Shown here: one piece after another, positions 1-64,000 of the stretch
Layout of the letters: each line of letters begins with the position of its first letter
How positions within the stretch are numbered: the first letter of the stretch is position 1
Assembly (NCBI RefSeq): GCF_006538885.1
Contig: NZ_BJLY01000001.1
Span: forward strand, 806,001-870,000
Direction: 5' to 3'
DNA length: 64,000 bases
From: Gluconobacter roseus NBRC 3990
Lineage (GTDB): Bacteria > Pseudomonadota > Alphaproteobacteria > Acetobacterales > Acetobacteraceae
Made by a program: the position numbers and the translations under genes
Notes under the pieces: model-generated
Told to the model about the DNA's origin: nothing
Databases searched by the model: none
What the model saw: the letters and a program-made list of their open reading frames with translations, nothing else

Positions 1-1
1 C

Positions 2-2203
2 AGTCTTCATAACTACCAGACGACCCGCAGGGGCGCGATTTCGCTCTCCAATGACCTTCTGCGCAGCCAGCAGCGCTATGTGACGCAGGAGGTCAGCGAT
101 TATCTCGCCCCGGCCTCCATTGGCGCCCTGATCGCACAGGACATGTTCCGCGATCCGCTGACGAATGCCACGCCCGACACGTTCATGCTCTATGGCCGCT
201 CGATCCTGACGCATACGCCACAGGTAGACAGCTTCTATATCGCGAATGATCAGGGCCAGTTCTGGATGATCACGCGCCACGGTCAGGACGGGTTCGAGCA
301 GACCCATTTCCAGACCGATAATGGCAAGCAGGTCTATCACCACGTCTATACGGACAAGGACGGCAACGTTACGGGCGAAGGCGCAGACCCGGCGGACGGC
401 TATAATGTCGTCACCCGCCCGTGGTTCGCAAAAGCCGTCAAGCATCAGAATGATCCGGAGCGGCAGCTCCACTGGACCGATCCCTACGCCTATATTTCGA
501 CGCATCAGTTCATCATCACGGCCTCGCTCGCCTTTGACGGACATGACGGACACAAATCGGTTTTTGCGATCAATATCTCGCTGAACCAGCTGACGTCCTT
601 CCTTAACAAGCTTCAGGTTGGGCGCAGTGGGCAGGCCGTGATCGTGGACATGCACGGTCAGATCATCGCCGGGCACAATGTTGCGGTGGGGCAGGACCCG
701 AAGACTTTCGATCCGGGGAATGTGTTCCTCGATCCCAAGACACAGCCCGTCTTTACCCATGCGCTCAACCGCTTCCGCATCAAGGGGCCGGGCACGGGCG
801 TGGTGCAGGCGCGGGGCAGGAATTACGTCACCATTGCGTCTGAACTGCCTTTCGTGCACCGGCACTGGGTTCTGCTGCTGAATGCCCCGGAGAGCGATTT
901 TGCCGATTTCGCCCAAACGGCGCGGCGGCAGAATATCGGGTTCTCGCTGCTGGTCGTCGGACTGGCGTCCATTCTGGCGCTCGCGCTGGTTGCGCAGGGG
1001 CGGCATGTGGAGCGCCTGCGCAAACGGCTTCAGCGAGGACGGGATCAGGTCAGGGCGGAGAATGCCTCGTTACTGGAAATCGCCAGCACGCCGGATCTGT
1101 TCGATCCCGCGCATGAAGTGCCGATCCTGACCGAAGCCCTGACGGCCCGGACCAGCGCGCGGCGTGCCAGCCTGTGGCGACTGCTGCCCGATGGGGATCG
1201 CCTGCTCTGCGAGGATGCGTTCGATCCCGCGCGTGACGTGCACAGCACGGGTGTCGAGATCAGTCAGCGTGAAAACGGCAAGCTGTTCGAGGCTCTGGAA
1301 GAGGGGCATACCCTCTCAATCGCGGATGCGTCGCAGGACGAGCGGACGCAGAATTTCCAGCGCGTCATCATGCGGGCCGTAGGCGCCAATACGCTGCTGT
1401 TCCAGCCGGTTCGCAACGCGCACAAGACGGTTGGCGCGATCGTGCTGGAAGATCCGGGCCAGCCGGAGACGATGGAACACATCATCGCCATCGTGGCGTC
1501 CATCGTGGCCCTGCGCTTTGCCAAACCGTTTGACGGGGCCGCGGAAGACGGCAAAACCGGCCTTACGGTTCCGGCGGAAAAGCATGACACGCGCTTTGAC
1601 GAAGGCTTTCTGCTGGCCCCGTCGGATACGACAGCCGGAGAGCCGGTGGCGGCGGGTGTCTATCCGCAGGTCCCGGTCATGGTCATTTCCTTCGTGGACC
1701 CTTACGCGCCGGATCGCGACAGCATCGCGCGCGCCATGAACGTCATCCGTGCTCTCAGTCTGGAAATCCAGAAGATCGCGCGCGACAGCGGGCTGTTCTC
1801 GGTTCAGGTGGTGAGCAACCGTCTCGTCCTCGTGGGCGGTTGCTCGCAGACGCCAGACCCGTCTGCGGCCGTCCGGCTGGCGGATGCTGCGGTCTCGATC
1901 CGCGAAGCCTGCCTGTCCTCGCTGGCCGCGGCGGATCTGGACCCCGTCTTCCGGATTGGCATGGATGTCGGGTCAGTCATGGCCTCCGAACTCGGAGAAT
2001 CGCCATCGGTCTTCAATATCTGGGGGGATGCGCTCAACGGTGCCGAACTCCTGACCGGCAGCGCGCCGGATGCGGGCACGATCCAGGTCTCCGAGCAGGC
2101 CTATATGATCCTGCGTGAACATTTCCTCTTCCGCGCCAGAGGCATGTTCTACCTTCCCAACAGCGGGATCACCCGCAGCTTCATTCTGGCGGGCCGTCGA
2201 TGA
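2..2203 (+). CDS. Membrane receptor with Cache, GAF and degenerate class III cyclase domains (5' truncated)
   Basis: The frame is open from the first bases of the window, so the N-terminus lies outside; an internal GTG at 80 is only a possible start. Visible order over about 733 residues: an extracytoplasmic double-Cache-like region (about 1-285), one membrane helix (about 311-331, rich in Leu/Ala/Val), a GAF-like domain (about 355-520) and a C-terminal adenylate/guanylate-cyclase-like domain (about 560-725, with RIGMDVGSV and WGDALN). The first metal Asp seems kept (SFVDPY). The second reads SNRLVLVG where GD is usual, and the catalytic Arg four residues after the Asn is missing (LNGAELL), so cyclase activity is doubtful. 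The stop overlaps the next ATG (ATGA), which suggests translational coupling to the MCE transport genes. Confidence 0.8.
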   Translation, partial: SLHNYQTTRRGAISLSNDLLRSQQRYVTQEVSDYLAPASIGALIAQDMFRDPLTNATPDTFMLYGRSILTHTPQVDSFYIANDQGQFWMITRHGQDGFEQTHFQTDNGKQVYHHVYTDKDGNVTGEGADPADGYNVVTRPWFAKAVKHQNDPERQLHWTDPYAYISTHQFIITASLAFDGHDGHKSVFAINISLNQLTSFLNKLQVGRSGQAVIVDMHGQIIAGHNVAVGQDPKTFDPGNVFLDPKTQPVFTHALNRFRIKGPGTGVVQARGRNYVTIASELPFVHRHWVLLLNAPESDFADFAQTARRQNIGFSLLVVGLASILALALVAQGRHVERLRKRLQRGRDQVRAENASLLEIASTPDLFDPAHEVPILTEALTARTSARRASLWRLLPDGDRLLCEDAFDPARDVHSTGVEISQRENGKLFEALEEGHTLSIADASQDERTQNFQRVIMRAVGANTLLFQPVRNAHKTVGAIVLEDPGQPETMEHIIAIVASIVALRFAKPFDGAAEDGKTGLTVPAEKHDTRFDEGFLLAPSDTTAGEPVAAGVYPQVPVMVISFVDPYAPDRDSIARAMNVIRALSLEIQKIARDSGLFSVQVVSNRLVLVGGCSQTPDPSAAVRLADAAVSIREACLSSLAAADLDPVFRIGMDVGSVMASELGESPSVFNIWGDALNGAELLTGSAPDAGTIQVSEQAYMILREHFLFRARGMFYLPNSGITRSFILAGRR

Positions 2204-3024
2204 AAATGCTGCGCAATTTCGACCGGATCACGATGGTCCGGAGCATGCTGGTGCATCTGGGATATTTCTCCCGCACGCAGATGCGCTTCACGCTCATGAT
2301 GATCGGTGCCGGCTGGGGCATCATGCGTGAGGCCACCCGGCTGACGACCTGGCGGCGGACAGTGCGGATCGAGTTCTGGACATCCCTGCATCAGGCTGTG
2401 GGTGGCGGGATCCTGAGTACGCTGGTGACGGCGGCGCTGACGGGCTTCGGTATCGTGGCCCAGACCGTCTACTGGCTCGGCTTTGCGGGCATGGCGCAGA
2501 TGACGGGGTCCATCCTGTCCACGGTGCTGGTGCGTGAGATCGCGCCGGTTCTGGTGGGGGTGATCCTGCTGGGACGCTCCGGGATGTTGATGCTCACCGA
2601 ACTGGGAACCCTGACGACGGGCGGGCAGATGCGGGCCATGACCGGGATGGGCATTGATCCGTTCATTTCCTTTCTGGTGCCACGCAGTCTGGCCCTGACA
2701 ATCAGCGGCTTTACGCTCGGTGTCATTTTTAGCGTAACTGCACTTCTGGTTGGCTATGCGGTCTGCCGCGTCGAGGATGCGATTACGATGCCGATCTGGG
2801 CGTTTCTGGATCAGGTCGTCAGCAGTGTGAAGCCAATCGACTATTTCGTGATCCCGGCGAAGTTCGTTTTCAGCGGTTATGCCGTGGGCGTCTGCTCGTG
2901 CCTGTCGGGCATGGACGTGACGACAGAAGACGATCTGTCGAGCATGATGCCGCGCGGATTTGCACGCGGGATGCTGTCGATCATGGCCATCAACGTGGTC
3001 TTCAGTGTGTGTTTCGATGGCTGA
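2200..3024 (+). CDS. mlaE: MlaE-family ABC transporter permease
   Basis: 274-residue polytopic inner-membrane protein of the MlaE/YrbE family, the permease of Mla-type (MCE) systems that move phospholipids or other lipids between the inner and outer membranes. The family core is visible: a helix-rich segment around SILSTVLVREIAPVLVG, then the small-residue stretch LTELGTLTTGGQMRAM that resembles the ATPase-coupling loop. The ATG at 2200 overlaps the upstream stop by 4 bp. It is followed by an ATPase-like gene and an MCE protein in the usual operon order. Family assignment is firm; the transported lipid is unknown. Confidence 0.88.
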   Translation: MKMLRNFDRITMVRSMLVHLGYFSRTQMRFTLMMIGAGWGIMREATRLTTWRRTVRIEFWTSLHQAVGGGILSTLVTAALTGFGIVAQTVYWLGFAGMAQMTGSILSTVLVREIAPVLVGVILLGRSGMLMLTELGTLTTGGQMRAMTGMGIDPFISFLVPRSLALTISGFTLGVIFSVTALLVGYAVCRVEDAITMPIWAFLDQVVSSVKPIDYFVIPAKFVFSGYAVGVCSCLSGMDVTTEDDLSSMMPRGFARGMLSIMAINVVFSVCFDG

Positions 3025-3736
3025 ACCTGACGACGTTTTTCCGAATTCGCTCGATGCCCGTCTGGAGCTTCTGGATGCGCGGCCGCGCTTTGATGAAAGT
3101 GGACTGGTTTCCAGCCGCTATAATCTGCGTCTCAATTCGGGGGAATGTGCCCTGATCGAGTGTCGGGACATGGGGCAGGCGGCCCTGTTTGCGGATATGT
3201 GCGTCGGTCTGATCCCGCTCGATGACGGGCATATCCGCTGCATGGGGCTCGACTGGGCCGATCTGGACGAACGGCGCAGCAATGCACTGCGGGGCCGGAT
3301 TGGTCGCGTGGTGATGACAGGTGGTTGGGTGGATCTTTACGGGACCCATATGAACATCCTGTGGCCACAGCTGCACCATACCCGCACGCCGATCGAAAAG
3401 CTTCAGGCCCAGGCGGTGCATCTGGCCGTGCGGCTCGGCCTGCCAGGCCTGCCGGTCGTCCCTCCAAACCGCCTGTCCTCCATGGACAGGCAGCGCGCGG
3501 CCTGTGTCCGGTCCATGCTGGGCGAGCCTGCGCTTCTGCTTCTGGAACACCCGATGGAAGGGGCGTCCGTCAGTCTGATGGAGGCGTTCCTGTCTCTTGT
3601 GACCGATCTGCGGGACCGGGGATGCGCGGTCGTGTGGATGGCTCCGGATGAAAGCGGGTGGGGGGATTATGCGTCCGACGCCACCATCCGCCTGCGCCTT
3701 TATGATGACGGACTGTTTTCGATGCGAGGTTCCTGA
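3017..3736 (+). CDS. Degenerate ABC ATPase-like protein of the MCE operon (probable pseudo-ATPase)
   Basis: 239 residues from the ATG at 3017, which overlaps the permease stop by 8 bp. Position and length match MlaF, the ATPase of Mla systems. The fold pattern is recognisable, but every nucleotide-handling motif is altered. Where Walker A should be it reads LNSGECALIECRDMGQAAL, with no GxxxxGK[ST]. The signature region reads LSSMDRQRAA. The Walker B region reads ALLLLEHP, so the terminal Asp and catalytic Glu are absent. The switch His region reads WMAPDES. The frame is intact and packed within the operon, so this looks like a maintained protein and not a decayed gene. It may have a structural role, with ATP hydrolysis supplied by another ATPase. 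Confidence 0.72.
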   Translation: MAEPDDVFPNSLDARLELLDARPRFDESGLVSSRYNLRLNSGECALIECRDMGQAALFADMCVGLIPLDDGHIRCMGLDWADLDERRSNALRGRIGRVVMTGGWVDLYGTHMNILWPQLHHTRTPIEKLQAQAVHLAVRLGLPGLPVVPPNRLSSMDRQRAACVRSMLGEPALLLLEHPMEGASVSLMEAFLSLVTDLRDRGCAVVWMAPDESGWGDYASDATIRLRLYDDGLFSMRGS

Positions 3737-4692
3737 TGTTTCGCGTACGCCAGACCGAGACCGCCCGTCCGCTCTTTCAGAACCGCTATGCGGATGAATG
3801 GGTCGGGCTGCTTGTCCTTGCCGCGATCGTCCTGTTCTCAGTGGCCGTCGTAGAGGCGGGTTTCCTGCGCCAGTGGCTGACGCCGGAAAAGAAACTGCAT
3901 TTCGTGCTGCCGGAAAGTGGCGTGGCGGGGCTGGCGATCGGCAATGACATCGAGGTCATGGGTGTTCACGCAGGGGAAATCCGTCGCCTCAAGCTCAACG
4001 AAACGGGGCGGATGTATGCCGAAGGGGATCTGGACCCGCAGTTCGCCAACTTCATCCGGCAGGACAGCACGGCCATCATTCGCCATCGCTTGATCGTGGC
4101 GGGAGCGAGCTATATCGAACTGGGTCGGGGCAAGGGCAAGCCGCTGGACTGGGACTATGCCGTCTTGCAGGCGACGGTTGAAGCCAACCCGGCGGATGTG
4201 ATTACCCAGACGGTCACGGATCTGCGCAACAAGCTCGTACCGGCCATGAACAACGTCCAGCTCATCACGGCGCAGGTCAACGACATGCTGACCGACATGC
4301 GCAAAGGACAGGGAACGATTGGCGGGTTGCTGGTCAAGGATGACGTGCTCGACAAGGCCAATGCTGCGCTGGCTCATCTCGATACGGTCATCGCGGATCT
4401 CAGACCCATTGAAAAACAGGCGGGAGGAATCATGACCAAGGCTGACGGCACGATGGCCAATGCCAGGGCCGCGACGGCAAGCCTGCGTCAGAGCATGCCG
4501 CAGGTTCAGCAGACCGTGGCCCACGCCAATACGGCGACCGCACAGCTTCCGGCCCTGTTGGCGCAGGCGGAGGCCAGTGCGAGCAGTCTGCGCAAGCTGA
4601 CGGATCAGTTGCGGGGGCTCTGGCTGCTGGGCGGCGGCGGGGCGAAACAGGAGCCCTCGCGCCGACTGCCGGCGCAGGCGGTGCGGCCATGA
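3736..4692 (+). CDS. mlaD: MlaD-family MCE domain lipid-transport protein
   Basis: 318 residues. An N-terminal membrane anchor (about 17-40) is followed by one MCE domain (about 50-125, FVLPESGVAGLAIGNDIEVMG) and a long helical tail (about 150-290) rich in Ala/Gln. MCE proteins form periplasmic hexameric rings or tunnels that pass lipids from the permease. Its start shares one base with the preceding stop (TGATG). The tail is longer than in E. coli MlaD and resembles proteins that build helical barrels. The C-terminus is Pro/Arg rich. The substrate cannot be told from sequence. Confidence 0.87.
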   Translation: MFRVRQTETARPLFQNRYADEWVGLLVLAAIVLFSVAVVEAGFLRQWLTPEKKLHFVLPESGVAGLAIGNDIEVMGVHAGEIRRLKLNETGRMYAEGDLDPQFANFIRQDSTAIIRHRLIVAGASYIELGRGKGKPLDWDYAVLQATVEANPADVITQTVTDLRNKLVPAMNNVQLITAQVNDMLTDMRKGQGTIGGLLVKDDVLDKANAALAHLDTVIADLRPIEKQAGGIMTKADGTMANARAATASLRQSMPQVQQTVAHANTATAQLPALLAQAEASASSLRKLTDQLRGLWLLGGGGAKQEPSRRLPAQAVRP

Positions 4693-5591
4693 ATCGGGTT
4701 CTCCTGGGATGCACCGCCCTGATGGTCCTGACGCTTGCTGGCTGTTCATCATCGACTGCGACGAAAGGTCCAAAGCCGGACCAGCCTTACGAAGACGCCA
4801 TGGACACGGGCAAAAGCGTGTATGAGATCGGTCAGGCCTCGCAGGCCGAGGCCCAGTACCGGACAGCCATGGATCGTGCGCTGATGCGGGACGATGCGGC
4901 GGGCATCCATGAGGCCGGTTTTAATCTGGCGACCGTCCTGCTGGCGCAGGATCAGCCCCGCAAGGCTTTGCAGAGCCTGAGTACGACAGAGGCCGCACTG
5001 AGCCTGCGCAATTTTTCCGATACATCCGATCTGGCCGTGATCCGTGCGGCTGCGCTTTACCGGCTTCATGATACGGTATTCGCGTCGCAGGCCGTGGACC
5101 GCGCCCTTCAGTCTTCGGATATGGGCATCCGCGAACGGGCGCTTTACCTGTCGGGGCTGATCGCAGCGGACCTGAGGCAGGACACGGTTCTGGACCGGCG
5201 TGTGAACGATCTGGCGGGATTTCATACAACCAGCGCGACAGTTGATCAGCAAGAACTGACAGCCCGCCTGAACCTGCTTCGGAGGCAGCCGGAACTGGCC
5301 TATAGCGGAGCGCTATCGGTGGTGAAGAGTCGCCGGGATGCGCTGGATTATCGCGGAATGCGCCGGGCGCTTACACTCGCGGCTGATGCTGCCGAGGCGG
5401 CAGGACACCTTCCGCAGGCCACGGCGCTTCGTCAGGAAGAACAGATCAGCAAACAGGTGGCTGTGAAACAGGCCGGGGAAAATGGCGGTGCTGCGGGAGA
5501 TGCTCCTGCGCCCGGATCAGTCCCGGCCAAAGTTACGGTGCAGGTGCATGGTACGCCTGCCGATCAGTCAGGCCTTGGGGCTGGTGACTGA
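4689..5591 (+). CDS. TPR-like lipoprotein of the MCE operon
   Basis: 300 residues with a lipoprotein signal peptide; the lipobox LTLAGCSS places the modified Cys near residue 19. The mature part is helical, with Ala/Leu periodicity of tetratricopeptide type (for example QAEAQYRTAMDRAL and AAALYRLHDTVFASQAV), and ends in a low-complexity Gly/Ala/Pro tail. Its ATG overlaps the mlaD stop by 4 bp, so it belongs to the same operon. Mla-type operons often end with an outer-membrane lipoprotein; by position this may be the partner, but it is not the usual ABC-type auxiliary lipoprotein by sequence. A hairpin terminator follows directly. Confidence 0.72.
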   Translation: MNRVLLGCTALMVLTLAGCSSSTATKGPKPDQPYEDAMDTGKSVYEIGQASQAEAQYRTAMDRALMRDDAAGIHEAGFNLATVLLAQDQPRKALQSLSTTEAALSLRNFSDTSDLAVIRAAALYRLHDTVFASQAVDRALQSSDMGIRERALYLSGLIAADLRQDTVLDRRVNDLAGFHTTSATVDQQELTARLNLLRRQPELAYSGALSVVKSRRDALDYRGMRRALTLAADAAEAAGHLPQATALRQEEQISKQVAVKQAGENGGAAGDAPAPGSVPAKVTVQVHGTPADQSGLGAGD

Positions 5592-5594
5592 AAA

Positions 5595-5641
5595 AGAAAA
5601 GGCGTCAGACCCGGATTGTACGGGTTCTGACGCCTTTTTTC
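5595..5641. terminator. Bidirectional intrinsic terminator
   Basis: Stem GGCGTCAGA-CCCG (from 5601) pairs with CGGGTTCTGACGCC (ending 5634) with one bulged base, flanked by an A-rich tract on the left and TTTTTT on the right. It lies between the convergent lipoprotein gene and the small secreted protein gene and can serve both strands. Confidence 0.9.
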
Positions 5642-5652
5642 TCAAGTAAAAC

Positions 5653-5943
5653 TCAGAACTGGCCGCGGGTATTTCCTGTCCGCTTGGCTTCGTCTTCGCA
5701 CATATAGCTTCCATGTGAAGTGGCGCCGTACCAGAAGCTGCCCTGTACATGGTAAACATGGGTTGCCGTGTTGACCCAGACCTGGTTGCAGGTCTCGCTG
5801 TTCCGGGTGTCTGCGGCCTGTGTGACTTGGGGCTTTCCTTCTGATGGTGCGCTGACAACGGCGTTTTCGACTTTCGAATCCTGAGCGACGGCCGTTCCGC
5901 CGAGAAGTCCGAGGACGAAGAAAGAAGCGAGCACCGTTTTCAT
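5653..5943 (-). CDS. Small secreted protein with a VWVNT...WYG...YM motif
   Basis: 96 residues with a clear signal peptide (cleavage likely after AVA, about residue 20). The C-terminal half carries VWVNTATHVYHVQGSFWYG followed by TSHGSYMCEDEA. This resembles the short repeat, roughly VWVNTxSxVYHxxGxxWYGxTxxGxYMxExEA, found in many small secreted bacterial proteins; its function is unknown. Two Cys (NSETCNQ and YMCED) could form a disulfide. AAGGA lies 8 bases before the ATG and a TATAAT-like element sits on this strand at 5998-6003. The gene is monocistronic. Confidence 0.7.
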   Translation of the reverse strand: MKTVLASFFVLGLLGGTAVAQDSKVENAVVSAPSEGKPQVTQAADTRNSETCNQVWVNTATHVYHVQGSFWYGATSHGSYMCEDEAKRTGNTRGQF

Positions 5944-6090
5944 GGAAGAATTCCTTATCGGGTATCAGTAGCTGCCTTCAGATTATGTAAAGGGGAAATT
6001 ATATCCAAATCACGAACGGGTAATTATAATGTAAAAGAATAACATTCATGTTAATTCACAAGTAACGGATCTGTTATCAGTGATCTTGTC

Positions 6091-7657
6091 TTACAGGTTC
6101 CCAAGAACCTTCAGGCCGACCAGTGTTGCATTCGGAATGACGGAGGTCTGGCCGGGGCGCATCATGTATTCGAACTCCGGTTGCAGCACGAGACCGGGAC
6201 GGATGGGGACGCCGTAATAGGCTTCCAGAATGGCCGAATGGGTCTGCGGACCGTTGACGAAGGCCCCCATGGACATGCCCGCAAGCTGTCTCAGACGCTG
6301 ACCGACCGTGATGGCCGGGCTCATCTGGTAATAGGAATACATCACGCCGAACCGGTCGAACGGCCGGCGGGGGATGATCCCCAGCAGCGATGCGCCGACA
6401 TAGACCTGATCCGAGAACGTCGAGACGCTGGGCGTATTGTGCACATAGCCGGCGAGGATGTAGCCGCCTGCCATCTGATGCTGTCCGCCCTTGCGATACA
6501 CCATCTGGTCCGCTTCGATATAGAACGTGTCGCGCGGTTTGTTGGCGTCGTGGATCACGTCCTTTGCAAACATTGCCGGAATGGTGCCGAGCCGATCCGC
6601 ATAAGGCGACGTGTCATGCGCGAAGCCGAGCTTGTAATGACCCGGAAGGTTGTCTGGACCGATAAAGGGCTCCCAGGTCAGTTCGATTGGAAGCATGACA
6701 CCGGTTGAGTGCTCACTGCCCCAGGCCCAGCCGCTGGGATTTTCCGTCAGCGCGCCAACCCGGTAGACGCCGGTTCGCAGGGTCAGGTCACGTGTGGGTT
6801 TGATACGCAGCGTGCCGCCCCAGTTGGCTTTCGGATAAACGCTCCAGCCTTCGTCGGCCTTGATGGCAGGGGGGCGCGGAACACTGCACCATGAATGTGC
6901 AGAGCAGCACGGAGGTCGCATAGGTATGCGTCAGCGTGATGCGGCCGATATTGATGTTGATGCGGTTATTAAAAAACGATTTCTCAAGATAGATGTCCGC
7001 CAGATGGGCCGCCGCATGACCTGAGAGGCTGTAGACTTCACTCAGCAGGATGTGGTGCTCGCCAACATGGTCGTAGGACACTTCGCGACCGGCGCGCTCC
7101 ATCATCACTGCGTGCAGGATCCAGCCATCCAGCCCCAGCAGCCGACCCAGATCCCAGCGTGTATTGAACGTCAGTTCATGGGCGTAGGACATACCCTTGC
7201 TGATGCCGCCGCCGACATTCGCCATGGCTTCTCCCTTGTAGGAGAACTCGAAGCTGAAACCGCGCTCTGCCAGCCAGTTCCGATAGGGCGAGAGCTGGGG
7301 TGCAATATGACCGAACGCTTCTGCCGGGACGTAATAACCGGCTGTCAGGTCACTGCGGCGCAGGGCATCGTCATTGCGGTTGAGGAGGGAGGAGATGCTC
7401 TCCGTATCAAAGATTGCCCCGAGATGATCGGCAGATGGCGCGGGTGGATGGGGACGGGTGGCCGATTTGGACTGCGTCCGGGCTGCTGGATGAGACATGC
7501 CGGGTGTTGTGGATGGAAGCTGTCGGACAGATGCGCCCGGAGCAGTCTGTGCGGATGACGGAGTGATGTCCTGAGCATGAAGTGTCAGGGGAGCGGTGGC
7601 GATAGCTGTAAGAACATTGATCTGCAGGAAGACTTTTGAAAAATATTTACAGGACAT
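6091..7657 (-). pseudogene. oprB: OprB-family carbohydrate porin, frameshifted in a poly-C tract
   Basis: The first 260 or so codons (from 7657, signal peptide ending near TLHAQ) read as the N-terminal half of an OprB porin and run to TFMVQCSAPP. The rest (FYIEADQMVYRKGG, YILAGYVHNTP, VIPNATLVGLKVLGN) continues in another frame. The switch falls at six C's on the coding strand (plus-strand G run 6869-6874). The whole locus is 1567 nt, one base more than a multiple of three, and deleting one C restores an open frame of about 521 codons, the usual OprB length. OprB porins allow sugar diffusion across the outer membrane. The change could be a true mutation, phase variation or a sequencing error. 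A good Shine-Dalgarno (AGGAAAG) precedes the ATG. Confidence 0.85.
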
Positions 7658-7713
7658 TTCTGGTATTCTTTCCTGCGGTCATAATCACTATGGCGCATTA
7701 CTTCAAATAAAGC

Positions 7714-7761
7714 AGACCAAAACGCAGCACCCAAAAGAGGGTGGGTGCGCGTTTCTGGTCT
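7714..7761 (-). terminator. Long imperfect hairpin upstream of the porin gene
   Basis: Left arm 7714-7732 (AGACCAAAACGCAGCACCC) pairs with right arm 7743-7761 with one bulge on each side and a 10-nt loop. On the minus strand it is followed by GCTTTATTTG. It lies after the Hsp70-like gene and 57 nt before the porin start, so it may be a terminator for the former or a leader structure of the latter. Confidence 0.55.
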
Positions 7762-7781
7762 TTCAGGGAAAGATAAAGTCC

Positions 7782-7829
7782 TTAATGAAGAAAATTCCCA
7801 ATCACATAATCTGGAATTTTCTTCACTAA
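7782..7829. repeat. 17-bp inverted repeat in an AT-rich intergenic region
   Basis: TTAATGAAGAAAATTCC at 7782-7798 and its reverse complement with one mismatch at 7813-7829, separated by 14 bp. No T tract follows on either strand. It sits in the 287-bp gap between the Hsp70-like gene and the porin. It could be an operator or an mRNA structure. Confidence 0.75.
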
Positions 7830-7944
7830 ATAAAAAAGTGCAATTTGAAGTGTTAGACTTGTGCTGTTATTCCATATTTCCTTGACAGGGCAATCACGGA
7901 TTGTGGGACATGGCGTGTCAGGGAGGAAAGCGGCCGGGCGTGTT

Positions 7945-9246
7945 TCAGGACAGGTGCCGGTCCCGCTCGATCAGGGCCAGTCCTTCGGCAACCGAGACAA
8001 ACTCCGATCCGCCATCCACACGTTCTGCGCCGAAACGGCGGTCAAACAGGTTTCTCACGGCAGGAACGAAGGACGTGCCTCCGGTCAGGAAGACCCGGTC
8101 GATATCGTCTGGTTCAAGTCCGGTCTGACGCATGGCGTCTTCGATGGCGTCATCCAGACGCACCAGATCAGGGGCGATCCAGCTTTCGAAATCGGCGCGG
8201 GTGATGGTTTCTTCGATTTTCAGATCGCGATGGACGAAGCGCAGGACAGTGCTGTCCTGACGCGACAGGTCGCTTTTGGCCTGACCAACTGCACGATAAA
8301 GATTTTGGCCTTCCTGATCCTCGATCAGCCGCAACAGGCTGCGCAGCTTTTCCGGTTCGGATGATGTCTTGGCGACGTCGGCGATGTCCCGCAGGGTCTG
8401 GGGCGTGCGCATCAGGGACAGGCGGTGCCAGCGGCCGAGGCTTGCGAACCATTCGGCAGGGACGGGCAGGGGCTGACCACCCATGACGCGATAGGTCGCA
8501 TCGCGCCCCAGTGCCGGAGCGACGGCATGGCTGATGATGCGGTAATCGAACTGGTCGCCGGCGATGCCGACACCTGAATGGCCCAGCGTCGTGACGCGCG
8601 GACTGCCCTGCGGATCGAAACGCATGACCGAGAAATCGCTGGTCCCACCGCCGAAATCGCCGACGAGAACGGTGGCGGGCCTGTCGAGACGCTGCATGAA
8701 GCGCCAGCCTGCGCCTTCGGGTTCGAGGACGATATTGGGCTCTGGAAAGCCTGCTTCCAGAAAGCTCTCGCGCAGACGGGCCACACCGAGCGAATCATCG
8801 GCCAGTTCGCCCGCAAAGCGCACAGGACGGCCGATCGTGGCACTCACATCGCCCGGGTTCAGCCCGGCTTTGTCCATGAGCGACGTCAGGAAGCGCGCAA
8901 TCAGGGCTTCGAGCGTCATGACGCTGCTGAAAACCCGCGTTTCACGGAAAGACCCCTGCGCGAGATAGGTCTTCATGGACATGATGAGGCGGCTTTCGGC
9001 CGGATCGTCCAGATAAGCCTCGATGGCGTCCAGTCCGATCGCATCTTTCATGACGCGGCGTCGTCCGTCCTGATCTATCCACAGGCAGAGCAGCGTGCGG
9101 CAGGTTTCGCTGGTGGCGTGGTCCGTAAAGACGAAGCGGGCAGGGTGGGTGTTGCCGTTTTCATCGGCGATCACGACCACGCTGTTGGTGGTGCCGAAGT
9201 CAATTCCGACGCGGATTTTGGTCTGGTTGTGTCCGGGCGCCGTCAT
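7945..9246 (-). CDS. Hsp70-family (YegD-like) ATPase
   Basis: 433 residues covering only the actin-fold nucleotide-binding region of the Hsp70 superfamily. The phosphate-1 motif is VGIDFGTTNSVV (about 13-24), phosphate-2 is VGDFGGGTSDFS (about 195) and the adenosine region is VFLTGGTSFVPAVR near residue 390. There is no DnaK-type substrate-binding domain, and the length fits the YegD subfamily, whose function is poorly defined. It stands alone with no DnaJ or GrpE partner nearby. It is transcribed from the same side as bioB, but a terminator separates them. Confidence 0.83.
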   Translation of the reverse strand: MTAPGHNQTKIRVGIDFGTTNSVVVIADENGNTHPARFVFTDHATSETCRTLLCLWIDQDGRRRVMKDAIGLDAIEAYLDDPAESRLIMSMKTYLAQGSFRETRVFSSVMTLEALIARFLTSLMDKAGLNPGDVSATIGRPVRFAGELADDSLGVARLRESFLEAGFPEPNIVLEPEGAGWRFMQRLDRPATVLVGDFGGGTSDFSVMRFDPQGSPRVTTLGHSGVGIAGDQFDYRIISHAVAPALGRDATYRVMGGQPLPVPAEWFASLGRWHRLSLMRTPQTLRDIADVAKTSSEPEKLRSLLRLIEDQEGQNLYRAVGQAKSDLSRQDSTVLRFVHRDLKIEETITRADFESWIAPDLVRLDDAIEDAMRQTGLEPDDIDRVFLTGGTSFVPAVRNLFDRRFGAERVDGGSEFVSVAEGLALIERDRHLS

Positions 9247-9318
9247 TGGTTCTGCTTTCTTCCGGTTTGGGCAAAGGGCGTGGGTTTAGGGAAGAAGCAG
9301 GCAAAGGCCAAGCATAAA

Positions 9319-9350
9319 AAAGGGGAAGCGCCCTTTCGAACGCTTCCCCT
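9319..9350 (-). terminator. Intrinsic terminator of bioB
   Basis: A perfect 10-bp stem, AGGGGAAGCG (9321-9330) and CGCTTCCCCT (9341-9350). On the minus strand it is followed by a run of T's, just downstream of the bioB stop. Confidence 0.9.
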
Positions 9351-9369
9351 TTCAGACGTGGACCAAGGA

Positions 9370-10410
9370 TCAGGAGACGGCCATCTCGCAGACGGCGTCT
9401 TCCGTCACGGCGGGGCGCATCGTGCCCATCTCGGCTTCGGACTGCACCATGGGCGACATGCCAAGCGCGGAGAGGAGCTGGCGGTCGCGGTGTTCGGCCG
9501 GGTTCGGCGTGGTCAGGAGTTTCTCGCCGCAGAAAATCGAGTTCGCACCCGCCAGGAAGCACAGCGCATGGGCTTCGTCCGTCATGTTCTCGCGGCCTGC
9601 GGCGAGGCGGACATGGCTTTCCGGCATCATGATGCGGGCCGTAGCGATGATGCGGACGAAGGTGATCGGATCGACGGCTTCGGCCTCACCCAGCGGGGTG
9701 CCTTCGACGCGGACGAGCAGGTTGATGGGTACGCTCTCGGGATGCTTGGGCAGGTTGGCGAGCGTCATGAGCAGGCCGGCACGGTCGGACAGGTCCTCGC
9801 CCATGCCCACGATTCCGCCGCAGCAGACATTGATGCCCGCGTCGCGCACATTCGAGAGCGTATCGAGGCGCTCCTGATAAGTGCGGGTGGAAATAATGGA
9901 GCCGTAGAACTCCTCGGACGTGTCGAGGTTATGGTTGTAGTAGTCCAGCCCCGCGGTTTTGAGACGCTCGGTCTGCTGGGCGTCGAGCATTCCGAGGGTC
10001 ACGCAGGTTTCCAGCCCCAAGGACTTCACGCCCTCGATCATCTCGCAGACGGTGTCGAGGTCATGGTCCTTCGGCGTGCGCCAGGCGGCCCCCATGCAGA
10101 ATCGGCCCGCACCGGCCTTCTTGGCGGCCTGTGCTTCCTTCATGACGGACTCCACGGCCATCAGGCGCTCGGCCTTGACGCTTTTTTCGTGCAGCGCACT
10201 CTGCGGACAATAGGCGCAGTCTTCCGGGCAGCCGCCCGTCTTGATCGAAAGAAGCGTGGAAATCTGCACTTTTGTAGGGTCAAAGTACCGGCGGTGCAGG
10301 GTCTGCGCGCGGTACATCAGCTCCGGAAAAGGCAGGCTGATAAGGGCTTCGACTTCGTCGCGGGTCCAGTCGTGGCGGACGTCTGGCTTGGTCGTGGTGG
10401 TGGCCGTCAC
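9370..10410 (-). CDS. bioB: Biotin synthase
   Basis: 346-residue radical SAM enzyme that inserts sulfur into dethiobiotin in the last step of biotin synthesis. The cluster motif [10 protein letters not shown] supplies Cys61, Cys65 and Cys68. Other family blocks are [18 protein letters not shown] and the Arg-bearing VRLAAGREN near the C-terminus, so both Fe-S sites look intact. Length is typical. It is not next to other bio genes. It is divergent from the desaturase-like gene across a 103-bp gap, and ends in its own terminator. Confidence 0.97.
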
Positions 10411-10513
10411 GGATCAATCTCCAAGGGTTGCTGCATCACACCTACCCAAAATTGTCCCACCGTGTCATCTGATCGTCACTCTTGATGAGCCGGAAAACGG
10501 ACGAGGTTGCAGA

Positions 10514-11335
10514 ATGAAACACTGGCATATCGATCAGATGGACTGGAACTCCTTTGATCCTTCCCGCGTGGATCCCGATATCATTCCTCTCGTAAAGGCC
10601 GCATCCGTGGTGGAGAAGAACGGGCTGGACTATGCCCAGTATCTCCGTCGCGTCTTTGTCGGTGACCCGGATTTCAGCAAGGCTGCCGAGAACTGGGCGG
10701 TCGAGGAAGTGCAGCATGGAGACGCGCTTGGCCGCTGGGCCATGCTGGCCGATCCGTCCTGGGATTATGAAAAGGCGTTCGATCGCTATCGCGCATCGTA
10801 CAAGATCGATGCGGATGTGGATGCGTCCATTCGTGGATCCCGTACGGGCGAGCTTATCGCGCGGTGTATGGTCGAGACAGGGACGTCCTCATTCTATACG
10901 GCACTGGCGGATGCGACGGATGAGCCGCTGCTTAAGGCCATCTGCAAACAGATCGCGGCCGACGAATATCGACATTTCAAGTTGTTCTACGATCACATGC
11001 ATCGCTACCTGAAGCGCGAAAAGCTGGGGGTGTGGGCGCGCACGCGCATTGCACTGGGCCGCGTGACTGAGAGCGAAGACGACGAGCTGGCATCCGCCTA
11101 CCACACGACCAACGAGCCGCCGGGCATGGCCTATGATCACCAGCGCTGCATTGCAGCCTATATGTCCAAGGCCATGGGATTTTATCAGCCCAAACATATC
11201 GACCGGGTGACGGCGATGATCTTCAAAACCATCGGTTTCACGCCGCATTCGCGCTGGCAGAAGCTGGCTGCGAATGTTGTCTATCGTCTCATGCAGTGGC
11301 GCCGGAAAGTTTTCCAGAAGGCTGTGGAAGCCTGA
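10514..11335 (+). CDS. Ferritin-like di-iron protein resembling plant-type acyl-ACP desaturases
   Basis: 273 residues from the ATG at 10514 (GAGGT just upstream); the frame is open further left but has no better start. Two di-iron motifs are present: WAVEEVQHGDALGRW (Glu64/Glu65, His68) and IAADEYRHFKLF, plus single Glu ligand candidates such as VETGTS. These match the EExxH...DExRH pattern of soluble (plant-type) acyl-ACP desaturases, which place a double bond in acyl-ACP using ferredoxin and oxygen. It is shorter than plant enzymes (about 360). Another ferritin-like oxidase function is possible. The fatty acid genes at 17.9-21.4 kb may supply its substrate. Confidence 0.65.
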   Translation: MKHWHIDQMDWNSFDPSRVDPDIIPLVKAASVVEKNGLDYAQYLRRVFVGDPDFSKAAENWAVEEVQHGDALGRWAMLADPSWDYEKAFDRYRASYKIDADVDASIRGSRTGELIARCMVETGTSSFYTALADATDEPLLKAICKQIAADEYRHFKLFYDHMHRYLKREKLGVWARTRIALGRVTESEDDELASAYHTTNEPPGMAYDHQRCIAAYMSKAMGFYQPKHIDRVTAMIFKTIGFTPHSRWQKLAANVVYRLMQWRRKVFQKAVEA

Positions 11336-11435
11336 ATCCGGATACGAAACATTGGGATACTGAAAAAACGAGACGAAACGGGGCGGTTGTGCCATGAAAG
11401 GCAGCAGTTTTTCCACCCTGCGTCCGGAGATCGAG

Positions 11436-12071
11436 ATGACCGTTTCCGCCCTTTTCTCCCGTCGTGCCGTCTATAGGGCCACTCTGGCGCTCTGTGCCGT
11501 TGGGCTGTATCAGTTCCCGACTGCAAAGGCGGATCCGTATTCGCTGCCGATCGCCTCATCCGGACCGGTTAAAACCGATATGGTCAGTTCTGCCACCCTG
11601 TCCGCCCAGCAGCTTGCCAAGCAGGTCGGCTACGCGCAGTTCACGGCGCCTGACTGGCATGTCGGACCGGTTCGCCACATGGTGATGTTCCGCTATACCA
11701 AGGACTCAACGACAGCCCAGCGTGCCGAGGTTTCCGGCCGTTTCCTGCATCTTGCGCAGGACAGCCGCCGTGCGGACGGCAAGCCAGTCGTGGCGAGCCT
11801 TGAAACAGGCTTTCAGAGCAGTGGGGAAGGGGCTGATGCCGGTTTGCAGCAGGCGTTCCTCGTGACGTTCCGCTCCGAAGGCGATCGGAATTATTATGTT
11901 GGCAAGCCTGTTGTAACGGATCCTGCGTTTTTTGATCCGGCTCATGAAGCCTTCAAGGAGTTTGCCGCGCCCTATCTCGAGAAGGTCGTCGTATTCGACT
12001 ACAGTGTTGCGGCTGAGGTGGGGCCTGCTGAGACGGGTACAAAGGCCAGAAAAGCCAAGCATAACCGCTGA
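11436..12071 (+). CDS. Exported protein with Dabb (dimeric alpha/beta barrel) domain
   Basis: About 211 residues from the ATG at 11436 (GGAG 8 bases upstream); an ATG 42 bases earlier is also in frame. The N-terminus looks like a signal peptide (RRAVYRATLALCAVGLYQ, cleavage near TAKA). The core VRHMVMFRYTKDST, followed by a C-terminal FDPAHEAFKEFAAPYLEKVVVFDY, matches the stress-responsive Dabb fold. These small proteins form dimers; most have no known reaction. The tail is Lys/Arg rich. It stands alone between the desaturase-like gene and the M13 peptidase gene. Confidence 0.72.
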   Translation: MTVSALFSRRAVYRATLALCAVGLYQFPTAKADPYSLPIASSGPVKTDMVSSATLSAQQLAKQVGYAQFTAPDWHVGPVRHMVMFRYTKDSTTAQRAEVSGRFLHLAQDSRRADGKPVVASLETGFQSSGEGADAGLQQAFLVTFRSEGDRNYYVGKPVVTDPAFFDPAHEAFKEFAAPYLEKVVVFDYSVAAEVGPAETGTKARKAKHNR

Positions 12072-12142
12072 TCGCGCGGTTTGCGTTCCGTCCTTTTGAC
12101 GAAATGATATTTTATACCTCATTCTAGGGGCACCATTCTGGA

Positions 12143-14239
12143 ATGAGGTACAATGTGAAACAATTTCTTACGTCGCGACATGCTCTGAAGCAGGGCGCCA
12201 GCCTTCTCGCCCTGGTGGCAGGTCTGACGGTCTCTGGTGCTCAGGCCGCTGGCTACAACGCTGGCTGGGGCTTTGATGAAGCCGGCATGAATCGCGCCGT
12301 TCAGCCGGGCGACAATTTCTTCGAGTATGCCAACGGCACCTATCTCAAAAACCTCAAGATCCCCGGCGACATGAGCAGCTACGGCCCGTTCCGGATCCTC
12401 TACGAGCTGTCCCTGTCGCGTCAGAAGACCATTCTTGACGAAGCCGCAAAGAAGTCCGTTGACCAGCCGACGGACGACATGGGCAAGATCGGCACCTATT
12501 ACGCCAGCTTCCTGGACCAGAAGGCCGTGGATCGCCTGGGGGCCAGGCCGCTCGCTACCGATCTGGAAAAGATTCGCAACGTCAATGACGGCAAGGGTCT
12601 GGCCACGGCATTCGGATCGTCGCTCAAATCCATGGCGTTCACGACATTCCAGATTGGCGTGGAGCAGGACCAGAAGGACCCCGAGCACTACATGCTGATG
12701 CTCGATCAGGGCATGAGCATCGGTGTTGGCGGCGGTCTCGGTCTGCCCGATACGAGCTATTACACAAACCCCAAGCTGGCGGACAAGAAGAAGGCCTATC
12801 AGGCCTATATCGCCAAGATGCTGACGCTTGAGGGCTGGCCGGACGCTGAAAAGAACGCACAGGCTGTCGTCGATCTCGAAACAGCTCTGGCCAAGGTCGA
12901 GGTTCCGCGTGACCAGACCCGTGATCCGCTCAAGACCTATAATCCGATGCCGGTTTCCGAGCTTCAGAAGCTTGCTCCGGACTTCGACTGGTCTGCATTC
13001 CTGATCAGTGCCGGCCTGCCGGCCGAGGGGCTGGAAAACCGCAAGATCGACGTGCGCGAGCCAGCCGGGATCAAGGCCATGGCCACGGTTCTGAAGGGTG
13101 CGGATATCGGAACGCTGCGGGCCTGGCTCGCCTTCCATCTCGGCGACAATGCAGCGGCCTATCTGTCCAGCACGTTCTATGATGCGTCTTTCGACTTCAA
13201 CAGCCATACGCTGTCAGGTGTGGCGCAGCAGTCCCCGCGCTGGAAGCGCGCCGTGCGCGTGACAAATGGCGCTCTGGGCTGGGCTCTGGGCCGCGAATAT
13301 GTGGCACGTTACTTCCCGCCTTCCGCACAGGCGCAGATCACGTCACTGGTGCAGGAAGTGAAGGCGTCTTTCCACGAGCGTCTTGAATACAACAGCTGGA
13401 TGGACGAGCCGACCCGCAAGGCGGCCCTGAACAAGCTGGACCATTTCGCCCTTCAGGTCGGCTATCCGAAGAAGTGGTGGGATTACAGCAAGCTCGATAT
13501 CCGCAAGGGCGACGTCTACGGCAATGCCGTGCGTGGCGTGGCGTTCAACTGGCAGCACGATCTGGACAAGCTCGACAAGCCGGTTGATCGTGACGAGTGG
13601 GGCATGACGCCGCAGACGGTGAATGCCTATAACGATCCGACCATGAACGAGATCGTGTTTCCGGCTGCAATTCTCCAGCCGCCGTTCTTCGATCCCAAGG
13701 GCGATGTAGCCGTCAATTACGGTGCCATTGGTGGCGTGATCGGTCACGAAATGAGCCATGGCTTCGACGATCAGGGCCGTCATTACGACGAGCATGGCCG
13801 TCTGAATGACTGGTGGACCAAGGCTTCGACGGATGCGTTCCAGAAGCTGGCTGACCGTCTGGGCGCGCAGTATGACGCACAGGAAGTCCTGCCGGGTGCG
13901 CATGTGAACGGCAAGATGACCATGGGTGAGAATATCGCGGATTCCGGCGGGCTGAACCTTGGTCTGCAGGCCTATCATGACTCGCTGCACGGCAAGCCCG
14001 CGCCGGTCGTGCACGGTCTGACGGGCGACCAGCGTGTGTTCCTCGGCTGGGCCCAGGTCTGGCGTGAAAAGGATCGTCCGGATGCGCTGCGTCAGCAGAT
14101 GCTGTCGAACGAGCACGCTCCGGCCATCACCCGCGTCAATATCCCGGCTCACAACATCGATGCCTGGTATGAGGCATTTGGTGTGAAGCCCGGCCAGAAG
14201 CTCTATCTGGCACCGGATCAGCGCGTAAAGATCTGGTAA
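12143..14239 (+). CDS. M13-family (PepO/neprilysin-like) zinc endopeptidase
   Basis: 698 residues with a signal peptide (cleavage near GAQA-AGYN). The zinc motif GHEMSHGFDDQGR (HExxH near residue 535) and the downstream ENIADSGG (third ligand Glu near 596) are both intact, and the C-terminus has the family's usual aromatic end. Length and domain order are those of full M13 oligopeptidases, here exported to the periplasm. A GTG at 12155 preceded by GAGGTA is an alternative start. The gene appears monocistronic. Confidence 0.92.
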   Translation: MRYNVKQFLTSRHALKQGASLLALVAGLTVSGAQAAGYNAGWGFDEAGMNRAVQPGDNFFEYANGTYLKNLKIPGDMSSYGPFRILYELSLSRQKTILDEAAKKSVDQPTDDMGKIGTYYASFLDQKAVDRLGARPLATDLEKIRNVNDGKGLATAFGSSLKSMAFTTFQIGVEQDQKDPEHYMLMLDQGMSIGVGGGLGLPDTSYYTNPKLADKKKAYQAYIAKMLTLEGWPDAEKNAQAVVDLETALAKVEVPRDQTRDPLKTYNPMPVSELQKLAPDFDWSAFLISAGLPAEGLENRKIDVREPAGIKAMATVLKGADIGTLRAWLAFHLGDNAAAYLSSTFYDASFDFNSHTLSGVAQQSPRWKRAVRVTNGALGWALGREYVARYFPPSAQAQITSLVQEVKASFHERLEYNSWMDEPTRKAALNKLDHFALQVGYPKKWWDYSKLDIRKGDVYGNAVRGVAFNWQHDLDKLDKPVDRDEWGMTPQTVNAYNDPTMNEIVFPAAILQPPFFDPKGDVAVNYGAIGGVIGHEMSHGFDDQGRHYDEHGRLNDWWTKASTDAFQKLADRLGAQYDAQEVLPGAHVNGKMTMGENIADSGGLNLGLQAYHDSLHGKPAPVVHGLTGDQRVFLGWAQVWREKDRPDALRQQMLSNEHAPAITRVNIPAHNIDAWYEAFGVKPGQKLYLAPDQRVKIW

Positions 14240-14313
14240 GGTCGTGACAAATCGGAACGTGGGGCCTAATCACGGTCTCACGTTTCACTTTTCTACCTGA
14301 CGGACCCATTCTC

Positions 14314-15039
14314 ATGACGCAAATGACGATCGGCCATCTGTACACCTCGTTGCATGCGGGCTGTGCCAGCGCGGTCGCGCGCGTTCTTGAGGCTTATGAG
14401 GTCGAGGTCGAATATGTCGATCTGGACCCCGATGATATCGAGGACGCTCTCGAAGGGGCAGAAGTCGATCTTCTTGTCTCCGCATGGTTTCCGCGGGACG
14501 AGAGGTTTGCCGGTCCCGGTCGTCGGGTTCTGGGCGATCTGTACCAGCCTGTCGTCAGCTTTGCGGCTCTCACGCCGCTGGGTCCCGTCAGTACGCTGAC
14601 GTCATCGGATGTGGACCGGATTATCGTCAGCGATGACAGCCGTCACGCTCTGGAAGAGGCCCTCAAGCAGCTTCCGGCCCTTTCGGTGCTGCCTATCGAA
14701 AGCATCGGGGAAGGGGCGCTGATCGAGCGTCTGGAAAAGGCGCGTGAGGCTGGCGAGAAGCCGCTGGTGGTGGCAACCCAGCCTCATGCAGTCTTCCACA
14801 CGGATCTGCTGACCGTGATCGAGGATCCGGCGCGTCTGCTGGGTGGCGAGATGTCGGCCCGGATGGTGATGCGCGAGGATGTGGCGCGTCAGGCGGACAG
14901 TGATCTGCTCGACGAGCTTTCGGAAATGATGCTGGGCAACAAGGTCATGAGCGCCTTGGATTATGTCATTTCCATTGAAGGTCAGGACCCTGAAGGCGCT
15001 GCCGAGGCCTGGCAGCGCGGACGCCTGATCGGCCGCTGA
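14314..15039 (+). CDS. OpuAC/ProX-like substrate-binding fold protein without signal peptide
   Basis: 241 residues. The pattern resembles the substrate-binding component of glycine betaine ABC transporters. The N-terminal strand is followed by VEVEYVDLDPDDIEDALEGAEVDLLVSAWFPRDE, and the C-terminal end MSALDYVISIEGQDPEGAAEAWQRG matches the family's terminal block. There is no signal peptide or lipobox, and no permease or ATPase gene is adjacent. The protein is acidic. It could be a cytoplasmic ligand sensor or a solitary relic. The fold is fairly secure; the ligand is unknown. Confidence 0.6.
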   Translation: MTQMTIGHLYTSLHAGCASAVARVLEAYEVEVEYVDLDPDDIEDALEGAEVDLLVSAWFPRDERFAGPGRRVLGDLYQPVVSFAALTPLGPVSTLTSSDVDRIIVSDDSRHALEEALKQLPALSVLPIESIGEGALIERLEKAREAGEKPLVVATQPHAVFHTDLLTVIEDPARLLGGEMSARMVMREDVARQADSDLLDELSEMMLGNKVMSALDYVISIEGQDPEGAAEAWQRGRLIGR

Positions 15040-15045
15040 AAAACT

Positions 15046-15077
15046 AAAAGGGGGCGCGGGAAACCGGCCCCCTTTTT
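15046..15077. terminator. Bidirectional intrinsic terminator
   Basis: Stem GGGGGCGCGG / CCGGCCCCC with a GAAA loop and one bulge, followed by TTTTTT on the plus strand and T-rich sequence on the minus strand. It separates two convergent genes. Confidence 0.9.
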
Positions 15078-15084
15078 TCTGGTC

Positions 15085-15864
15085 TCAGCGGAAAACGAGA
15101 CCGCCATCGATCAGGACGGACTGCCCCGTCATGTAATCGGCATCGCTGCTGGCGAGATAGGCGACGAAACCGGCGACATCATCCGCCGTCTCCACACGAC
15201 CGAGCGCGATTCCCTCAACGTATTTCTTGTAGGTTGCGCCGACTTCCGTGCCGGTGATCTCGGCCATGCGCTTGTCGATCGTGACCCACATATCCGTGCC
15301 CACGATGCCCGGGCAATAGGAATTGACCGTGATGCCCGAGGATGCCAGTTCCTTGGCCGCGGACTGTGTGAGGGCGCGGACGGCGAATTTGGTTGCGGAA
15401 TAGGCGCCCAAAAGGGGATAGCCTTCGTGTCCGGCAATCGAGCAGGCATTGATGATCTTGCCCTTGGTGCCCTTCTCCTTGAAAATCCCGGCAGCAGCCT
15501 GCATGCCCCACAGCACGCCCTGCACATTGATGCTGAAGATCTTTTCGATTTCCGCAGGCTCGATATCCAGAACCGGTTTGACCTGACAGATCCCGGCATT
15601 GTTGACCATGATATCCAGGCCACCGAGCTGCTTTGCGGCATCGGCCAGCGTGCTGCGGAACTGGTCGCGGTTGCTGATATCGGCCGTCAGGGCCACAGCG
15701 CGCCGTCCGAGGGCTTCAACTTCCTTTGCGGTTTCGGCGAGCGTGTCCTGTTTGACGTCCAGCAGGATGAGATCCGCGCCGTCCTTGGCCAGACGAAGCG
15801 CAATGGCCTTGCCGATACCCTGGGCTGCACCCGTAACTGCGGCGATTTTTCCAGAAAGGGACAT
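15085..15864 (-). CDS. Short-chain dehydrogenase, diacetyl/acetoin reductase type
   Basis: 259 residues from the ATG at 15864 (AAGGA upstream). It is a classical SDR with nucleotide motif TGAAQGIGKA (about 11-20), Asp36 after the second strand favouring NAD(H), NNAG, and the catalytic triad Ser142, Tyr155 and Lys159 (AYSATKF). Blocks such as INACSIAGHEGYPLLGAYSATK and SYCPGIVGTDMW are characteristic of meso-2,3-butanediol dehydrogenase or (S)-acetoin-forming diacetyl reductase. It would interconvert diacetyl, acetoin and 2,3-butanediol in the cytoplasm. Exact substrate is inferred; other polyol SDRs are close. Confidence 0.82.
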   Translation of the reverse strand: MSLSGKIAAVTGAAQGIGKAIALRLAKDGADLILLDVKQDTLAETAKEVEALGRRAVALTADISNRDQFRSTLADAAKQLGGLDIMVNNAGICQVKPVLDIEPAEIEKIFSINVQGVLWGMQAAAGIFKEKGTKGKIINACSIAGHEGYPLLGAYSATKFAVRALTQSAAKELASSGITVNSYCPGIVGTDMWVTIDKRMAEITGTEVGATYKKYVEGIALGRVETADDVAGFVAYLASSDADYMTGQSVLIDGGLVFR

Positions 15865-16122
15865 TGAAAAAAGATCCTTCGATTGTCCGTCATCGGCATG
15901 TGACTGCCATGACGGCGGGAACCATCGCCCCATTACTTTCCGCTTGCCACAAAAAATTACCCGTTTTCCAAAAGTGACACGGGATTGTGTGAAAGGGGAC
16001 AAGGCATGTCCGGAGAGCCGCCCGGAAGATCGCGGTTTTCGGAAATGGACCGCTCGTCATGTGTTCCCGTGCCTGCAAGGATGCGTTAAATAAACGTTAC
16101 GACGAGGCTTTGGCAGGACCTG

Positions 16123-17001
16123 ATGAACCAACCGGACAGCATTAGCGCCGTTTTTGATGCATTCGGTGGCATCAGTGATGAAGAGTGGCTTCAGGTTCTG
16201 GTGTCGTCGGTGCATATTCCTGAAATCCAGGGCGTGACGATGCCGGCTTTTCCGCCGGATGACCTTCAGAGGGAAATTCACGGGCATCATGGGGAAATTT
16301 CCATCCATGAAGCGCATGTCTTTTTCCGGGAAATCAAGGCCTACTGCGCCTATGCCGGGCGTCCGGTGCGGGCCGAGACGATGCTGCTGGATTTTGGCTG
16401 TGGATGGGGGCGTATCGCCCGGCTTTTCATGAAAGATATCCGGCCGGCGAACCTGTACGGCGCGGAAATTACGGACCGGTTTCTCATGGCGGCGCGACGG
16501 GCTAATCCGGCCCTCAATTTTCTGAGTAGTGAACTTGTTCCGCCGCTTTTCCTGACATCGGAAAGCTTTGACCTGATTACGTCCTGGTCGGTGTTCTCCC
16601 ATCTGGATGAGTTTCTGGCTGGGCACTGGGTGCGGGAGTTCCACCGTCTGCTCAAACCGGGCGGGATGCTGGTCATGACGACGCAGAGCCGCAGGTTCAT
16701 TGCCTTCTGTGCCGAACAGCGCCTCAAGCGTGCCTCCGGCATCAGGCTCGAACATCCCTGGCATGAAGTCTGCGCGGACAGTTTCATCGACGAAGCGCGG
16801 GCCAATGCCGAGTTTGAAGCCGGGCGCTTCCTGCATGCAGCGTCCTCGAAACCGCCGCAGCCCCAGTCGCATTATGGTGAGGCCATCATTCCGCGGAACT
16901 ATATCATCAAGGGCTGGGGCGGTCTGTTCCGTCTGATCGAATATCTGGACAACCCTGTGCGGTTGCCTCAGGTGCTGATCGTGATGCAGAAGATCGGATA
17001 G
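16123..17001 (+). CDS. Class I SAM-dependent methyltransferase
   Basis: 292 residues. Motif I is LLDFGCGWGRIARLF (about 88-102), motif II-like is NLYGAEITDRFL, and the post-motif region is FDLITSWSVFSHLDE followed by LLKPGGMLVMTT, typical of the Methyltransf_25/11 type. The N-terminal 80 residues are extra and partly helical. No neighbour reveals the substrate. It precedes an exported orphan by 41 bp and may be cotranscribed with it. Confidence 0.82.
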   Translation: MNQPDSISAVFDAFGGISDEEWLQVLVSSVHIPEIQGVTMPAFPPDDLQREIHGHHGEISIHEAHVFFREIKAYCAYAGRPVRAETMLLDFGCGWGRIARLFMKDIRPANLYGAEITDRFLMAARRANPALNFLSSELVPPLFLTSESFDLITSWSVFSHLDEFLAGHWVREFHRLLKPGGMLVMTTQSRRFIAFCAEQRLKRASGIRLEHPWHEVCADSFIDEARANAEFEAGRFLHAASSKPPQPQSHYGEAIIPRNYIIKGWGGLFRLIEYLDNPVRLPQVLIVMQKIG

Positions 17002-17042
17002 TCACTATTTGTCATGAAGTGACGGGGCGTGAGGAGAAGGGT

Positions 17043-17789
17043 GTGAGGAAAACCAGTATCAGAGCGCTTCTGGTTGCCGGTTTTGTGCTCATGCCTCTCT
17101 GCGGCGCTGTGGCCCAGACTGCGGAAACGGTAACCGTGACCGGCCAGCGTGCCATGCGTGTTGGAAGCTACAAGGGCATCCACTGGGTCTATGACCGGTT
17201 CGACCGTCTGCCGGAACGCGCGCGGAAGGATCTGTCACTGCATTTTCTGGGCGATATCCTGCCCGATCATGCCGTGCCATCCGAAGCGCATGTCGTGCTC
17301 CATGCCAAAAGCGGTGATATTCCGCTTTTTGTAGGCAATGACCGGGACATGCATTTTCCCCGTTCTGATGCTCTGCTGGCTGAAAACCCGCCCGTCCTGC
17401 TGACCCTGCCGCCCGGACGAAAGGTCCAGCTTGAACTGGCGATCGAGGTGGCCCCCTTGCCGACGCCCTCTTTCACGAAAGAGCAGGCCGAGGTCTGGAT
17501 GGGGGAGATCAACGCCTCCATCCGGAACTTTTTTGGCGTGATCCTCGCCTTTCTGGCCCCGGATGCCCATCGTCTGAAGGTCGATGTCGCTCCCGGCGCA
17601 CGGTTCGAGGCAGTGGAGAATGGAACAGCGCGGCTTCTGGTCGATAATCAGGGAGCCACGCCCTACACCTACATCCTTCGGCCACAGGATTACCAGAGCG
17701 GGACAGTGTTCCGGTCCGATAGGCCGTTTTCCATGATCCGCGTGAAGGTGCCGACCAACGAGTTCTTCACGCTCAAACGGAAAAAATGA
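17043..17789 (+). CDS. Exported protein of unknown function
   Basis: 248 residues if started at the GTG at 17043, which directly follows GAGGAGAAGG and gives a clean signal peptide (RKTSIRALLVAGFVLMPLCG, cleavage near AVAQ). A GTG at 17019 would extend it by eight residues. The mature start (ETVTVTGQR) resembles the linker seen after TonB-receptor signal peptides, but the rest lacks a barrel. A weak hydrophobic stretch (NFFGVILAFLAP) lies in the middle. No known domain is recognised. Confidence 0.6.
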   Translation: MRKTSIRALLVAGFVLMPLCGAVAQTAETVTVTGQRAMRVGSYKGIHWVYDRFDRLPERARKDLSLHFLGDILPDHAVPSEAHVVLHAKSGDIPLFVGNDRDMHFPRSDALLAENPPVLLTLPPGRKVQLELAIEVAPLPTPSFTKEQAEVWMGEINASIRNFFGVILAFLAPDAHRLKVDVAPGARFEAVENGTARLLVDNQGATPYTYILRPQDYQSGTVFRSDRPFSMIRVKVPTNEFFTLKRKK

Positions 17790-17861
17790 CGCGGGATTTG
17801 ACAGATGGCCCGCAAGGACGCATCACCCGAAACCTTAATTTCACTGCCAGCAGGGGGATCC

Positions 17862-18806
17862 ATGTCGGTTCACGCGTTCGTCTTTCCGGGACAGGGGAGC
17901 CAGTCCGTCGGGATGGGTCAGGCCCTGAATGAGGCTTTTGCATCCTCCCGCGCCGTTTTTCAGGAAGTGGACGAGGCGCTCGGCGATCATCTGTCACGCC
18001 TGATGTTCTCTGGCGATGCGGATGAACTGACGCGGACCGAAAACGCCCAGCCGGCGCTCTTTGCGGTCTCGCTGGCCGCCGTGCGCGCGCTGGAAAGCGA
18101 AGGTGGCTTTAAGCTGGCGGACAAGGCGGCTCTGGTGGCCGGTCATTCGCTGGGTGAGTATTCCGCCCTTGCTGCGGCTGGCACGCTTGGTATCGCTGAA
18201 GGTGCGCGTCTGCTGCGTCTGCGCGGTCAGGCCATGCAGCGCGCGGTACCGGCGGGTGAGGGTGGTATGGCCGCTCTTCTGGGTGTTGACGCGGCCCAGG
18301 CCCGTTCGATCTGCGATGAGGCGTCACAGGGCGAGACGCTTGAGATCGCCAACGACAATGGTGGCGGCCAGATCGTGGTCTCCGGTGTCATGAGCGCCAT
18401 TGACCGTGCCATCGTCGTCGCCAAGGAGCATGGTATCAAGCGCGCCGTGAAGCTTCCGGTCTCTGCGCCGTTCCATTCGTCGTTGATGGCTCCGGCTGCC
18501 CGCGAAATGGAAGAGGCACTGGCGACCGCGACCCTCAACGCGCCGTCCGTTCCCGTTATCGCCAATGTCACGGCAGCCAAGGTCACTGATCCTGCTGTCA
18601 TCCGCGATCTTCTGGTGAAGCAGGTCACGGGGACGGTGCGCTGGCGCGAGAGCGTGCAGACAATGGTGGCCATGGGTGTCACGAACATGCACGAGCTTGG
18701 CGCAGGCAAGGTCCTGTGCGGTCTGGCCCGTCGCATTGCTCCGGAACTGGCGACCAGCAATGCCGGGACGCCCGCTGAAATCGAAGCCCTGCTCAAGACC
18801 CTGTAA
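17862..18806 (+). CDS. fabD: Malonyl-CoA:ACP transacylase
   Basis: 314 residues from the ATG at 17862 (GGGGGA upstream). It transfers malonyl from CoA to ACP to start fatty acid elongation. The active-site motif GHSLGEY places the nucleophile at Ser96; the partner His lies in SAPFHSSLM, and the early oxyanion motif is FPGQGSQSVGMG. All are intact. It is the first gene of fabD-fabG-acpP-fabF-mltG. Confidence 0.97.
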   Translation: MSVHAFVFPGQGSQSVGMGQALNEAFASSRAVFQEVDEALGDHLSRLMFSGDADELTRTENAQPALFAVSLAAVRALESEGGFKLADKAALVAGHSLGEYSALAAAGTLGIAEGARLLRLRGQAMQRAVPAGEGGMAALLGVDAAQARSICDEASQGETLEIANDNGGGQIVVSGVMSAIDRAIVVAKEHGIKRAVKLPVSAPFHSSLMAPAAREMEEALATATLNAPSVPVIANVTAAKVTDPAVIRDLLVKQVTGTVRWRESVQTMVAMGVTNMHELGAGKVLCGLARRIAPELATSNAGTPAEIEALLKTL

Positions 18807-18818
18807 GGACAACCGATC

Positions 18819-19559
18819 ATGTTCTCTCTTTCCGGCAAGACTGCTCTCGTTACGGGCGCCTCCGGCGGCATTGGCGCTGCGATCGCCCGTCAGCTTCATG
18901 CGCAGGGTGCGACGGTCGTGCTCAGTGGCACACGTGAAGCCGCACTTCAGGAACTGGCTGACAGCCTGGGCGAGCGCGCCCATATCGCCGTCGCCAACCT
19001 GTCTGACCCGGCCGAGGCTGATGGCCTCGTTGCCAAGGCCGAGGCCGTTGCGGGGGCGCCGCTGGACATTCTGGTCAACAATGCCGGTCTGACGCGTGAT
19101 ACGCTCGCCATCCGCATGAAGGACAGCGACTGGTCGCAGGTCATGACCGTGGATCTGGAAAGCCCGTTCCGTCTGGCCCGCGCTGCTCTCAAGGGCATGC
19201 TGCGTCGCCGTGCGGGGCGGATCATTTCCATTGCGTCCGTGGTGGGCACGACGGGCAATGCCGGTCAGGCCAACTATGCCGCCGCCAAGGCCGGCATCGT
19301 GGGCATGAGCAAGTCGCTCGCGCAGGAAGCCGGTCCGCGCGGCGTTACGGTCAATGTCGTGGCGCCCGGCTTCATCGAAACGCCGATGACGGATGTGCTG
19401 CCGGAAACCGTGCGTGAGAAGCTGGTTGGCTCCATTCCGCTCGGCCGGATGGGGAATACTGGTGACGTGGCGTCCGCAGTGGTATATCTGGCTTCCGATG
19501 AGGCGGCATGGGTCACGGGAACGACCCTGCACGTCAATGGTGGCATGGCGATGGTGTGA
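18819..19559 (+). CDS. fabG: 3-oxoacyl-ACP reductase
   Basis: 246-residue SDR that reduces 3-oxoacyl-ACP with NADPH. The nucleotide motif is TGASGGIGAA (about 12-21), followed by NNAG, Ser140 and the Tyr153/Lys157 pair (NYAAAKAG). Tail blocks NVVAPGFIETPMT and VTGTTLHVNGGMAMV are those of FabG. It starts 12 bp after fabD. Confidence 0.97.
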   Translation: MFSLSGKTALVTGASGGIGAAIARQLHAQGATVVLSGTREAALQELADSLGERAHIAVANLSDPAEADGLVAKAEAVAGAPLDILVNNAGLTRDTLAIRMKDSDWSQVMTVDLESPFRLARAALKGMLRRRAGRIISIASVVGTTGNAGQANYAAAKAGIVGMSKSLAQEAGPRGVTVNVVAPGFIETPMTDVLPETVREKLVGSIPLGRMGNTGDVASAVVYLASDEAAWVTGTTLHVNGGMAMV

Positions 19560-19779
19560 ATGCTTGGCCTTTTTGGTTAAAGCGTGCTAATCGCGCGCTG
19601 CTTTGCCCGGCCTGCTGAAGGCTGATGTCCGGTTCTTCCGGCGGCAACGTCTCTCCTGCAAAGGGGACGGCTCTGCTCTGGAGGGACCTGCGGGCCTCCG
19701 GACTGGCAGGCGGCAGTACGAGTTTTGATGTAACGCACCGGACGGGCAGAGATCCCGGATGGGCATAAGGAACGAACAG

Positions 19780-20019
19780 ATGAGCGATATTGCTGACAAG
19801 GTAAAGAAGATCGTTGTCGAGCACCTCGGTGTGGACGAAAGCAAGGTAACGCCGGACGCGTCGTTCATCGACGATCTGGGCGCTGACAGCCTCGACACGG
19901 TCGAGCTGGTCATGGCTTTCGAAGAAGCATTCTCCGTCGAGATCCCGGAAGATGCAGCCGAGAAGATCGCAACCGTCAAGGATGCCATCGACTACATCGA
20001 GAAGCAGAAGGCAGCCTGA
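19780..20019 (+). CDS. acpP: Acyl carrier protein (fatty acid synthesis)
   Basis: 79-residue acidic protein from the ATG at 19780 (AAGGA eight bases upstream). The phosphopantetheine site is GADSLDT with Ser37. Context fabG-acpP-fabF confirms the primary ACP of type II fatty acid synthesis. The 220 bp between fabG and acpP has no ORF and probably holds its own promoter, which would fit its usual high abundance. A hairpin follows before fabF. Confidence 0.97.
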
Positions 20020-20079
20020 GGCTGACCGGGGCCGGTTTTCCGGCTCCGGATTCCCGTCTTGCCAGACAAGGCGGAAGAA

Positions 20080-20107
20080 CAGTCGGGCTTTTCATGAAGC
20101 CCGACTG
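20080..20107 (+). other. Perfect 11-bp hairpin between acpP and fabF
   Basis: CAGTCGGGCTT (20080-20090) pairs exactly with AAGCCCGACTG (20097-20107) around a 6-nt loop. No strong T tract follows. It may act as an attenuator or 3'-end stabiliser that gives more acpP than fabF transcript. Confidence 0.7.
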
Positions 20108-20142
20108 CAAGACCCGGACATAACGTGAGACAAGAGGCATCG

Positions 20143-21429
20143 ATGAGCGGGACTGCAACTAACGGGCGGCGTGTCGTCGTAACCGGTATCGGTGTTGTCA
20201 GCCCACTGGCTGTGGGCGCGGAACTGACATGGAAGCGGCTGATCGAAGGACAGTCCGGCATTGGCCGGATCACGCATTTCGATCCCTCCGAACTTCCTGC
20301 CCAGGTCGCCGGACAGGTTCCGGATGGCCCGACGGCGGAAGGCGGTCTCACGTTGTCCGACTGGGTGCCGGTCAAGGACCAGAAGAAGATGGATCGCTTC
20401 ATCCATCTGGGCCTTGCCGCAGCCATTCAGGCTGTCGAGGATTCAGGCTGGAAGCCTGAGGACGAGGACGGTCGCTGCGCCACAGGCGTGATGATCGGCT
20501 CGGGTATCGGCGGTCTCCAGACGATTTATGACGGCTCCCTGACGGTTTCGAGCGGCAAAGCCCGCCGTCTGTCGCCGTTCTTCATTCCTTCGGCCCTGAT
20601 CAATCTGATTTCCGGTCACCTTTCGATCCGCTACGGATTCAAAGGACCGAACCATGCTGTCGTGACGGCCTGTGCGACCGGCGTTCATGCCATCGGTGAT
20701 GCCTCGCGCCTCATCCAGTATGGCGATGCCGACGTGATGGTGGCTGGTGGTGCGGAAGCCGCGATCTGCTCGCTCGGTATTGCCGGGTTCTGCTCGGCGC
20801 GTGCACTGTCCACCGGCTCCAACGATGATCCGACCAAGGCTTCGCGCCCATGGGACAAGGATCGCGACGGCTTCATCATGGGTGAGGGTGCCGGTGTGGT
20901 GGTGCTTGAGGAGCTTGAGCACGCCAAGCGTCGCGGTGCGAAGATCTATGGTGAGATCGGCGGCTACGGCATGTCCGGCGACGCGCATCACATCACAGCT
21001 CCGGCGGAAGGTCATGAAGGTGCGTTCCGTGCTATGAAGGCCGCGCTGCGCAACAGCGGCGGTCTGACCACAGCCGACATCGACTATGTCAACGCTCACG
21101 GCACCTCCACCATGGCGGACGACCTTGAGCTTGATGCGGTCGAGCGCTTCTTCGGTGATGACGCCAAGCGTCTGGCCATGTCCTCCACAAAGTCGGCCAT
21201 CGGTCATCTTCTGGGTGCGGCCGGTGCGGTTGAGGCGATCTTCTGCCTTCAGGCGATCCGTGACGGAATCGTGCCGCCAACGCTGAACCTGGATAATCCG
21301 GCGCGTGAAAGCGTAATCGACCGCGTGGCGCATGTCGCCCAGCAGCGCAAGATCGACGTCGCCCTGTCCAACAGCTTCGGCTTTGGCGGAACAAATGCGA
21401 GCATCATCCTCAAGCGCTTCAAGGACTGA
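20143..21429 (+). CDS. fabF: 3-oxoacyl-ACP synthase II
   Basis: 428 residues from the ATG at 20143 (AGAGG upstream). It condenses malonyl-ACP with acyl-ACP. The catalytic triad is complete: Cys177 in VVTACATGVHA, His in NAHGTSTMADD and His in KSAIGHLLGAAG. The C-terminal GFGGTNASII loop is typical of the thiolase-fold family. It precedes mltG by 17 bp. Confidence 0.97.
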   Translation: MSGTATNGRRVVVTGIGVVSPLAVGAELTWKRLIEGQSGIGRITHFDPSELPAQVAGQVPDGPTAEGGLTLSDWVPVKDQKKMDRFIHLGLAAAIQAVEDSGWKPEDEDGRCATGVMIGSGIGGLQTIYDGSLTVSSGKARRLSPFFIPSALINLISGHLSIRYGFKGPNHAVVTACATGVHAIGDASRLIQYGDADVMVAGGAEAAICSLGIAGFCSARALSTGSNDDPTKASRPWDKDRDGFIMGEGAGVVVLEELEHAKRRGAKIYGEIGGYGMSGDAHHITAPAEGHEGAFRAMKAALRNSGGLTTADIDYVNAHGTSTMADDLELDAVERFFGDDAKRLAMSSTKSAIGHLLGAAGAVEAIFCLQAIRDGIVPPTLNLDNPARESVIDRVAHVAQQRKIDVALSNSFGFGGTNASIILKRFKD

Positions 21430-21446
21430 GGAAGGGTTCGTTCTGA

Positions 21447-22496
21447 ATGTCTGAAGGCCAGTCTGACAGCGAAGAACCGCGGAAGCTCGTTCTTCCGCCT
21501 AAGGTTGGCCGGAAGCTAGCGCTCTTCGGGGCGCCGTTGCTTCTCGTTGCGGGACTGGTAGCAGGATACGGCCATTATACCGATCCCGGACCGCTTCAGG
21601 ACGAGAAGACTTTTGTTATTCCACACGGCAATAATGCTCGTGTGACAAAGGCGCTCCAGGACGACGGGATCCTTTCCCCGACCTGGGCGTCCGGTACGTT
21701 TTTCCGGATTGCGACCTTCCTAACGCATCGTGACGGGCAGATCCATGCGGCGGAACTGCGTTTTCCCTCCCGGGTCTCGGTTGCGCATGTCCTTGAGATC
21801 CTGCGCCATGGGAAACCCGTGTCCCATCAGGTCATGGTGCCCGAAGGGCTGACGGCTCTCAGGATTACGGCCATTCTGAACAAGGCTCCGGCGCTCACCG
21901 GTGATCTGCCGACGCTTGCGGAAGGCAGCGTGTTCCCCCAGACGGTTTCTTATGTCTGGGGCACGCCGCGTCAGGTCTTGTCTGAAAAACTGCAGAAAAT
22001 GATGGCGGCGAAGCTTGCAGCAGCCTGGGACGGCCGGAATGTCGAGGCGCTGGACGGATTGATCCAGTCTCCGCAGGAGCTTCTGGTGCTGGCTTCCCTG
22101 ATTGAGCGGGAAACGGCCGTGCCGTCCGAGCGACCGGTGGTGGCGCGGGTGTTCCTGAATCGCCTGAAACTGGGGATGCGGCTTCAGACGGATCCGAGTG
22201 TAATCTACGGGCTCAGTAATGGTCTCGGTACGCTGGATGCGCCATTGACCCACGACGACCTTCAGACGCCGGGGCCGTACAACACCTATCTTCAGGCGGG
22301 ACTGCCGCCCGGCCCCATCTGTTCGCCGGGACAGACGTCTCTGGATGCGGCGGCACATCCGGCCGAAGGAAAGATGCTGTATTTCGTGGCGACGGGAAAT
22401 GGCGGTCACAGCTTTGCCGAGACCTTGGCCGATCAGGATAAAAACATCCGCGCCTATCATGCGCGCCTGTCAGCGACGCCCCAGAACCAGAACTGA
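21447..22496 (+). CDS. mltG: Endolytic murein transglycosylase
   Basis: 349 residues of the YceG/MltG family. One N-terminal membrane helix (about 28-47, LALFGAPLLLVAGLVAGYG) is followed by a LysM-like part and the catalytic domain. VPEGLT, LASLIERETAVPSER (catalytic Glu) and RLQTDPSVIYGL are the family blocks. It cleaves nascent glycan strands at the inner membrane and helps set glycan length. The fabF-mltG order is common in Proteobacteria. Confidence 0.95.
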   Translation: MSEGQSDSEEPRKLVLPPKVGRKLALFGAPLLLVAGLVAGYGHYTDPGPLQDEKTFVIPHGNNARVTKALQDDGILSPTWASGTFFRIATFLTHRDGQIHAAELRFPSRVSVAHVLEILRHGKPVSHQVMVPEGLTALRITAILNKAPALTGDLPTLAEGSVFPQTVSYVWGTPRQVLSEKLQKMMAAKLAAAWDGRNVEALDGLIQSPQELLVLASLIERETAVPSERPVVARVFLNRLKLGMRLQTDPSVIYGLSNGLGTLDAPLTHDDLQTPGPYNTYLQAGLPPGPICSPGQTSLDAAAHPAEGKMLYFVATGNGGHSFAETLADQDKNIRAYHARLSATPQNQN

Positions 22497-22533
22497 AAAC
22501 CCCGCCCTCCTAAGAGGACAGGGTACCTGTGTT

Positions 22534-23412
22534 TCAGTGTTTCAGGGGAGCAAGGCTCTGGCTCTGTACGCCGGCGGCCTGTGACGAATACGGGCGCGAA
22601 GAATCATATGTTGTCGGGTACGGGTTGTTGCCGACTGCGTCCTGTGTTGCTGTGGTGCGTGCTGCGCTGGCCGCCTGTGAGACGGTAGAGGTCGCTGTTG
22701 CGGCCGTTGGAACCTGTGCCACGGACATCAGAACACGACGCAGCGGATCTGCGGCCGGATTGTTGACGCGCATCGTTACGATAATGTCCTCGGGGCCGAC
22801 CGTCTGGTTATAATAGGCCCGGTTGGCACCGCTATCGACCGTCAGCTTCGAGCCACCCAGCGCTGCACCGGCATAGAGACCCTGGTTTTTCTGTGCGGCG
22901 TAGATGTCCGTATTGTGCGCGCCAGCTGTGCTGTCTTCCAGACCGGTTCCGATGCTGGCAAAGGATGCGGATGCGGAGGCATCAAACTTGAACTGGCTGT
23001 CGAGGATAGCCTGGATGCCACGCTGGGACATGATGAACAGCATGGTCTCCGCGCTCTGGACGCCGACCTGTAAGCCCAGCGAAGCCGTGCTCAGACGGTA
23101 AAAGGCCGGGTCCGACCATGATCCGCGGGCATCACGGCTGAGCAGGACGCAGCGACCGCCGGAGCCGCCAATCCCAAACGACATGTTCAGCACGGACGGG
23201 CAAACCATGACGGCTTTTGCCTGTGCTAGCAGCTTCTGGGAGCGGGACTGCGTCGTTGTTCCCGTGAAAAGATCCTGAACCGCCAACGTAGCGCGATCGA
23301 CGATGATCTGCTGCTGGCTGGCCGTGGTCTGGGGTGCATCGGAACAGGCGGACAGGGCGGCGCAGCCCGAAGCGACGAGCACTGTCGTACGCAGGAGACC
23401 GGACAGGGTCAT
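22534..23412 (-). CDS. SYLF (Ysc84-type) domain lipoprotein
   Basis: 292 residues with a lipobox, ALSACSD (Cys near residue 23). The central domain (about 60-225) carries AKAVMVCPSVLNMSFGIGGSGGRCVLL and LQVGVQSAETMLFIMSQRG, typical of the SYLF fold that binds lipids or phosphoinositides in eukaryotic members. The C-terminal 60 residues are low complexity (Ala/Thr/Ser/Gln). It is convergent with mltG. Role in bacteria is not settled; envelope association is likely. Confidence 0.85.
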   Translation of the reverse strand: MTLSGLLRTTVLVASGCAALSACSDAPQTTASQQQIIVDRATLAVQDLFTGTTTQSRSQKLLAQAKAVMVCPSVLNMSFGIGGSGGRCVLLSRDARGSWSDPAFYRLSTASLGLQVGVQSAETMLFIMSQRGIQAILDSQFKFDASASASFASIGTGLEDSTAGAHNTDIYAAQKNQGLYAGAALGGSKLTVDSGANRAYYNQTVGPEDIIVTMRVNNPAADPLRRVLMSVAQVPTAATATSTVSQAASAARTTATQDAVGNNPYPTTYDSSRPYSSQAAGVQSQSLAPLKH

Positions 23413-23499
23413 GGAGGATACCTTCTGCAGTCATCGTAGGAATGTTTCCCGCACTATGCGCCAAATGCGGCCAAATCACGAGTGCGGGGGGAGGGAAAG

Positions 23500-24288
23500 T
23501 CAGATTTCCACGTCAACGGCTGCTGACAGCGCTTTCGCGATGCCGGGGGCGGCTGCGAGAATGGTGGCACCACCTGTTAGACCGCCGGTCTGGAGGAAAG
23601 GTGAGACCGCAGCCCCTGCTTCCGAAAGGATGATCAGAGCCGCCGCCACATCCCAGAGCTGGATGACGATTTCCAGATAGCCGTCGGAACGTCCACAGGC
23701 CACGTCGGCCAAGGCCAGTGCGCCGGAACCGCCCGAGCGGGGCATCGCGCCAAGAGCCATGATGGCGGCGATTTTTTCGTTGAAGGTTTCGGCGGCAACA
23801 CGTGCTGACCAGCCCATTTCGATCATGGCTTCCTGCGTATTGGTAATGGGAGAGGCTTTGATCGGCTTGCCGTTCAGGAACGCGCCCTTGCCCTTCTGGG
23901 CTGTGAAAACTTCGCCGAGGGCCGGAGCGTCGATTATGCCGGCAACGGGTTCGTCTCCGTCCAGCAGGCCGAGCGAGACGCACCAGCGGTCCCGTCCACG
24001 GGCATAATTGGACGTCCCGTCGATCGGATCTACTACCCAGCGGAAGCCGCCCTGACGTGTCGCACCATTTTCCTCACCCTGAAAGCCGTCCTCGGGGAAA
24101 AGCTCCTGGATGCGGCGGCTGACGAAAGCTTCAACGGCACCATCTGTCTCGGTCAGGTAGTCCTGCCGTCCCTTGAGGGTTCCGGTCGGGCCGCCGGGAG
24201 CGGGGCGCAGGGAGAGGGCAAGCTGGGCCGCATCGCGCACAACGGAACGGGCGGCTTCGAGGCGGACGGCAATCGGATCGAAAGTCAT
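23500..24288 (-). CDS. Inositol monophosphatase family protein
   Basis: 262 residues from the ATG at 24288 (AGGA upstream). Metal-binding motifs are GEENG (Glu in motif 1), WVVDPIDGTSNYARG (motif 2) and QLWDVAAALIILSEAGA (motif 3), all intact. The family covers inositol-1-phosphatase, histidinol-phosphatase and 3'(2'),5'-bisphosphate nucleotidase, and sequence alone does not decide. It lies about 0.7 kb from a GINT1-like gene and the lipid island, which makes inositol phosphate a plausible substrate; this is inference. It is 10 bp downstream of mmcB on the same strand. Confidence 0.83.
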   Translation of the reverse strand: MTFDPIAVRLEAARSVVRDAAQLALSLRPAPGGPTGTLKGRQDYLTETDGAVEAFVSRRIQELFPEDGFQGEENGATRQGGFRWVVDPIDGTSNYARGRDRWCVSLGLLDGDEPVAGIIDAPALGEVFTAQKGKGAFLNGKPIKASPITNTQEAMIEMGWSARVAAETFNEKIAAIMALGAMPRSGGSGALALADVACGRSDGYLEIVIQLWDVAAALIILSEAGAAVSPFLQTGGLTGGATILAAAPGIAKALSAAVDVEI

Positions 24289-24298
24289 GGAAACAGTC

Positions 24299-24862
24299 CT
24301 AGTCTGTGCGCCGTGCAGCGCGAAGGGATGCCGTGATGGCGGGGTCTTCAAGGGTCATGAGACGACTGGCAGCCGTGGTTGCAAAAAGATGCAGGAGCGT
24401 GCGCCGTCGGGCAGGGGCGAGTTTGTGGAGCGCGGGCTCCCGGAGGATCGTGCATTCCGCCAAAATACTGTCGCGAAAGGCCGATGGGACGGCGCTGACG
24501 CTGACGACGATCAGGCCCACATCCGGCGGAATCAGATCCAGTGGGAACCCGTCATCCACCGCGAAAAACAGACGATCGGACCAGCCGCGGTATTCCGGCC
24601 ATTTCTGATCGGTCTGGAAATCGCGCAGGCCGGATTTGATCTCGATGCAGGTCAGGGAGTGATCCGGCAGAAGCGCCATGATGTCCGCCCGCCGTCCCGC
24701 AGCGGGCAGGGCGAATTCATTGATGGCTGCCCAGTTCATGGTCCGGCACAGTCCAAGGACGGCGCGCCGGATGGCCAGTTGCGTTTCCGGAAGGCCGCAG
24801 GGGCTCTGCACGGAATTCTTATCGGGACTCTGGCAGGGAATGTCGGAAAGATCCGTACTCAT
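24299..24862 (-). CDS. mmcB: MmcB-family DNA repair protein
   Basis: 187 residues from the ATG at 24862. The core RRADIMALLPDHSLTCIEIKSG followed by DFQTDQKWPEYRGWSDRLFFAVD matches MmcB (DUF1052), an alphaproteobacterial protein with a PD-(D/E)xK-like nuclease fold linked to mitomycin C resistance and SOS-type repair in Caulobacter. The putative catalytic residues (Asp of RADIM, Glu and Lys of CIEIKSG) are present. It is divergent from the GINT1-like gene. Confidence 0.85.
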   Translation of the reverse strand: MSTDLSDIPCQSPDKNSVQSPCGLPETQLAIRRAVLGLCRTMNWAAINEFALPAAGRRADIMALLPDHSLTCIEIKSGLRDFQTDQKWPEYRGWSDRLFFAVDDGFPLDLIPPDVGLIVVSVSAVPSAFRDSILAECTILREPALHKLAPARRRTLLHLFATTAASRLMTLEDPAITASLRAARRTD

Positions 24863-24956
24863 GGTTTCATCCTGCCCCGATCTGCGCTCTATGTCTGCCC
24901 CGGGATCGACCCTGACCGGCCGTTTTGCGGTCACGCTTTTTGTGGGAGAGGGCTTC

Positions 24957-25847
24957 ATGCCATTTTTGCGGACGGATCACTGGCGCTGCGCCATTGTTCA
25001 CGCGCCTCTGACGGAGGTGATCGAAGCCGCCAGCCTGAACGGCTTTCCCATCACGACGCTGCCCGATATCGGGGATCATCGTTTTCTGGCTGATCCGTTC
25101 GGGTTCTGGCGGGACGGGAAACTGCATGTCTTTGCCGAAGCCTTCGATTGTCGCAGTCCGAAAGGGACGATCGAGGTTCTGATTTATGACGGAACAGGCC
25201 AGATGGTCCGCCGTGAGACCGTCCTGGAAGAGCCCTGGCACCTGTCCTATCCGTTCGTGTTCGAGCATGACGGCGAAGTTTACATGCTGCCCGAGGCGAA
25301 CGGTTCGGGGCGACTCTCGCTGTATCGTGCGAAGTCATTCCCGCTGGACTGGGAACGGGTCGAGGCCTTCGACTTCCCCGAAGCCGCGATCGACGCTACG
25401 CCATTCCAGTATGCCAATCGCTGGTGGATGTTCTGGACGCCTGCGGGCGATAAGGACGAACGGCAGAGCCTGCTGAACATTTCCGTGGCGGACACCCTGA
25501 TGGGACCGTGGAAAAATCTCGGGCTTTTCCTGAACGACCGCGCGGGAGCCCGTCCCGGTGGCACGCCGACCATCGTGGAGGGAAAGATTTTCCTGCCGAC
25601 GCAGGACTGTAGGGGAACCTATGGCCGCGGGATCCGGCTGCTCGAAATCGAGGGGCTGGAGCGGGGTTTGCCGAAGATTACGCCAGGACTGTCGATTTCC
25701 ATCCCGGCGTCTTTGCGCAAGCGTTATCCGGACGGGATGCACACCCTGTCTGCGGCAGGGCAGGTGACGCTGATCGACGTCAAGAAAATCGGCTTCGGCC
25801 CGAAGCGGGACCTGCTTAATCTGAAGCGCCGAATTTTTGGCGCCTGA
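24957..25847 (+). CDS. GINT1-like beta-propeller protein (glucosamine inositolphosphorylceramide transferase N-terminal family)
   Basis: 296 residues from the ATG at 24957 (GGAGAGG upstream). Repeated blades are visible: RFLADPFGFWRDGKLHVFAEAF, LSYPFVFEHDGEVYMLPEA and ATPFQYANRWWMFWTP. This is the GH43-like five-bladed propeller found at the N-terminus of plant GINT1, which adds glucosamine to inositolphosphorylceramide, and in bacterial stand-alone proteins of unproven activity. There is no GT64 domain. The gene sits at the edge of the lipid island, convergent with the glycosyltransferase gene, so a role in a sphingolipid head group is plausible but unproven. Confidence 0.72.
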   Translation: MPFLRTDHWRCAIVHAPLTEVIEAASLNGFPITTLPDIGDHRFLADPFGFWRDGKLHVFAEAFDCRSPKGTIEVLIYDGTGQMVRRETVLEEPWHLSYPFVFEHDGEVYMLPEANGSGRLSLYRAKSFPLDWERVEAFDFPEAAIDATPFQYANRWWMFWTPAGDKDERQSLLNISVADTLMGPWKNLGLFLNDRAGARPGGTPTIVEGKIFLPTQDCRGTYGRGIRLLEIEGLERGLPKITPGLSISIPASLRKRYPDGMHTLSAAGQVTLIDVKKIGFGPKRDLLNLKRRIFGA

Positions 25848-25867
25848 ATGGTGCGTATTCCAGGCGC

Positions 25868-26938
25868 TCAGAAGCCCGGGATACGATCCAGCACCGCGTT
25901 GCCATGCCTGACGAACGCTTCGGGGCCGAAGCGTTCCAGTACGCGGGCGCGGGAGCGTGCCCCCATCGCCGCGAGCTCCGCGGGTCTGCCGATCAGGTCC
26001 GCCAGAGCAGCGGCAAGGGCGGGGGCATTGTCGAACGGCACGATGCGTCCCGTCTCGCCATCGAGAATGCTCGACGCCAGTTCGCCCGCAGGGGTGGAAA
26101 CGACCGGCAGGCCGCAGGACATGGCTTCATGCCCCGCGACACACATGCCCTCCCAATGCGACGACTGGACGTAAAGATGCAGTGTCTTCAGGAAATCAAA
26201 GGGCTTTGATTCATAGCCCAGTAGGTCGATCGGCAGATTTCCGGCCGTAATACGGGCCTGAAGCGCTGCATGTTCGGGACCATCCCCTGCAATCTGAAGG
26301 CGGAATGGCGGCAGGTCCGGATGGTCTTTCAGAAGGGCTACGGCCTCGCATAGCATGTCATACGCCTTGACCGGGTTCAGACGTCCCAGTGATCCGACGC
26401 GCACGACTTCGCCTTCTTTCCATGGTGTGGCGACAGGAGCATCCGGATCAGCCCGGAAAATGGGCCAGGCGACGAAATTGTCGCTGATGGCGAGTTCTTT
26501 GCCCGCAAAGGTAATGACGGACTGGGAGTCGGCAACCCAAAGCGTGGTGTAAGGGCGACACAGGCGTAGCAGGAAGGCATTGACCTTCTTCAAACGTCCG
26601 CAGTGCTGCCAGTGAACCGTCGGAGTCTTGTGACGCAGCGCGACCAACTGCCCCAGAAGCGTGGCGCGGCTGAGGGACGTCCAGATCAGGTCCGGCTGAA
26701 ACGCCTCCATCTCGTCCCGCAGCCAGCGATAGGCCGCGATGTGATCCCGTGTGGTGCCTTCCCGAACGCGCACGGGGATGCCGGCGGCTTCGATCAACGG
26801 AATGGCGAGCCCATCCTTGCGGGCCAGTGCAAAGATCGTCACATCGCCGCCGCGTGCCTTCAGAACAGACACGATATCCGGAATGGGAAGCTGTGCGCCG
26901 CCGCATTCAAGGGAATTGATGATATAGGCGATTTTCAT
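25868..26938 (-). CDS. GT4-family glycosyltransferase
   Basis: 356 residues with the GT-B fold. The N-terminal IAYIINSLECGGAQ gives the acceptor-domain start. RVGSLGRLNPVKAYDML begins the donor domain, and the EAMSCGLPVVSTPAGE block carries the E-x7-E type donor site (SSHWEGMCVAGHEAMSCG). There is no signal peptide, so it is cytoplasmic or membrane-peripheral. It is the last gene of the coupled minus-strand operon and overlaps the nucleotidyltransferase stop by 4 bp. Its acceptor is probably the island's lipid. Confidence 0.87.
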   Translation of the reverse strand: MKIAYIINSLECGGAQLPIPDIVSVLKARGGDVTIFALARKDGLAIPLIEAAGIPVRVREGTTRDHIAAYRWLRDEMEAFQPDLIWTSLSRATLLGQLVALRHKTPTVHWQHCGRLKKVNAFLLRLCRPYTTLWVADSQSVITFAGKELAISDNFVAWPIFRADPDAPVATPWKEGEVVRVGSLGRLNPVKAYDMLCEAVALLKDHPDLPPFRLQIAGDGPEHAALQARITAGNLPIDLLGYESKPFDFLKTLHLYVQSSHWEGMCVAGHEAMSCGLPVVSTPAGELASSILDGETGRIVPFDNAPALAAALADLIGRPAELAAMGARSRARVLERFGPEAFVRHGNAVLDRIPGF

Positions 26939-27690
26939 GGGGTCGTTTGCGCCAGGATTTGTTCGGCCAGTTTCAGGTCGGAAGGTTTGTCCACGTCCAC
27001 TGCCGCGCGCCCGTCCGACAAGGGCACCAGACGTACGCTGGAACCAGTCAGCTTAAGGATGCGGCGACAGAGTGCTGTCGAGTCCAATGTGTGGGTCACG
27101 GCGCGCAGAAGGGTTCCGAGGCCCAGCGTCATGGCCATCCGGAGCGGGCGCTTGCGGTTCTGCTGAAGCCGCTTCCACAGTTCGATGACGTTCCGCCCTT
27201 TTGGGGTGCCGATCAGAAACAGGTTGCAGCCTGAGAAGCTCATATCCGACAGGCGGATATAGGTCCGTTTCGTGCCGGGCACATCGCGTTCTACCGTGGC
27301 GCGCAGTGCGATACCGGCGGCCAGATCGCAGCCCTGGGCCTTGGCAAGGAATTCCTGAATCCATTCCGGACGTAGAAGCGCGTGATCGGCCGTCGTCACC
27401 AGACAGGGCGTTCCAATCCGGGCAATGGCTTCGGCGACGCTTTCGCTGGGAGAGGGGGCGGAGCGCAGGATCATGGCATTACCTGCCAGATCCTTGATGC
27501 AGTCCGGATTTTCGATGCTGATCGTCACAGGCCCAAGGCCGGGCGTGTGGGCAATCGTGTCGAGGACGCGGGCCAGCATCGGCTGACCAGCGACGGGAAG
27601 AAGCGCCTTGTGGGAAACCTGCCCCAGCTTCGCAAGCACATCATTCTCGCCGTCGCGGGAGCCGGCGAGAACCAGAACAGGGAGGCTCAT
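26935..27690 (-). CDS. MobA-like / sugar-nucleotidyltransferase fold protein
   Basis: 251 residues. The N-terminal LVLAGSRDGENDVLAKLGQVSHKALLPVAG is the GT-A nucleotidyltransferase P-loop analogue with the usual Lys (HKALLPVAGQPM). VTTADHALLRPEW carries the metal-binding Asp, and SGCNLFLIG and DVDKPSDL complete the fold. It would activate a phosphorylated small molecule with an NTP; the substrate is unknown. Overlaps of 4 bp on both sides place it between the hydroxylase and the glycosyltransferase in one operon. Confidence 0.78.
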   Translation of the reverse strand: MSLPVLVLAGSRDGENDVLAKLGQVSHKALLPVAGQPMLARVLDTIAHTPGLGPVTISIENPDCIKDLAGNAMILRSAPSPSESVAEAIARIGTPCLVTTADHALLRPEWIQEFLAKAQGCDLAAGIALRATVERDVPGTKRTYIRLSDMSFSGCNLFLIGTPKGRNVIELWKRLQQNRKRPLRMAMTLGLGTLLRAVTHTLDSTALCRRILKLTGSSVRLVPLSDGRAAVDVDKPSDLKLAEQILAQTTP

Positions 27691-28502
27691 GCCGCGCGGT
27701 TATGCCCGGAAGCCGTGCGGGCCCCGGCCGGGCGCGCGCCATCGGGACGGTCCTTCGGGGGCGATCCCGTCAGGTCCATCACCCACGGATAGCGATGCGC
27801 TTCCTCGATATCATAGCCGAGATTGAAGACATGCTTGCTGCGGGGCCGGTCGCGGGCTTCGCGGTAGAAACTGCTGAACAGGCGGTCCGGCACATAGTTC
27901 GTGATGCCAAAATTGCCGTCTTCGTCATGGAAATGGTGCAGCACATGCAACTGCTTGATGTTCGCGACCCATTTCCAGCGCGGCTTGTAGGCCAGATGCT
28001 GGATGCAGTGGAAGAACTCGTAGATGCAGGTCATGACCAGCGCCGTGGACAGCGCACAGAACGCACCGCTCCAGCCGGCGATCAGTCCGCCGATCGGCAT
28101 GGTGATGATAGCCATCGTCGGCACCGTGTTCAGCGGGGAGCCGAATAGCACGTCCAGCAGATGCGGGTCCTGATGGTGGTCGAAATGGATGCGCTTCCAG
28201 AGCGATGCCGTCCAGTGGTTGCGATAGAGCCAGCGTCCATGAAGGATGAAGCGGTGGATTGCATACCAGGCCAGCGGGTAAACGACGATGACCACAGGCA
28301 CCGGGATGAGTGTCATCCAGAGCGCGGTCGAGAAATGCAGCGCCGCCCATGCGGAGCCCGCGATCAGCGCAAAATAGAGCAGGATCGTCGGATAGGTCAG
28401 ATAGGCGAACCAGAGTTGGGAGAGGTTCATCTTTCCCAGATCGAAGCTGCGGCCTGTCCGGATGGCGGACATGTTGCGCCATGGTGCCTTGAAGTTGCTC
28501 AT
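27687..28502 (-). CDS. Fatty acid hydroxylase superfamily membrane protein
   Basis: 271 residues with about four membrane helices and the eight-His di-iron motifs HRFILH, HFDHH, HCIQH and HVLHHFH. Members include sphingolipid C4 and alpha hydroxylases and sterol desaturases. Given a serine palmitoyltransferase-like gene 5 kb away, hydroxylation of a sphingoid base or ceramide acyl chain is the leading inference. It overlaps lptG and the nucleotidyltransferase gene by 4 bp each. The C-terminal tail is Arg/Pro/Ala rich. Confidence 0.85.
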   Translation of the reverse strand: MSNFKAPWRNMSAIRTGRSFDLGKMNLSQLWFAYLTYPTILLYFALIAGSAWAALHFSTALWMTLIPVPVVIVVYPLAWYAIHRFILHGRWLYRNHWTASLWKRIHFDHHQDPHLLDVLFGSPLNTVPTMAIITMPIGGLIAGWSGAFCALSTALVMTCIYEFFHCIQHLAYKPRWKWVANIKQLHVLHHFHDEDGNFGITNYVPDRLFSSFYREARDRPRSKHVFNLGYDIEEAHRYPWVMDLTGSPPKDRPDGARPAGARTASGHNRAA

Positions 28503-29608
28503 CGTTCCTCCATCCGCAGAAGCCAGGTCAGCCCCAGAAGGGCACCCAGCAGCGGGCCTACACTGACAGCCAGGGGCGCCGGAAGCGTCCCGGCATTTCC
28601 AAGTGCGGAAATCATTCCCTGCAGGATGACAAAGCCCATTCCAGCCGCCAGAACATAGACGGGAAGTGGATTTCGAAGTCCTGCACGGGGTGGGATATAG
28701 ATCACCGGCAGCGTCAATAGAAGCATTACTGCAATCTGAACGGGCAGAATCATGCCCGTGAACAGCGCCATACGGTATGTGGCCCTAGGCAGACTTGCCG
28801 GTGCACCTTTGTGAAGAATGGCGCTGATCTGCCCCGGGGTCACGAATGCCCCGTTCTGCGACAGCGTCATGATGATCGACGGTGTGGCAGGAATAACAAA
28901 AGTGTTGTCACCCTTTGTCACATTAACGAACGACTTGTCGTCGGAAAGGGAAAGATCCTGCGCGCCATCAGGATGCCACTGGCCGTTCTGATACGTCAGG
29001 ATATTCGTATGCTCGGTTCCGGTCAGTAGGCCCGTGGCGTCACGATGATAGATCGTCACGTCCCGCAGGAAATAGCCGCCCTGGGCGATCTGCCCGATCC
29101 TGACCAGCGTGGGGCCTGCGCGGAACCACAGGATGTCGTCTTCGGGCTGCCCTTCTTTTCCGGCCAGCGGATCGGTCCGGTTCCACCAGGTGGTGAGGGC
29201 ATTTTCGCAGGGTGGGACCAGCCAGTACTGGGCACAGGAACCTCCGATGCCCGCAATCAGGACGGCGGGTATGAGAAGGCGATACAGTGCCGGCGTTGAC
29301 AGTCCGGCTGCCCGCAGCGCCGAGATTTCACTCGACAGCGTCATCTGGGTGAGGAGGAACAGTGCCCCGACCATGAAGGCGAGTGGCAGGATGTCGATGC
29401 TCAGGGCCGGCAAATGCAGGAACGCGAATGTCAGGATACCTCGGACGCCGAGATGCCGGTTCAGGATCGGAGTCGTCTTTTCAAGAAGTGCCAGGATCTC
29501 CAGCAGGGAGACGAGGACGGCGCCACAGAGCATGAACCGTCCCAGAAGGGCACGGTTGAGCGCCTTGATCAGCACAAACCGGGGCATACGCTGCGTGGAC
29601 TCGGTCAT
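28499..29608 (-). CDS. lptG: LptG-type permease (YjgP/YjgQ family)
   Basis: 369 residues. Three membrane helices at the start, a periplasmic beta-jellyroll part (about 130-275) and three at the end fit LptG. LptF and LptG form the inner-membrane permease that, with the LptB ATPase, extracts lipopolysaccharide into the LptC-A-D bridge. Its ATG overlaps the lptF stop by 4 bp and its stop overlaps the hydroxylase start by 4 bp. This unusual linkage to lipid-modifying enzymes leaves open whether it serves lipopolysaccharide, another lipid or both. Confidence 0.87.
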   Translation of the reverse strand: MTESTQRMPRFVLIKALNRALLGRFMLCGAVLVSLLEILALLEKTTPILNRHLGVRGILTFAFLHLPALSIDILPLAFMVGALFLLTQMTLSSEISALRAAGLSTPALYRLLIPAVLIAGIGGSCAQYWLVPPCENALTTWWNRTDPLAGKEGQPEDDILWFRAGPTLVRIGQIAQGGYFLRDVTIYHRDATGLLTGTEHTNILTYQNGQWHPDGAQDLSLSDDKSFVNVTKGDNTFVIPATPSIIMTLSQNGAFVTPGQISAILHKGAPASLPRATYRMALFTGMILPVQIAVMLLLTLPVIYIPPRAGLRNPLPVYVLAAGMGFVILQGMISALGNAGTLPAPLAVSVGPLLGALLGLTWLLRMEER

Positions 29609-30759
29609 GCGGAGGCCCGTGTCAGCGTGCGGCGGCGCCAGGAGCCGCGGGAGCGACGGAGCAGGGCGGCCAGACAGCCGATGCAGAAGATGAGTTCCGG
29701 CACCCAGATCGCCAGCCAGATCGGAAGGCGCCCGGTTGAGGCAAGGCTGTGACCGAACATCAGGGTCTGGTCGAAGCCGATCAGAATGACGGCAACCGCT
29801 ATCAGGCCCCAGACCGATTTTTTCCGCCGGGAGCCAATGGCCAGAGCAACAGCAAGGGGCGGAATGAAGGGAATGGCCAGTGCGCGGGCCATGCGGAAAT
29901 CCATCTCTGCTCTGAGTGTGCGGTACTCAATGCCCGGCAGGCCATAGCGCAGGTCATGGGCCAGTTCGAATAGCGTCAGTTCACGTTCATCGGCCCCGCG
30001 GGAGCGGAAAGTCGTTTCCCTGGTCGGGCGGTCAATGACGCGGACGACATGTTCGAAATGGGTCACGGTCGGCTTGTGAGGTTTGATCGCCTGGAACGGA
30101 TCATCCACGATTTCCCCGTTCCACAAGTCAAGACGGGTGCTGCGGGTCTTTTCGGAAATGGTCAGTGCGCCGGTACGGGCCGTGATGATATGGGCGACAC
30201 CATTCGCATTGACTTCACGGATGAACACACGTCTGAGCCGGGTACCGGCGTGGCTGACGCTGTCAGCGGTCATGACGGCCTTGCTGGAGGTGGATGCGAA
30301 CATCCCGGCCTGAAGATGCGGCGCCCAGCCTGTATGCTCGGCAAAATAGAAGCCTGCACGATAGTCATAGCGCGCGACCGGCTGGATATAGCCGTAAAGG
30401 AAGACGCTGGCTGCGCTGAGGAGCAGCCCAACGATCATGAACGGTCGGCTGATCCGCATCAGGGAGACGCGACCGGCCTGAAGGGCGTCAATCTCGTTAT
30501 TGTCGCTCATGCCGCGGATGGTCAGGAAAACCGAAATGCAGAGTGCGGCAGGCAGCGCGATTCCGAAATAATGGGGCAGCAGATCCGTCAGAAGCGCGAT
30601 GCAGGTTCCAAGCGAACTGCCTGCCGAAGCCAGATAGTCAAAGAGGGACAGAAGGCGTTCCAGCAGCAGGGCGACCAGCATGGCCAGAAGCGCGATCGCG
30701 AAGGGGGGCACCATCTGTGTCAGCAGATACCGGTCCAGAATATGGGCCCGCTGTTTCAC
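29605..30759 (-). CDS. lptF: LptF-type permease (YjgP/YjgQ family)
   Basis: 384 residues from the GTG at 30759, chosen because it forms a GTGA overlap with the upstream phosphoesterase stop; a longer start at 30786 also exists. The start LDRYLLTQMVPPFAIALLAML is the classic LptF first helix. Six helices flank a periplasmic jellyroll, and SDNNEIDALQAGRVS is the cytoplasmic loop thought to contact LptB. It is the partner of the following lptG. Confidence 0.88.
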   Translation of the reverse strand: MKQRAHILDRYLLTQMVPPFAIALLAMLVALLLERLLSLFDYLASAGSSLGTCIALLTDLLPHYFGIALPAALCISVFLTIRGMSDNNEIDALQAGRVSLMRISRPFMIVGLLLSAASVFLYGYIQPVARYDYRAGFYFAEHTGWAPHLQAGMFASTSSKAVMTADSVSHAGTRLRRVFIREVNANGVAHIITARTGALTISEKTRSTRLDLWNGEIVDDPFQAIKPHKPTVTHFEHVVRVIDRPTRETTFRSRGADERELTLFELAHDLRYGLPGIEYRTLRAEMDFRMARALAIPFIPPLAVALAIGSRRKKSVWGLIAVAVILIGFDQTLMFGHSLASTGRLPIWLAIWVPELIFCIGCLAALLRRSRGSWRRRTLTRASA

Positions 30760-31679
30760 GCCTCTGTCCTTCCTGTCCGCTTCCACGACGCCCGTTCGCT
30801 GACGGAACCATCGAGCCGGTGACGTGCCAGATCGATCGTCCAGCCCTTTTCATATGGGTGGATGGACAGATGATTCCAGCAGGCCTGCCGGTGCGGGCGT
30901 TCATCGGTCAGGGATGCGGACGCCACGCCGAGCAGTGGAATATCCGTTCCGGCAATATGAGTCAGGGTCGCATCATGGGAGTGGCCATGCAGGACGATCT
31001 CCGCTCCTGCCCGCCGGAACACCCCGGCGACTTCCCGGTGATCGAGCAGGGACTTACGCCAGGGGACGAGGCCGCGTTTGGGTGGATGATGGATCATCAC
31101 GACCCGGCACAATCCTTCCTTCCCAAGACGCTCCATCAGGACTTCAAGCCGCTCACGCTGGCGACGTCCGACACGCCCGCAGGCCATGAAGGGTGCGGTT
31201 GGAATACCGGAATTGACGCCAACGAGCGCAACGCCGTTCTGGATGCGGACGTAAGGATACTGCCGGGCAGACCAGCGCTCCCACTGGTGCAGACCGGCCG
31301 ATGCCGGCTGTCTGACCATGCAGTCATGATTGCCGGGAATAACAAGGGCAGGCGCGGGCAGGGCATCCAGCCAGCGGGCCGCCTCTGCAAATTCATCAGG
31401 CGTTCCGAAATTGGTCAGATCCCCGCTGACGAGGATGGTATCGACGTCTGAGCGCCTGATATCCTTGACCAGCGCCGCACAGGTCTGCGCGAGATGGACG
31501 TACTGGCGGTGCTTCTTCCATGACAGCAGACTCAGGGCGCGCTTGTTGAGCGCCTCGCGCCAGTGAACCGGCGGCGGGGGCAGATGCGGGTCCGAAATAT
31601 GGGCCAATGTGACAGCGGGCGTGGGGACAGGGGACGTGTGCCGCGACGAGATGGGATCTGCGGGCAGGTCAGGGGTCAT
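30756..31679 (-). CDS. Calcineurin-like metallophosphoesterase
   Basis: 307 residues. All five family motifs are present in order: HISDPHL, SGDLTNFG, GNHD, MIHHPP and HGHSHD. They bind two metals for phosphodiester or phosphomonoester hydrolysis. There is no signal peptide, so it is cytoplasmic. Members include cAMP phosphodiesterase CpdA and lipid-linked hydrolases such as LpxH; it is closer to the CpdA layout. It is first in the coupled operon with lptF-lptG, so a lipid phosphate or phosphodiester is a reasonable guess. Confidence 0.85.
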   Translation of the reverse strand: MTPDLPADPISSRHTSPVPTPAVTLAHISDPHLPPPPVHWREALNKRALSLLSWKKHRQYVHLAQTCAALVKDIRRSDVDTILVSGDLTNFGTPDEFAEAARWLDALPAPALVIPGNHDCMVRQPASAGLHQWERWSARQYPYVRIQNGVALVGVNSGIPTAPFMACGRVGRRQRERLEVLMERLGKEGLCRVVMIHHPPKRGLVPWRKSLLDHREVAGVFRRAGAEIVLHGHSHDATLTHIAGTDIPLLGVASASLTDERPHRQACWNHLSIHPYEKGWTIDLARHRLDGSVSERASWKRTGRTEA

Positions 31680-31809
31680 GATCAGAAAAGGGCCTTGTCA
31701 GTATCCACGCCAGGAATGAGTGTCCGGACGAGGATCCGGGCCGCCCTGTTCTGGCAGTTCCATCATAGCCGTGCTAGACCCGCCCGCATAGCCGAACGCC
31801 AGATGAAGA

Positions 31810-32769
31810 TTGCCTCACCCAGTGCGCATTGCCTTGATCCATAATGCCCGTAGCCGGAAAAACCGCCGGAACGGTTCCAGTTTTGCTGTCGAGGCCCAGA
31901 CCCTTCTGGGAAAGGATTTCGTTCCTTCCGATAGCCGTGAAGGTACAACAGAGCATGTCCGGCAGCTCTGCGAGCGCGGGATCGATACCATTCTCATCGA
32001 TGGCGGAGACGGGACGGTCAGCACCGCTCTGACCGCCATCGCACGCGCCTATCCGGCTGACAGACTTCCAGATATCGTGATTCTTGCATCTGGCAATACG
32101 AACCTGATCGCGGGGGATGTCGGCTTCGGTCTGCGGGGCATGGAAGCGATCCAGCGTCTGCGGCAGGGCGGGCTGCGATCCAGCATGCGTACACCGATCC
32201 GCCTGTCCTGGCCGGGAACGGACCGCATGCCGGTGCTCGGCCTGTTCGGTGGCTGTGCCGGATATGCACGGGCCGTACGGATTGCGCATTCACCTACCGT
32301 TCTGCGCTTTGCGCCGCACGATCTGGCCGTTGGCATTACGCTACTGTCGACATTTATCAGCCTCATGTTCCGCAAAAGCCGCGAAGACTGGCTCAAGGGC
32401 GATCCGCTGCGGATCGAGACCGGTGGCCATGTCTATGACGGGCAGAGCTTCATGTTCCTGACGACCGGACTGTCACGTCTGTCGCGCGGGATCTGGCCAT
32501 TCTGGGATGCCGAGCCCAATGTCGAGGGATTGCGATACCTCGACGTCAGCGCCTGGCCGGAGAGCCTGCTGCGGGCGACGGCTGCCCTTTTATGTGGGCG
32601 TGCACCCCGCTGGCTGCGCCGTCACCCTGATTATGTCAGTGGTCGTACGGATGACATGACCCTGGTCACGGAAAGTGATTTCGTACTCGATGGTGAGGTC
32701 TTCACGGCAGCTCCTGATGGAGTCCTGCGTCTGGAACGTGCTCCCGGCTTCCGGTTTCTCCATGCCTGA
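31810..32769 (+). CDS. Diacylglycerol/sphingosine kinase family lipid kinase
   Basis: About 319 residues. The start is uncertain: TTG at 31810 or GTG at 31822, neither with a strong Shine-Dalgarno. IALIHNARSRKNRR opens the DAGK catalytic domain, and LIDGGDGTVSTAL is its GGDGT nucleotide motif. SGNTNLIAGDVG and the C-terminal FVLDGEVF fit the two-domain fold. Family members phosphorylate diacylglycerol, sphingosine or ceramide; a DAGK-like ceramide kinase is known in the Caulobacter sphingolipid cluster. With the serine palmitoyltransferase-like gene nearby, ceramide or a long-chain base is a plausible substrate. It overlaps the next gene by 8 bp. Confidence 0.83.
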   Translation: MPHPVRIALIHNARSRKNRRNGSSFAVEAQTLLGKDFVPSDSREGTTEHVRQLCERGIDTILIDGGDGTVSTALTAIARAYPADRLPDIVILASGNTNLIAGDVGFGLRGMEAIQRLRQGGLRSSMRTPIRLSWPGTDRMPVLGLFGGCAGYARAVRIAHSPTVLRFAPHDLAVGITLLSTFISLMFRKSREDWLKGDPLRIETGGHVYDGQSFMFLTTGLSRLSRGIWPFWDAEPNVEGLRYLDVSAWPESLLRATAALLCGRAPRWLRRHPDYVSGRTDDMTLVTESDFVLDGEVFTAAPDGVLRLERAPGFRFLHA

Positions 32770-33700
32770 TGCGCTCGAACAGCGCCTGATCGGTGAACTG
32801 ACAACGCCGGTCGACTCCGGTGTCGTCGCCTTTGCTGAAGCGCTGGCCCGCGCCTGTCCCGTTCTGCCGCTGGGCATCCTGTTTTATGGGTCGATGCTGC
32901 GGAAAGCCGACCCGGACGGTATTCTCGACTTCTATATCGTCACTGAAAACGCCGAAGGCTTTTCCGGCGGAATGGTGGCGCGGACCGGCAACCTCGTTCT
33001 GCCACCCAATGTCCGCTATGCCGAATTCCGCCATGGTCACCGCACCCTGCGGGCCAAGATTGCGGTATTGTCGCGTGCACAGTTTGCCGCCCGAACCGGG
33101 CTCGGGGTCCTGGATACGACAATCTGGGCGCGATTCTGCCAGCCGGTGCGGCTGGTCTGGGTCCGTGATCCGGAAAGCGCGGATGCTGTCCTGTCACTGA
33201 TCGCAGCCTGCGTCACAACAGCGTCATGCTGGGCAGCGCTGCTGGGTCAGCCCTCCATGACGGCTGACGATTTCTGGAAAATCCTTTTTGCTCACACCTA
33301 TGCCTCTGAACTCCGCGTGGAGAAAAAGGGGCGGGGGAGCAGTATTTTGCAAGGGCAGGAAGCCCGTTACGCAGCCATGCTGCCTCTGGGCTGGGCGCGG
33401 GCACATCTGCAGTTTGCGGCACGTGGCGATATGCTGGAACCTGTTATCAGTGCAGCGCTCCGCAAAAAGGCAATCCACCGCTGGGCTCTGATCCAGAAAT
33501 CGGGTCGCCCTCGCAATGTAGCCAGACTTATGAAAGCGGCCTTCACTTTTGAAAATGGCGCATCCTATCTGGCCTGGAAGATAAAGCGCCATACGGGCTT
33601 TGATATGCAGCTATCGCCCTTTGAAAGCAGGCATCCACTTGTGATGCTGCCCCGGCTTCTGTGGCGGGCACGCCATCTTCTGAAACGTCAGAAAAACTGA
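32762..33700 (+). CDS. Tam41-like phosphatidate cytidylyltransferase family protein
   Basis: 312 residues from the ATG at 32762, inside the lipid kinase stop region. The motif FYGSMLRKADPDGILDFYIV (Gly-Ser at 43-44, Asp56) resembles the YGSGVF...MIDFI nucleotidyltransferase motif of mitochondrial Tam41, which makes CDP-diacylglycerol. The later pattern GVLDTTIWARFCQPVRLVWV resembles Tam41's tract before KPV. Coupled to a lipid kinase, it could activate the kinase product with CTP, giving a CDP-lipid for head-group transfer. Similarity is by motif only; the chemistry is inferred. Confidence 0.6.
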   Translation: MPDALEQRLIGELTTPVDSGVVAFAEALARACPVLPLGILFYGSMLRKADPDGILDFYIVTENAEGFSGGMVARTGNLVLPPNVRYAEFRHGHRTLRAKIAVLSRAQFAARTGLGVLDTTIWARFCQPVRLVWVRDPESADAVLSLIAACVTTASCWAALLGQPSMTADDFWKILFAHTYASELRVEKKGRGSSILQGQEARYAAMLPLGWARAHLQFAARGDMLEPVISAALRKKAIHRWALIQKSGRPRNVARLMKAAFTFENGASYLAWKIKRHTGFDMQLSPFESRHPLVMLPRLLWRARHLLKRQKN

Positions 33701-33704
33701 AAAC

Positions 33705-33735
33705 AAAAAAGGGGATCCATGGGATCCCCTTTTTT
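33705..33735. terminator. Perfect bidirectional intrinsic terminator
   Basis: AAAAAAGGGGATCC (33705-33718) pairs exactly with GGATCCCCTTTTTT (33722-33735) around a 3-nt loop. It lies between the convergent Tam41-like and serine palmitoyltransferase-like genes and works on both strands. Confidence 0.95.
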
Positions 33736-33739
33736 GGTC

Positions 33740-34933
33740 TTACAGTCCGAAATGTCTGGCGACTTCGCCAAAGACCGCAACAGCGCGGTCAATTTCTTCA
33801 GGAGAATGTGCGGCCATAACCGAGCAGCGCAGAAGCGGACGGTTATCCGGCGTTGCTGGCGGCAGCGAGAGGTTTACGTAGACCCCGTTTTCCAGAAGGG
33901 CGTTCCAGAACCCGACAGCCTGATCAACGGTTTCCAGTGTGACGGCCACAACGGGGGAGACATGCTCGCCTGTCTTGAGGCCCACCTTCTGAAGTCCTGC
34001 ATGCAGACGGGCCGCATTTTCCTGAAGCTTGATCCGCAGTTCAGGACGCTCCTGCATATCCTCGAGGGCTGCCATGGTGGCGGCAATGATCTCTGGGGGC
34101 AGGGAGGCCGTGAACATGTAAGGCCGCGAGCACAGACGCATCAGGTCCACGCCGTCATGATCCGTGACGCAGTAGCCGCCAACAGTTCCAAGCGACTTGG
34201 AGAACGTGCCGACTACGAAGTCGATCCCGTCCTCGCAACCCTGCATTTCCGCAACGCCGCGGCCATGGTCACCCAGAACGCCGAATGAATGCGCTTCGTC
34301 AGCCATCAGATACGCCCCGTAGCGCGTTTTGATGTCCACGAACTTGTCCAGCGGGGCAACATTGCCCGTCATGGAATAGATGCCCTCGGCTACGATCAGC
34401 TTCGCGCCCGGATGGTCCTTCAGGCGTGCCAGACGCTTTTCCAGATCAACCGGATCGTTGTGGCGGAAACGAATGACCTGCGCGCCGGACAGCTTGGCGC
34501 CGTCATAGATGCTCGCATGGCTGTCCGCATCAAGCAGCAGGACGTCGTCCTTGTTTACCAGAGCCGAGATCGTGCCCAGATTGGCCTGATAGCCAGTCGA
34601 GAACACCATGCAGTGCTTGCGGCGGAAGAACTCGGCGAGCTTCGCTTCCAGCTTGCGATGCAGACCGAAGGTACCGTTCGCAATGCGAGAGCCTGTCGTG
34701 CCAACGCCCATCGTCTCCGCCGTTTCCACGGCAGCGTCGATGGCCTTTTTCGACTGGCTGAGACCAAGATAGTTGTTGGTCCCGAACAGAAGCGTCTCGC
34801 GGCCTTCGATGATCCCCACACTGGCGGAGATCGGGCGTTCGATCACGACTTCAAACGGATTGCGCGGCGACGCGGCCGTCAGGCCTTCATAGGCTTCGCG
34901 CAGGCCTGCGTGCTTGGCAAAAATATCTGTCAC
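33740..34933 (-). CDS. spt: Serine palmitoyltransferase-like alpha-oxoamine synthase
   Basis: 397 residues from the GTG at 34933, which forms a GTGA overlap with the ACP stop. It is a PLP enzyme of the alpha-oxoamine synthase family. Lys246 in GTFSKSLGTVGG is the Schiff-base site; His139 (DADSHAS) and Asp212/His215 (ADEAHSFG) hold the cofactor. Family alternatives are BioF, HemA and KBL. Direct linkage to a dedicated ACP and a fatty acyl-AMP ligase matches bacterial serine palmitoyltransferase clusters, so condensation of serine with an acyl thioester to 3-ketosphinganine is the best call. Confidence 0.85.
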   Translation of the reverse strand: MTDIFAKHAGLREAYEGLTAASPRNPFEVVIERPISASVGIIEGRETLLFGTNNYLGLSQSKKAIDAAVETAETMGVGTTGSRIANGTFGLHRKLEAKLAEFFRRKHCMVFSTGYQANLGTISALVNKDDVLLLDADSHASIYDGAKLSGAQVIRFRHNDPVDLEKRLARLKDHPGAKLIVAEGIYSMTGNVAPLDKFVDIKTRYGAYLMADEAHSFGVLGDHGRGVAEMQGCEDGIDFVVGTFSKSLGTVGGYCVTDHDGVDLMRLCSRPYMFTASLPPEIIAATMAALEDMQERPELRIKLQENAARLHAGLQKVGLKTGEHVSPVVAVTLETVDQAVGFWNALLENGVYVNLSLPPATPDNRPLLRCSVMAAHSPEEIDRAVAVFGEVARHFGL

Positions 34934-35184
34934 GCGTGGGCAACCTTGAGCGTGTGCAGGCATGCGGCAAGATCATTGATGGTCCGGATGTCCGCAAGCT
35001 TGTCGAGCGGCACGGAAACGTCGAGTTCATCCTCGATTTCCATGACGAAGTTCATGACGGCCAGGCTGTCAAAGGCCAGGTCTTCGACAATCTTGCTGTT
35101 GCCGTCGATGTCCCGGGGAACCTTCGGGTTGGCAAGCAGTTTTTCAATGATCATTCCGGAAATGCCGGCGACGCTGTCAGTCAT
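34930..35184 (-). CDS. Acyl carrier protein of the long-chain-base pathway
   Basis: 84 residues from the ATG at 35184. The phosphopantetheine site is LAFDSLAVMNF with Ser40, followed by the acidic recognition helix (EIEDELDVSVP). It differs clearly from the housekeeping AcpP at 19.8 kb. It lies between the fatty acyl-AMP ligase and the serine palmitoyltransferase-like gene, with a 4-bp overlap to the latter. In Caulobacter a dedicated ACP carries the acyl chain for the serine palmitoyltransferase; the same is inferred here. Confidence 0.9.
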   Translation of the reverse strand: MTDSVAGISGMIIEKLLANPKVPRDIDGNSKIVEDLAFDSLAVMNFVMEIEDELDVSVPLDKLADIRTINDLAACLHTLKVAHA

Positions 35185-35297
35185 GGACTTCAACTCTCGG
35201 TGTCTGTGCAATCTTGGGCAAGCCTTATGCTCCAAACCGGCCCCGTTCGCCACCCCTCTGCCTGTTCTGGCAGTCGCGTGGCGCGGCCGGAAAGAGA

Positions 35298-37109
35298 TCA
35301 GGCGACCGAAGGCGTGGTTTCAGGCTGCTGTTCGAACTGACCGGAGAGCAGCATGCTTTTGGCCTTCGCACGGGTCAGCTTGCCAGAGGAGGTCTGGGGG
35401 AGCGTGCGGGGCGGAACGAGAATGACGTCAACATCCACGCCGTGCTGGCGGCGGAACAGACTCGTGACCTCATCGCGGAGTTGATCACGGCTCGCATCTT
35501 CCGTTGCCCGGCACTGCACGAGAGCCACGATTTTCTCGCCTTCGTCGCTATCCACGGAGAAGACGGCAACGTCACGCGAGCGCAGGGACGGGATCTCGCT
35601 TTCGGCGGACCATTCCAGATCCTGCGGCCAGATGTTGCGGCCATTGATAATGATGAGATCCTTGGCACGGCCGGTGACAACAATCTGGCCGTTGAGGTGA
35701 TAACCAAGATCACCCGTGTTCAGCCAGCCATCAGCGTCAAGAACGGCTTCGGTCTCGTCAGGGCGGCGGAAATAGCCGCACATGAGACTCGGTCCGCGGA
35801 CATAAACGGTTCCGACCTGTCGGTCCGCCAGATCACGGCCCGTTGCATCGCGGACTTCGATCTGGTGATCGGGCAGAGCCTCACCGCACAGGACGAAGGT
35901 CCGCAGCGGATGGGACGGATCGTTGGACGGTTCGGCAATACCGTCCTTTTCAAGACGGCGCAGGTCGATCGTGTCAGTCTGGATGCCGGTATCGAGCGGG
36001 GCAAAGCTGATCGCAAGGGTGGCTTCTGCCATGCCATAACTGGCGACGAAAGCGCTGGCCCTGAAGCCGTTGGACGCGAAACGCTCGGCAAAGCCTTCAA
36101 GGATATGATGGCGGATCATGTCGCCGCCGATCCCGGCAATACGCCAGCACGACAGATCAAGATCGGCCTGACCGCTGCGGCGGGCGCAGAGTTCGTAGCC
36201 GAAGGACGGGCTGTAGGCGATCGTGCCGCGGTTGCGGGAGATCAGGTCCAGCCAGACATGCGGGCGACGGGCAAACTCGCGGGTGGGCAGCAGGTCCACG
36301 GAGAGCTGGCAGGTCAGTGGCGTCAGGAAGAAGCCGACAAGACCCATGTCATGATAGAGCGGCAGCCAGGAGACGCAGCGGTCATCACGCGGATCTTCTG
36401 CCGGGTGGACATGCAGGCCGTCACGGGCGATGGCGCGGGCATTGGCCATGCCGGCTGCCTGCGTGACCGAGACACCCATCGGAAAGCGCGTGCTTCCCGA
36501 GGAAAACTGAAGATAGGACAGGGCCGTCGGAGAAATTTCCGGCAGTTCGACACGGGCTTCGGCGTGACGGTACAGATCGGCCGGCGAGCCGCCGAACACC
36601 AGATCAAGTCCGTCAATGATCTCGCCGGTCCAGCTTCCGATCACGTCTGGAACCACGACAGCACGGGCCGCGGCACTCTGGATCATCCCGCGCAGGGTCG
36701 CCACATAGCCTTCACGTCCACCGAACGCGACGGGCAGGGGCAGGGGGGCCGGGACGAGGCCAGCGTACTGGCAGCCGAAGAAAATCCGGGCGAAATCGCC
36801 ATCGCTTTCCGCAACGATCGCAACACGGTCACCAGGGACAAGGCCAAGACCCAGCAGGCGGCAGGCCATGGAACGGGCCTGCTCGCGCAGCAGACGGTAA
36901 GGCAGCGCTTCAAGAAGCTGTCCCCGTCCGGAATAGATGTTGAATCCGCTCTCACCCTGCGCCGCGTAATCGAGTGCGGCAGCAAAGCTGGGGAAATCAC
37001 CGTAACGTCTTTCCAGGCCGGAACGGCTGGGCGTCGGGACGGGATTGGCGGTTGGGTTCTGGTTGGCCTCGGTCAAACCTGGACTAGCTCCGTTTGGATT
37101 ACCTGACAT
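35298..37109 (-). CDS. Fatty acyl-AMP ligase / acyl-ACP synthetase
   Basis: 603 residues of the ANL superfamily. The ATP-binding motif is YLQFSSGSTRFP (about 199-210). FVASYGMAEATLAIS is the A5-type motif, GWLNTGDLGY holds the A7 Asp, and RAKDLIIINGRNIWPQDLE and SSGKLTRAKAKS the C-terminal Lys. Overall layout (SWLPLYHDMGLVG, FGYELCARR) is FAAL-like and not CoA-ligase-like. It would adenylate a fatty acid and load it on the neighbouring ACP. Its start shares one base with the upstream gene's stop (TGATG). Confidence 0.88.
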   Translation of the reverse strand: MSGNPNGASPGLTEANQNPTANPVPTPSRSGLERRYGDFPSFAAALDYAAQGESGFNIYSGRGQLLEALPYRLLREQARSMACRLLGLGLVPGDRVAIVAESDGDFARIFFGCQYAGLVPAPLPLPVAFGGREGYVATLRGMIQSAAARAVVVPDVIGSWTGEIIDGLDLVFGGSPADLYRHAEARVELPEISPTALSYLQFSSGSTRFPMGVSVTQAAGMANARAIARDGLHVHPAEDPRDDRCVSWLPLYHDMGLVGFFLTPLTCQLSVDLLPTREFARRPHVWLDLISRNRGTIAYSPSFGYELCARRSGQADLDLSCWRIAGIGGDMIRHHILEGFAERFASNGFRASAFVASYGMAEATLAISFAPLDTGIQTDTIDLRRLEKDGIAEPSNDPSHPLRTFVLCGEALPDHQIEVRDATGRDLADRQVGTVYVRGPSLMCGYFRRPDETEAVLDADGWLNTGDLGYHLNGQIVVTGRAKDLIIINGRNIWPQDLEWSAESEIPSLRSRDVAVFSVDSDEGEKIVALVQCRATEDASRDQLRDEVTSLFRRQHGVDVDVILVPPRTLPQTSSGKLTRAKAKSMLLSGQFEQQPETTPSVA

Positions 37110-38239
37110 CAGGCAGCCCTTTTCAGAAAATCGACGATTGCATCCGCCGCAGCGGGAGCAGTGGGCTCATCACCCAGTGTTTCGAATGTCTCTAATACAT
37201 ATTGGCGCTGCGCCTCAAGAAAACGAGGATGCGTTTCGAAGGCATTCTCGATCTTCGCGCCCAGATCCGACACGTTTTCCGTCACCGGCCCCAGTGTCCA
37301 GAACTGATAATCCGGATTTCCATGCCATTTGACATGGTGGGCGTTGAGGAAGAGACAAGGGCGCGGGCGGATCATGAATTCGGCCACCTGACTGCTGACA
37401 TCCCCCAGATAGAGGTCTGCCCCCATCGTATAGGTCATGTCGATGCTGCGGTGGCTTCCCGGATCAATCAGCATGTGCGGCAGATGCCCATACTGGCGCT
37501 TCAGGGCTTCTCCCTCTTCGCGGTGATTGTCGAAGAGACGAAAATGCGGCGCGAAAACAAGGTTGTAGCGATCCTGCCTGGCAAAGAAATCCAGGATCTG
37601 GTGTCCCATTTCCGGCCAGGATGACAGGCGGCGCAGGAAATGCGGGTTATACAGGATCGTCGGCCGGTTGTTGTTGAATAGCTTCGGCCGTTTCGCATCC
37701 ATGCGCCGCACGAGATCGAACTTGGCATAGGTGCCACGGTGATAGGCGCCCGGACGGATGATGCCCTTTTCCAGCATGCGCTGCTCGACCTTGCGGCCTG
37801 GAACCAGCAGGAAATCGAATTTCCCGAGATGTCGGGCAAAACCGATGGCCCGGTCACCGGCGCCATGACCGGTCCAGATCATTTTCGGGCGGCGCACACC
37901 CATGCGGCGAAGCTGCAGGGACGTTGCTTCCGGGACGATGATCGAATTGAAGTTCCGGAAATAGCGACGGGACGCAAAGAGCCCGATCAGGCGGTCCACG
38001 ACCCGCAGACCATGCTGCTCGATGCGACGGCGCAGCTTCGCGGAAATCGGGAGCAGATCGAACTGCACCCGTGCTTCGGGATAGAGCGTCGCCAGCGAGC
38101 GGGCCAGTTCAAGATGGCTCACGGTCAGGCAGGAAACGTGTACCGCAACATCCGGATGGCGCGCGGAGACTTCCAGCGCGATCGGCAGCGCATGCAGGGT
38201 CTGGTGACGCTGGCCAATGAGAGGAAATGCGACTTTCAT
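37109..38239 (-). CDS. CDP-glycerol glycerophosphotransferase-like protein
   Basis: 376 residues from the ATG at 38239, which gives an ATGA overlap with the flippase stop; the upstream open frame is noise. Motifs WTGHGAGDRAIGF, GTYAKFDLVRR, FAPHFRLFD and GADLYLGDVSSQVAEF follow the GT-B pattern of TagB/TagF-type glycerophosphotransferases, which move glycerol-phosphate from CDP-glycerol. No membrane segment is present. In this operon it may attach a phospho-alcohol head group to the lipid. Substrate is not determined. Confidence 0.7.
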   Translation of the reverse strand: MKVAFPLIGQRHQTLHALPIALEVSARHPDVAVHVSCLTVSHLELARSLATLYPEARVQFDLLPISAKLRRRIEQHGLRVVDRLIGLFASRRYFRNFNSIIVPEATSLQLRRMGVRRPKMIWTGHGAGDRAIGFARHLGKFDFLLVPGRKVEQRMLEKGIIRPGAYHRGTYAKFDLVRRMDAKRPKLFNNNRPTILYNPHFLRRLSSWPEMGHQILDFFARQDRYNLVFAPHFRLFDNHREEGEALKRQYGHLPHMLIDPGSHRSIDMTYTMGADLYLGDVSSQVAEFMIRPRPCLFLNAHHVKWHGNPDYQFWTLGPVTENVSDLGAKIENAFETHPRFLEAQRQYVLETFETLGDEPTAPAAADAIVDFLKRAA

Positions 38240-39606
38240 GCCGCCACTCCTTCTGGCGCACGGGTTGTCCGAAGCACAAGCACGAGCTGGATCGTGATCA
38301 GAAGCGTTACCCCGCACAACGTAGCCGGTCCAACTCCGCTCAACCCGTAATGGCGAACCATCATTACGAGTGCGGGAAGGAAAAACAGGCATTCGAGAAT
38401 GCGGGCACCGATCGCAGCACCTGAGCGGTTGGTCGTGAACAGTAATGGTTCCAGCGGCAGGCCCCAGACTGTCACCACTTCGGCAGCCAGCAGCCACAGC
38501 GTGACCGGAAGAGCCTCGGTTGCGCCCTTGTGGCCGATATACAGCTGCAGGAGCGGTTGTCCGGCAAACACGGTCAGCAGAAGAAGCGCGGTGCCAATTC
38601 CGCCGGCCATCAGGGCGATCTGACCGGTGAGGCGATAAAGGCGGTTCATGGCCCTGTCGCGCCACAGGCGGGCCATTTCGGGATAGACAGTCGTCTGGAT
38701 CAGGGTTGCAGGCTTTGCAATCCCTGCCGCGATCTGGCTGGCAATGCGATAATATCCGGCGCTGGTCGGACCGACGAACGCACCCACCACCAGCGTCCCG
38801 ATATGGCCAAAAGCCAGTGCGAGCGTCGAATTGAGGTTCGTGTTTAATGCAAAGCGCCAGATCCCGGGATAAGTGCGGAAGAACTGTCCGTTCAGGATAT
38901 CGGGAACAATGCCGCGCATTTCCTGAAACAGGCCGCGGATCAGGTCACGGCGATACATCTCGCGGGTCGCCATGAAGAAGAGCGTCCCCCAGGCAGCGAT
39001 CTCTGCGGCGATCCATACGCTGGCCAGCGCGGCAACCGAAGCCCAGCCCAGAGCCATCGAGGCCGTGCCAACCACACGGACGATCGTGGCAACCGTCCCC
39101 TGCACGGCAAGGAGGTCGTAGCGGTCAAAAACCCGCAGCAGACCGGTCGCGGTTGCTGATGCCATGAACAGGATGGAGACGCAGTAGATCACGCCAATGA
39201 CATGGATCTGCGGCGGCCATCCCAGAAAATTCATGGCCAGCAGGCTGATCAGAACACCGCCAGCAAACCCCAGCAGACCGCCGAAACTGTCCAGTAGAAG
39301 ACTGAAGGATACGATTTTCTGAAAACTGCGACGATCGCCCTGCGTTAGGGGGCGCAGTCCAAAATGCAGGACCGTCTGCCATGACTGGAAATCGACGATA
39401 TCGCCCATCGTCCGTGCGAAGGCGTACATCATCGCAACGAGTCCGAAGCTGTAACTTCCCAATAGATGGGTCGCCATCCAGATATGGACGAGACTCAGCG
39501 GCGCATTGACTGCACGTCCTCCGAGAAGGACGCCCAGATTGCTCATGACACGCTGAACTCCGCCTTTACGGGCGGTCTGGGGAGACGATGAATCGTCTGA
39601 CATCAA
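38236..39606 (-). CDS. Oligosaccharide/lipid flippase (MOP superfamily, Wzx-like)
   Basis: 456 residues with about 12-14 hydrophobic segments. N-terminal GVLLGGRAVNAPLSLVHIWMATHLLG and the later FVGPTSAGYYRIASQIAAGIAKP are typical of polysaccharide-biosynthesis flippases. It would translocate a lipid-linked product across the inner membrane. First gene of the minus-strand flippase-glycerophosphotransferase-ligase-ACP-Spt operon, so it may flip the same lipid or a lipid-linked sugar. Confidence 0.83.
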   Translation of the reverse strand: MMSDDSSSPQTARKGGVQRVMSNLGVLLGGRAVNAPLSLVHIWMATHLLGSYSFGLVAMMYAFARTMGDIVDFQSWQTVLHFGLRPLTQGDRRSFQKIVSFSLLLDSFGGLLGFAGGVLISLLAMNFLGWPPQIHVIGVIYCVSILFMASATATGLLRVFDRYDLLAVQGTVATIVRVVGTASMALGWASVAALASVWIAAEIAAWGTLFFMATREMYRRDLIRGLFQEMRGIVPDILNGQFFRTYPGIWRFALNTNLNSTLALAFGHIGTLVVGAFVGPTSAGYYRIASQIAAGIAKPATLIQTTVYPEMARLWRDRAMNRLYRLTGQIALMAGGIGTALLLLTVFAGQPLLQLYIGHKGATEALPVTLWLLAAEVVTVWGLPLEPLLFTTNRSGAAIGARILECLFFLPALVMMVRHYGLSGVGPATLCGVTLLITIQLVLVLRTTRAPEGVAA

Positions 39607-39829
39607 TTTATGGAAACTTTCGTGACAGTCTTGCCGTTAACTCTTTTCGGCATCAGAAATAGGCATTTCCCCGCAAATCTGAACTCACTTTTTGTGACCA
39701 AAGATTGCGCTTGCCTGCAGCATATCATTTTCTGTTGCGCATAATTCCCGTTCTGAAAAGCATGGTATGGACGTTGCGTCGTATGACAGGGATGTCATAA
39801 AGGAGCATCAAAGCCTTACGGACAGTCCC

Positions 39830-40930
39830 ATGCAGACACTTTTTCAGGATGCCGCCTCGGCCCGGGCTGGAGCCTGGATGACCGTCAGTCTCCGGGCCAT
39901 CACCGAAAATTACGGTTTCGTTGCCGGATTGGCGCCGGAAGCAGAATGTGCGGCTGTCGTCAAAGCCGATGCTTATGGATTGGGAGCAGACAGGATAGCT
40001 CCTGTCCTCGCCGCGCAGAACGCAAAAACCTTTTTTGTAGCGCATCTGGATGAAGGCATTGCCTTGAGAGCCGTGCTACCAGATGTGCGTATTTTCGTCC
40101 TGCACGGCTTCATGCCTGGCTGCGAAGGTAGCATGCAGTCGCATGATCTTATTCCTGTTCTCAATGACCTCGATCAGGTCCGCAGTTGGAAACGGTTCTG
40201 CAACGGGAAAGGATATGCATTTCCGGCGGCACTTCAGTTTGATTCCGGAATGTCCCGTTTCGGGTTGAACTCCGCTGATCTTGACGATCACACGCTCTTT
40301 GATGGCCTGAACCTGCAACTGGTGATGAGCCATCTGGCCTGTGCTGATGAGCCGGACAATCTGTCCAATGACACGCAGCGGCAACGTTTTGTGGATATGG
40401 CGGCCTGCTTTCCAGGTGTTCCCCGTTCCCTTTCTGCATCATCCGGCATTTTCCTGGGGCCGGAGTATCATTTCGAGCTGATCCGTCCGGGGGCGGCCCT
40501 TTACGGAATTGCGCCTTCAGAAGGCAACCGGATGCTCCGCCCGGTCGTCTCCCTTGATGCGCGGATCGTTCAGATCCGGACCGTGGAGGCTGGGGACCGC
40601 GTTGGATACGGCCTGAGTTGGACAGCCATGAAACCAACGCGGGTCGCCACGCTCGGGCTGGGCTATGCAGACGGATTCTTTCGGGCGCAGGAGGGACGGG
40701 GAGCGGTCTGGCATGACCGGACGCGGCTCCCGGTTATCGGGCGTGTTTCGATGGACAGCATTTCCGTCGATCTGACTGAGGCTCCTGCCGATCTTGAGGC
40801 CGGCGATGTGCTGTCGGCGCTGGGACCGGCGCAGGATGTGGATGCGCTGGCCCGGTCAGCGGGGACGATCGGCTATGAGGTTCTGACGTCTCTGGGGAAC
40901 CGTTTTCATCGTGTCTATGTACCGCCCTGA
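39830..40930 (+). CDS. alr: Alanine racemase
   Basis: 366 residues from the ATG at 39830; an in-frame ATG at 39767 adds 21 residues of low credibility. PLP Lys45 lies in AAVVKADAYGLGA. The catalytic Tyr of the other face is in DRVGYGLSW, and LGLGYADGFFR and RVSMDSISVDLT complete the C-terminal domain. It supplies D-alanine for peptidoglycan. The 223 bp between it and the flippase must hold both promoters; no clear sigma-70 pair stands out. Confidence 0.95.
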   Translation: MQTLFQDAASARAGAWMTVSLRAITENYGFVAGLAPEAECAAVVKADAYGLGADRIAPVLAAQNAKTFFVAHLDEGIALRAVLPDVRIFVLHGFMPGCEGSMQSHDLIPVLNDLDQVRSWKRFCNGKGYAFPAALQFDSGMSRFGLNSADLDDHTLFDGLNLQLVMSHLACADEPDNLSNDTQRQRFVDMAACFPGVPRSLSASSGIFLGPEYHFELIRPGAALYGIAPSEGNRMLRPVVSLDARIVQIRTVEAGDRVGYGLSWTAMKPTRVATLGLGYADGFFRAQEGRGAVWHDRTRLPVIGRVSMDSISVDLTEAPADLEAGDVLSALGPAQDVDALARSAGTIGYEVLTSLGNRFHRVYVPP

Positions 40931-40936
40931 TCTGTT

Positions 40937-43597
40937 TCAGACCGATTTGCGGATCGAGAGCGAGATGGTCCGCCCGAGTGGGTCCAGAAAGGCGGGTTCG
41001 TAGCCGGCCGGGGTAATGCCGGAGCCATTGCGGGCGCGGATGCGGCTGTTGAAGAGATTGCTGACCGAAACCATGACGCGAAAGTTCTTTGCCCAGGGTC
41101 GGTTCTGCCAGCGCGGAATTTCCCCCAGATCGGCAAAGCCCGTCATATCCACTGTTGCCAGATCGCTGAAAAACAGGCTGTTGGCGTGCGTACTGGCCAG
41201 GGTGGATGTTCCGGACTGCCATTTGGTGACGAGGCGGAAGCCGAACCCGTTCTTGAAGACGCCGCCCTGAAGCTCGACTTCATGCCGCGGTTGGCCGCCC
41301 GTTCCGCCAATAGTGCCGCCGTCCAGCAGATCAATCGGTGGCAGGCCGGCACGCAGTTGCACGGTGTCTTTCAGGCGCCAGACCTGCGTGAGGACAATAT
41401 AGTACCGTCCACCAGCGCCATGTTTTCCGCCCCTGCCGGAAGGCTTTTTCCCCAAAGGACGCGAAAAAGAGAACGTCGCGTTCCACTCATTGCGCTTTTC
41501 CATGACCGCATTGACCGGCCGGATATCGACAACATCAAGAATCCCGTCCGAATTGCGCTGATAGCGGTCAGGGAAGGCCTCTTCGATCGCAGCGGTCGCG
41601 GTTGGCAGGCTTATGACCGGATTGTGGTTGCGGTCCCGCACATAATTGACATGCAGCCGTGCACCTTCGAGAAAATCCGGAGCAATGATCGTCCCGATGC
41701 TGATTTCGTGCCGGTCCGCCGCCCGAAGGTTCCTGTTGCCGCCCGAGATGGTCGTCACCTGCACCGAGCGTCCGGTGACGTAATCATAGGTCGTGACATT
41801 TGGCGTCTCGATCTGCGGGGCAATCAGATCCGTGGCTGCTGGTGCTTCGGTACGATCGGTGACGGAGAACGGGAACTGGATCCATGACACGGGCTCCCAT
41901 GTCACGCCCCCGCCAATTGTGCCCAGAGTTCCGAAATGCGACACCTGACTAATAGCACCGTTGATGTTCGCATCGAGCTTGCCCAGAAACGACAGGACGT
42001 GTTTGCGCGCATTGGCAATCGGAATATCGCCGTTAATCTGCAGGGTGCCGACATCGCGGCTGATATGGGTCCGCTGCAGTTTGCCCTGACTGAGCGATGT
42101 CGCATTCTGCTCGGTTATGGTGCCGGTCGGGGCGATGCTGGTCGAGACATCACCGGCAGGCAGGGAAAAGACCGAACCCGACAGCAGCCCCGTGACCTTG
42201 CCGGTCGTGCCGGTGGTGTGTCCGTGATTGACTAGGCGATTGTTCAGCCAGCTCCGGTCTACGGCCGAGAACGGATCGAAGGTCGTCATCCCGTCGGTCA
42301 GCGCCGTCTGGGCGCCGGTCAGGTCAAGTCCGGTCTGGCTGTTGGTCGTTGTGGTAGAGCGGTCGAAACTTCCGGTGCTGTTCCATTTCCAGCTTCGGAC
42401 ATCGCCGTTGAAATTCACTCCGGCATGAACCGCATCCGTATGGGATGTCTGCTGGAGTGCGGAGACATTCGTGTAGTCCCGGTATAGCAATGTGTCCTGC
42501 GAGAAGGGCGAATACAGGCTGGTGGAAGGAAGTGTGAGGATGCCCCGCGCCGGGCCCTGAAGGCTTTCGGAATCGCTACGCGTATAGCTGGCGTTGAAGG
42601 AGGCCGAGACTGTTTTGAAGATCTGGTCCGCATAGACGCCGTTCAGACTCAGTTCATGCGTTCTGGGCTGAAGGCTGTAGTCTGACGCATTCGAACTGAC
42701 ATGCGGTGCATTGGCGTAGGTTGTGAAATCCTGAAGGGTCGGGATCTGTCCGGCTGCGAGTGAGGGTACGCCAGCCGAAGTCACGCTTTGCCCCACAAGC
42801 CTATCCAGCGCCGGATCAAGACTTCCTCCGTCGGCGGATGCGATGTTGCCCGCATTGGAATAGAGACTGCTGGCGGAAGGCGGGGTCACGCCGCGGTCAC
42901 TGTCGAGCAGACGGGCCTGTGCTTCATACCGGGCACTCAGATTGATCCGACGATCCCCGGAGAGCTTCGTGAAACTGGCACCAAGAACACCGTCATTGCC
43001 GCCACCATCTGTGGATGTGCTGCCATAGGCCCGCATCCGGACGGCACGGAAGTGCTTGACGGTAATGATGTTCACCACACGCTCATCGGCCGGATAGCCG
43101 TAGCGCAGGGCTTCTTCCTCGGTGAATATCTCGACACGGGCGATGGCCTCGAACGGCAGATCGTTGACTTCCTGCATCCCCGAGATGCGCTTGCCGTTCA
43201 GAAGCACGACCGGCGTGTTCCCCGTCGCACCGCGTCCCGAGCGTGTTTCCGGGGCAATGGCCGTCAGGAGATCGGCCGCGGTATCGACGCCGTATGAGCG
43301 GATTTCGTCAGCCTGGATCTGCATGATCGGCTTGGCGTCACCCAGCACGGCTCCGGCCGGCTTGTGGGCTTTGACGACAATCTTCTCGCCTCCGTTCACT
43401 GATGTCGTGGACGTGGTGACTGTCGTTGCATTGTGCTGCGGGGCTGCCGGTGCGGCGGTGGCACCGGATGTGGTCTGAGCGAGTGTGGAGACAGCAGGAA
43501 ACAGGCTGCCAAGACCCCAGACGAGGCTGAGAGCCGGACGCAGCATGGGGCGTGTCAGAGGAAGGGTGACTTGAATTTTCAGGTCATGATCTGACAT
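40937..43597 (-). CDS. TonB-dependent outer-membrane receptor
   Basis: About 886 residues from the ATG at 43597; longer in-frame starts exist. After a signal peptide ending near STLAQ, a plug domain is recognisable (DEIRSYGVDTAADLLTAIAP, VVLLNGKRISGMQEVNDLP, IARVEIFTEEEALRYGYPADERVVNIITV). The barrel runs to the end (RTISLSIRKSV). The linker (EKIVVKAHKPAG) resembles the family's usual start. The ligand is unknown. No regulator or sigma/anti-sigma pair is adjacent. It is convergent with alr. Confidence 0.87.
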   Translation of the reverse strand: MSDHDLKIQVTLPLTRPMLRPALSLVWGLGSLFPAVSTLAQTTSGATAAPAAPQHNATTVTTSTTSVNGGEKIVVKAHKPAGAVLGDAKPIMQIQADEIRSYGVDTAADLLTAIAPETRSGRGATGNTPVVLLNGKRISGMQEVNDLPFEAIARVEIFTEEEALRYGYPADERVVNIITVKHFRAVRMRAYGSTSTDGGGNDGVLGASFTKLSGDRRINLSARYEAQARLLDSDRGVTPPSASSLYSNAGNIASADGGSLDPALDRLVGQSVTSAGVPSLAAGQIPTLQDFTTYANAPHVSSNASDYSLQPRTHELSLNGVYADQIFKTVSASFNASYTRSDSESLQGPARGILTLPSTSLYSPFSQDTLLYRDYTNVSALQQTSHTDAVHAGVNFNGDVRSWKWNSTGSFDRSTTTTNSQTGLDLTGAQTALTDGMTTFDPFSAVDRSWLNNRLVNHGHTTGTTGKVTGLLSGSVFSLPAGDVSTSIAPTGTITEQNATSLSQGKLQRTHISRDVGTLQINGDIPIANARKHVLSFLGKLDANINGAISQVSHFGTLGTIGGGVTWEPVSWIQFPFSVTDRTEAPAATDLIAPQIETPNVTTYDYVTGRSVQVTTISGGNRNLRAADRHEISIGTIIAPDFLEGARLHVNYVRDRNHNPVISLPTATAAIEEAFPDRYQRNSDGILDVVDIRPVNAVMEKRNEWNATFSFSRPLGKKPSGRGGKHGAGGRYYIVLTQVWRLKDTVQLRAGLPPIDLLDGGTIGGTGGQPRHEVELQGGVFKNGFGFRLVTKWQSGTSTLASTHANSLFFSDLATVDMTGFADLGEIPRWQNRPWAKNFRVMVSVSNLFNSRIRARNGSGITPAGYEPAFLDPLGRTISLSIRKSV

Positions 43598-43750
43598 GCG
43601 CTCTTTTGCGTGCTCCTGCATTGCGTGCGGGCCGGAATGTCCGCAGCGGGTGCAGAATGTCACGAATCTGTAAGGATATCGTGGCAGTAGAAGGTCATTT
43701 GAGGCTGTTTCTGACGGATTTTCTTCTGTATGTCGAGACTAAAGGGACCT

Positions 43751-44338
43751 CTAGCTGGCAACCATGTTCCGGCTACGCACCATATTGCGGCGGGTTTCCT
43801 CGTCCAGAATTTCCCGGATGCGACGGGTCAGTTCCGTGGCGTCCGTATATTTGCGGCCATAGGTCAGATTGAACGTATGGTCGAAATCATCCGGATTGAG
43901 GCCGGCATTGTGCTGGCTGATCGTCTCGATCTTGTCGAAAGCCTTGGCTAACCGGGCTTCGGGAGACGCCGCATTCTCGTATTCGTCCCATAGCGCCAGA
44001 AATTCTGCCTGCAGATCATCGGGCAGGGGGGCCATGATCGTCAGCAGATCCTCGCGTTCCTGCGCGGCCTTGTTGGCAGAGGCCTGGAGCGAAATGGCGG
44101 GAACATCGCCGTGGATGGCCTCGCCCAGATCGTGGAGGATGCAGATTTTCAGCAGTTTCAGAAGGTTGATGCCTTCAAGCTGGTCGGCGAAGGTCATGAC
44201 CAGCAGGCAAAGCGCCCAGGTATGCTCGGCCGTGCTTTCGGTCTGGCCGCCATGGGTATAGGTCCGTCTGAGGATATCCTTGAGGCGGGAGGCTTCCCGG
44301 AGAAAATCGAGGCGCTTTTCAAGATCGCCTTTTGTCAT
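43751..44338 (-). CDS. HD-domain phosphohydrolase (YfbR/HDDC2-like)
   Basis: 195 residues from the ATG at 44338. The metal-binding pattern is complete: AEHTWALCLL (first His), ILHDLGEAIHGD (HD pair) and a later Asp (AFDKIE). The layout matches HDDC2/YfbR-type 5'-deoxynucleotidases that hydrolyse nucleoside monophosphates. It lies between the TonB receptor and a small membrane protein gene without evident partner. Confidence 0.82.
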   Translation of the reverse strand: MTKGDLEKRLDFLREASRLKDILRRTYTHGGQTESTAEHTWALCLLVMTFADQLEGINLLKLLKICILHDLGEAIHGDVPAISLQASANKAAQEREDLLTIMAPLPDDLQAEFLALWDEYENAASPEARLAKAFDKIETISQHNAGLNPDDFDHTFNLTYGRKYTDATELTRRIREILDEETRRNMVRSRNMVAS

Positions 44339-44387
44339 GCAGTGGGTCCTGTCTGTGACGGTGCGCGATACGGCCGTTGCGGGAGAT

Positions 44388-44513
44388 TTATCCGACAAGC
44401 GCATACAGGACTTCATATCCCACAAAGACCGCAACGGCCAGAAGCACGAGCAGAACAAGAAATCCGGGCCCGTTCTGAAGGGATTTCAGCATTTTGACTA
44501 TCAACGCGGGCAT
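44388..44513 (-). CDS. Possible 41-residue single-pass membrane protein
   Basis: An ATG at 44513 opens a 41-codon frame ending TAA at 44388. Seven to fourteen polar residues are followed by one strong helix (GFLVLLVLLAVAVFVGYEVLY). It lies 49 bp upstream of the HD gene on the same strand and may lead that transcript. The Shine-Dalgarno is weak. It occupies the otherwise empty 382-bp gap 44339-44720; nothing else is seen there. Confidence 0.42.
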   Translation of the reverse strand: MPALIVKMLKSLQNGPGFLVLLVLLAVAVFVGYEVLYALVG

Positions 44514-44720
44514 GAGACATGTTCCGTAAAAAGAAGTTTGATCCGCAAGCGCCAGTCAACGGGATCCCTGTTCATTCACAATCCTAGCATTTCCATCAGC
44601 CTCCCTGTTGGAATTTCTTTGCAAAATTCTGTGCTGTCATTCTCTGTTACGTTCTCTCCTTGAGAACACCATATTTGGCTCTGCATCTGAGAGCCTGAAA
44701 TATTTTCGGTGGAGCTGTTC

Positions 44721-44939
44721 ATGAAGAAGATTGTTGCCCTGGTTCTTGGAGCCGGTCTGTCCCTGTCGCTTGCAGCCTGTGATGGTCCTTATGATGGACG
44801 TCGTGATGGCGGACACCATCATCATCGCCATGACGACCGGGGTTATGGCGGTCAAAATATGGGTGGTCCCGGCATGAACGGTGGAGGCATGAACGGGCAG
44901 GGTATGAGTGGCGGTCCGGGACGTCAGGGCGGCTGGTAA
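44721..44939 (+). CDS. Small His- and Gly/Met-rich lipoprotein
   Basis: 72 residues from the ATG at 44721 (GGAG 6 bases upstream). The signal peptide ends in a lipobox, LAACDG (Cys24 or so). The mature chain is low complexity: GGHHHHRHDD then repeats of GMNGGGMNGQGM. His and Met clusters suggest metal (copper or nickel) binding, but no known family is recognised. A G-C hairpin without T tract follows at 44952. Confidence 0.65.
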   Translation: MKKIVALVLGAGLSLSLAACDGPYDGRRDGGHHHHRHDDRGYGGQNMGGPGMNGGGMNGQGMSGGPGRQGGW

Positions 44940-44951
44940 CAGCCTCTATCG

Positions 44952-44979
44952 GGACGCGCCCGTTCAGTAGGGCGTGTCC
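44952..44979 (+). terminator. G-C rich hairpin after the small lipoprotein gene
   Basis: GGACGCGCCC (44952-44961) pairs with GGGCGTGTCC (44970-44979) with one G-T pair and an 8-nt loop. No T run follows, so termination would be inefficient or factor-dependent. Confidence 0.5.
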
Positions 44980-45087
44980 TAACTCTGATGGGAGTGGCGC
45001 GGTCCGGATTTGACGTTCCGGTCTGGCTGTCGCTGAATGCGGTCCTGAATTCTGCCAGGCCCCTCTCATCCGGACATCCACACCTCG

Positions 45088-46509
45088 ATGACTGCACCGC
45101 GTTCGCCTTCCAGCCCGGAATCTTCTCCGGAGACAGGCTGGTTTCCCATTTCCATCCGGCTTTCCGGTGCCCGCGTCCTGCTGGTAGGTGGAGGAGAAAT
45201 TGCCCTCAACAAGGGGCGTCTTCTGCTTGACCACGGTGCGCGGATCGACGTTCTGGCCGAACAACTGCATCCGGTTGTTCAGGGATGGGTTGAGGCCGGT
45301 CTGGTTCACCATATTGGCGGCCGGGCGGAGGAACTTACCCTGCGGACCTGTCTGCCGGGTTGCCGACTGGTTTACGCTGCAACGGACAGCCGGGAGACCA
45401 ACCGGCAGGTCGCGGCCATTGCTGATGAACTGAACATTCCCGTCTGCGCGGTGGATGATTCCCAACCCTCAAGCTTTATCACGCCCGCGCAGGTGCGCCG
45501 GGGTGGGGTAAGGGTAGCTGTTTCTACAGGCGGGGCCGCCCCCGTGCTCGCCCGTCGTCTGCGTGAGCAGATTGAAACACTTCTGCCGGAAGGCACGGGG
45601 CGTCTGGCTGCCTATATGCAGTCGCGGCGCGTGCTGGTGTCAGGGCGTTATCCCGAGGTTCAGGACCGCAAACGTATCTGGGAAGATTTTCTCGATGGCC
45701 CAGGAGCGGAAGTCGCGCAGTCCGGTGACGAGAGCCGGGCCGATGCATATCTTCAGACGCTTCTGGATGCGCCGCGCAAAACAGGAGAAGTCTGGCTTGT
45801 CGGTGCAGGCCCTGGTGATCCGGATCTGCTGACGCTCAAGGCATTGCGCCTGATGCAGAATGCGGACTCCGTTCTCTACGACAACCTGCTCTCGCCAGCC
45901 CTGCTGGATATGGTGCGCCGGGATGCAGAGCTTGTTTTTGTCGGCAAGCAGCGGGACCGGCATGCCCTGCCGCAGGATGAGATCAACCGCGAAATGATCC
46001 GTCGCGCACAGGCCGGCGAGCGTGTCCTGCGACTCAAGGGAGGCGATCCATTCATTTTCGGACGTGGTGGCGAGGAAATCGAGGCTCTGGTCGAAGCCGG
46101 TGTTGCCTTCCGTCTGGTGCCGGGCATTTCGGCGGCTAATGGATGTGCTGCATGCTCCGGTATTCCCCTGACGCATCGTGATTGCGCGCAGGCCTGCCTG
46201 TTCGTGACCGGCCATGCGAAGGCCGATGGTGTGCTGGACCTGCCATGGGACGACATGGCCGACCGGCGCCAGACCGTCGTGATCTATATGGGCATCTCGA
46301 CCCTGCCACAGCTTGCCGCCGGACTGATGGGAAAAGGACTGCCCGCGGACTGGCCGGTGGCAATCGTCGAGCGTGGAACACAGCCGGGCCAGCGCGTCTT
46401 CACCGGAACGCTGGAGACGATTGCCGGACAGGCCGCCGAGGCGCAGGTGAAGTCACCCGCACTGGTAATCGTCGGGCAGGTGGTCCGGCACCGGGTTATC
46501 TCGCCGTAA
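45088..46509 (+). CDS. cysG: Siroheme synthase (trifunctional)
   Basis: 473 residues. The N-terminal part is precorrin-2 dehydrogenase/ferrochelatase (GARVLLVGGGEIALNKGRLL, about 27-46). The C-terminal part is uroporphyrinogen-III methyltransferase, with VWLVGAGPGDPDLLTLKAL at about 234 and LRLKGGDPFIFGRGGEE and VVIYMG further on. It makes siroheme for sulfite or nitrite reductase. No sulfite reductase gene is next to it. The Shine-Dalgarno is weak. Confidence 0.95.
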   Translation: MTAPRSPSSPESSPETGWFPISIRLSGARVLLVGGGEIALNKGRLLLDHGARIDVLAEQLHPVVQGWVEAGLVHHIGGRAEELTLRTCLPGCRLVYAATDSRETNRQVAAIADELNIPVCAVDDSQPSSFITPAQVRRGGVRVAVSTGGAAPVLARRLREQIETLLPEGTGRLAAYMQSRRVLVSGRYPEVQDRKRIWEDFLDGPGAEVAQSGDESRADAYLQTLLDAPRKTGEVWLVGAGPGDPDLLTLKALRLMQNADSVLYDNLLSPALLDMVRRDAELVFVGKQRDRHALPQDEINREMIRRAQAGERVLRLKGGDPFIFGRGGEEIEALVEAGVAFRLVPGISAANGCAACSGIPLTHRDCAQACLFVTGHAKADGVLDLPWDDMADRRQTVVIYMGISTLPQLAAGLMGKGLPADWPVAIVERGTQPGQRVFTGTLETIAGQAAEAQVKSPALVIVGQVVRHRVISP

Positions 46510-46661
46510 CTTGATGTGTTCTGCATGGCAGGAAGATCCGCTCTTTCAGCCATGCTCGCAGCGCATATCCCTCTTTACGCTCCCGCGGGTTGCCCGCATG
46601 CGTCAGGGCCTGTGAAACTCCTGTTCTTTCAGTCACATCGCGATCCAATCACCGAGGTCCC

Positions 46662-47618
46662 ATGACCACACTTGCGTCCATTATCGTCTCGATCGCAGAG
46701 GAAATGCGCACGGCCTCCGAACGCGGGACCGTTGCCAATTACATTCCTCCGCTTGCCCGGGTGGATCTGGACCGGTTCGGTATGGCAGTGGTCGGCATGG
46801 ACGGGGCGACCCATACGGTCGGGGATGCGGAGGTCCCGTTCTCGGTCCAGAGCGTTTCCAAAGTGTTCAGCCTGAGCATGGCGCTCAATGCGATGGGTGA
46901 AGAGCTATGGGGCCGGGTGCGTCAGGAGCCTTCGGGCAGCGCCTTCAACTCCATCGTTCAGCTCGAAAACGAGCACGGCATTCCCCGCAATCCGTTTATC
47001 AATGCGGGTGCCATCGTCATCGCGGATATTCTGGTCTCGCGTTATGGCCGCGAGAACGCCCAGACCCGCCTGCTGGAGTTCCTGCGTCCGCTGGTGAGCG
47101 ATCCTGCTTCAATCGACATCGACACAGACGTCGCCCGGCAGGAGCGCGCGACCGGTTTTCGCAACATGGCGCTTGCAAACTACATGCGGACATTCGGCAA
47201 TATCCGCAACGTGGTCGAGGACACGCTGGATTTCTATTTCCATCAATGCGCCCTTACCATGAGCTGCCACCAGTTGGCACAAGTCGGGACCTATCTCATG
47301 ACGGGCGGCCGGAACCCACTCACAGGCGAACGCGTGATGTCCGAGCGCAATGCCCAGACGATCCTCGCACTAATGATGATGTGTGGCCATTATGACGGCT
47401 CGGGCGCTTTCGCCATCCGCGTTGGCCTCCCCGGAAAATCCGGCGTGGGTGGTGGTATTCTGGCGGTTGCGCCGGGTGTTGCGTCCATTGCAGTGTGGTC
47501 GCCGGGGCTGAATGCACAGGGGAACTCCCTGTTGGGGACACGGGCGCTGGAACGGCTTGTTCAGCACACGGGGTGGTCGGTTTTCCGGGCGAACCCGTGG
47601 GTTGCCAACCCCACCTGA
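46662..47618 (+). CDS. glsA: Glutaminase
   Basis: 318 residues from the ATG at 46662 (GAGGT upstream). It is a serine-dependent beta-lactamase-fold enzyme that hydrolyses glutamine to glutamate and ammonia. The nucleophile motif SVSK (Ser64-Lys67, in [12 protein letters not shown]) and later blocks [17 protein letters not shown] and [11 protein letters not shown] are intact. Length is typical. It is convergent with mntH by a 3-bp gap. Confidence 0.95.
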
Positions 47619-47621
47619 CTC

Positions 47622-48995
47622 TCAGCCCGCCAGAGTGTCGTAAAGCAGCTTGAAGTTCAGCAGCAGGATCAGCCCTGCCACGAACCATGACAGGACACGG
47701 ACGGGTGCGGAAATTACGAACTCGCCCATCGTCCTGCGGTCCGAAACGAACATGACCAGCGGGATGACGGCAAACGGCAGTTGCAGCGACAGGATGACCT
47801 GACTGGCCATCAGTAGATCGCCCACACCCCGGTTGCCATAGATCAGCGTGACGATTGCGACAGGCACAATCGCCAGCCCACGAGTCAGAAGCCGTCTGGC
47901 CCAGTGCGGAATGCGGAGGTGCAGGAAGCCCTCCATGATGATCTGTCCGGCCAGTGTGCCGGTGATCGTCGAATTCGTGCCTGCTGCCAGAAGAGCGAGT
48001 GCGAATAGCGTGGAGGCCATGCCAAGCCCGAGGATCGGGGAGAGCAGCCGGTAGGCATCCTGGATTTCCGCCACGTCCTGATGGCCGGAATTGTGAAACG
48101 CTGCTGCCGCTACGATCAGGATCGCCGCGTTGATAAATAGTGCCAGAGTCAGGGCAATCGTGCTGTCCCAGCTCGTCCAGCGGATCGCATCCCGCCGCCC
48201 GGCTGGTGTGCGCTCATAGGCGCGGGTCTGCACGATCGAGGAATGCAGATACAGGTTATGCGGCATGACCGTGGCACCGATAATGCCGATGGCGACATAG
48301 AGCATCCCCGGTGTCGTCAGGATCTTCGGATCGGGGAGGAGCCCGGCCAGAACGCTGTGCATGGGCGGGGCGGCTGCGACAAGCTGGATTCCGAAACACA
48401 GCGCAATAATGCCTAAAAGCGCGATCACGAAGGCTTCCAGATAGCGGAAGCCCCGGTTCATCAGTAGCAGGACAACCAGTGCGTCCAGAATGGAGAGCAG
48501 CGCGCCGCCCAGAAGAGGCAGACCGAACAGAAGCTGAAGCGCCACCGCCGTGCCAATGACTTCCGCCAGATCACAGGCGATAATGGCCAGTTCACAGGCC
48601 AGCCACAGCACGATGTTCACGCGTAGCGAAAAATGATCCCTGCAGGCCTGCGCCAGATCGCGTCCCGTCGCGATCCCGAGGCGTGCTGAGAGCGCCTGAA
48701 GCAGGATCGCCATCAGGTTTGACAGCATGATGACGCAGAGCAGCGTATAGCCGTAGCGCGACCCGCCCTGCAGATCCGTGGCCCAGTTGCCCGGGTCCAT
48801 ATAGCCGACCGACACCATGAAGCCCGGCCCGACAAAGGCCAGAAAACGTCTGATCCAGGACGCATCAGCCCCCGGCACATGAATGCTGGAAAACGCATCC
48901 GGCAGACTTTGCCGCATATCCGGGGACGTCCGGGACTCCACGGGCGGAGTGCTGGGAGTGGTGGAATCTGACATCAGGGGAACATCCAATCCCAT
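47622..48995 (-). CDS. mntH: Nramp-type Mn2+/H+ symporter
   Basis: 457 residues if started at the ATG at 48995; an in-frame ATG at 48974 is nearly as likely. Eleven or so membrane helices. The metal-binding DPGNW motif is in [12 protein letters not shown], and the second site in [12 protein letters not shown] (MPHNL). It is divergent from mntR with a 17-bp palindrome in between, so manganese-responsive repression is expected. Confidence 0.94.
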
Positions 48996-49008
48996 CCACG
49001 ACCAATAT

Positions 49009-49025
49009 TCAATATGCTATATTGA
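49009..49025. promoter_or_regulatory. Palindromic operator candidate between mntH and mntR
   Basis: TCAATATGCTATATTGA: exact 7-bp arms with a 3-bp centre. It lies 14-35 bp before the mntH start, in the divergent gap with mntR. Candidate MntR site; this exact sequence is not a published consensus that I can quote. Confidence 0.65.
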
Positions 49026-49142
49026 TGAGCCTGTTGAAAAAGACGCGATCTGGAAAAACGTGATTATTCGGACTGGCGGAAAATGCAGGAATGTTTTATT
49101 CCGCCGCGAATATTGTTTTCCCTATGGAGGCACAGGACGGGA

Positions 49143-49634
49143 ATGGACCGGAAAAGACGTCTGAAAAATGCGGCGCCCAAAGAGATGCTGCCTGATGTCG
49201 AAACCCATTCCGAAGGCTTCCGTGCCAATCGGGCGGCGCGACGCAATGTGCTGGTCGAAGACTATGTGGAGCTGATTTCGGACCTGCTGTCGGAAGGGCA
49301 GGAAGCCCGGCAGGTCGATATCGCCGGGCGTCTGGGCGTCTCACAGCCGACAGTGGCAAAGATGCTGGCCCGTCTTGCGACAGAAGGGTATGTCACGCAG
49401 AAGCCCTATCGGGGCGTTTTCCTGACACCGGCCGGTCAGGATATGGCGGACAGGGCGCGACACCGGCACCGGATCGTAGAAGCATTTCTGCTCGCTCTGG
49501 GTGTGAGCGAGGAAAACGCCCGCGTCGATGCCGAGGGTGTGGAGCACTATGTCGGGAGCGAAACCCTGAGCCTGTTCGAAAAAGCCATCGAGGGCGGACT
49601 GAAACAGTTCATGCAGGCATTGCCCAACGCCTGA
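49143..49634 (+). CDS. mntR: MntR-type metalloregulator (DtxR family)
   Basis: 163 residues from the ATG at 49143. N-terminal winged helix (RQVDIAGRLGVSQPTVAKMLARLATEGYVTQKPYRGVFLT), then the dimerisation and metal domain (RHRIVEAFLLALGVSEENARVDAEGVEHYVG), whose His/Glu pattern fits the MntR subgroup without an SH3 domain. Adjacent divergent mntH supports the assignment. Confidence 0.9.
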   Translation: MDRKRRLKNAAPKEMLPDVETHSEGFRANRAARRNVLVEDYVELISDLLSEGQEARQVDIAGRLGVSQPTVAKMLARLATEGYVTQKPYRGVFLTPAGQDMADRARHRHRIVEAFLLALGVSEENARVDAEGVEHYVGSETLSLFEKAIEGGLKQFMQALPNA

Positions 49635-49643
49635 CACCTGCAG

Positions 49644-50462
49644 TCAGGTGCAGATTTCAAGCTTCACGTCGTCCTGTATCAGAGCCTTGGCGATGGACGG
49701 CTTGAGCTGCGAGTCCGTCAGGACGCGGTCAAATTCCGTCAGTGAAGCCAAACGGTGCAGGCCGCCCTTGCGGAACTTCGTGCTGTCCACCAGCAGGACG
49801 CACTGATCCGCAATGTCCATCATGGCCCGCTTGACCTTTACAACGTCCTGATCGTTCTGGAAGGCGGTGGCGTTGTGGATGATGGATGTCGAGAGGAACA
49901 TCATGTTCGCCCGCAGCGACTGCGCCGCCTGCTCGCAGACCAGACCGAAGAAGGCATTGCGCGGCGGGTTGTAGTCGCCGCCAAGGCAGATCAGCTTCAG
50001 GTTGGGATAGGGCGACAACGCCTGAATTACCCCAACGGCGTTGGTGATGATCGTCAGCGGTGCGAGGGCAGGCAACAGGGGCAGCATTGCCGCAACGGTT
50101 GTGGAGTCATCCAGAACCAGAACCTGCTCGGGCTGGATCAGCGAGATGGCCCGCTGGATGATGGCGTCCTTGAGATCCGTTGCACGCGAGCGGCGGAAAT
50201 TGACGGTTTTCTGCGTCGTGACCTTGTTGCGCAGCACGATGCTGCCATGCAGCTTGTCGATCAGGCCCTGCTGGACCAGCGCATGCGCATCGCGATGGAT
50301 CGTCATGCGGCTGACATCGAAACGCTCGGCCAGTCCTTCGATCGTCGCACTGCCGGTTTCAAGAAGAACGTCGAGGATCTGTTTCTGGCGGGCCGTATTA
50401 TCCCGCCGCTTTGAACCCTGCGGTGCGGCGGTAGCGACTACGGAGCCCGAACCATCAGTCAT
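49644..50462 (-). CDS. DeoR-family transcriptional regulator
   Basis: 272 residues. N-terminal DeoR helix-turn-helix (RQKQILDVLLETGSATIEGLAERFDVSRMTIHRD, about 25-58) and C-terminal DeoRC sensor (VLDDSTTVAAMLPLL, VLLVDSTKF) that normally binds a phosphorylated sugar. It follows mqo on the same strand after 121 bp, so it may be separately transcribed. Regulated genes are unknown; GlpR-like control of polyol or glycerol genes is possible. Confidence 0.87.
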   Translation of the reverse strand: MTDGSGSVVATAAPQGSKRRDNTARQKQILDVLLETGSATIEGLAERFDVSRMTIHRDAHALVQQGLIDKLHGSIVLRNKVTTQKTVNFRRSRATDLKDAIIQRAISLIQPEQVLVLDDSTTVAAMLPLLPALAPLTIITNAVGVIQALSPYPNLKLICLGGDYNPPRNAFFGLVCEQAAQSLRANMMFLSTSIIHNATAFQNDQDVVKVKRAMMDIADQCVLLVDSTKFRKGGLHRLASLTEFDRVLTDSQLKPSIAKALIQDDVKLEICT

Positions 50463-50583
50463 GTCTCAAATCGATTCCTGAGCGTGAATACAAACAGATA
50501 AATGTAAAATCGTATCTATCATAACAGGCCAGAGGCCGTCTGTAACGCCCGCTGGAGAGCATTCAGCCCCAAAAAGGTGATTA

Positions 50584-52083
50584 TCAGGTCGGTGTGGTAA
50601 TCTTCAGGACCTGAGCCGTATCACGACGGAGCGTCGTGCAGGCCTGGGCGTCCTGCGTCAGATCGACGCCATAAGCAGGAAAAACCTGCCGCAGGCGGGG
50701 CAGCCAGCCGCCCTCGACAAGCCGTTCGGGGAAGCAGCCCTGCACGACCTGAAGTGCCACGGACGCTGCAATGGACGCGCCGGGAGAGGCACCCAGTACC
50801 GCGACGAGGGAGCGGTCAGCGTTTTTGACGAGTTCGGTACCAAAGCGGAGTTTGCCGTGCAGGCCGCTATCGGGCCGGATGATCTGCACCCGCTGCCCGG
50901 CCACGACCTTGCTCCAGTCTTCGGGCCGTGCGGTCGGGTAAAAGTCCAGAAGTGCCTGAAAACGCGCCTCGTTGGTCTGGATGACCTGTTTTACGAGATA
51001 ATCCAGCAGGCCGAGATTGTCTTTTCCGGCCGTCAGGGCAGGGATGATGTTTTTCGGCGTCAGGGAGCGGAAATAATCCGTCCACGACCCGCTCTTAAGA
51101 AATTTCGTAGAAAAACCGGCATAGGGCCCGAACAGCAGGCAGGATTTCCCGTCGATCACGCGGGTATCGAGATGCGGGACCGACATGGGCGGGGAGCCGA
51201 CGGGGGCCTTGCCGTAAACCTTGGCGTGATGCTGGCGCGTGATGGTCGGGTCGGTGCAGCGCAGCCAGAGTCCGCTGACCGGGAAGCCTGCGTAATGTGC
51301 TGCTTCGGGGATGCCGGACGCCTGAAGCAGCGGCAGGGCATTGCCGCCCGCGCCGATGAAGACGAAGCGCGTCAGGACCGTTGTGGCGTGACCGCTTTCA
51401 GTATCCGTTGCCGTGACGCGCCAGCGGCCGTCCTCGGTTCGGGTCAGATCCGTGACGCGATGGTTATAGTGGATGGAGACGTTGCGGTCGGTCCTGAGCG
51501 ATGCGGTCAGGGCATGCGTCAGGGCACCGAAATTGACGTCCGTGCCTTCCCTGATGCGCGTGGCCGCGACGGGCTGTGTCGTATCGCGTCCCGCCATGGC
51601 GAGCGGGGCCCATTGCGCGATGACCGCCGGGTCATCGGTGTATTCCATGTCGGCAAAGCAGTGATGGGCGACCATGGCCTCATAGCGGGCCTTGAGGAAC
51701 GCCACATTCTCTGCACCCCACACCAGACTGATATGCGGGCAGGGCTGAACGAACGCGGCCGGATCGGCAATCCGGCCTTCACGCACCCAGTGGGCCCAGA
51801 GCTGCCGGGAGAGATCGAATTCCGTATTGACGGCCAGCGCCTTGGAGATATCGACGCTGCCATCCGCGCGCTGGGGCGTGTAGTTCAGTTCGCAGTTGCC
51901 AGCATGTCCGGTCCCGGCATTGTTCCAGGCATAGGAGCTTTCCTGCCCGCAGTCGGAGAGGGTTTCGAACATCACCATCGAGAGCGACGGATCCAACTCG
52001 CACAGCAGGGCGGCAAGCGTGGAACTCATAATCCCGGCGCCGATCAGGACGATATCGGGGCAGAGGCTGGAGAGTGACGGCAT
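50584..52083 (-). CDS. mqo: Malate:quinone oxidoreductase
   Basis: 499 residues, FAD-dependent peripheral membrane enzyme that oxidises malate to oxaloacetate and passes electrons to ubiquinone. The dinucleotide motif is IVLIGAGIMSSTLAALL at the N-terminus. NNAGTGHAGNCELNYTP and the C-terminal GASPGASIAASVALQVVQ are family blocks. No signal peptide. It ties central metabolism to the respiratory chain, as is typical of acetic acid bacteria. Confidence 0.95.
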   Translation of the reverse strand: MPSLSSLCPDIVLIGAGIMSSTLAALLCELDPSLSMVMFETLSDCGQESSYAWNNAGTGHAGNCELNYTPQRADGSVDISKALAVNTEFDLSRQLWAHWVREGRIADPAAFVQPCPHISLVWGAENVAFLKARYEAMVAHHCFADMEYTDDPAVIAQWAPLAMAGRDTTQPVAATRIREGTDVNFGALTHALTASLRTDRNVSIHYNHRVTDLTRTEDGRWRVTATDTESGHATTVLTRFVFIGAGGNALPLLQASGIPEAAHYAGFPVSGLWLRCTDPTITRQHHAKVYGKAPVGSPPMSVPHLDTRVIDGKSCLLFGPYAGFSTKFLKSGSWTDYFRSLTPKNIIPALTAGKDNLGLLDYLVKQVIQTNEARFQALLDFYPTARPEDWSKVVAGQRVQIIRPDSGLHGKLRFGTELVKNADRSLVAVLGASPGASIAASVALQVVQGCFPERLVEGGWLPRLRQVFPAYGVDLTQDAQACTTLRRDTAQVLKITTPT

Positions 52084-52139
52084 GATGCTGAAATCCGGCA
52101 GGGGCTGGAAAGAAAGGCGGCTGAAAGATCCCCGAAAGC

Positions 52140-53558
52140 TCAGCCCGTGTAAACAGGGCCGGGCGGCAGGAGCTTGCCGGGATTGAGGATATGGTGCGGA
52201 TCCATCGTGTTCTTCAGGGCGCGCATCACGCTGAGGCTTCCAGGCCCATGCTCGGTTTCCAGAAATTCCAGCTTGCCCATGCCAACACCATGCTCCCCGC
52301 TACATGATCCGTTCAGGGACAGGGCGCGGGCGACGATCTTGCGGTCCAGATCCAGGGCAAGCTGATGTCCTTCGGGAGTATCATCCGTGATGATGAGCGT
52401 ATGGAAATTACCATCACCCACATGCCCCAGAAGGGGCGCACGCAGGCCGGAGGCTTCGATATCGCGATGCACGCCCTCGATCAGCTCTCCCAGACGGGAA
52501 ATCGGGACGATGCAGTCCGTGGAAATGACGCGCGCGCCCGGGACGATGGCCTTCGCTGCCCAGTAGGCGTCATGCCGCGCTTTCCACAGGCGGGTGCGGT
52601 CTTCGGCGCTTTCGGCCCAGGCAAAACCAAGCCCGTTATTGCCCGACGCAATGGCTTCCGTCGTCTCGACCTGCTCGCGTACGGCTGCGGGCGAGCCCGT
52701 GAATTCGAAAAACAGCGTGGTCAGCGGCTGGTATTCGCTCAGGCCGGAATACTGGATGGAAGCTGCCATCTGCACGCTGTCCATCAGTTCCACGCGGGTG
52801 ATGGGAATGCCGCACTGAATGATTTCCATGGCGGTCTGGATGGCGTCATGCAGGTTCTCGAACTGGCAAATTGCTGCCGAAACACTGTCCGGACGCCCGT
52901 GCAGACGGAGCTGGACTTCTGTGATGATCCCGAGCGTGCCTTCCGAGCCGACGAACAGCGACGTCAGATCATAGCCGGTGGAGGATTTGCGGACGCGCCC
53001 GCCGGTGCGGATGATTTCGCCGGTCGCGAGAACGACCGTCAGTCCCAGCACATTCTCTTTCATCGTGCCGTAGCGCACGGCGGCGGTGCCCGAGGCGCGG
53101 GTGGCACACATACCGCCGATCGTGGCTTCCCCGCCCGGATCGACCGGAAAGAACAGGCCCGTATCGCGGATTTCCACATTCAGCGTCTGTCGCGTAATGC
53201 CGGCCTGGACCCGGCAGTCCAGATCCTCTGCGTTCAGTTCCACGATATCCGTCATGCGGGACAGATCGAGGCTGATGGCCTGTTCGGGCGGCACGACATG
53301 GCCTTCCACCGAAGTGCCGGCCCCGAACGCCACGACCGGAACGCGCCATTCATGGCAGTGTCGCAGGACGGTTGCCACATCCTGCGTGCTTTCCGCAAAC
53401 ACCACCGCCTCGGGCAGGTTGGAGGCATTCATGGCCTCGCCGTGACTGTGCTCTTCGCGAACGGATGGTGCCATGCTGATCCGCTCACCCATGATGGGCT
53501 GGAGGGCTTTAAGAACGGCCTGAAGGCGGTCCGGAGCGGAGGCGGAAGAGGCGGTCAT
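52140..53558 (-). CDS. FAD-linked 2-hydroxyacid dehydrogenase (D-lactate/glycolate type)
   Basis: 472 residues from the ATG at 53558 (GGAA upstream); an ATG 15 bases earlier is in frame. VAFGAGTSVEGHVVPPE and YGTMKENVLGLTVVLATGE form the PCMH-type FAD domain, and GHVGDGNFHTLI and NGSCSGEHGVGMGK the FAD-oxidase C domain with metal His. This layout covers D-lactate dehydrogenase (cytochrome) and D-2-hydroxyglutarate dehydrogenase. Located 56 bp upstream of mqo on the same strand, possibly cotranscribed. Confidence 0.85.
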   Translation of the reverse strand: MTASSASAPDRLQAVLKALQPIMGERISMAPSVREEHSHGEAMNASNLPEAVVFAESTQDVATVLRHCHEWRVPVVAFGAGTSVEGHVVPPEQAISLDLSRMTDIVELNAEDLDCRVQAGITRQTLNVEIRDTGLFFPVDPGGEATIGGMCATRASGTAAVRYGTMKENVLGLTVVLATGEIIRTGGRVRKSSTGYDLTSLFVGSEGTLGIITEVQLRLHGRPDSVSAAICQFENLHDAIQTAMEIIQCGIPITRVELMDSVQMAASIQYSGLSEYQPLTTLFFEFTGSPAAVREQVETTEAIASGNNGLGFAWAESAEDRTRLWKARHDAYWAAKAIVPGARVISTDCIVPISRLGELIEGVHRDIEASGLRAPLLGHVGDGNFHTLIITDDTPEGHQLALDLDRKIVARALSLNGSCSGEHGVGMGKLEFLETEHGPGSLSVMRALKNTMDPHHILNPGKLLPPGPVYTG

Positions 53559-53701
53559 GACTAGTTCCGGCATGAAGAAAGGATGCTCTTCATAGGCCGG
53601 ATCGAAGGTCCGGGAAATATCTTCAGTTCGATATGGGGGTATAAAATGGAATAATCTGTCGAAAAACGAATATACGATGCAAGATCAGATATTATCCGTG
53701 A

Positions 53702-54148
53702 CTATCTCAGGAAAATATTGCTCGCCCGGCTGACGAAGATATAGGTTCGGTAATCGTCCTTGTTGTTCACGACGATCCCCTGTTGCAGATCCGCACCAAC
53801 CTTCATGGCCGACCCGATCACCAGGATCTTGCGGTTCAGGACCATCTTGCGGAAATCGCCACCGAAACGGATATCGGCATTATAGGCCACGGCTGACGTG
53901 ATCTGCACGGCGACATTGGCGCGGTCCAGATAGGTGTCTTCGGAGTTGAGGAAGACCATCTTGTTGAAGACGTTTACGCTTTTCACAGTCATGACGAATG
54001 TGCCGGGCACGACGGTCCGGTTTGTGGTCTCACGCAGGGTATCCGCAGGTGTCAACCGCTTCTCAAGAACCACGTCACCGGAACAGGCTGTTTGTGCGAG
54101 GAGAGTGGTGAACAGGGCAAGCGAAAGAAGGGCTTTGCGAAAGGTCAT
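53702..54148 (-). CDS. Putative lipoprotein of unknown function
   Basis: 148 residues with a signal peptide that ends in AQTACSGD, a poor but possible lipobox (Cys near 22). The mature part is mixed strand, with MTVKSVNVFNKMVFLNSED and QQGIVVNNKDDYRTYIFVSRAS. No family is recognised. It lies alone between purU and the 2-hydroxyacid dehydrogenase. Confidence 0.6.
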   Translation of the reverse strand: MTFRKALLSLALFTTLLAQTACSGDVVLEKRLTPADTLRETTNRTVVPGTFVMTVKSVNVFNKMVFLNSEDTYLDRANVAVQITSAVAYNADIRFGGDFRKMVLNRKILVIGSAMKVGADLQQGIVVNNKDDYRTYIFVSRASNIFLR

Positions 54149-54249
54149 CTGAATATTGCTGCCGGCTGTGAACTGATAAAGCCGAGCCTAGGAGAGAATA
54201 TTCAGGGTGTCGTGCGAAATTTTCATGTCTGGCAGAAGAACAGAAGCCT

Positions 54250-55128
54250 TCAGGGCGTGAAGACAACTGTCCTGCTACCATTGATAATGGTCCGGCGTTC
54301 GATGTGATACCGCACAGCACGCGCCAGAACCCGGCGTTCGATATCGCGTCCTTTGCGGATCAGGTCATCGGGCGTGTCGGCATGGGAGATGCGCTCCACG
54401 TCCTGTTCGATGATCGGGCCTTCATCCAGATCGCGGGTGACGTAATGGGCGGTCGCGCCGATCAGCTTCACGCCGCGCGCAAAGGCCTGATGATAGGGAC
54501 GAGCACCCTTGAAGCCGGGCAGGAAGGAATGGTGGATGTTGATGCAATGGCCTGACAGGCTGGCAGCCATCTCATTGGACAGAACCTGCATGTAGCGCGC
54601 GAGAATGACCAGTTCGGCCCCGGTCGTGGCAAACAGATCCAGAATACGCGTTTCCTGCGCGGGCTTGGTGTCTTTTGTGACGGGAAGGTGGTGGAACGGG
54701 ATGCCGTAGAAATCCAGATCCGCAAACACCTCGCGCGGGTGGTTCGATACGATCCCGACCGGCTCGATCGGTAGTTCCCCGATGCGCCAGCGATACAGCA
54801 GATCCACCAGGCAGTGATCAAAACGCGAGACCATCAGCAGGACCTTCGGCTTCACGCTTCGGTCATGCAGCGCCCAGTCCATGCTGAACGTCTCGCCCAG
54901 AACAGCCAGTGCCTCGCGAAGCTGCTGCATGCTGGTCTGGCCATCCGTGATCTCGAAGACGATCCGCATGAAAAAGACCGTGCTGTCCCGGTCATCGAAC
55001 TGCTGGGCTTCAGTGATGTTGGCGTTCAGTTCCGCAAGCCTGCCGCTGATTGCCGCCACGATGCCCGGTCGGTTAGGGCAGGAAAGCGTCAGGACATAGG
55101 TGGTCTGCGGAACTGAAATGACCGTCAT
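54250..55128 (-). CDS. purU: Formyltetrahydrofolate deformylase
   Basis: 292 residues. An N-terminal ACT domain (about 8-90) is followed by the formyltransferase-like catalytic domain. [16 protein letters not shown] and [17 protein letters not shown] carry the Asn, His and Asp of the active site. It releases formate from 10-formyl-THF to balance one-carbon units. It lies 37 bp downstream of metH on the same strand, a sensible folate-methionine pairing. Confidence 0.95.
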
Positions 55129-55165
55129 GGAAAGTCTTTTCTCGTCTTTTTAAAATTTACCGTCC

Positions 55166-58100
55166 TCAGACGGTGAAGTATTTTGCCCGTGGGTTCAGCA
55201 TCACGAGAGCGGATGTCGATTGCTCGGGGTGAAGCTGATAGCCGTCGGAAAGCGACACGCCGATGCGTTCGGCATCCAGCATTTTCAGGATCGGTTCCTG
55301 ATCTTCAAGCCGCGGGCAGGCGGGATAGCCGAAGGAATAGCGCGAGCCGCGATAGGACTGCGACAGCAGCTTCTCCATGTCGCGATCGTCTTCGCCGGCA
55401 AAACCCAGCTCGGCGCGGATGCGCTTGTGGGTATATTCCGCCATGGCTTCCGCCATCTCGACCGACAGGCCGTGCAGGTACAGATAGTCCTGATAACGGT
55501 TTTCCTCGAACCACACCCGTGCCAGATCGGACGCCTTTTGCCCGACTGTCACGACCTGCAGTCCGACCACATCGCGGGTATCATCGCTGATGTCGCGGAC
55601 GAAATCGGCGATGCACTCGCCGTCATCCTTGGGCTGACGCGGCATGGTGAAACGCGCGGCTTCCGTCTTACCGTCCTCTTCGAAGAGTACGAGATCGTTC
55701 CCGTCGCCTGCGGCCTTCCAATATCCATAGATTGCCTGCGGCCGGATGATGTCCTGCTCCGCAGTCAGCGCCAGCATGCGTTTCAGCACGGGGCGGAGTT
55801 CGGTCTTGGCGTATTCCATGAACTCGTCGAGCGAGCGGCCCTGTTTCCGGAAGCCCCACTGGAACTGGTACAGCGAGCGCTCATTGAGGAACGGCAGAAC
55901 CGCATTTGGCGTCGCTTCGAGCACACGTCCACCCCAGAAAGGTGGTGTAATGACCGGCTCGGAGCCTGAAATCCGCTCACGCCGGGCCTTGGCGGCCTCG
56001 CGATCCACGACGCCAAAGCCGCGTGTTTCTGCGATTTCCGGAGCGCGCGCCGTCTTGCGGCTCGCCTGGCTGGCCCGGCGCGTCTGGATCGCGCCAAGAT
56101 AGGAATCGAGCTCCTTGTTGGCGATCTTGTCCATCAGGCCCAGACCGTCGAACGCATCACGCGCATAGGCCACGCGCCCCGGCTCACCAGCGCCATAGGA
56201 GCGGGCACATTCTTCCTCGACGTAATTCCGGGTGAGGGCCGCACCACCGAGAATGACCGGAACGTCAAAGCCCTGACGGTGCATTTCCTCAAGGTTTTCG
56301 CGCATGATGACCGTGGACTTCACCAGAAGCCCGGACATGCCGAGCGCGTCCGCCTTGTGTTCCTTCACGGCCGCGATCATGTCCGCGAGAGGCACCTTGA
56401 TGCCCAGATTGATGACCTGATAGCCGTTATTGGTCAGGATGATGTCCACGAGGTTCTTGCCGATATCGTGCACGTCGCCCTTGACTGTGGCGAGCACCAT
56501 CGTGCCGCGGTGCTGGCCTTCCACGCGCTCCATGTGCGGCTCAAGCCATGCCACGGCAGTCTTCATCGTCTCGGCGGATTGCAGCACGAACGGAAGCTGC
56601 ATCTTGCCCGAACCGAACAGCTCGCCGACGACCTTCATGCCATCGAGCAGGACGTTGTTGATGATGTCGAGCGGCGGCATTTCCGCCATCGCGTCTTCCA
56701 GATCCTGCTCGATGCCCTTGCGGTCACCGTCCACGATCCGGTCCTTCAGCCGCTCCGCCGGGGTCTCTGCTCGGCGCTTCTTGACGGCATCGGCGGCTTT
56801 ACGGCCCGCAAACAGTTCCAGCAGCTTCTGAAGCGGATCGTAGTCCTCGGTGCGGCGGTCGAAAATCAGGTCTTCCGCGACCTTGACCTCTTCCGGGGCA
56901 ATCAGATGCAGCGGGCGGATCTTGGAGACATGCACGATCGCACCCGTCATGCCAGCCTTGACCGCATGATCCAGGAATACCGAGTTCAGCACCGCACGCG
57001 CGGCCGGGTTCAGGCCGAAGGAGATGTTCGACAGGCCGAGGATGATCTGGATATCCGGGAACTTGTCGCGGATCAGCTTGATGCCCTCAAGCGTCCACTG
57101 GCCGAGCTTGCGATCGTCTTCAACACCTGTAGCGATGGTGAAGGTCAGCGGATCGATCATCAGGTCGGACTGCGGCAGTCCGTACTGGTTGCACGCGAAA
57201 TCCACCAGACGTTCGGCAATGCGCAGCTTGTCCTGCGGCTCCTTCGCCATGCCGACTTCATCGATCGTCAGCGCAATCATGGCGGCGCCGAACTTACGGG
57301 CCAGCTTCATGCGGTCATGGGCCTGCTGCTCGCCATCCTCGAAGTTGATCGAGTTGATGATGGGCTTGCCGCCATGCAGTTTCAGTGCGGCTTCAATGAC
57401 CGGCGTTTCCGTGGAATCGATCACCAGCGGCGCATTCACGGAGGACGTGAAACGCGTGACGACCTCGTTCATTTCGCGAACTTCATCACGCCCCACGAAG
57501 GCCGTGCAGATATCGAGCGCGTTGGAACCTTCGGCGGCCTGTTCACGCCCGATAGCGACACAGCCGTCCCAGTCATTGGCTTCCTGAAGCTCGCGCCATT
57601 TCTTGGAGCCGTTGGCGTTGCAGCGCTCGCCGATGGAGAAATAGCTGTTTTCCTGACGCAGCGGCGTCTGGGTGTAGAGGCTGGAGACCGATGGCATCCA
57701 GATTGTGCTGCGCTTGACCGGGGCAGGGCGGAGCTTCGTGCCGCCAAGGCGACGCAGCATGCCATCGAGAGCCTGGATATGCGGTGTGGACGTGCCACAG
57801 CAGCCACCAATGAGGTTCAGCCCGTCTTCCTTGACGAAGCGTTCCATCCAGACAGCCATTTCCTCAGGGCTGAGCGGATAGACGGTCTTGCCGTCCACAA
57901 GCTCGGGCAGGCCGGCATTGGGCTGCATGGAAATGAAACCGGGCCAGTTCTCTGACAGCCAGCGGACATGCTCGCCCATTTCCTGCGGACCAGTGGCGCA
58001 GTTCAGGCCGAGCGAGGGAACGTCCAGCGCCTGAACGGTTGTGGCGGCGGCGGCGATATCGGGGCCGACCAGTAGTGTGCCAGTGGTTTCGACCGTCACC

Positions 58101-58672
58101 TGCACGAAGATCGGCGCATCCGAACCGAGTTCGATCCGCGCAATCTTGGCGGCATTCACGGCGGCCTTGATCTGGAGCGTGTCCTGACACGTCTCGATCA
58201 GGAACCCGTCAACGCCGCCATCGATCAGGCCACGGCACTGTTCGACCAGACCGGCTTCCAGATCGTCATAGGCAATATTGCCCAGCGTCGGCAGTTTCGT
58301 GCCCGGACCAATGGAGCCCATGACATAGCGGTGCCGCCCGTCCGAAAACGTCTCGGCGGCCTCGCGGGCCAGTGTCGCGGCCGTACGATTGATTTCGCGC
58401 GTGCGGTCCTGAAGCCCGAACTCCGCCAGGGTAACGATGGAGCCGCCGAATGTGTTCGTCTCCACCATGTCCGCCCCGGCTTCGAAATAGCCGCGATGGA
58501 TTTCACGGACGAGTTCCGGGCGCGAGAGGTTCAGGATTTCGGTGCAGTTTTCCTGCCCCCAGTAATCGCGCTCGACTTCCAGATCCAGCATCTGCACGCG
58601 CGATCCCATGCCGCCGTCACACAGCAGGACCTGATCGGCGAGGGCGTCAAGCAGATGGGGACGTGAGGACAT
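55166..58672 (-). CDS. metH: Cobalamin-dependent methionine synthase
   Basis: 1168 residues, full length. The homocysteine domain has GGCCGTSTPHI (near residue 292), followed by the pterin-binding domain. Next come the cap and cobalamin domains with VKGDVHDIGKN (axial His near 730), then the SAM activation domain at the C-terminus (SFGYPACPRLEDQ). It transfers methyl from 5-methyl-THF to homocysteine through B12. I checked the 174-bp leader by eye for SAM, SAH and cobalamin riboswitches and saw no convincing one. Confidence 0.97.
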   Translation of the reverse strand: MSSRPHLLDALADQVLLCDGGMGSRVQMLDLEVERDYWGQENCTEILNLSRPELVREIHRGYFEAGADMVETNTFGGSIVTLAEFGLQDRTREINRTAATLAREAAETFSDGRHRYVMGSIGPGTKLPTLGNIAYDDLEAGLVEQCRGLIDGGVDGFLIETCQDTLQIKAAVNAAKIARIELGSDAPIFVQVTVETTGTLLVGPDIAAAATTVQALDVPSLGLNCATGPQEMGEHVRWLSENWPGFISMQPNAGLPELVDGKTVYPLSPEEMAVWMERFVKEDGLNLIGGCCGTSTPHIQALDGMLRRLGGTKLRPAPVKRSTIWMPSVSSLYTQTPLRQENSYFSIGERCNANGSKKWRELQEANDWDGCVAIGREQAAEGSNALDICTAFVGRDEVREMNEVVTRFTSSVNAPLVIDSTETPVIEAALKLHGGKPIINSINFEDGEQQAHDRMKLARKFGAAMIALTIDEVGMAKEPQDKLRIAERLVDFACNQYGLPQSDLMIDPLTFTIATGVEDDRKLGQWTLEGIKLIRDKFPDIQIILGLSNISFGLNPAARAVLNSVFLDHAVKAGMTGAIVHVSKIRPLHLIAPEEVKVAEDLIFDRRTEDYDPLQKLLELFAGRKAADAVKKRRAETPAERLKDRIVDGDRKGIEQDLEDAMAEMPPLDIINNVLLDGMKVVGELFGSGKMQLPFVLQSAETMKTAVAWLEPHMERVEGQHRGTMVLATVKGDVHDIGKNLVDIILTNNGYQVINLGIKVPLADMIAAVKEHKADALGMSGLLVKSTVIMRENLEEMHRQGFDVPVILGGAALTRNYVEEECARSYGAGEPGRVAYARDAFDGLGLMDKIANKELDSYLGAIQTRRASQASRKTARAPEIAETRGFGVVDREAAKARRERISGSEPVITPPFWGGRVLEATPNAVLPFLNERSLYQFQWGFRKQGRSLDEFMEYAKTELRPVLKRMLALTAEQDIIRPQAIYGYWKAAGDGNDLVLFEEDGKTEAARFTMPRQPKDDGECIADFVRDISDDTRDVVGLQVVTVGQKASDLARVWFEENRYQDYLYLHGLSVEMAEAMAEYTHKRIRAELGFAGEDDRDMEKLLSQSYRGSRYSFGYPACPRLEDQEPILKMLDAERIGVSLSDGYQLHPEQSTSALVMLNPRAKYFTV

Positions 58673-58846
58673 GGGCAGGCTGCTCTGTAGTTAGGATGAC
58701 TGGGAATGGATATGGGAGCCGCGATCGGGCTTGCGCCTCTATACACGGTCAGGGACAGGAGGGTGTAGCAAAACGGTTCTGCTCCGGCAAAGAGGCAACA
58801 CCATAAAATGCTGTTCGCTGCGGTCGGTCCTGCTACAGGGAATGGC

Positions 58847-59218
58847 ATGACGTCCTCCCGCAATTCCCTGATACCCCTGACCGTTCTGTCTGACCAGGCG
58901 CTCTGGCCGGAAGAACGCAGACGTCAGGCCCTGCTGATCGGTGTTCCGGACCCTGAAGGAGGGTGGGGAGATGTGGCGGATATTCCGGCCCCGTCGCCCT
59001 TCATGAACCGTCATGCGGCGGGCTGCCTGTGCTGCACACGAGATCCCGTGGCCATGGTGCTTGCAGAGGTTTTTCAGGATCGCGTCCTGGGAAAGCGTCC
59101 GCTTTTCAGGGAAGTGGCGGTATCCGTCGCATCGAAAGACCGCGTGGCAGTCCGGCAACAGCTTGAAAATGATGTGCTGGTCCGTGCCCGCTACAGACTT
59201 GTGCCTGAAGGCGTATAA
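58847..59218 (+). CDS. Small CxCC protein resembling the metal motif of CobW-type chaperones
   Basis: 123 residues from the ATG at 58847 (AGGGA upstream). The notable block HAAGCLCCTRDPVAMVLAEVF matches the GCxCC motif of CobW/COG0523 metal chaperones plus the helix after it. It lacks their Walker A and the rest of the GTPase, so it is a minimal or truncated relative. It is divergent from metH, an enzyme that needs both cobalamin and zinc, which may or may not be meaningful. Confidence 0.6.
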   Translation: MTSSRNSLIPLTVLSDQALWPEERRRQALLIGVPDPEGGWGDVADIPAPSPFMNRHAAGCLCCTRDPVAMVLAEVFQDRVLGKRPLFREVAVSVASKDRVAVRQQLENDVLVRARYRLVPEGV

Positions 59219-59288
59219 TCCTTCGTTGCTGGAAGGGTTTTGCAGTTCGGGTCTATGCTCCTGCGGGACTTCGGGATAACTGGACGGC

Positions 59289-59918
59289 ATGACGACAGAC
59301 GCAGAACAGGACGGGCCGCTCCGGCAACGCAAGAAGGACCGCACCCATGCCGCGCTGGTGCGTGAGGCCATGCGTCTGTTCTCGACATATGGATATGAGG
59401 AAACATCCGTCGACGAGATCGCCGAGGCTGCGCAGATTTCACGCCGGACACTGTTCCGCTATTTTCCGGGCAAGGCGGACATCATTCTCGCCTGGACCGG
59501 CGGGGTCACCACGATCCTGACCGATGCCATTCGGGCCGTACCGCTGGATGTTCCGTTGCAGGATGCCGTTCTGGCCGGGCTGCTACCGGTCGTGGCCTGC
59601 TATTCTTCCGACCGGATGGACGCCTATGCGGTTGTCAGGCTTGTGGAGCAGACGCCCGCGCTGCGCGACATGGCGTTGCGTCGCTATTCCGAATGGGAGG
59701 AGACGCTGGCCTCCCTCCTGATCGCCCGGCTGCCCGCAACCGAAATGCCGTCTCTCGTGGCTCGTCTGCTGGCCCGGACGGCGATTGCGACGTTCCGGAC
59801 CGCGCTGGACGAATGGATGAAGACAGAGGGGAAATCCGATCTGGAAGTCATCCTGCGCCGGACGTTCACGCTCCAGCCCCTGCTATGGCAGGACGACTTC
59901 CCCCTAAGTTCAGGCTAG
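59289..59918 (+). CDS. TetR-family transcriptional regulator
   Basis: 209 residues. The N-terminal helix-turn-helix is MRLFSTYGYEETSVDEIAEA followed by ISRRTLFRYFPGKADI, the Phe-rich subgroup. The C-terminal ligand domain is all helical (about 75-200) with no informative motif. It is convergent with a TonB receptor whose promoter region carries a TetR-like palindrome. Confidence 0.88.
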   Translation: MTTDAEQDGPLRQRKKDRTHAALVREAMRLFSTYGYEETSVDEIAEAAQISRRTLFRYFPGKADIILAWTGGVTTILTDAIRAVPLDVPLQDAVLAGLLPVVACYSSDRMDAYAVVRLVEQTPALRDMALRRYSEWEETLASLLIARLPATEMPSLVARLLARTAIATFRTALDEWMKTEGKSDLEVILRRTFTLQPLLWQDDFPLSSG

Positions 59919-59927
59919 AAGTTCGGG

Positions 59928-59949
59928 CTGGACCTCCTCAGAGGTCCAG
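59928..59949 (+). terminator. Hairpin at the convergent ends of the TetR and TonB receptor genes
   Basis: CTGGACCTC (59928-59936) and GAGGTCCAG (59941-59949) form an exact 9-bp stem with a 4-nt loop. It overlaps the receptor's stop codon. There is no T tract. Confidence 0.5.
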
Positions 59950-62145
59950 TTCGATGCTGAAGTGATAGGTGCGCGGCAGACCGGCAACGGCCGAGTTCGT
60001 AGCTGAACTGACGCCGTTGATGCTCGACGGATAGACGGACGCCCAGTAGCTCTGGTTCGTCACGTTGTTCACCCCGAAACGGAACACCAGCGGCTGTCCG
60101 TAAGCATGGGTCGCGTAACGCGCGCCCAGATCCAGCGTGACATAGGACGGCGCGAAGGTCGTGTTGTACACGTTGGCGGCGCGACGGCCCATGTAATGGA
60201 CATTCGCATTGACGGCAGCGCCCTTGAGGAACGGCAGGCGGTAATCCAGCAGCGCGTTCGCCATCAGCGGCGGCACGCCCACGACCTGTTTGTTGGCCGT
60301 CAGTGACGATCCCGTACCCAGCATCTGCGCATCCAGCCAAGTCATGCCGCCGAGGAAGGTCAGGTCGTCAGTGATGTTGCCGGAAGCCTGGAACTCGACA
60401 CCGTAGTTCCGCTGCAGGCCGTAATTGGCGTAGACATTGGTGACGGGGTCCGTGAAGCCGTAGGGACGCGCCATGCGGAAGCCGGCGATGTTCACCTGCA
60501 TCCGCTTGGCGATCAGGATCTTGTAGCCAACCTCGTATTCTTCCGAACGCAGCGGCGCCGTGACTTCGTTCATATTAACCGCCCCGGCAGGTGCGATGGT
60601 ACCGGCCTGCAGCGACTTGCCCCAGGTGAAATAGATGGTCTGGTTGTCGGTCGGCTTGTACAGCAGGCTCGTCATCGGGCTGAACGCGGCCGAACGGCTG
60701 TAGCTCGAGGTCTTGGTGCCCGTCTTGGCATAGTTGTTCGTGCTCAGCCAGCTCCAGGCGAGGGAGCCCATGATCGACCAGTGTTTTCCAAGCGAAATGG
60801 TATCGCCGGCAAGAAGCGACTGGTTCATCGTATCGGCGGATTTGTAGCGGCCGGAATAATAGGGCTGCACGCTTGAGAAGCTCTTGGGATGGCCGATCGT
60901 GGCCTCACCCAGCGTCAGGGTGCCGGTGGAGGAGGTGGGGTTGTAGTTCCCCATCACGTAGCCGTTCGTGCCGAGCTCGATCTGGTGGCGCAGGGGACCA
61001 GTGCGGAATTTGCCGTTCAGGTAGGCCATATTGCTGCCGGCCACGAAGTCATTGGCCGTGAGGGCCGCGGAGATCGTCTGCTTATAGAGGCCGGCGGAAT
61101 TGAGAAGCTGGTTGGACGTGCTGAAGACGTTACGGGCCGCGTTCTGCCACAGACCACCGAGCTTGAGGCTCCAGTTGTCGTTGAAGTTATGGATGATCTT
61201 GGCCATGGCCGTATCGGTTTCCATGTTATAGCCCGCCTGTGGCTGGCCATAACCCTTCTGGCTGAGATCCGGCGCTTGGGGCAGCTGGATCGCGGTGCTG
61301 TAAGCGAAGCCGCCCGGAAATCCACGCTCGGCATAGGTGTACTGGCTGGCATCAAGCTGGATGACGGTTTTGGGCGAAAGGTGGATGTCGAAATCGCCGC
61401 TGACGAGATCACGCCGCAGATGCGAGCCCTCGACATAGCCTTCGCCATTCTGGTTCAGCAGGTTCAGGCGATACCCGAACCAGCCGTTCCGGCCCACGCG
61501 GCCGGAGACATCCGCACTTTCCAGCGGTGAGCCGATGGAGTCTGTCCCGACGACCAGCCGCTCGGTCATGCGGTCCGTCGGGCGCTTGAGCGTGAAATCG
61601 AACGTACCGGCCGGGTTTTGCGGCCCGTAAAGCGCGCCTGCCAGACCGTTCAGGACTTGCATGCTGTCGAACTGCTCGGCTGCATACGGCGTGGTGATGA
61701 CCATGTTCAACCCGTCCATACGGGTGTTGGAAATCACATCGCCTTCAAAGCCGCGGGACTGCGGACGGCTGGTATTCGGATCACCGCGCATTTCGAGCTG
61801 TGCGGAGGGCACATAGGCCACGAGATCGTTGATGTTACGCGCCTGCTGGTTCACCAGAACATCATGCGGCACGACCATGATCGACATGGGCGTATCGAGG
61901 ACGGAGCGTGTCCCGAGTGGGCCAAGGGCCACGTCCTTGGTCCGGTAATCCGCAGCCGTGCCGGAGCCGTTGCGGCTGTGAACCGTGATGGTCTCGGCTT
62001 TTGGCGCTGCCGGTTTTGCCTTCGTGGCGGCCTTGCTGGCCGCAGCTTTCGTATCGGAAACGGGTTGTGTTTCTGCCGCAAACGCTGGCATACTGCTGAG
62101 AACAGATCCGGAGAGAAGACAAAGCAGCAGGCGTGCGGATTTCAT
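59938..62145 (-). CDS. TonB-dependent siderophore-type receptor
   Basis: 735 residues. Signal peptide ends near AFAAE. A Lys/Ala-rich linker is followed by a plug (SVLDTPMSIMVVPHDVL, FEGDVISNTRMDGLN, LNGLAGALYGPQNPAGTFDF) and a 22-strand barrel ending in YHFSIELDL, a typical Omp-insertion signature. The layout is that of TonB-siderophore receptors, so ferric-siderophore uptake is the first guess. No iron-responsive element was identified; a 15-bp palindrome precedes the gene. Confidence 0.9.
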   Translation of the reverse strand: MKSARLLLCLLSGSVLSSMPAFAAETQPVSDTKAAASKAATKAKPAAPKAETITVHSRNGSGTAADYRTKDVALGPLGTRSVLDTPMSIMVVPHDVLVNQQARNINDLVAYVPSAQLEMRGDPNTSRPQSRGFEGDVISNTRMDGLNMVITTPYAAEQFDSMQVLNGLAGALYGPQNPAGTFDFTLKRPTDRMTERLVVGTDSIGSPLESADVSGRVGRNGWFGYRLNLLNQNGEGYVEGSHLRRDLVSGDFDIHLSPKTVIQLDASQYTYAERGFPGGFAYSTAIQLPQAPDLSQKGYGQPQAGYNMETDTAMAKIIHNFNDNWSLKLGGLWQNAARNVFSTSNQLLNSAGLYKQTISAALTANDFVAGSNMAYLNGKFRTGPLRHQIELGTNGYVMGNYNPTSSTGTLTLGEATIGHPKSFSSVQPYYSGRYKSADTMNQSLLAGDTISLGKHWSIMGSLAWSWLSTNNYAKTGTKTSSYSRSAAFSPMTSLLYKPTDNQTIYFTWGKSLQAGTIAPAGAVNMNEVTAPLRSEEYEVGYKILIAKRMQVNIAGFRMARPYGFTDPVTNVYANYGLQRNYGVEFQASGNITDDLTFLGGMTWLDAQMLGTGSSLTANKQVVGVPPLMANALLDYRLPFLKGAAVNANVHYMGRRAANVYNTTFAPSYVTLDLGARYATHAYGQPLVFRFGVNNVTNQSYWASVYPSSINGVSSATNSAVAGLPRTYHFSIELDL

Positions 62146-62197
62146 AGGTGATCCTGATCGGTACGTGTCGTGAAGCTGGTCTCTCCTCTCTACATTA

Positions 62198-62212
62198 TGA
62201 CACCCAGTGTCA
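62198..62212. promoter_or_regulatory. Palindromic operator candidate upstream of the TonB receptor
   Basis: TGACACCCAGTGTCA: exact 6-bp arms with a 3-bp centre, 53 bp before the receptor start. On the minus strand it overlaps a perfect TTGACA. The shape fits a TetR-family site, and a TetR gene lies on the other side of the receptor. Confidence 0.7.
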
Positions 62213-62300
62213 AAATGATTCGTCCGCTTCAGTGCTGCTTACGCTGTGATTGAGCCATGGCTGTTTCCTGAAAGACACAGCTGTGCCCATCAGGCCCAGA

Positions 62301-62855
62301 TCAGCGACTGGTGTCGATCTGGTCGACGATCGTCAGCACGTCCTGCCAGTTATTGGTGCGCGGGGTCCAGGTTTCCGACATGTTGTGCGGGGCGGTAAAT
62401 AACACGCCCTGACCCCGAAAACGCCTGAAATGCCGCAGATTGTCGTCGATCATCACATCGGCGGCCAGAATGCTCTTGTCGCCGCAGAAAACGATGTCCA
62501 AGGGCGAAATGCAGGGGAAATGCTCCCGCAGCCAGGCAAACTTCGGGGCACAGGAAGCCGGATATTCCATGGCTGCTGTCGTGATGAAGACCTCACAGGT
62601 CTCGCACAGGGCGGAAATCGCTTCCTGCGCGCCGGGCATGACATCAAGGTTCGCAAAGAAGTCCCCCTGATGCAGCATGGCTTCCATGGCGGCATAATCT
62701 TCGGGCGAGACGAGATCCCGGAAACGCTGCCCCTGCAGTTCAGCATCCGTCCATTCATAGCCGTAGGTTTTACGAAACCAGACACGCTGGGCGGAGAATG
62801 CATCCGCAAGGACTTCATCCATATCGACAGCAAGGCGCAGGCGGGACGGGGGCAT
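62301..62855 (-). CDS. 5'(3')-deoxyribonucleotidase (NT5C type)
   Basis: 184 residues from the ATG at 62855 (CGGAG upstream). It is a HAD-fold phosphatase: VDMDEVLAD is the nucleophile motif, FITTAAMEYP motif II and DVMIDDNLRHFRRF motif IV. NT5C-type enzymes dephosphorylate pyrimidine deoxynucleotides. It stands alone between a TonB receptor and the KGG gene. Confidence 0.85.
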   Translation of the reverse strand: MPPSRLRLAVDMDEVLADAFSAQRVWFRKTYGYEWTDAELQGQRFRDLVSPEDYAAMEAMLHQGDFFANLDVMPGAQEAISALCETCEVFITTAAMEYPASCAPKFAWLREHFPCISPLDIVFCGDKSILAADVMIDDNLRHFRRFRGQGVLFTAPHNMSETWTPRTNNWQDVLTIVDQIDTSR

Positions 62856-63152
62856 GGGTGGCTCCGGCAACTGGGACAGGACCAGAACTCTTGTCCCGAT
62901 GTTCCTGCAGGGCAAGCGAAAAGATGTCTGCAAGATTGAGGGAAGAATAGTTCTTTCATGAAAGATTTATTGTTCCGATTATTCAAGTATTTCAAATATG
63001 TCATTCCATAAATAAAACACTTTACTTAAAGTAAAATATTCTTGTTCTGTATTTCAGCAACTGTAAGCATTGGGTTCTGTTTTCCGCTCGTCCGGTTCAG
63101 AGCTTCTTTCCCGCGAAGAGGACGCGCCGGCACCTGTAGAAGGAAAACCATC

Positions 63153-63422
63153 ATGTTTCTTAAATATGAAGAGAATTTCCGTACTGTTTTCGCCGCCAAC
63201 GGCTCCGGCAGTGGCAACTCTGGCAACTTTTCGCAGGATCGCGAAAGGGCCTCGGAAGCTGGTCGCAAGGGCGGCGAGCACAGTCATGGCGGTCACTCCA
63301 CCAAGGAGACCTCCAAGTCGTCCTCTTCAGGGGGAGAGCACTCTACCCGTGGCTTTGCCAAGGACCCGCAGAAAGCGTCCGAAGCTGGCCGCAAAGGTGG
63401 ACAGGCTTCCCACAAGTCCTGA
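63153..63422 (+). CDS. KGG-repeat general stress protein
   Basis: 89 residues from the ATG at 63153 (AAGGA upstream). Two KGG repeats (ASEAGRKGGEHSHGG and ASEAGRKGGQASHKS) sit in a hydrophilic, Gly/Ser/Lys-rich chain, as in GsiB/con-10-like hydrophilins that protect cells during drying or starvation. Likely disordered and cytoplasmic. The 297-bp region before it is AT-rich and probably holds its promoter; I see no ORF there. Confidence 0.85.
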   Translation: MFLKYEENFRTVFAANGSGSGNSGNFSQDRERASEAGRKGGEHSHGGHSTKETSKSSSSGGEHSTRGFAKDPQKASEAGRKGGQASHKS

Positions 63423-63472
63423 ACCGGCCTGCGCGCAGGCAGGAGACAATCCTTTCTGCGCGACTGCTGTTG

Positions 63473-63507
63473 CAAAACCTGCCGAGGGCTATCCCCGGCA
63501 GGTTTTG
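63473..63507. terminator. Perfect 12-bp hairpin between convergent genes
   Basis: CAAAACCTGCCG (63473-63484) pairs exactly with CGGCAGGTTTTG (63496-63507). The T and A runs lie in the stem ends, so it can terminate both the KGG gene and the efflux gene. Confidence 0.75.
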
Positions 63508-63524
63508 TGCGTTGGAGCAGAGCG

Positions 63525-64000
63525 TTAATCCCGACTAATCGAGCCCGTCCCGAAGGCCAGCCCTGCCGCCGCGATCATTGCGGCGTAATAGGCATCCGAA
63601 TGACTGAGCGTCGCATCCAGATAACCGTTCTGGGCAATGCTGGTCTGGGTCAGGGAGCCTACGCCGCTGCGATAGGCGGCCGAGGAAGCCTCGAAACTCG
63701 TGCGGGCGGCGGTTTCCAGTTTTCCTGACGCGGCATAGGCACTCAGGCTTGTTCGCAATGCGTTTTCCGCAGCTACGATCTGTTTGACCGAACTGTCCAC
63801 GGTTTGCTGCAGGGTTGCGTCCGCGCTGTCTGACTGGTCCTGCGCCTGTTTCAGAAGGGCCGCACGGGTTCCGCCATCAAAGATCGGCACCGTGATACCA
63901 CCGAGGATCAGGCTGCTGAAAGCATTGCTGGACAGGTTAAGCGTTGGGGGCGCTTCGCTTCCTACGCCCGGCACGGAGGACAGCGCCAGACGTCCGGTCG
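63525..64000 (-). CDS. Outer-membrane efflux protein, TolC/NodT family (5' part outside the window)
   Basis: The frame is open to the window edge, so only the last 158 or so codons are seen. GGITVPIFDGGTRAALLKQAQDQ is the typical second-repeat start of RND-type outer-membrane factors, followed by a long helix (KQIVAAENALRTSLSAYAASG) and SSAAYRSGVGSLT, then the terminal helix. TolC-type proteins form the outer-membrane exit duct for tripartite pumps. The pump genes are expected beyond the window. Confidence 0.87.
   Translation of the reverse strand, partial: TGRLALSSVPGVGSEAPPTLNLSSNAFSSLILGGITVPIFDGGTRAALLKQAQDQSDSADATLQQTVDSSVKQIVAAENALRTSLSAYAASGKLETAARTSFEASSAAYRSGVGSLTQTSIAQNGYLDATLSHSDAYYAAMIAAAGLAFGTGSISRD

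Follow-up and report, generated by a model that had tools for sequence, protein, structure and literature searches.

Distribution of a second LptF/LptG pair linked to a sphingolipid gene island suggests a role in carrying sphingolipid to the outer membrane

Introduction

How do bacterial sphingolipids reach the outer membrane? The route is stated to be unknown in the available parts of two papers (PMC11324152; PMC11087976), and a locus of Gluconobacter roseus NBRC 3990, where genes for sphingoid-base synthesis lie beside lipid-modifying genes and a second LptF/LptG pair, poses the question again. Loci of this kind have been described before. The aasR-acpR-spt genes of G. oxydans (GOX2058-2056) were described in 2022 (PMC9386255), and a Caulobacter island with LptF2/LptG2, a kinase and a CDP-DAG-synthase-like gene followed in 2024 (PMC11324152), its authors suggesting LptC2/F2/G2 and a flippase for transport. 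The idea of a pathway with its transport is largely in print for Caulobacter through that paper, transport being only suggested there; among the papers listed from the open-licence literature searched, it is also the only one on an Lpt-sphingolipid link. What is new here is comparative evidence.

Results

A conserved island of lipid genes

The window, by which we mean the whole stretch of 64,000 nucleotides that was analysed, holds all genes named in the first-pass annotation at 24.8-39.6 kb, with small corrections only, made from Pfam and NCBIfam profiles and a fold match. A metallophosphoesterase gene had been absent from that list. Counts below refer to 80 named acetic-acid-bacterium loci, those for accessory genes within the fetched flanks.

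24840 (or 24891)-25847, plus strand: GINT1_N-domain protein, accessory; start uncertain; Pfam PF24793, E 8.8e-36; 28 of 80 loci
25868-26938, minus strand: GT4 glycosyltransferase, accessory; Pfam PF13692/PF00534; 37 of 80 loci
26935-27690, minus strand: MobA/CofC-like nucleotidyltransferase (NTP_transf_3), core; PF12804, 46.4 bits, cut-off 27; 73 of 80 loci
27687-28502, minus strand: FA_hydroxylase superfamily protein, core; PF04116, E 6.1e-18; motifs HFDHH, HCIQH and HVLHH; 74 of 80 loci
28499-29608, minus strand: LptG2, second LptG, type A clade; PF03739, E 7e-62; type A support 95 in the LptG tree
29605-30786, minus strand: LptF2, second LptF, type A clade; PF03739, E 6.7e-51; type A support 99 in the LptF tree
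30756-31679, minus strand: calcineurin-like metallophosphoesterase; PF00149, E 1.5e-16; 75 of 80 loci; compare the Caulobacter phosphoesterase CC_1158
31810-32769, plus strand: DAGK-family lipid kinase, presumed ceramide kinase (CpgB-like); DAGK_cat PF00781, E 6.1e-11
32762-33700, plus strand: Tam41-fold protein, presumed CTP:lipid-phosphate cytidylyltransferase; AF2 model and fold match; compare Caulobacter CpgC
33704-33736, minus strand: terminator-like hairpin of 15 pairs between the convergent Tam41-like and spt genes; consensus scan only
33740-34963, minus strand: serine palmitoyltransferase (spt); NF047599, 616.7 bits, cut-off 500; 2x8u, E 5e-117
34930-35184, minus strand: acyl carrier protein (AcpR-like); PF00550, E 3.3e-11; DSL at residue 39
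35298-37109, minus strand: fatty-acyl-AMP ligase (AasR-like); NF006624, 914.5 bits, cut-off 600; 3pbk, E 2.8e-149
37109-38239, minus strand: TagF/TarL-like polyol-phosphate transferase candidate (GT-B fold), accessory; PF04464 in 14 of 19 members; 57 of 80 loci
38236-39606, minus strand: MOP-superfamily flippase, accessory; PF01943, E 6.2e-10; 23 of 80 loci

Overlaps of 1-34 bp join neighbouring genes within each run, the exception being a 113 bp gap between the ligase and ACP genes. All ten core genes occur in 73 of the 80 named loci, which are close relatives, having been taken as the top 80 among 577 Spt matches, and in 26 of 47 loci spread over Acetobacteraceae. In other families of the class most of the block is found again, and in four genomes (L112-L115) the stretch from the nucleotidyltransferase to the Tam41-like gene is intact though away from spt. 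The synteny of three operons, on whose loss the first-pass annotation had been ready to give up its single-pathway reading, is thus conserved, and the grouping of the island genes is more than chance. At one locus (G126, L069) spt, lptF2 and the kinase gene each match in two pieces and lptG2 in its first part only; this could be read as joint decay but was not used as evidence, because the inositol-phosphatase gene next door is likewise in pieces, making an assembly error as likely.

Genes for ceramide and its phosphorylation

Spt scores above the NF047599 equivalog cut-off, and its score of 455 against the sister model NF047603 lies below that model's cut-off of 670. The dedicated ACP and acyl-AMP ligase genes adjoin spt, as in the rhodobacterial ceramide genes (spt-acpR-aasR). 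Judged by homology, the ceramide pathway is not complete within the island: a ceramide synthase homolog is encoded elsewhere, at G000:C2:455779-456903 (E 8e-57, 33% identical to E. coli YghO), and a search of the same genome for the reductase CerR gave weak matches only (E 5e-14 across about 190 of 304 residues).

The kinase has a DAGK domain with GGDG at residue 65 and no eukaryotic CxxxCxxC motif, features of the CpgB type (PMC10331486); a PDB sequence search with it gave no match. Its neighbour is recognizable chiefly by fold. The window protein matched no Pfam family even at E up to 1, Tam41_Mmp37 was matched in 2 of 36 members of the family alignment (best 8.5e-07), and a PDB profile search with the family returned no Tam41 chain, while a fold search did find Tam41. 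The AF2 model (pLDDT 93.8) matched Tam41 crystal structures with Z scores of 18.1, 15.5 and 15.2, the next family reaching 7.4; the best match, 7ecd, aligned over 231 of 312 residues at an rmsd of 3.1. The protein thus resembles the CDP-diacylglycerol synthase Tam41 in the fold that it shares with this CTP-bound Firmicutes protein, and differs from it in sequence, at 12-13% identity, and in its place in sphingolipid islands. We found the gene in 40 of 47 Spt+ Acetobacteraceae genomes versus 1 of 102 Spt- genomes.

Head-group and accessory genes

The nucleotidyltransferase has a weak match, below cut-off, to the CofC model TIGR03552, which recalls how CC_1153 of Caulobacter is described in PMC11324152, a comparison based on that description. 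For the TagF-like protein, its own PF04464 match of 14.7 bits lies below the cut-off of 22.1; at E up to 0.1 the family is matched in the 14 of 19 alignment members listed above, the window protein included (best 1.4e-07), and TagF is the best fold match (Z 23.7), with a capsule polymerase, epimerases and other GT-B proteins at about 22. GINT1, a glucosamine inositolphosphorylceramide transferase, combines an N-terminal domain with a glycosyltransferase domain; the GINT1-like protein matched only the former at E up to 0.001, and no glycosyltransferase domain. We rejected GINT1 as proof of inositol-phosphoceramide glycosylation because of this N-terminal-only match and because the gene is accessory.

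LptF/LptG copies follow Spt

We surveyed 149 other Acetobacteraceae genomes, counting our own (G000) apart. At least four LptF/LptG genes were present in 46 of 47 Spt+ genomes versus 2 of 102 Spt- genomes, a difference for which P values overstate independence, the genomes being related. Within-clade contrasts, read by eye, agreed in nine of nine cases (genera g4, g37, g50 and g54; families f15, f34, f51, f91 and f126); left out were f124, which is ambiguous, and f28, f80 and f93, where the Spt+ members, all without LpxC, have two copies, as do their Spt- kin.

At the level of the class there were 40 Spt+ genomes, including four Acetobacteraceae (G000, G040, G066 and G122), among which LpxC was tested in G000. 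Absence of LPS was judged by LpxC alone, with LpxC status taken from Spt+ genomes. At least four LptF/LptG copies were found in 12 of 13 Spt+ LpxC+ genomes and in none of 23 Spt+ LpxC- genomes. Twenty of these 23 retain LptF/LptG, 19 as one pair and one as three genes, and in 15 of the 20 the pair lies no more than about 15 kb from spt. Of the 23 genomes, 21 retain LptD, and each Spt+ LpxC+ genome has one LptD match (two fragments in G374).

Several genomes depart from this pattern. Spt is present in G214 and G426, where neither LptF/LptG nor LptD was found; G219 (82% complete) yielded no LptF/LptG; and G227 and G021, both LpxC+, have Spt with only two copies. The kinase and Tam41-like genes were not found in the fetched 20 kb around spt in G214, G426 and G227, and no Tam41-like gene was found in G021, which means that Spt by itself need not come with LptF2G2. 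In G029 and G116 the Tam41-like gene occurs in a block free of LptF/LptG, and the one pair of each that was placed in the trees, encoded elsewhere, is type B. At the cut-off used, Spt is missing from G132, which has four LptF/LptG copies, the second pair being type B, and from G056, which has a Tam41-like gene and type A LptFG; in the spt position of G056 stands a divergent alpha-oxoamine synthase (34% identity) whose best NCBIfam model, bioF, scores below cut-off. Among the Spt- genomes of the class, G171 alone has four LptF/LptG genes; it carries a divergent enzyme of the alpha-oxoamine synthase type on the same stretch as a divergent extra pair, with an inositol-phosphate synthase gene and a CTP_transf_1 gene between them. 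We regard these enzymes of G056 and G171 only as candidate sphingoid-base makers.

The second pair forms a separate clade

Trees were built from 84 hand-picked loci: the window, 16 chosen from the 47 family loci centred on the island (L035-L081) and also L068 and L071, five of L112-L117, 20 canonical or other-group stretches, all 20 LpxC- stretches and all 20 further class stretches. Rows above phmmer E 1e-12 against six query proteins were dropped (L090, L263, L268, L270 and L275 for LptF; L244, L268, L274 and L276 for LptG), leaving 79 rows for LptF and 80 for LptG, to each of which two from E. coli were added. Outside the trees lie G175 and G374, along with the divergent pair of G171, the third gene of G391 and the canonical pair of G349. 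In these quick trees, made without bootstraps, support for LptF and LptG was 99 and 95 for type A and 100 and 100 for the canonical clade. The window's LptF2 and LptG2 fall outside the canonical LPS clade in both, as do the pairs from LpxC- genomes, which join them in type A (LptF, 20 of 20 rows; LptG, 19 of 19). Type A goes with the kinase and Tam41-like genes, and type B occurs in E. coli and in relatives lacking the Tam41-like gene. A third kind is the divergent pair of L292, which accompanies an inositol-phosphate synthase gene and a CTP_transf_1 gene.

Like LPS-type LptF/LptG, the window proteins score above the PF03739 cut-off and have the coupling-helix glutamate; LptF E84 and LptG E88 are invariant across all type A and type B rows. 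The lipid-contact residues of LptF2G2 do not all agree: in type A the basic pair K40/K41 of LptG has mostly gone, whereas R33 of LptF persists in 20 of 20 type A rows from LpxC- genomes and R301 of LptG in nearly all.

Discussion

The distribution data point to a second LptFG as the answer to the question of sphingolipid transport, and the comparison of genomes suggests that this pair carries sphingolipid to the outer membrane. We think it probable that the whole locus represents, in acetic acid bacteria, the phosphosphingolipid island of the Alphaproteobacteria, with LptF2/LptG2 dedicated to sphingolipid export. By homology to work in Caulobacter and E. coli, the acyl-AMP ligase would load the dedicated ACP and Spt would make 3-oxosphinganine; the ceramide synthase encoded elsewhere would then give ceramide, again by homology, and the kinase ceramide-1-phosphate. 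The Tam41-fold enzyme, for which we infer ceramide-1-phosphate as the substrate, would use CTP to form CDP-ceramide, which may then gain a small phospho-head group with the help of the nucleotidyltransferase and the phosphoesterase. Powered by an LptB-type ATPase, LptF2/LptG2 would take the completed sphingolipid out of the inner membrane and deliver it into one Lpt bridge and LptD in common with LPS. Both this head-group chemistry and the transport are predictions, and the role of LptF2/LptG2 is one that we infer from distribution, phylogeny and conserved coupling residues.

LptF2G2 might instead export LPS, as a second pair that is redundant or needed under certain conditions and that simply neighbours the sphingolipid genes. 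The pair belongs to the same protein family as the LptFG of LPS, its coupling residues are intact, some basic lipid-side residues are kept, and a single LptD is present for both. Yet the presence of the pair follows Spt, and Spt+ genomes without LpxC keep such a pair, none of whose placed rows is canonical (the third gene of G391 being unplaced). Since it is the second clade that those genomes carry, we set redundant LPS export aside as improbable. We give similarly little credence to the proposal that the kinase and the Tam41-like protein act on diacylglycerol and phosphatidate in CDP-diacylglycerol salvage, leaving Spt, ACP and ligase as the only sphingolipid genes. One solved Tam41 (6ig4) is indeed titled a mitochondrial CDP-DAG synthase, and Caulobacter CpgB also phosphorylates diacylglycerol in vitro (PMC10331486), but phosphatidate is unchanged in the Caulobacter cpgB deletion (PMC10331486), ceramide phosphoglycerate there requires CC_1161 (cpgC; PMC11324152), and the Tam41-like gene follows Spt in the family survey.

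Somewhat less improbable, and still unlikely, is a sugar- or inositol-type glycan head group, with a glycosphingolipid as main product and the GINT1-like, GT4 and TagF-like proteins at its key steps. A GINT1_N domain and a GT4 are present and the TagF-like gene sits in the spt run, but each of these genes is absent from many loci with an intact core, and the GINT1-like protein matched the N-terminal domain model with no glycosyltransferase domain. The first-pass annotation had proposed one pathway for a phospho- or glycosphingolipid together with its export. A phosphosphingolipid with export agrees with the synteny and with LptF/LptG copies that follow Spt; glycosylation is not established, its genes being accessory.

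A broader reading, to which we give slightly less than even chances, is that Lpt conveys lipids in general across the envelope, with inner-membrane intake modules that can be exchanged. Bacteria with both lipids would run two LptFG into one LptD, LPS-less bacteria would convey sphingolipid alone, and distinct LptFG clades would be teamed with Spt-type enzymes, matching different head groups. If the second pair does carry sphingolipid, Lpt biology would reach beyond LPS, and there would be a transport-based explanation for how LPS-less bacteria survive. Activity of a Tam41-fold enzyme on ceramide-1-phosphate would likewise be a new use of the Tam41 family.

Among known systems, the canonical LptB2FGC-LptA-LptDE transporter shares with the window pair the permease family and the invariant coupling-helix glutamate; unlike it, the pair belongs to a clade of its own, whose presence tracks Spt and which also occurs in Spt+ genomes that lack LpxC. 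In E. coli BL21(DE3) an extra lptG-lptF, additional to the canonical pair, directly adjoins spt (yghO-aasR-cerR-acpR-spt-lptG-lptF), and among 5426 complete E. coli genomes 4042 have at least 80% of spt-lptG-lptF together at a single site. That pair, however, falls in the separate type B clade in both trees, and at the loci compared (L200 and L205) the window's kinase, Tam41-like, hydroxylase, nucleotidyltransferase and phosphoesterase profiles match nothing at E 1e-4. Caulobacter crescentus CC_1152-CC_1168, as described in PMC11324152, has a similar gene order, matched by position and family: nucleotidyltransferase, LptG2, LptF2, phosphoesterase, ceramide kinase, CpgC, spt, acpR, aasR and a potential flippase are common to both. 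By the same description the two islands differ in that the Caulobacter ceramide synthase occupies the position of the window's hydroxylase, and in that TagF-like, GT4 and GINT1-like genes are added in the window.

Results

Layout of the island and identity of its genes

The sphingolipid island of Gluconobacter roseus, whose genome measures 2.88 Mb, contains three gene runs at 24.8-39.6 kb of the window; a ketoacyl synthase gene lies nearby.

20125-21429, plus strand: ketoacyl synthase gene, ~3.4 kb outside the left edge of the island
Run 1, minus strand: metallophosphoesterase, lptF2, lptG2, hydroxylase, nucleotidyltransferase, GT4 transferase; successive overlaps of 31, 4, 4, 4 and 4 bp
Run 2, plus strand: kinase, Tam41-like gene; 8 bp overlap
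Run 3, minus strand: flippase, TagF-like gene, ligase, ACP, spt; overlaps of 4 and 1 bp, then a 113 bp gap, then a 34 bp overlap

The convergent Tam41-like and spt genes have a hairpin with a T-rich tail between them, weak evidence alone (16 such sites in the scan versus 11.6 expected). Every gene named in the first-pass annotation is present, and the metallophosphoesterase comes in addition to these.

The window serine palmitoyltransferase (Spt) exceeds the curated equivalog cut-off and shares 97-98% identity with its counterparts in Gluconobacter sphaericus, G. aidae and Gluconobacter sp. P1C6_b. Across 150 genomes of the Acetobacteraceae, true Spt stands at 52-79% identity in 47 genomes besides our own, and other alpha-oxoamine synthases at 35-38%. 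The Tam41-like window protein itself matches no Pfam family, and Tam41_Mmp37 is matched by 2 of the 36 members of its alignment; its predicted model (pLDDT 93.8) aligns to Tam41 structures with Z scores of 18.1, 15.5 and 15.2, the next family reaching 7.4. For the TagF-like protein, which shows a GT-B fold, the top match is TagF, only slightly ahead of other GT-B proteins, and 14 of the 19 members of its alignment match PF04464. The kinase carries GGDG and lacks CxxxCxxC, a combination it shares with Caulobacter CpgB as reported in the available part of PMC10331486.

Conservation of the island

All ten core genes (nucleotidyltransferase, hydroxylase, LptG2, LptF2, phosphoesterase, kinase, Tam41-like, Spt, ACP and ligase) are present in 73 of the 80 named acetic-acid-bacterium loci that rank highest among 577 Spt matches. 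The other seven comprise two short contigs, two Neokomagataea, and three Acetobacter without the block, from the nucleotidyltransferase to the Tam41-like gene, in the fetched flanks. Around Spt in evenly drawn family genomes, 26 of 47 loci hold all ten. The block stands whole but away from spt at L112 and L113 (Neokomagataea-like), L114 (genome G066) and L115 (G117). In G063 (L116) block and spt lie on different contigs, which is no proof of separation because the spt contig ends 0.3 kb past spt. Genome G056 has the whole block with a divergent alpha-oxoamine synthase (34% identity) at the spt position (L117:10941-12188), and TBLASTN found no ACP or ligase match in that stretch. In G126 (L069), the matches to spt, lptF2, lptG2, the kinase and the adjoining inositol phosphatase gene are all fragmentary, through decay or assembly error.

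In other families, the LptFG stretches of genomes in which the LPS marker LpxC was not found include a Tam41-like gene in 17 of 20 cases, and the kinase too in 16. Neither gene was found in the three LptFG stretches of family f13; in two of these three genomes spt lies on a separate stretch, and both genes are missing there too.

A second LptF/LptG pair accompanies Spt

Our own genome has one LptF/LptG pair on contig C4 and a second in the island. Among 149 other family genomes, 46 of 47 with Spt have at least four LptF/LptG genes, against 2 of 102 without; for the Tam41-like gene the figures are 40 of 47 and 1 of 102. Spt is present in 40 of 289 genomes of the Alphaproteobacteria, and at least four LptF/LptG genes in 16 of these 40 versus 1 of the other 249. 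The extra pair accompanies Spt in nine within-clade contrasts (genera g4, g37, g50 and g54; families f15, f34, f51, f91 and f126), judged by eye in clades with both Spt states and LpxC not missing from the Spt-bearing member, LpxC being searched in families only. Family f124 was left out because of its Spt-lacking member G375, a genome of 80% completeness that gave three matches. In f28, f80 and f93, Spt-bearing members without LpxC have two copies, like their Spt-lacking kin. G037 has eight LptF/LptG genes, and G042 and G079 have six each; in G037 and G079 the extra pairs with the poorest scores (E about 1e-28 to 1e-35) lie outside the tree sample.

LpxC was sought in 36 Spt-bearing class genomes outside the family and, among Spt-lacking ones, only in G171. 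Where it was found alongside Spt, 12 of 13 genomes have at least four LptF/LptG copies, the exception being G227 with two. Where it was not, two copies are present in 19 of 23 genomes and three in one, and the other three genomes gave no match (among them G219, at 82% completeness). Of the 20 that keep copies, 15 have their pair no more than ~15 kb from spt; LptD was found in 21 of the 23. Thus most Spt-bearing genomes without LpxC retain LptFG intake and LptD. G214 and G426 gave no match to LptD, and none to LptF or LptG either; with Spt, ACP and ligase present and LpxC not found, they hold sphingolipid genes without an Lpt route.

Clades and residues of LptF and LptG

Quick trees without bootstraps (81 LptF and 82 LptG rows; ECO_F2 is a long branch) both resolve three clades: canonical, type A and type B. 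Type A contains the window pair and 21 other Acetobacteraceae pairs, chosen for lying in the block, together with every placed row from LpxC-lacking genomes (20 LptF, 19 LptG), each of the five pairs that are linked to spt in LpxC-bearing class genomes, and second pairs lying away from spt (four rows in the LptF tree, three in the LptG tree). The canonical clade has no placed row from LpxC-lacking genomes. On the LptF tree this label requires five changes, three forced by starred branches; so far as a gene tree can tell, this argues against a single event. Type B joins the spt-linked pair of E. coli BL21(DE3) with nine others (support 99 for LptF, 80 for LptG), and adjoins spt in G068 and G140. 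The BL21(DE3) arrangement (L200:17283-25067), spt-lptG-lptF at no less than 80% length in one place, recurs in 4042 of 5426 complete E. coli genomes; 4088 have any spt match and 4086 any lptGF pair match.

Coupling-helix glutamates are present in every type A and type B row, so both types probably still use an LptB-type ATPase. We take LptG K40/K41, LptG R301 and LptF R33 of E. coli to be lipid-contact residues. At K40/K41, canonical rows mostly have RR (21 and 20 of 22) and type A rows mostly neutral or acidic residues; R33 is retained in 20 of 20 type A rows from LpxC-lacking genomes, and R301 in nearly all type A rows. With R33 and R301 kept while the basic pair is mostly lost, the residues by themselves do not decide the substrate.

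Intake and head-group genes

In Spt-bearing Acetobacteraceae with four copies and no Tam41-like gene, the second pair is type B in 6 of 6 (G068, G086, G100 and G140 by tree; G049 and G098 by BLASTP). Counter to a strict type rule, G029 and G116 combine a Tam41-like gene and no LptFG in the block with a type B pair (the other pair unplaced), and G042 carries both types. No Tam41-like gene was found in G021, which has Spt and no second pair, and neither kinase nor Tam41-like gene within 20 kb around spt in G214, G426 and G227. That head-group genes are missing where the second or any pair is missing suggests that LptFG intake fits the finished head group, not ceramide as such.

A divergent LptF/LptG pair in G171 (L292:21-9740) shares a run with genes for an alpha-oxoamine synthase, DUF4833, myo-inositol-1-phosphate synthase, a short-chain dehydrogenase, CTP_transf_1, GT4 and an FGGY kinase; this may be an inositol-type sphingolipid island that was assembled separately.

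Discussion

With the mixed residue evidence weighed in, we consider it likely that this is a phosphosphingolipid island in which LptF2G2 serves as a dedicated sphingolipid extractor. As far as the available parts of the sources go, ligase, ACP and Spt jointly form 3-oxosphinganine (PMC9386255), ceramide synthase and CerR complete the ceramide (PMC11087976), CpgB phosphorylates it (PMC10331486), ceramide phosphoglycerate requires cpgC (PMC11324152), and CDP-glycerate is the product of CpgD (PMC12275187). In the island, the Tam41-like enzyme would yield CDP-ceramide, head-group construction would fall to the nucleotidyltransferase, along with the TagF-like transferase in loci that carry one, and LptF2G2 would draw the finished product into the common Lpt bridge. 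Either the sphingoid base or the amide-linked acid could be the substrate of the hydroxylase. The finding is of interest because it turns the open question of sphingolipid transport into a directly testable one.

The first-pass proposal of one pathway for a phospho- or glycosphingolipid and its transport to the outer membrane holds for the most part, its glycosylation component being unproven. The transport idea had already been suggested for Caulobacter: in its available part, PMC11324152 describes that island, considers LptC2, LptF2, LptG2 and a flippase the probable transporters, draws comparisons with six other genomes, notes some sphingolipid formers without LPS, and itself says that transport was not investigated. 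The words Gluconobacter, LpxC and Tam41 are absent from its main text. Gluconobacter oxydans aasR-acpR-spt is presented in the available part of PMC9386255, whose main text has no word beginning with Lpt. The sphingolipid island itself is a further member of an already described kind; as far as the literature was searched, what we add is the evidence from copy number, LpxC, LptD and clade membership, the recognition of a Tam41 fold, and the comparison with E. coli and L292.
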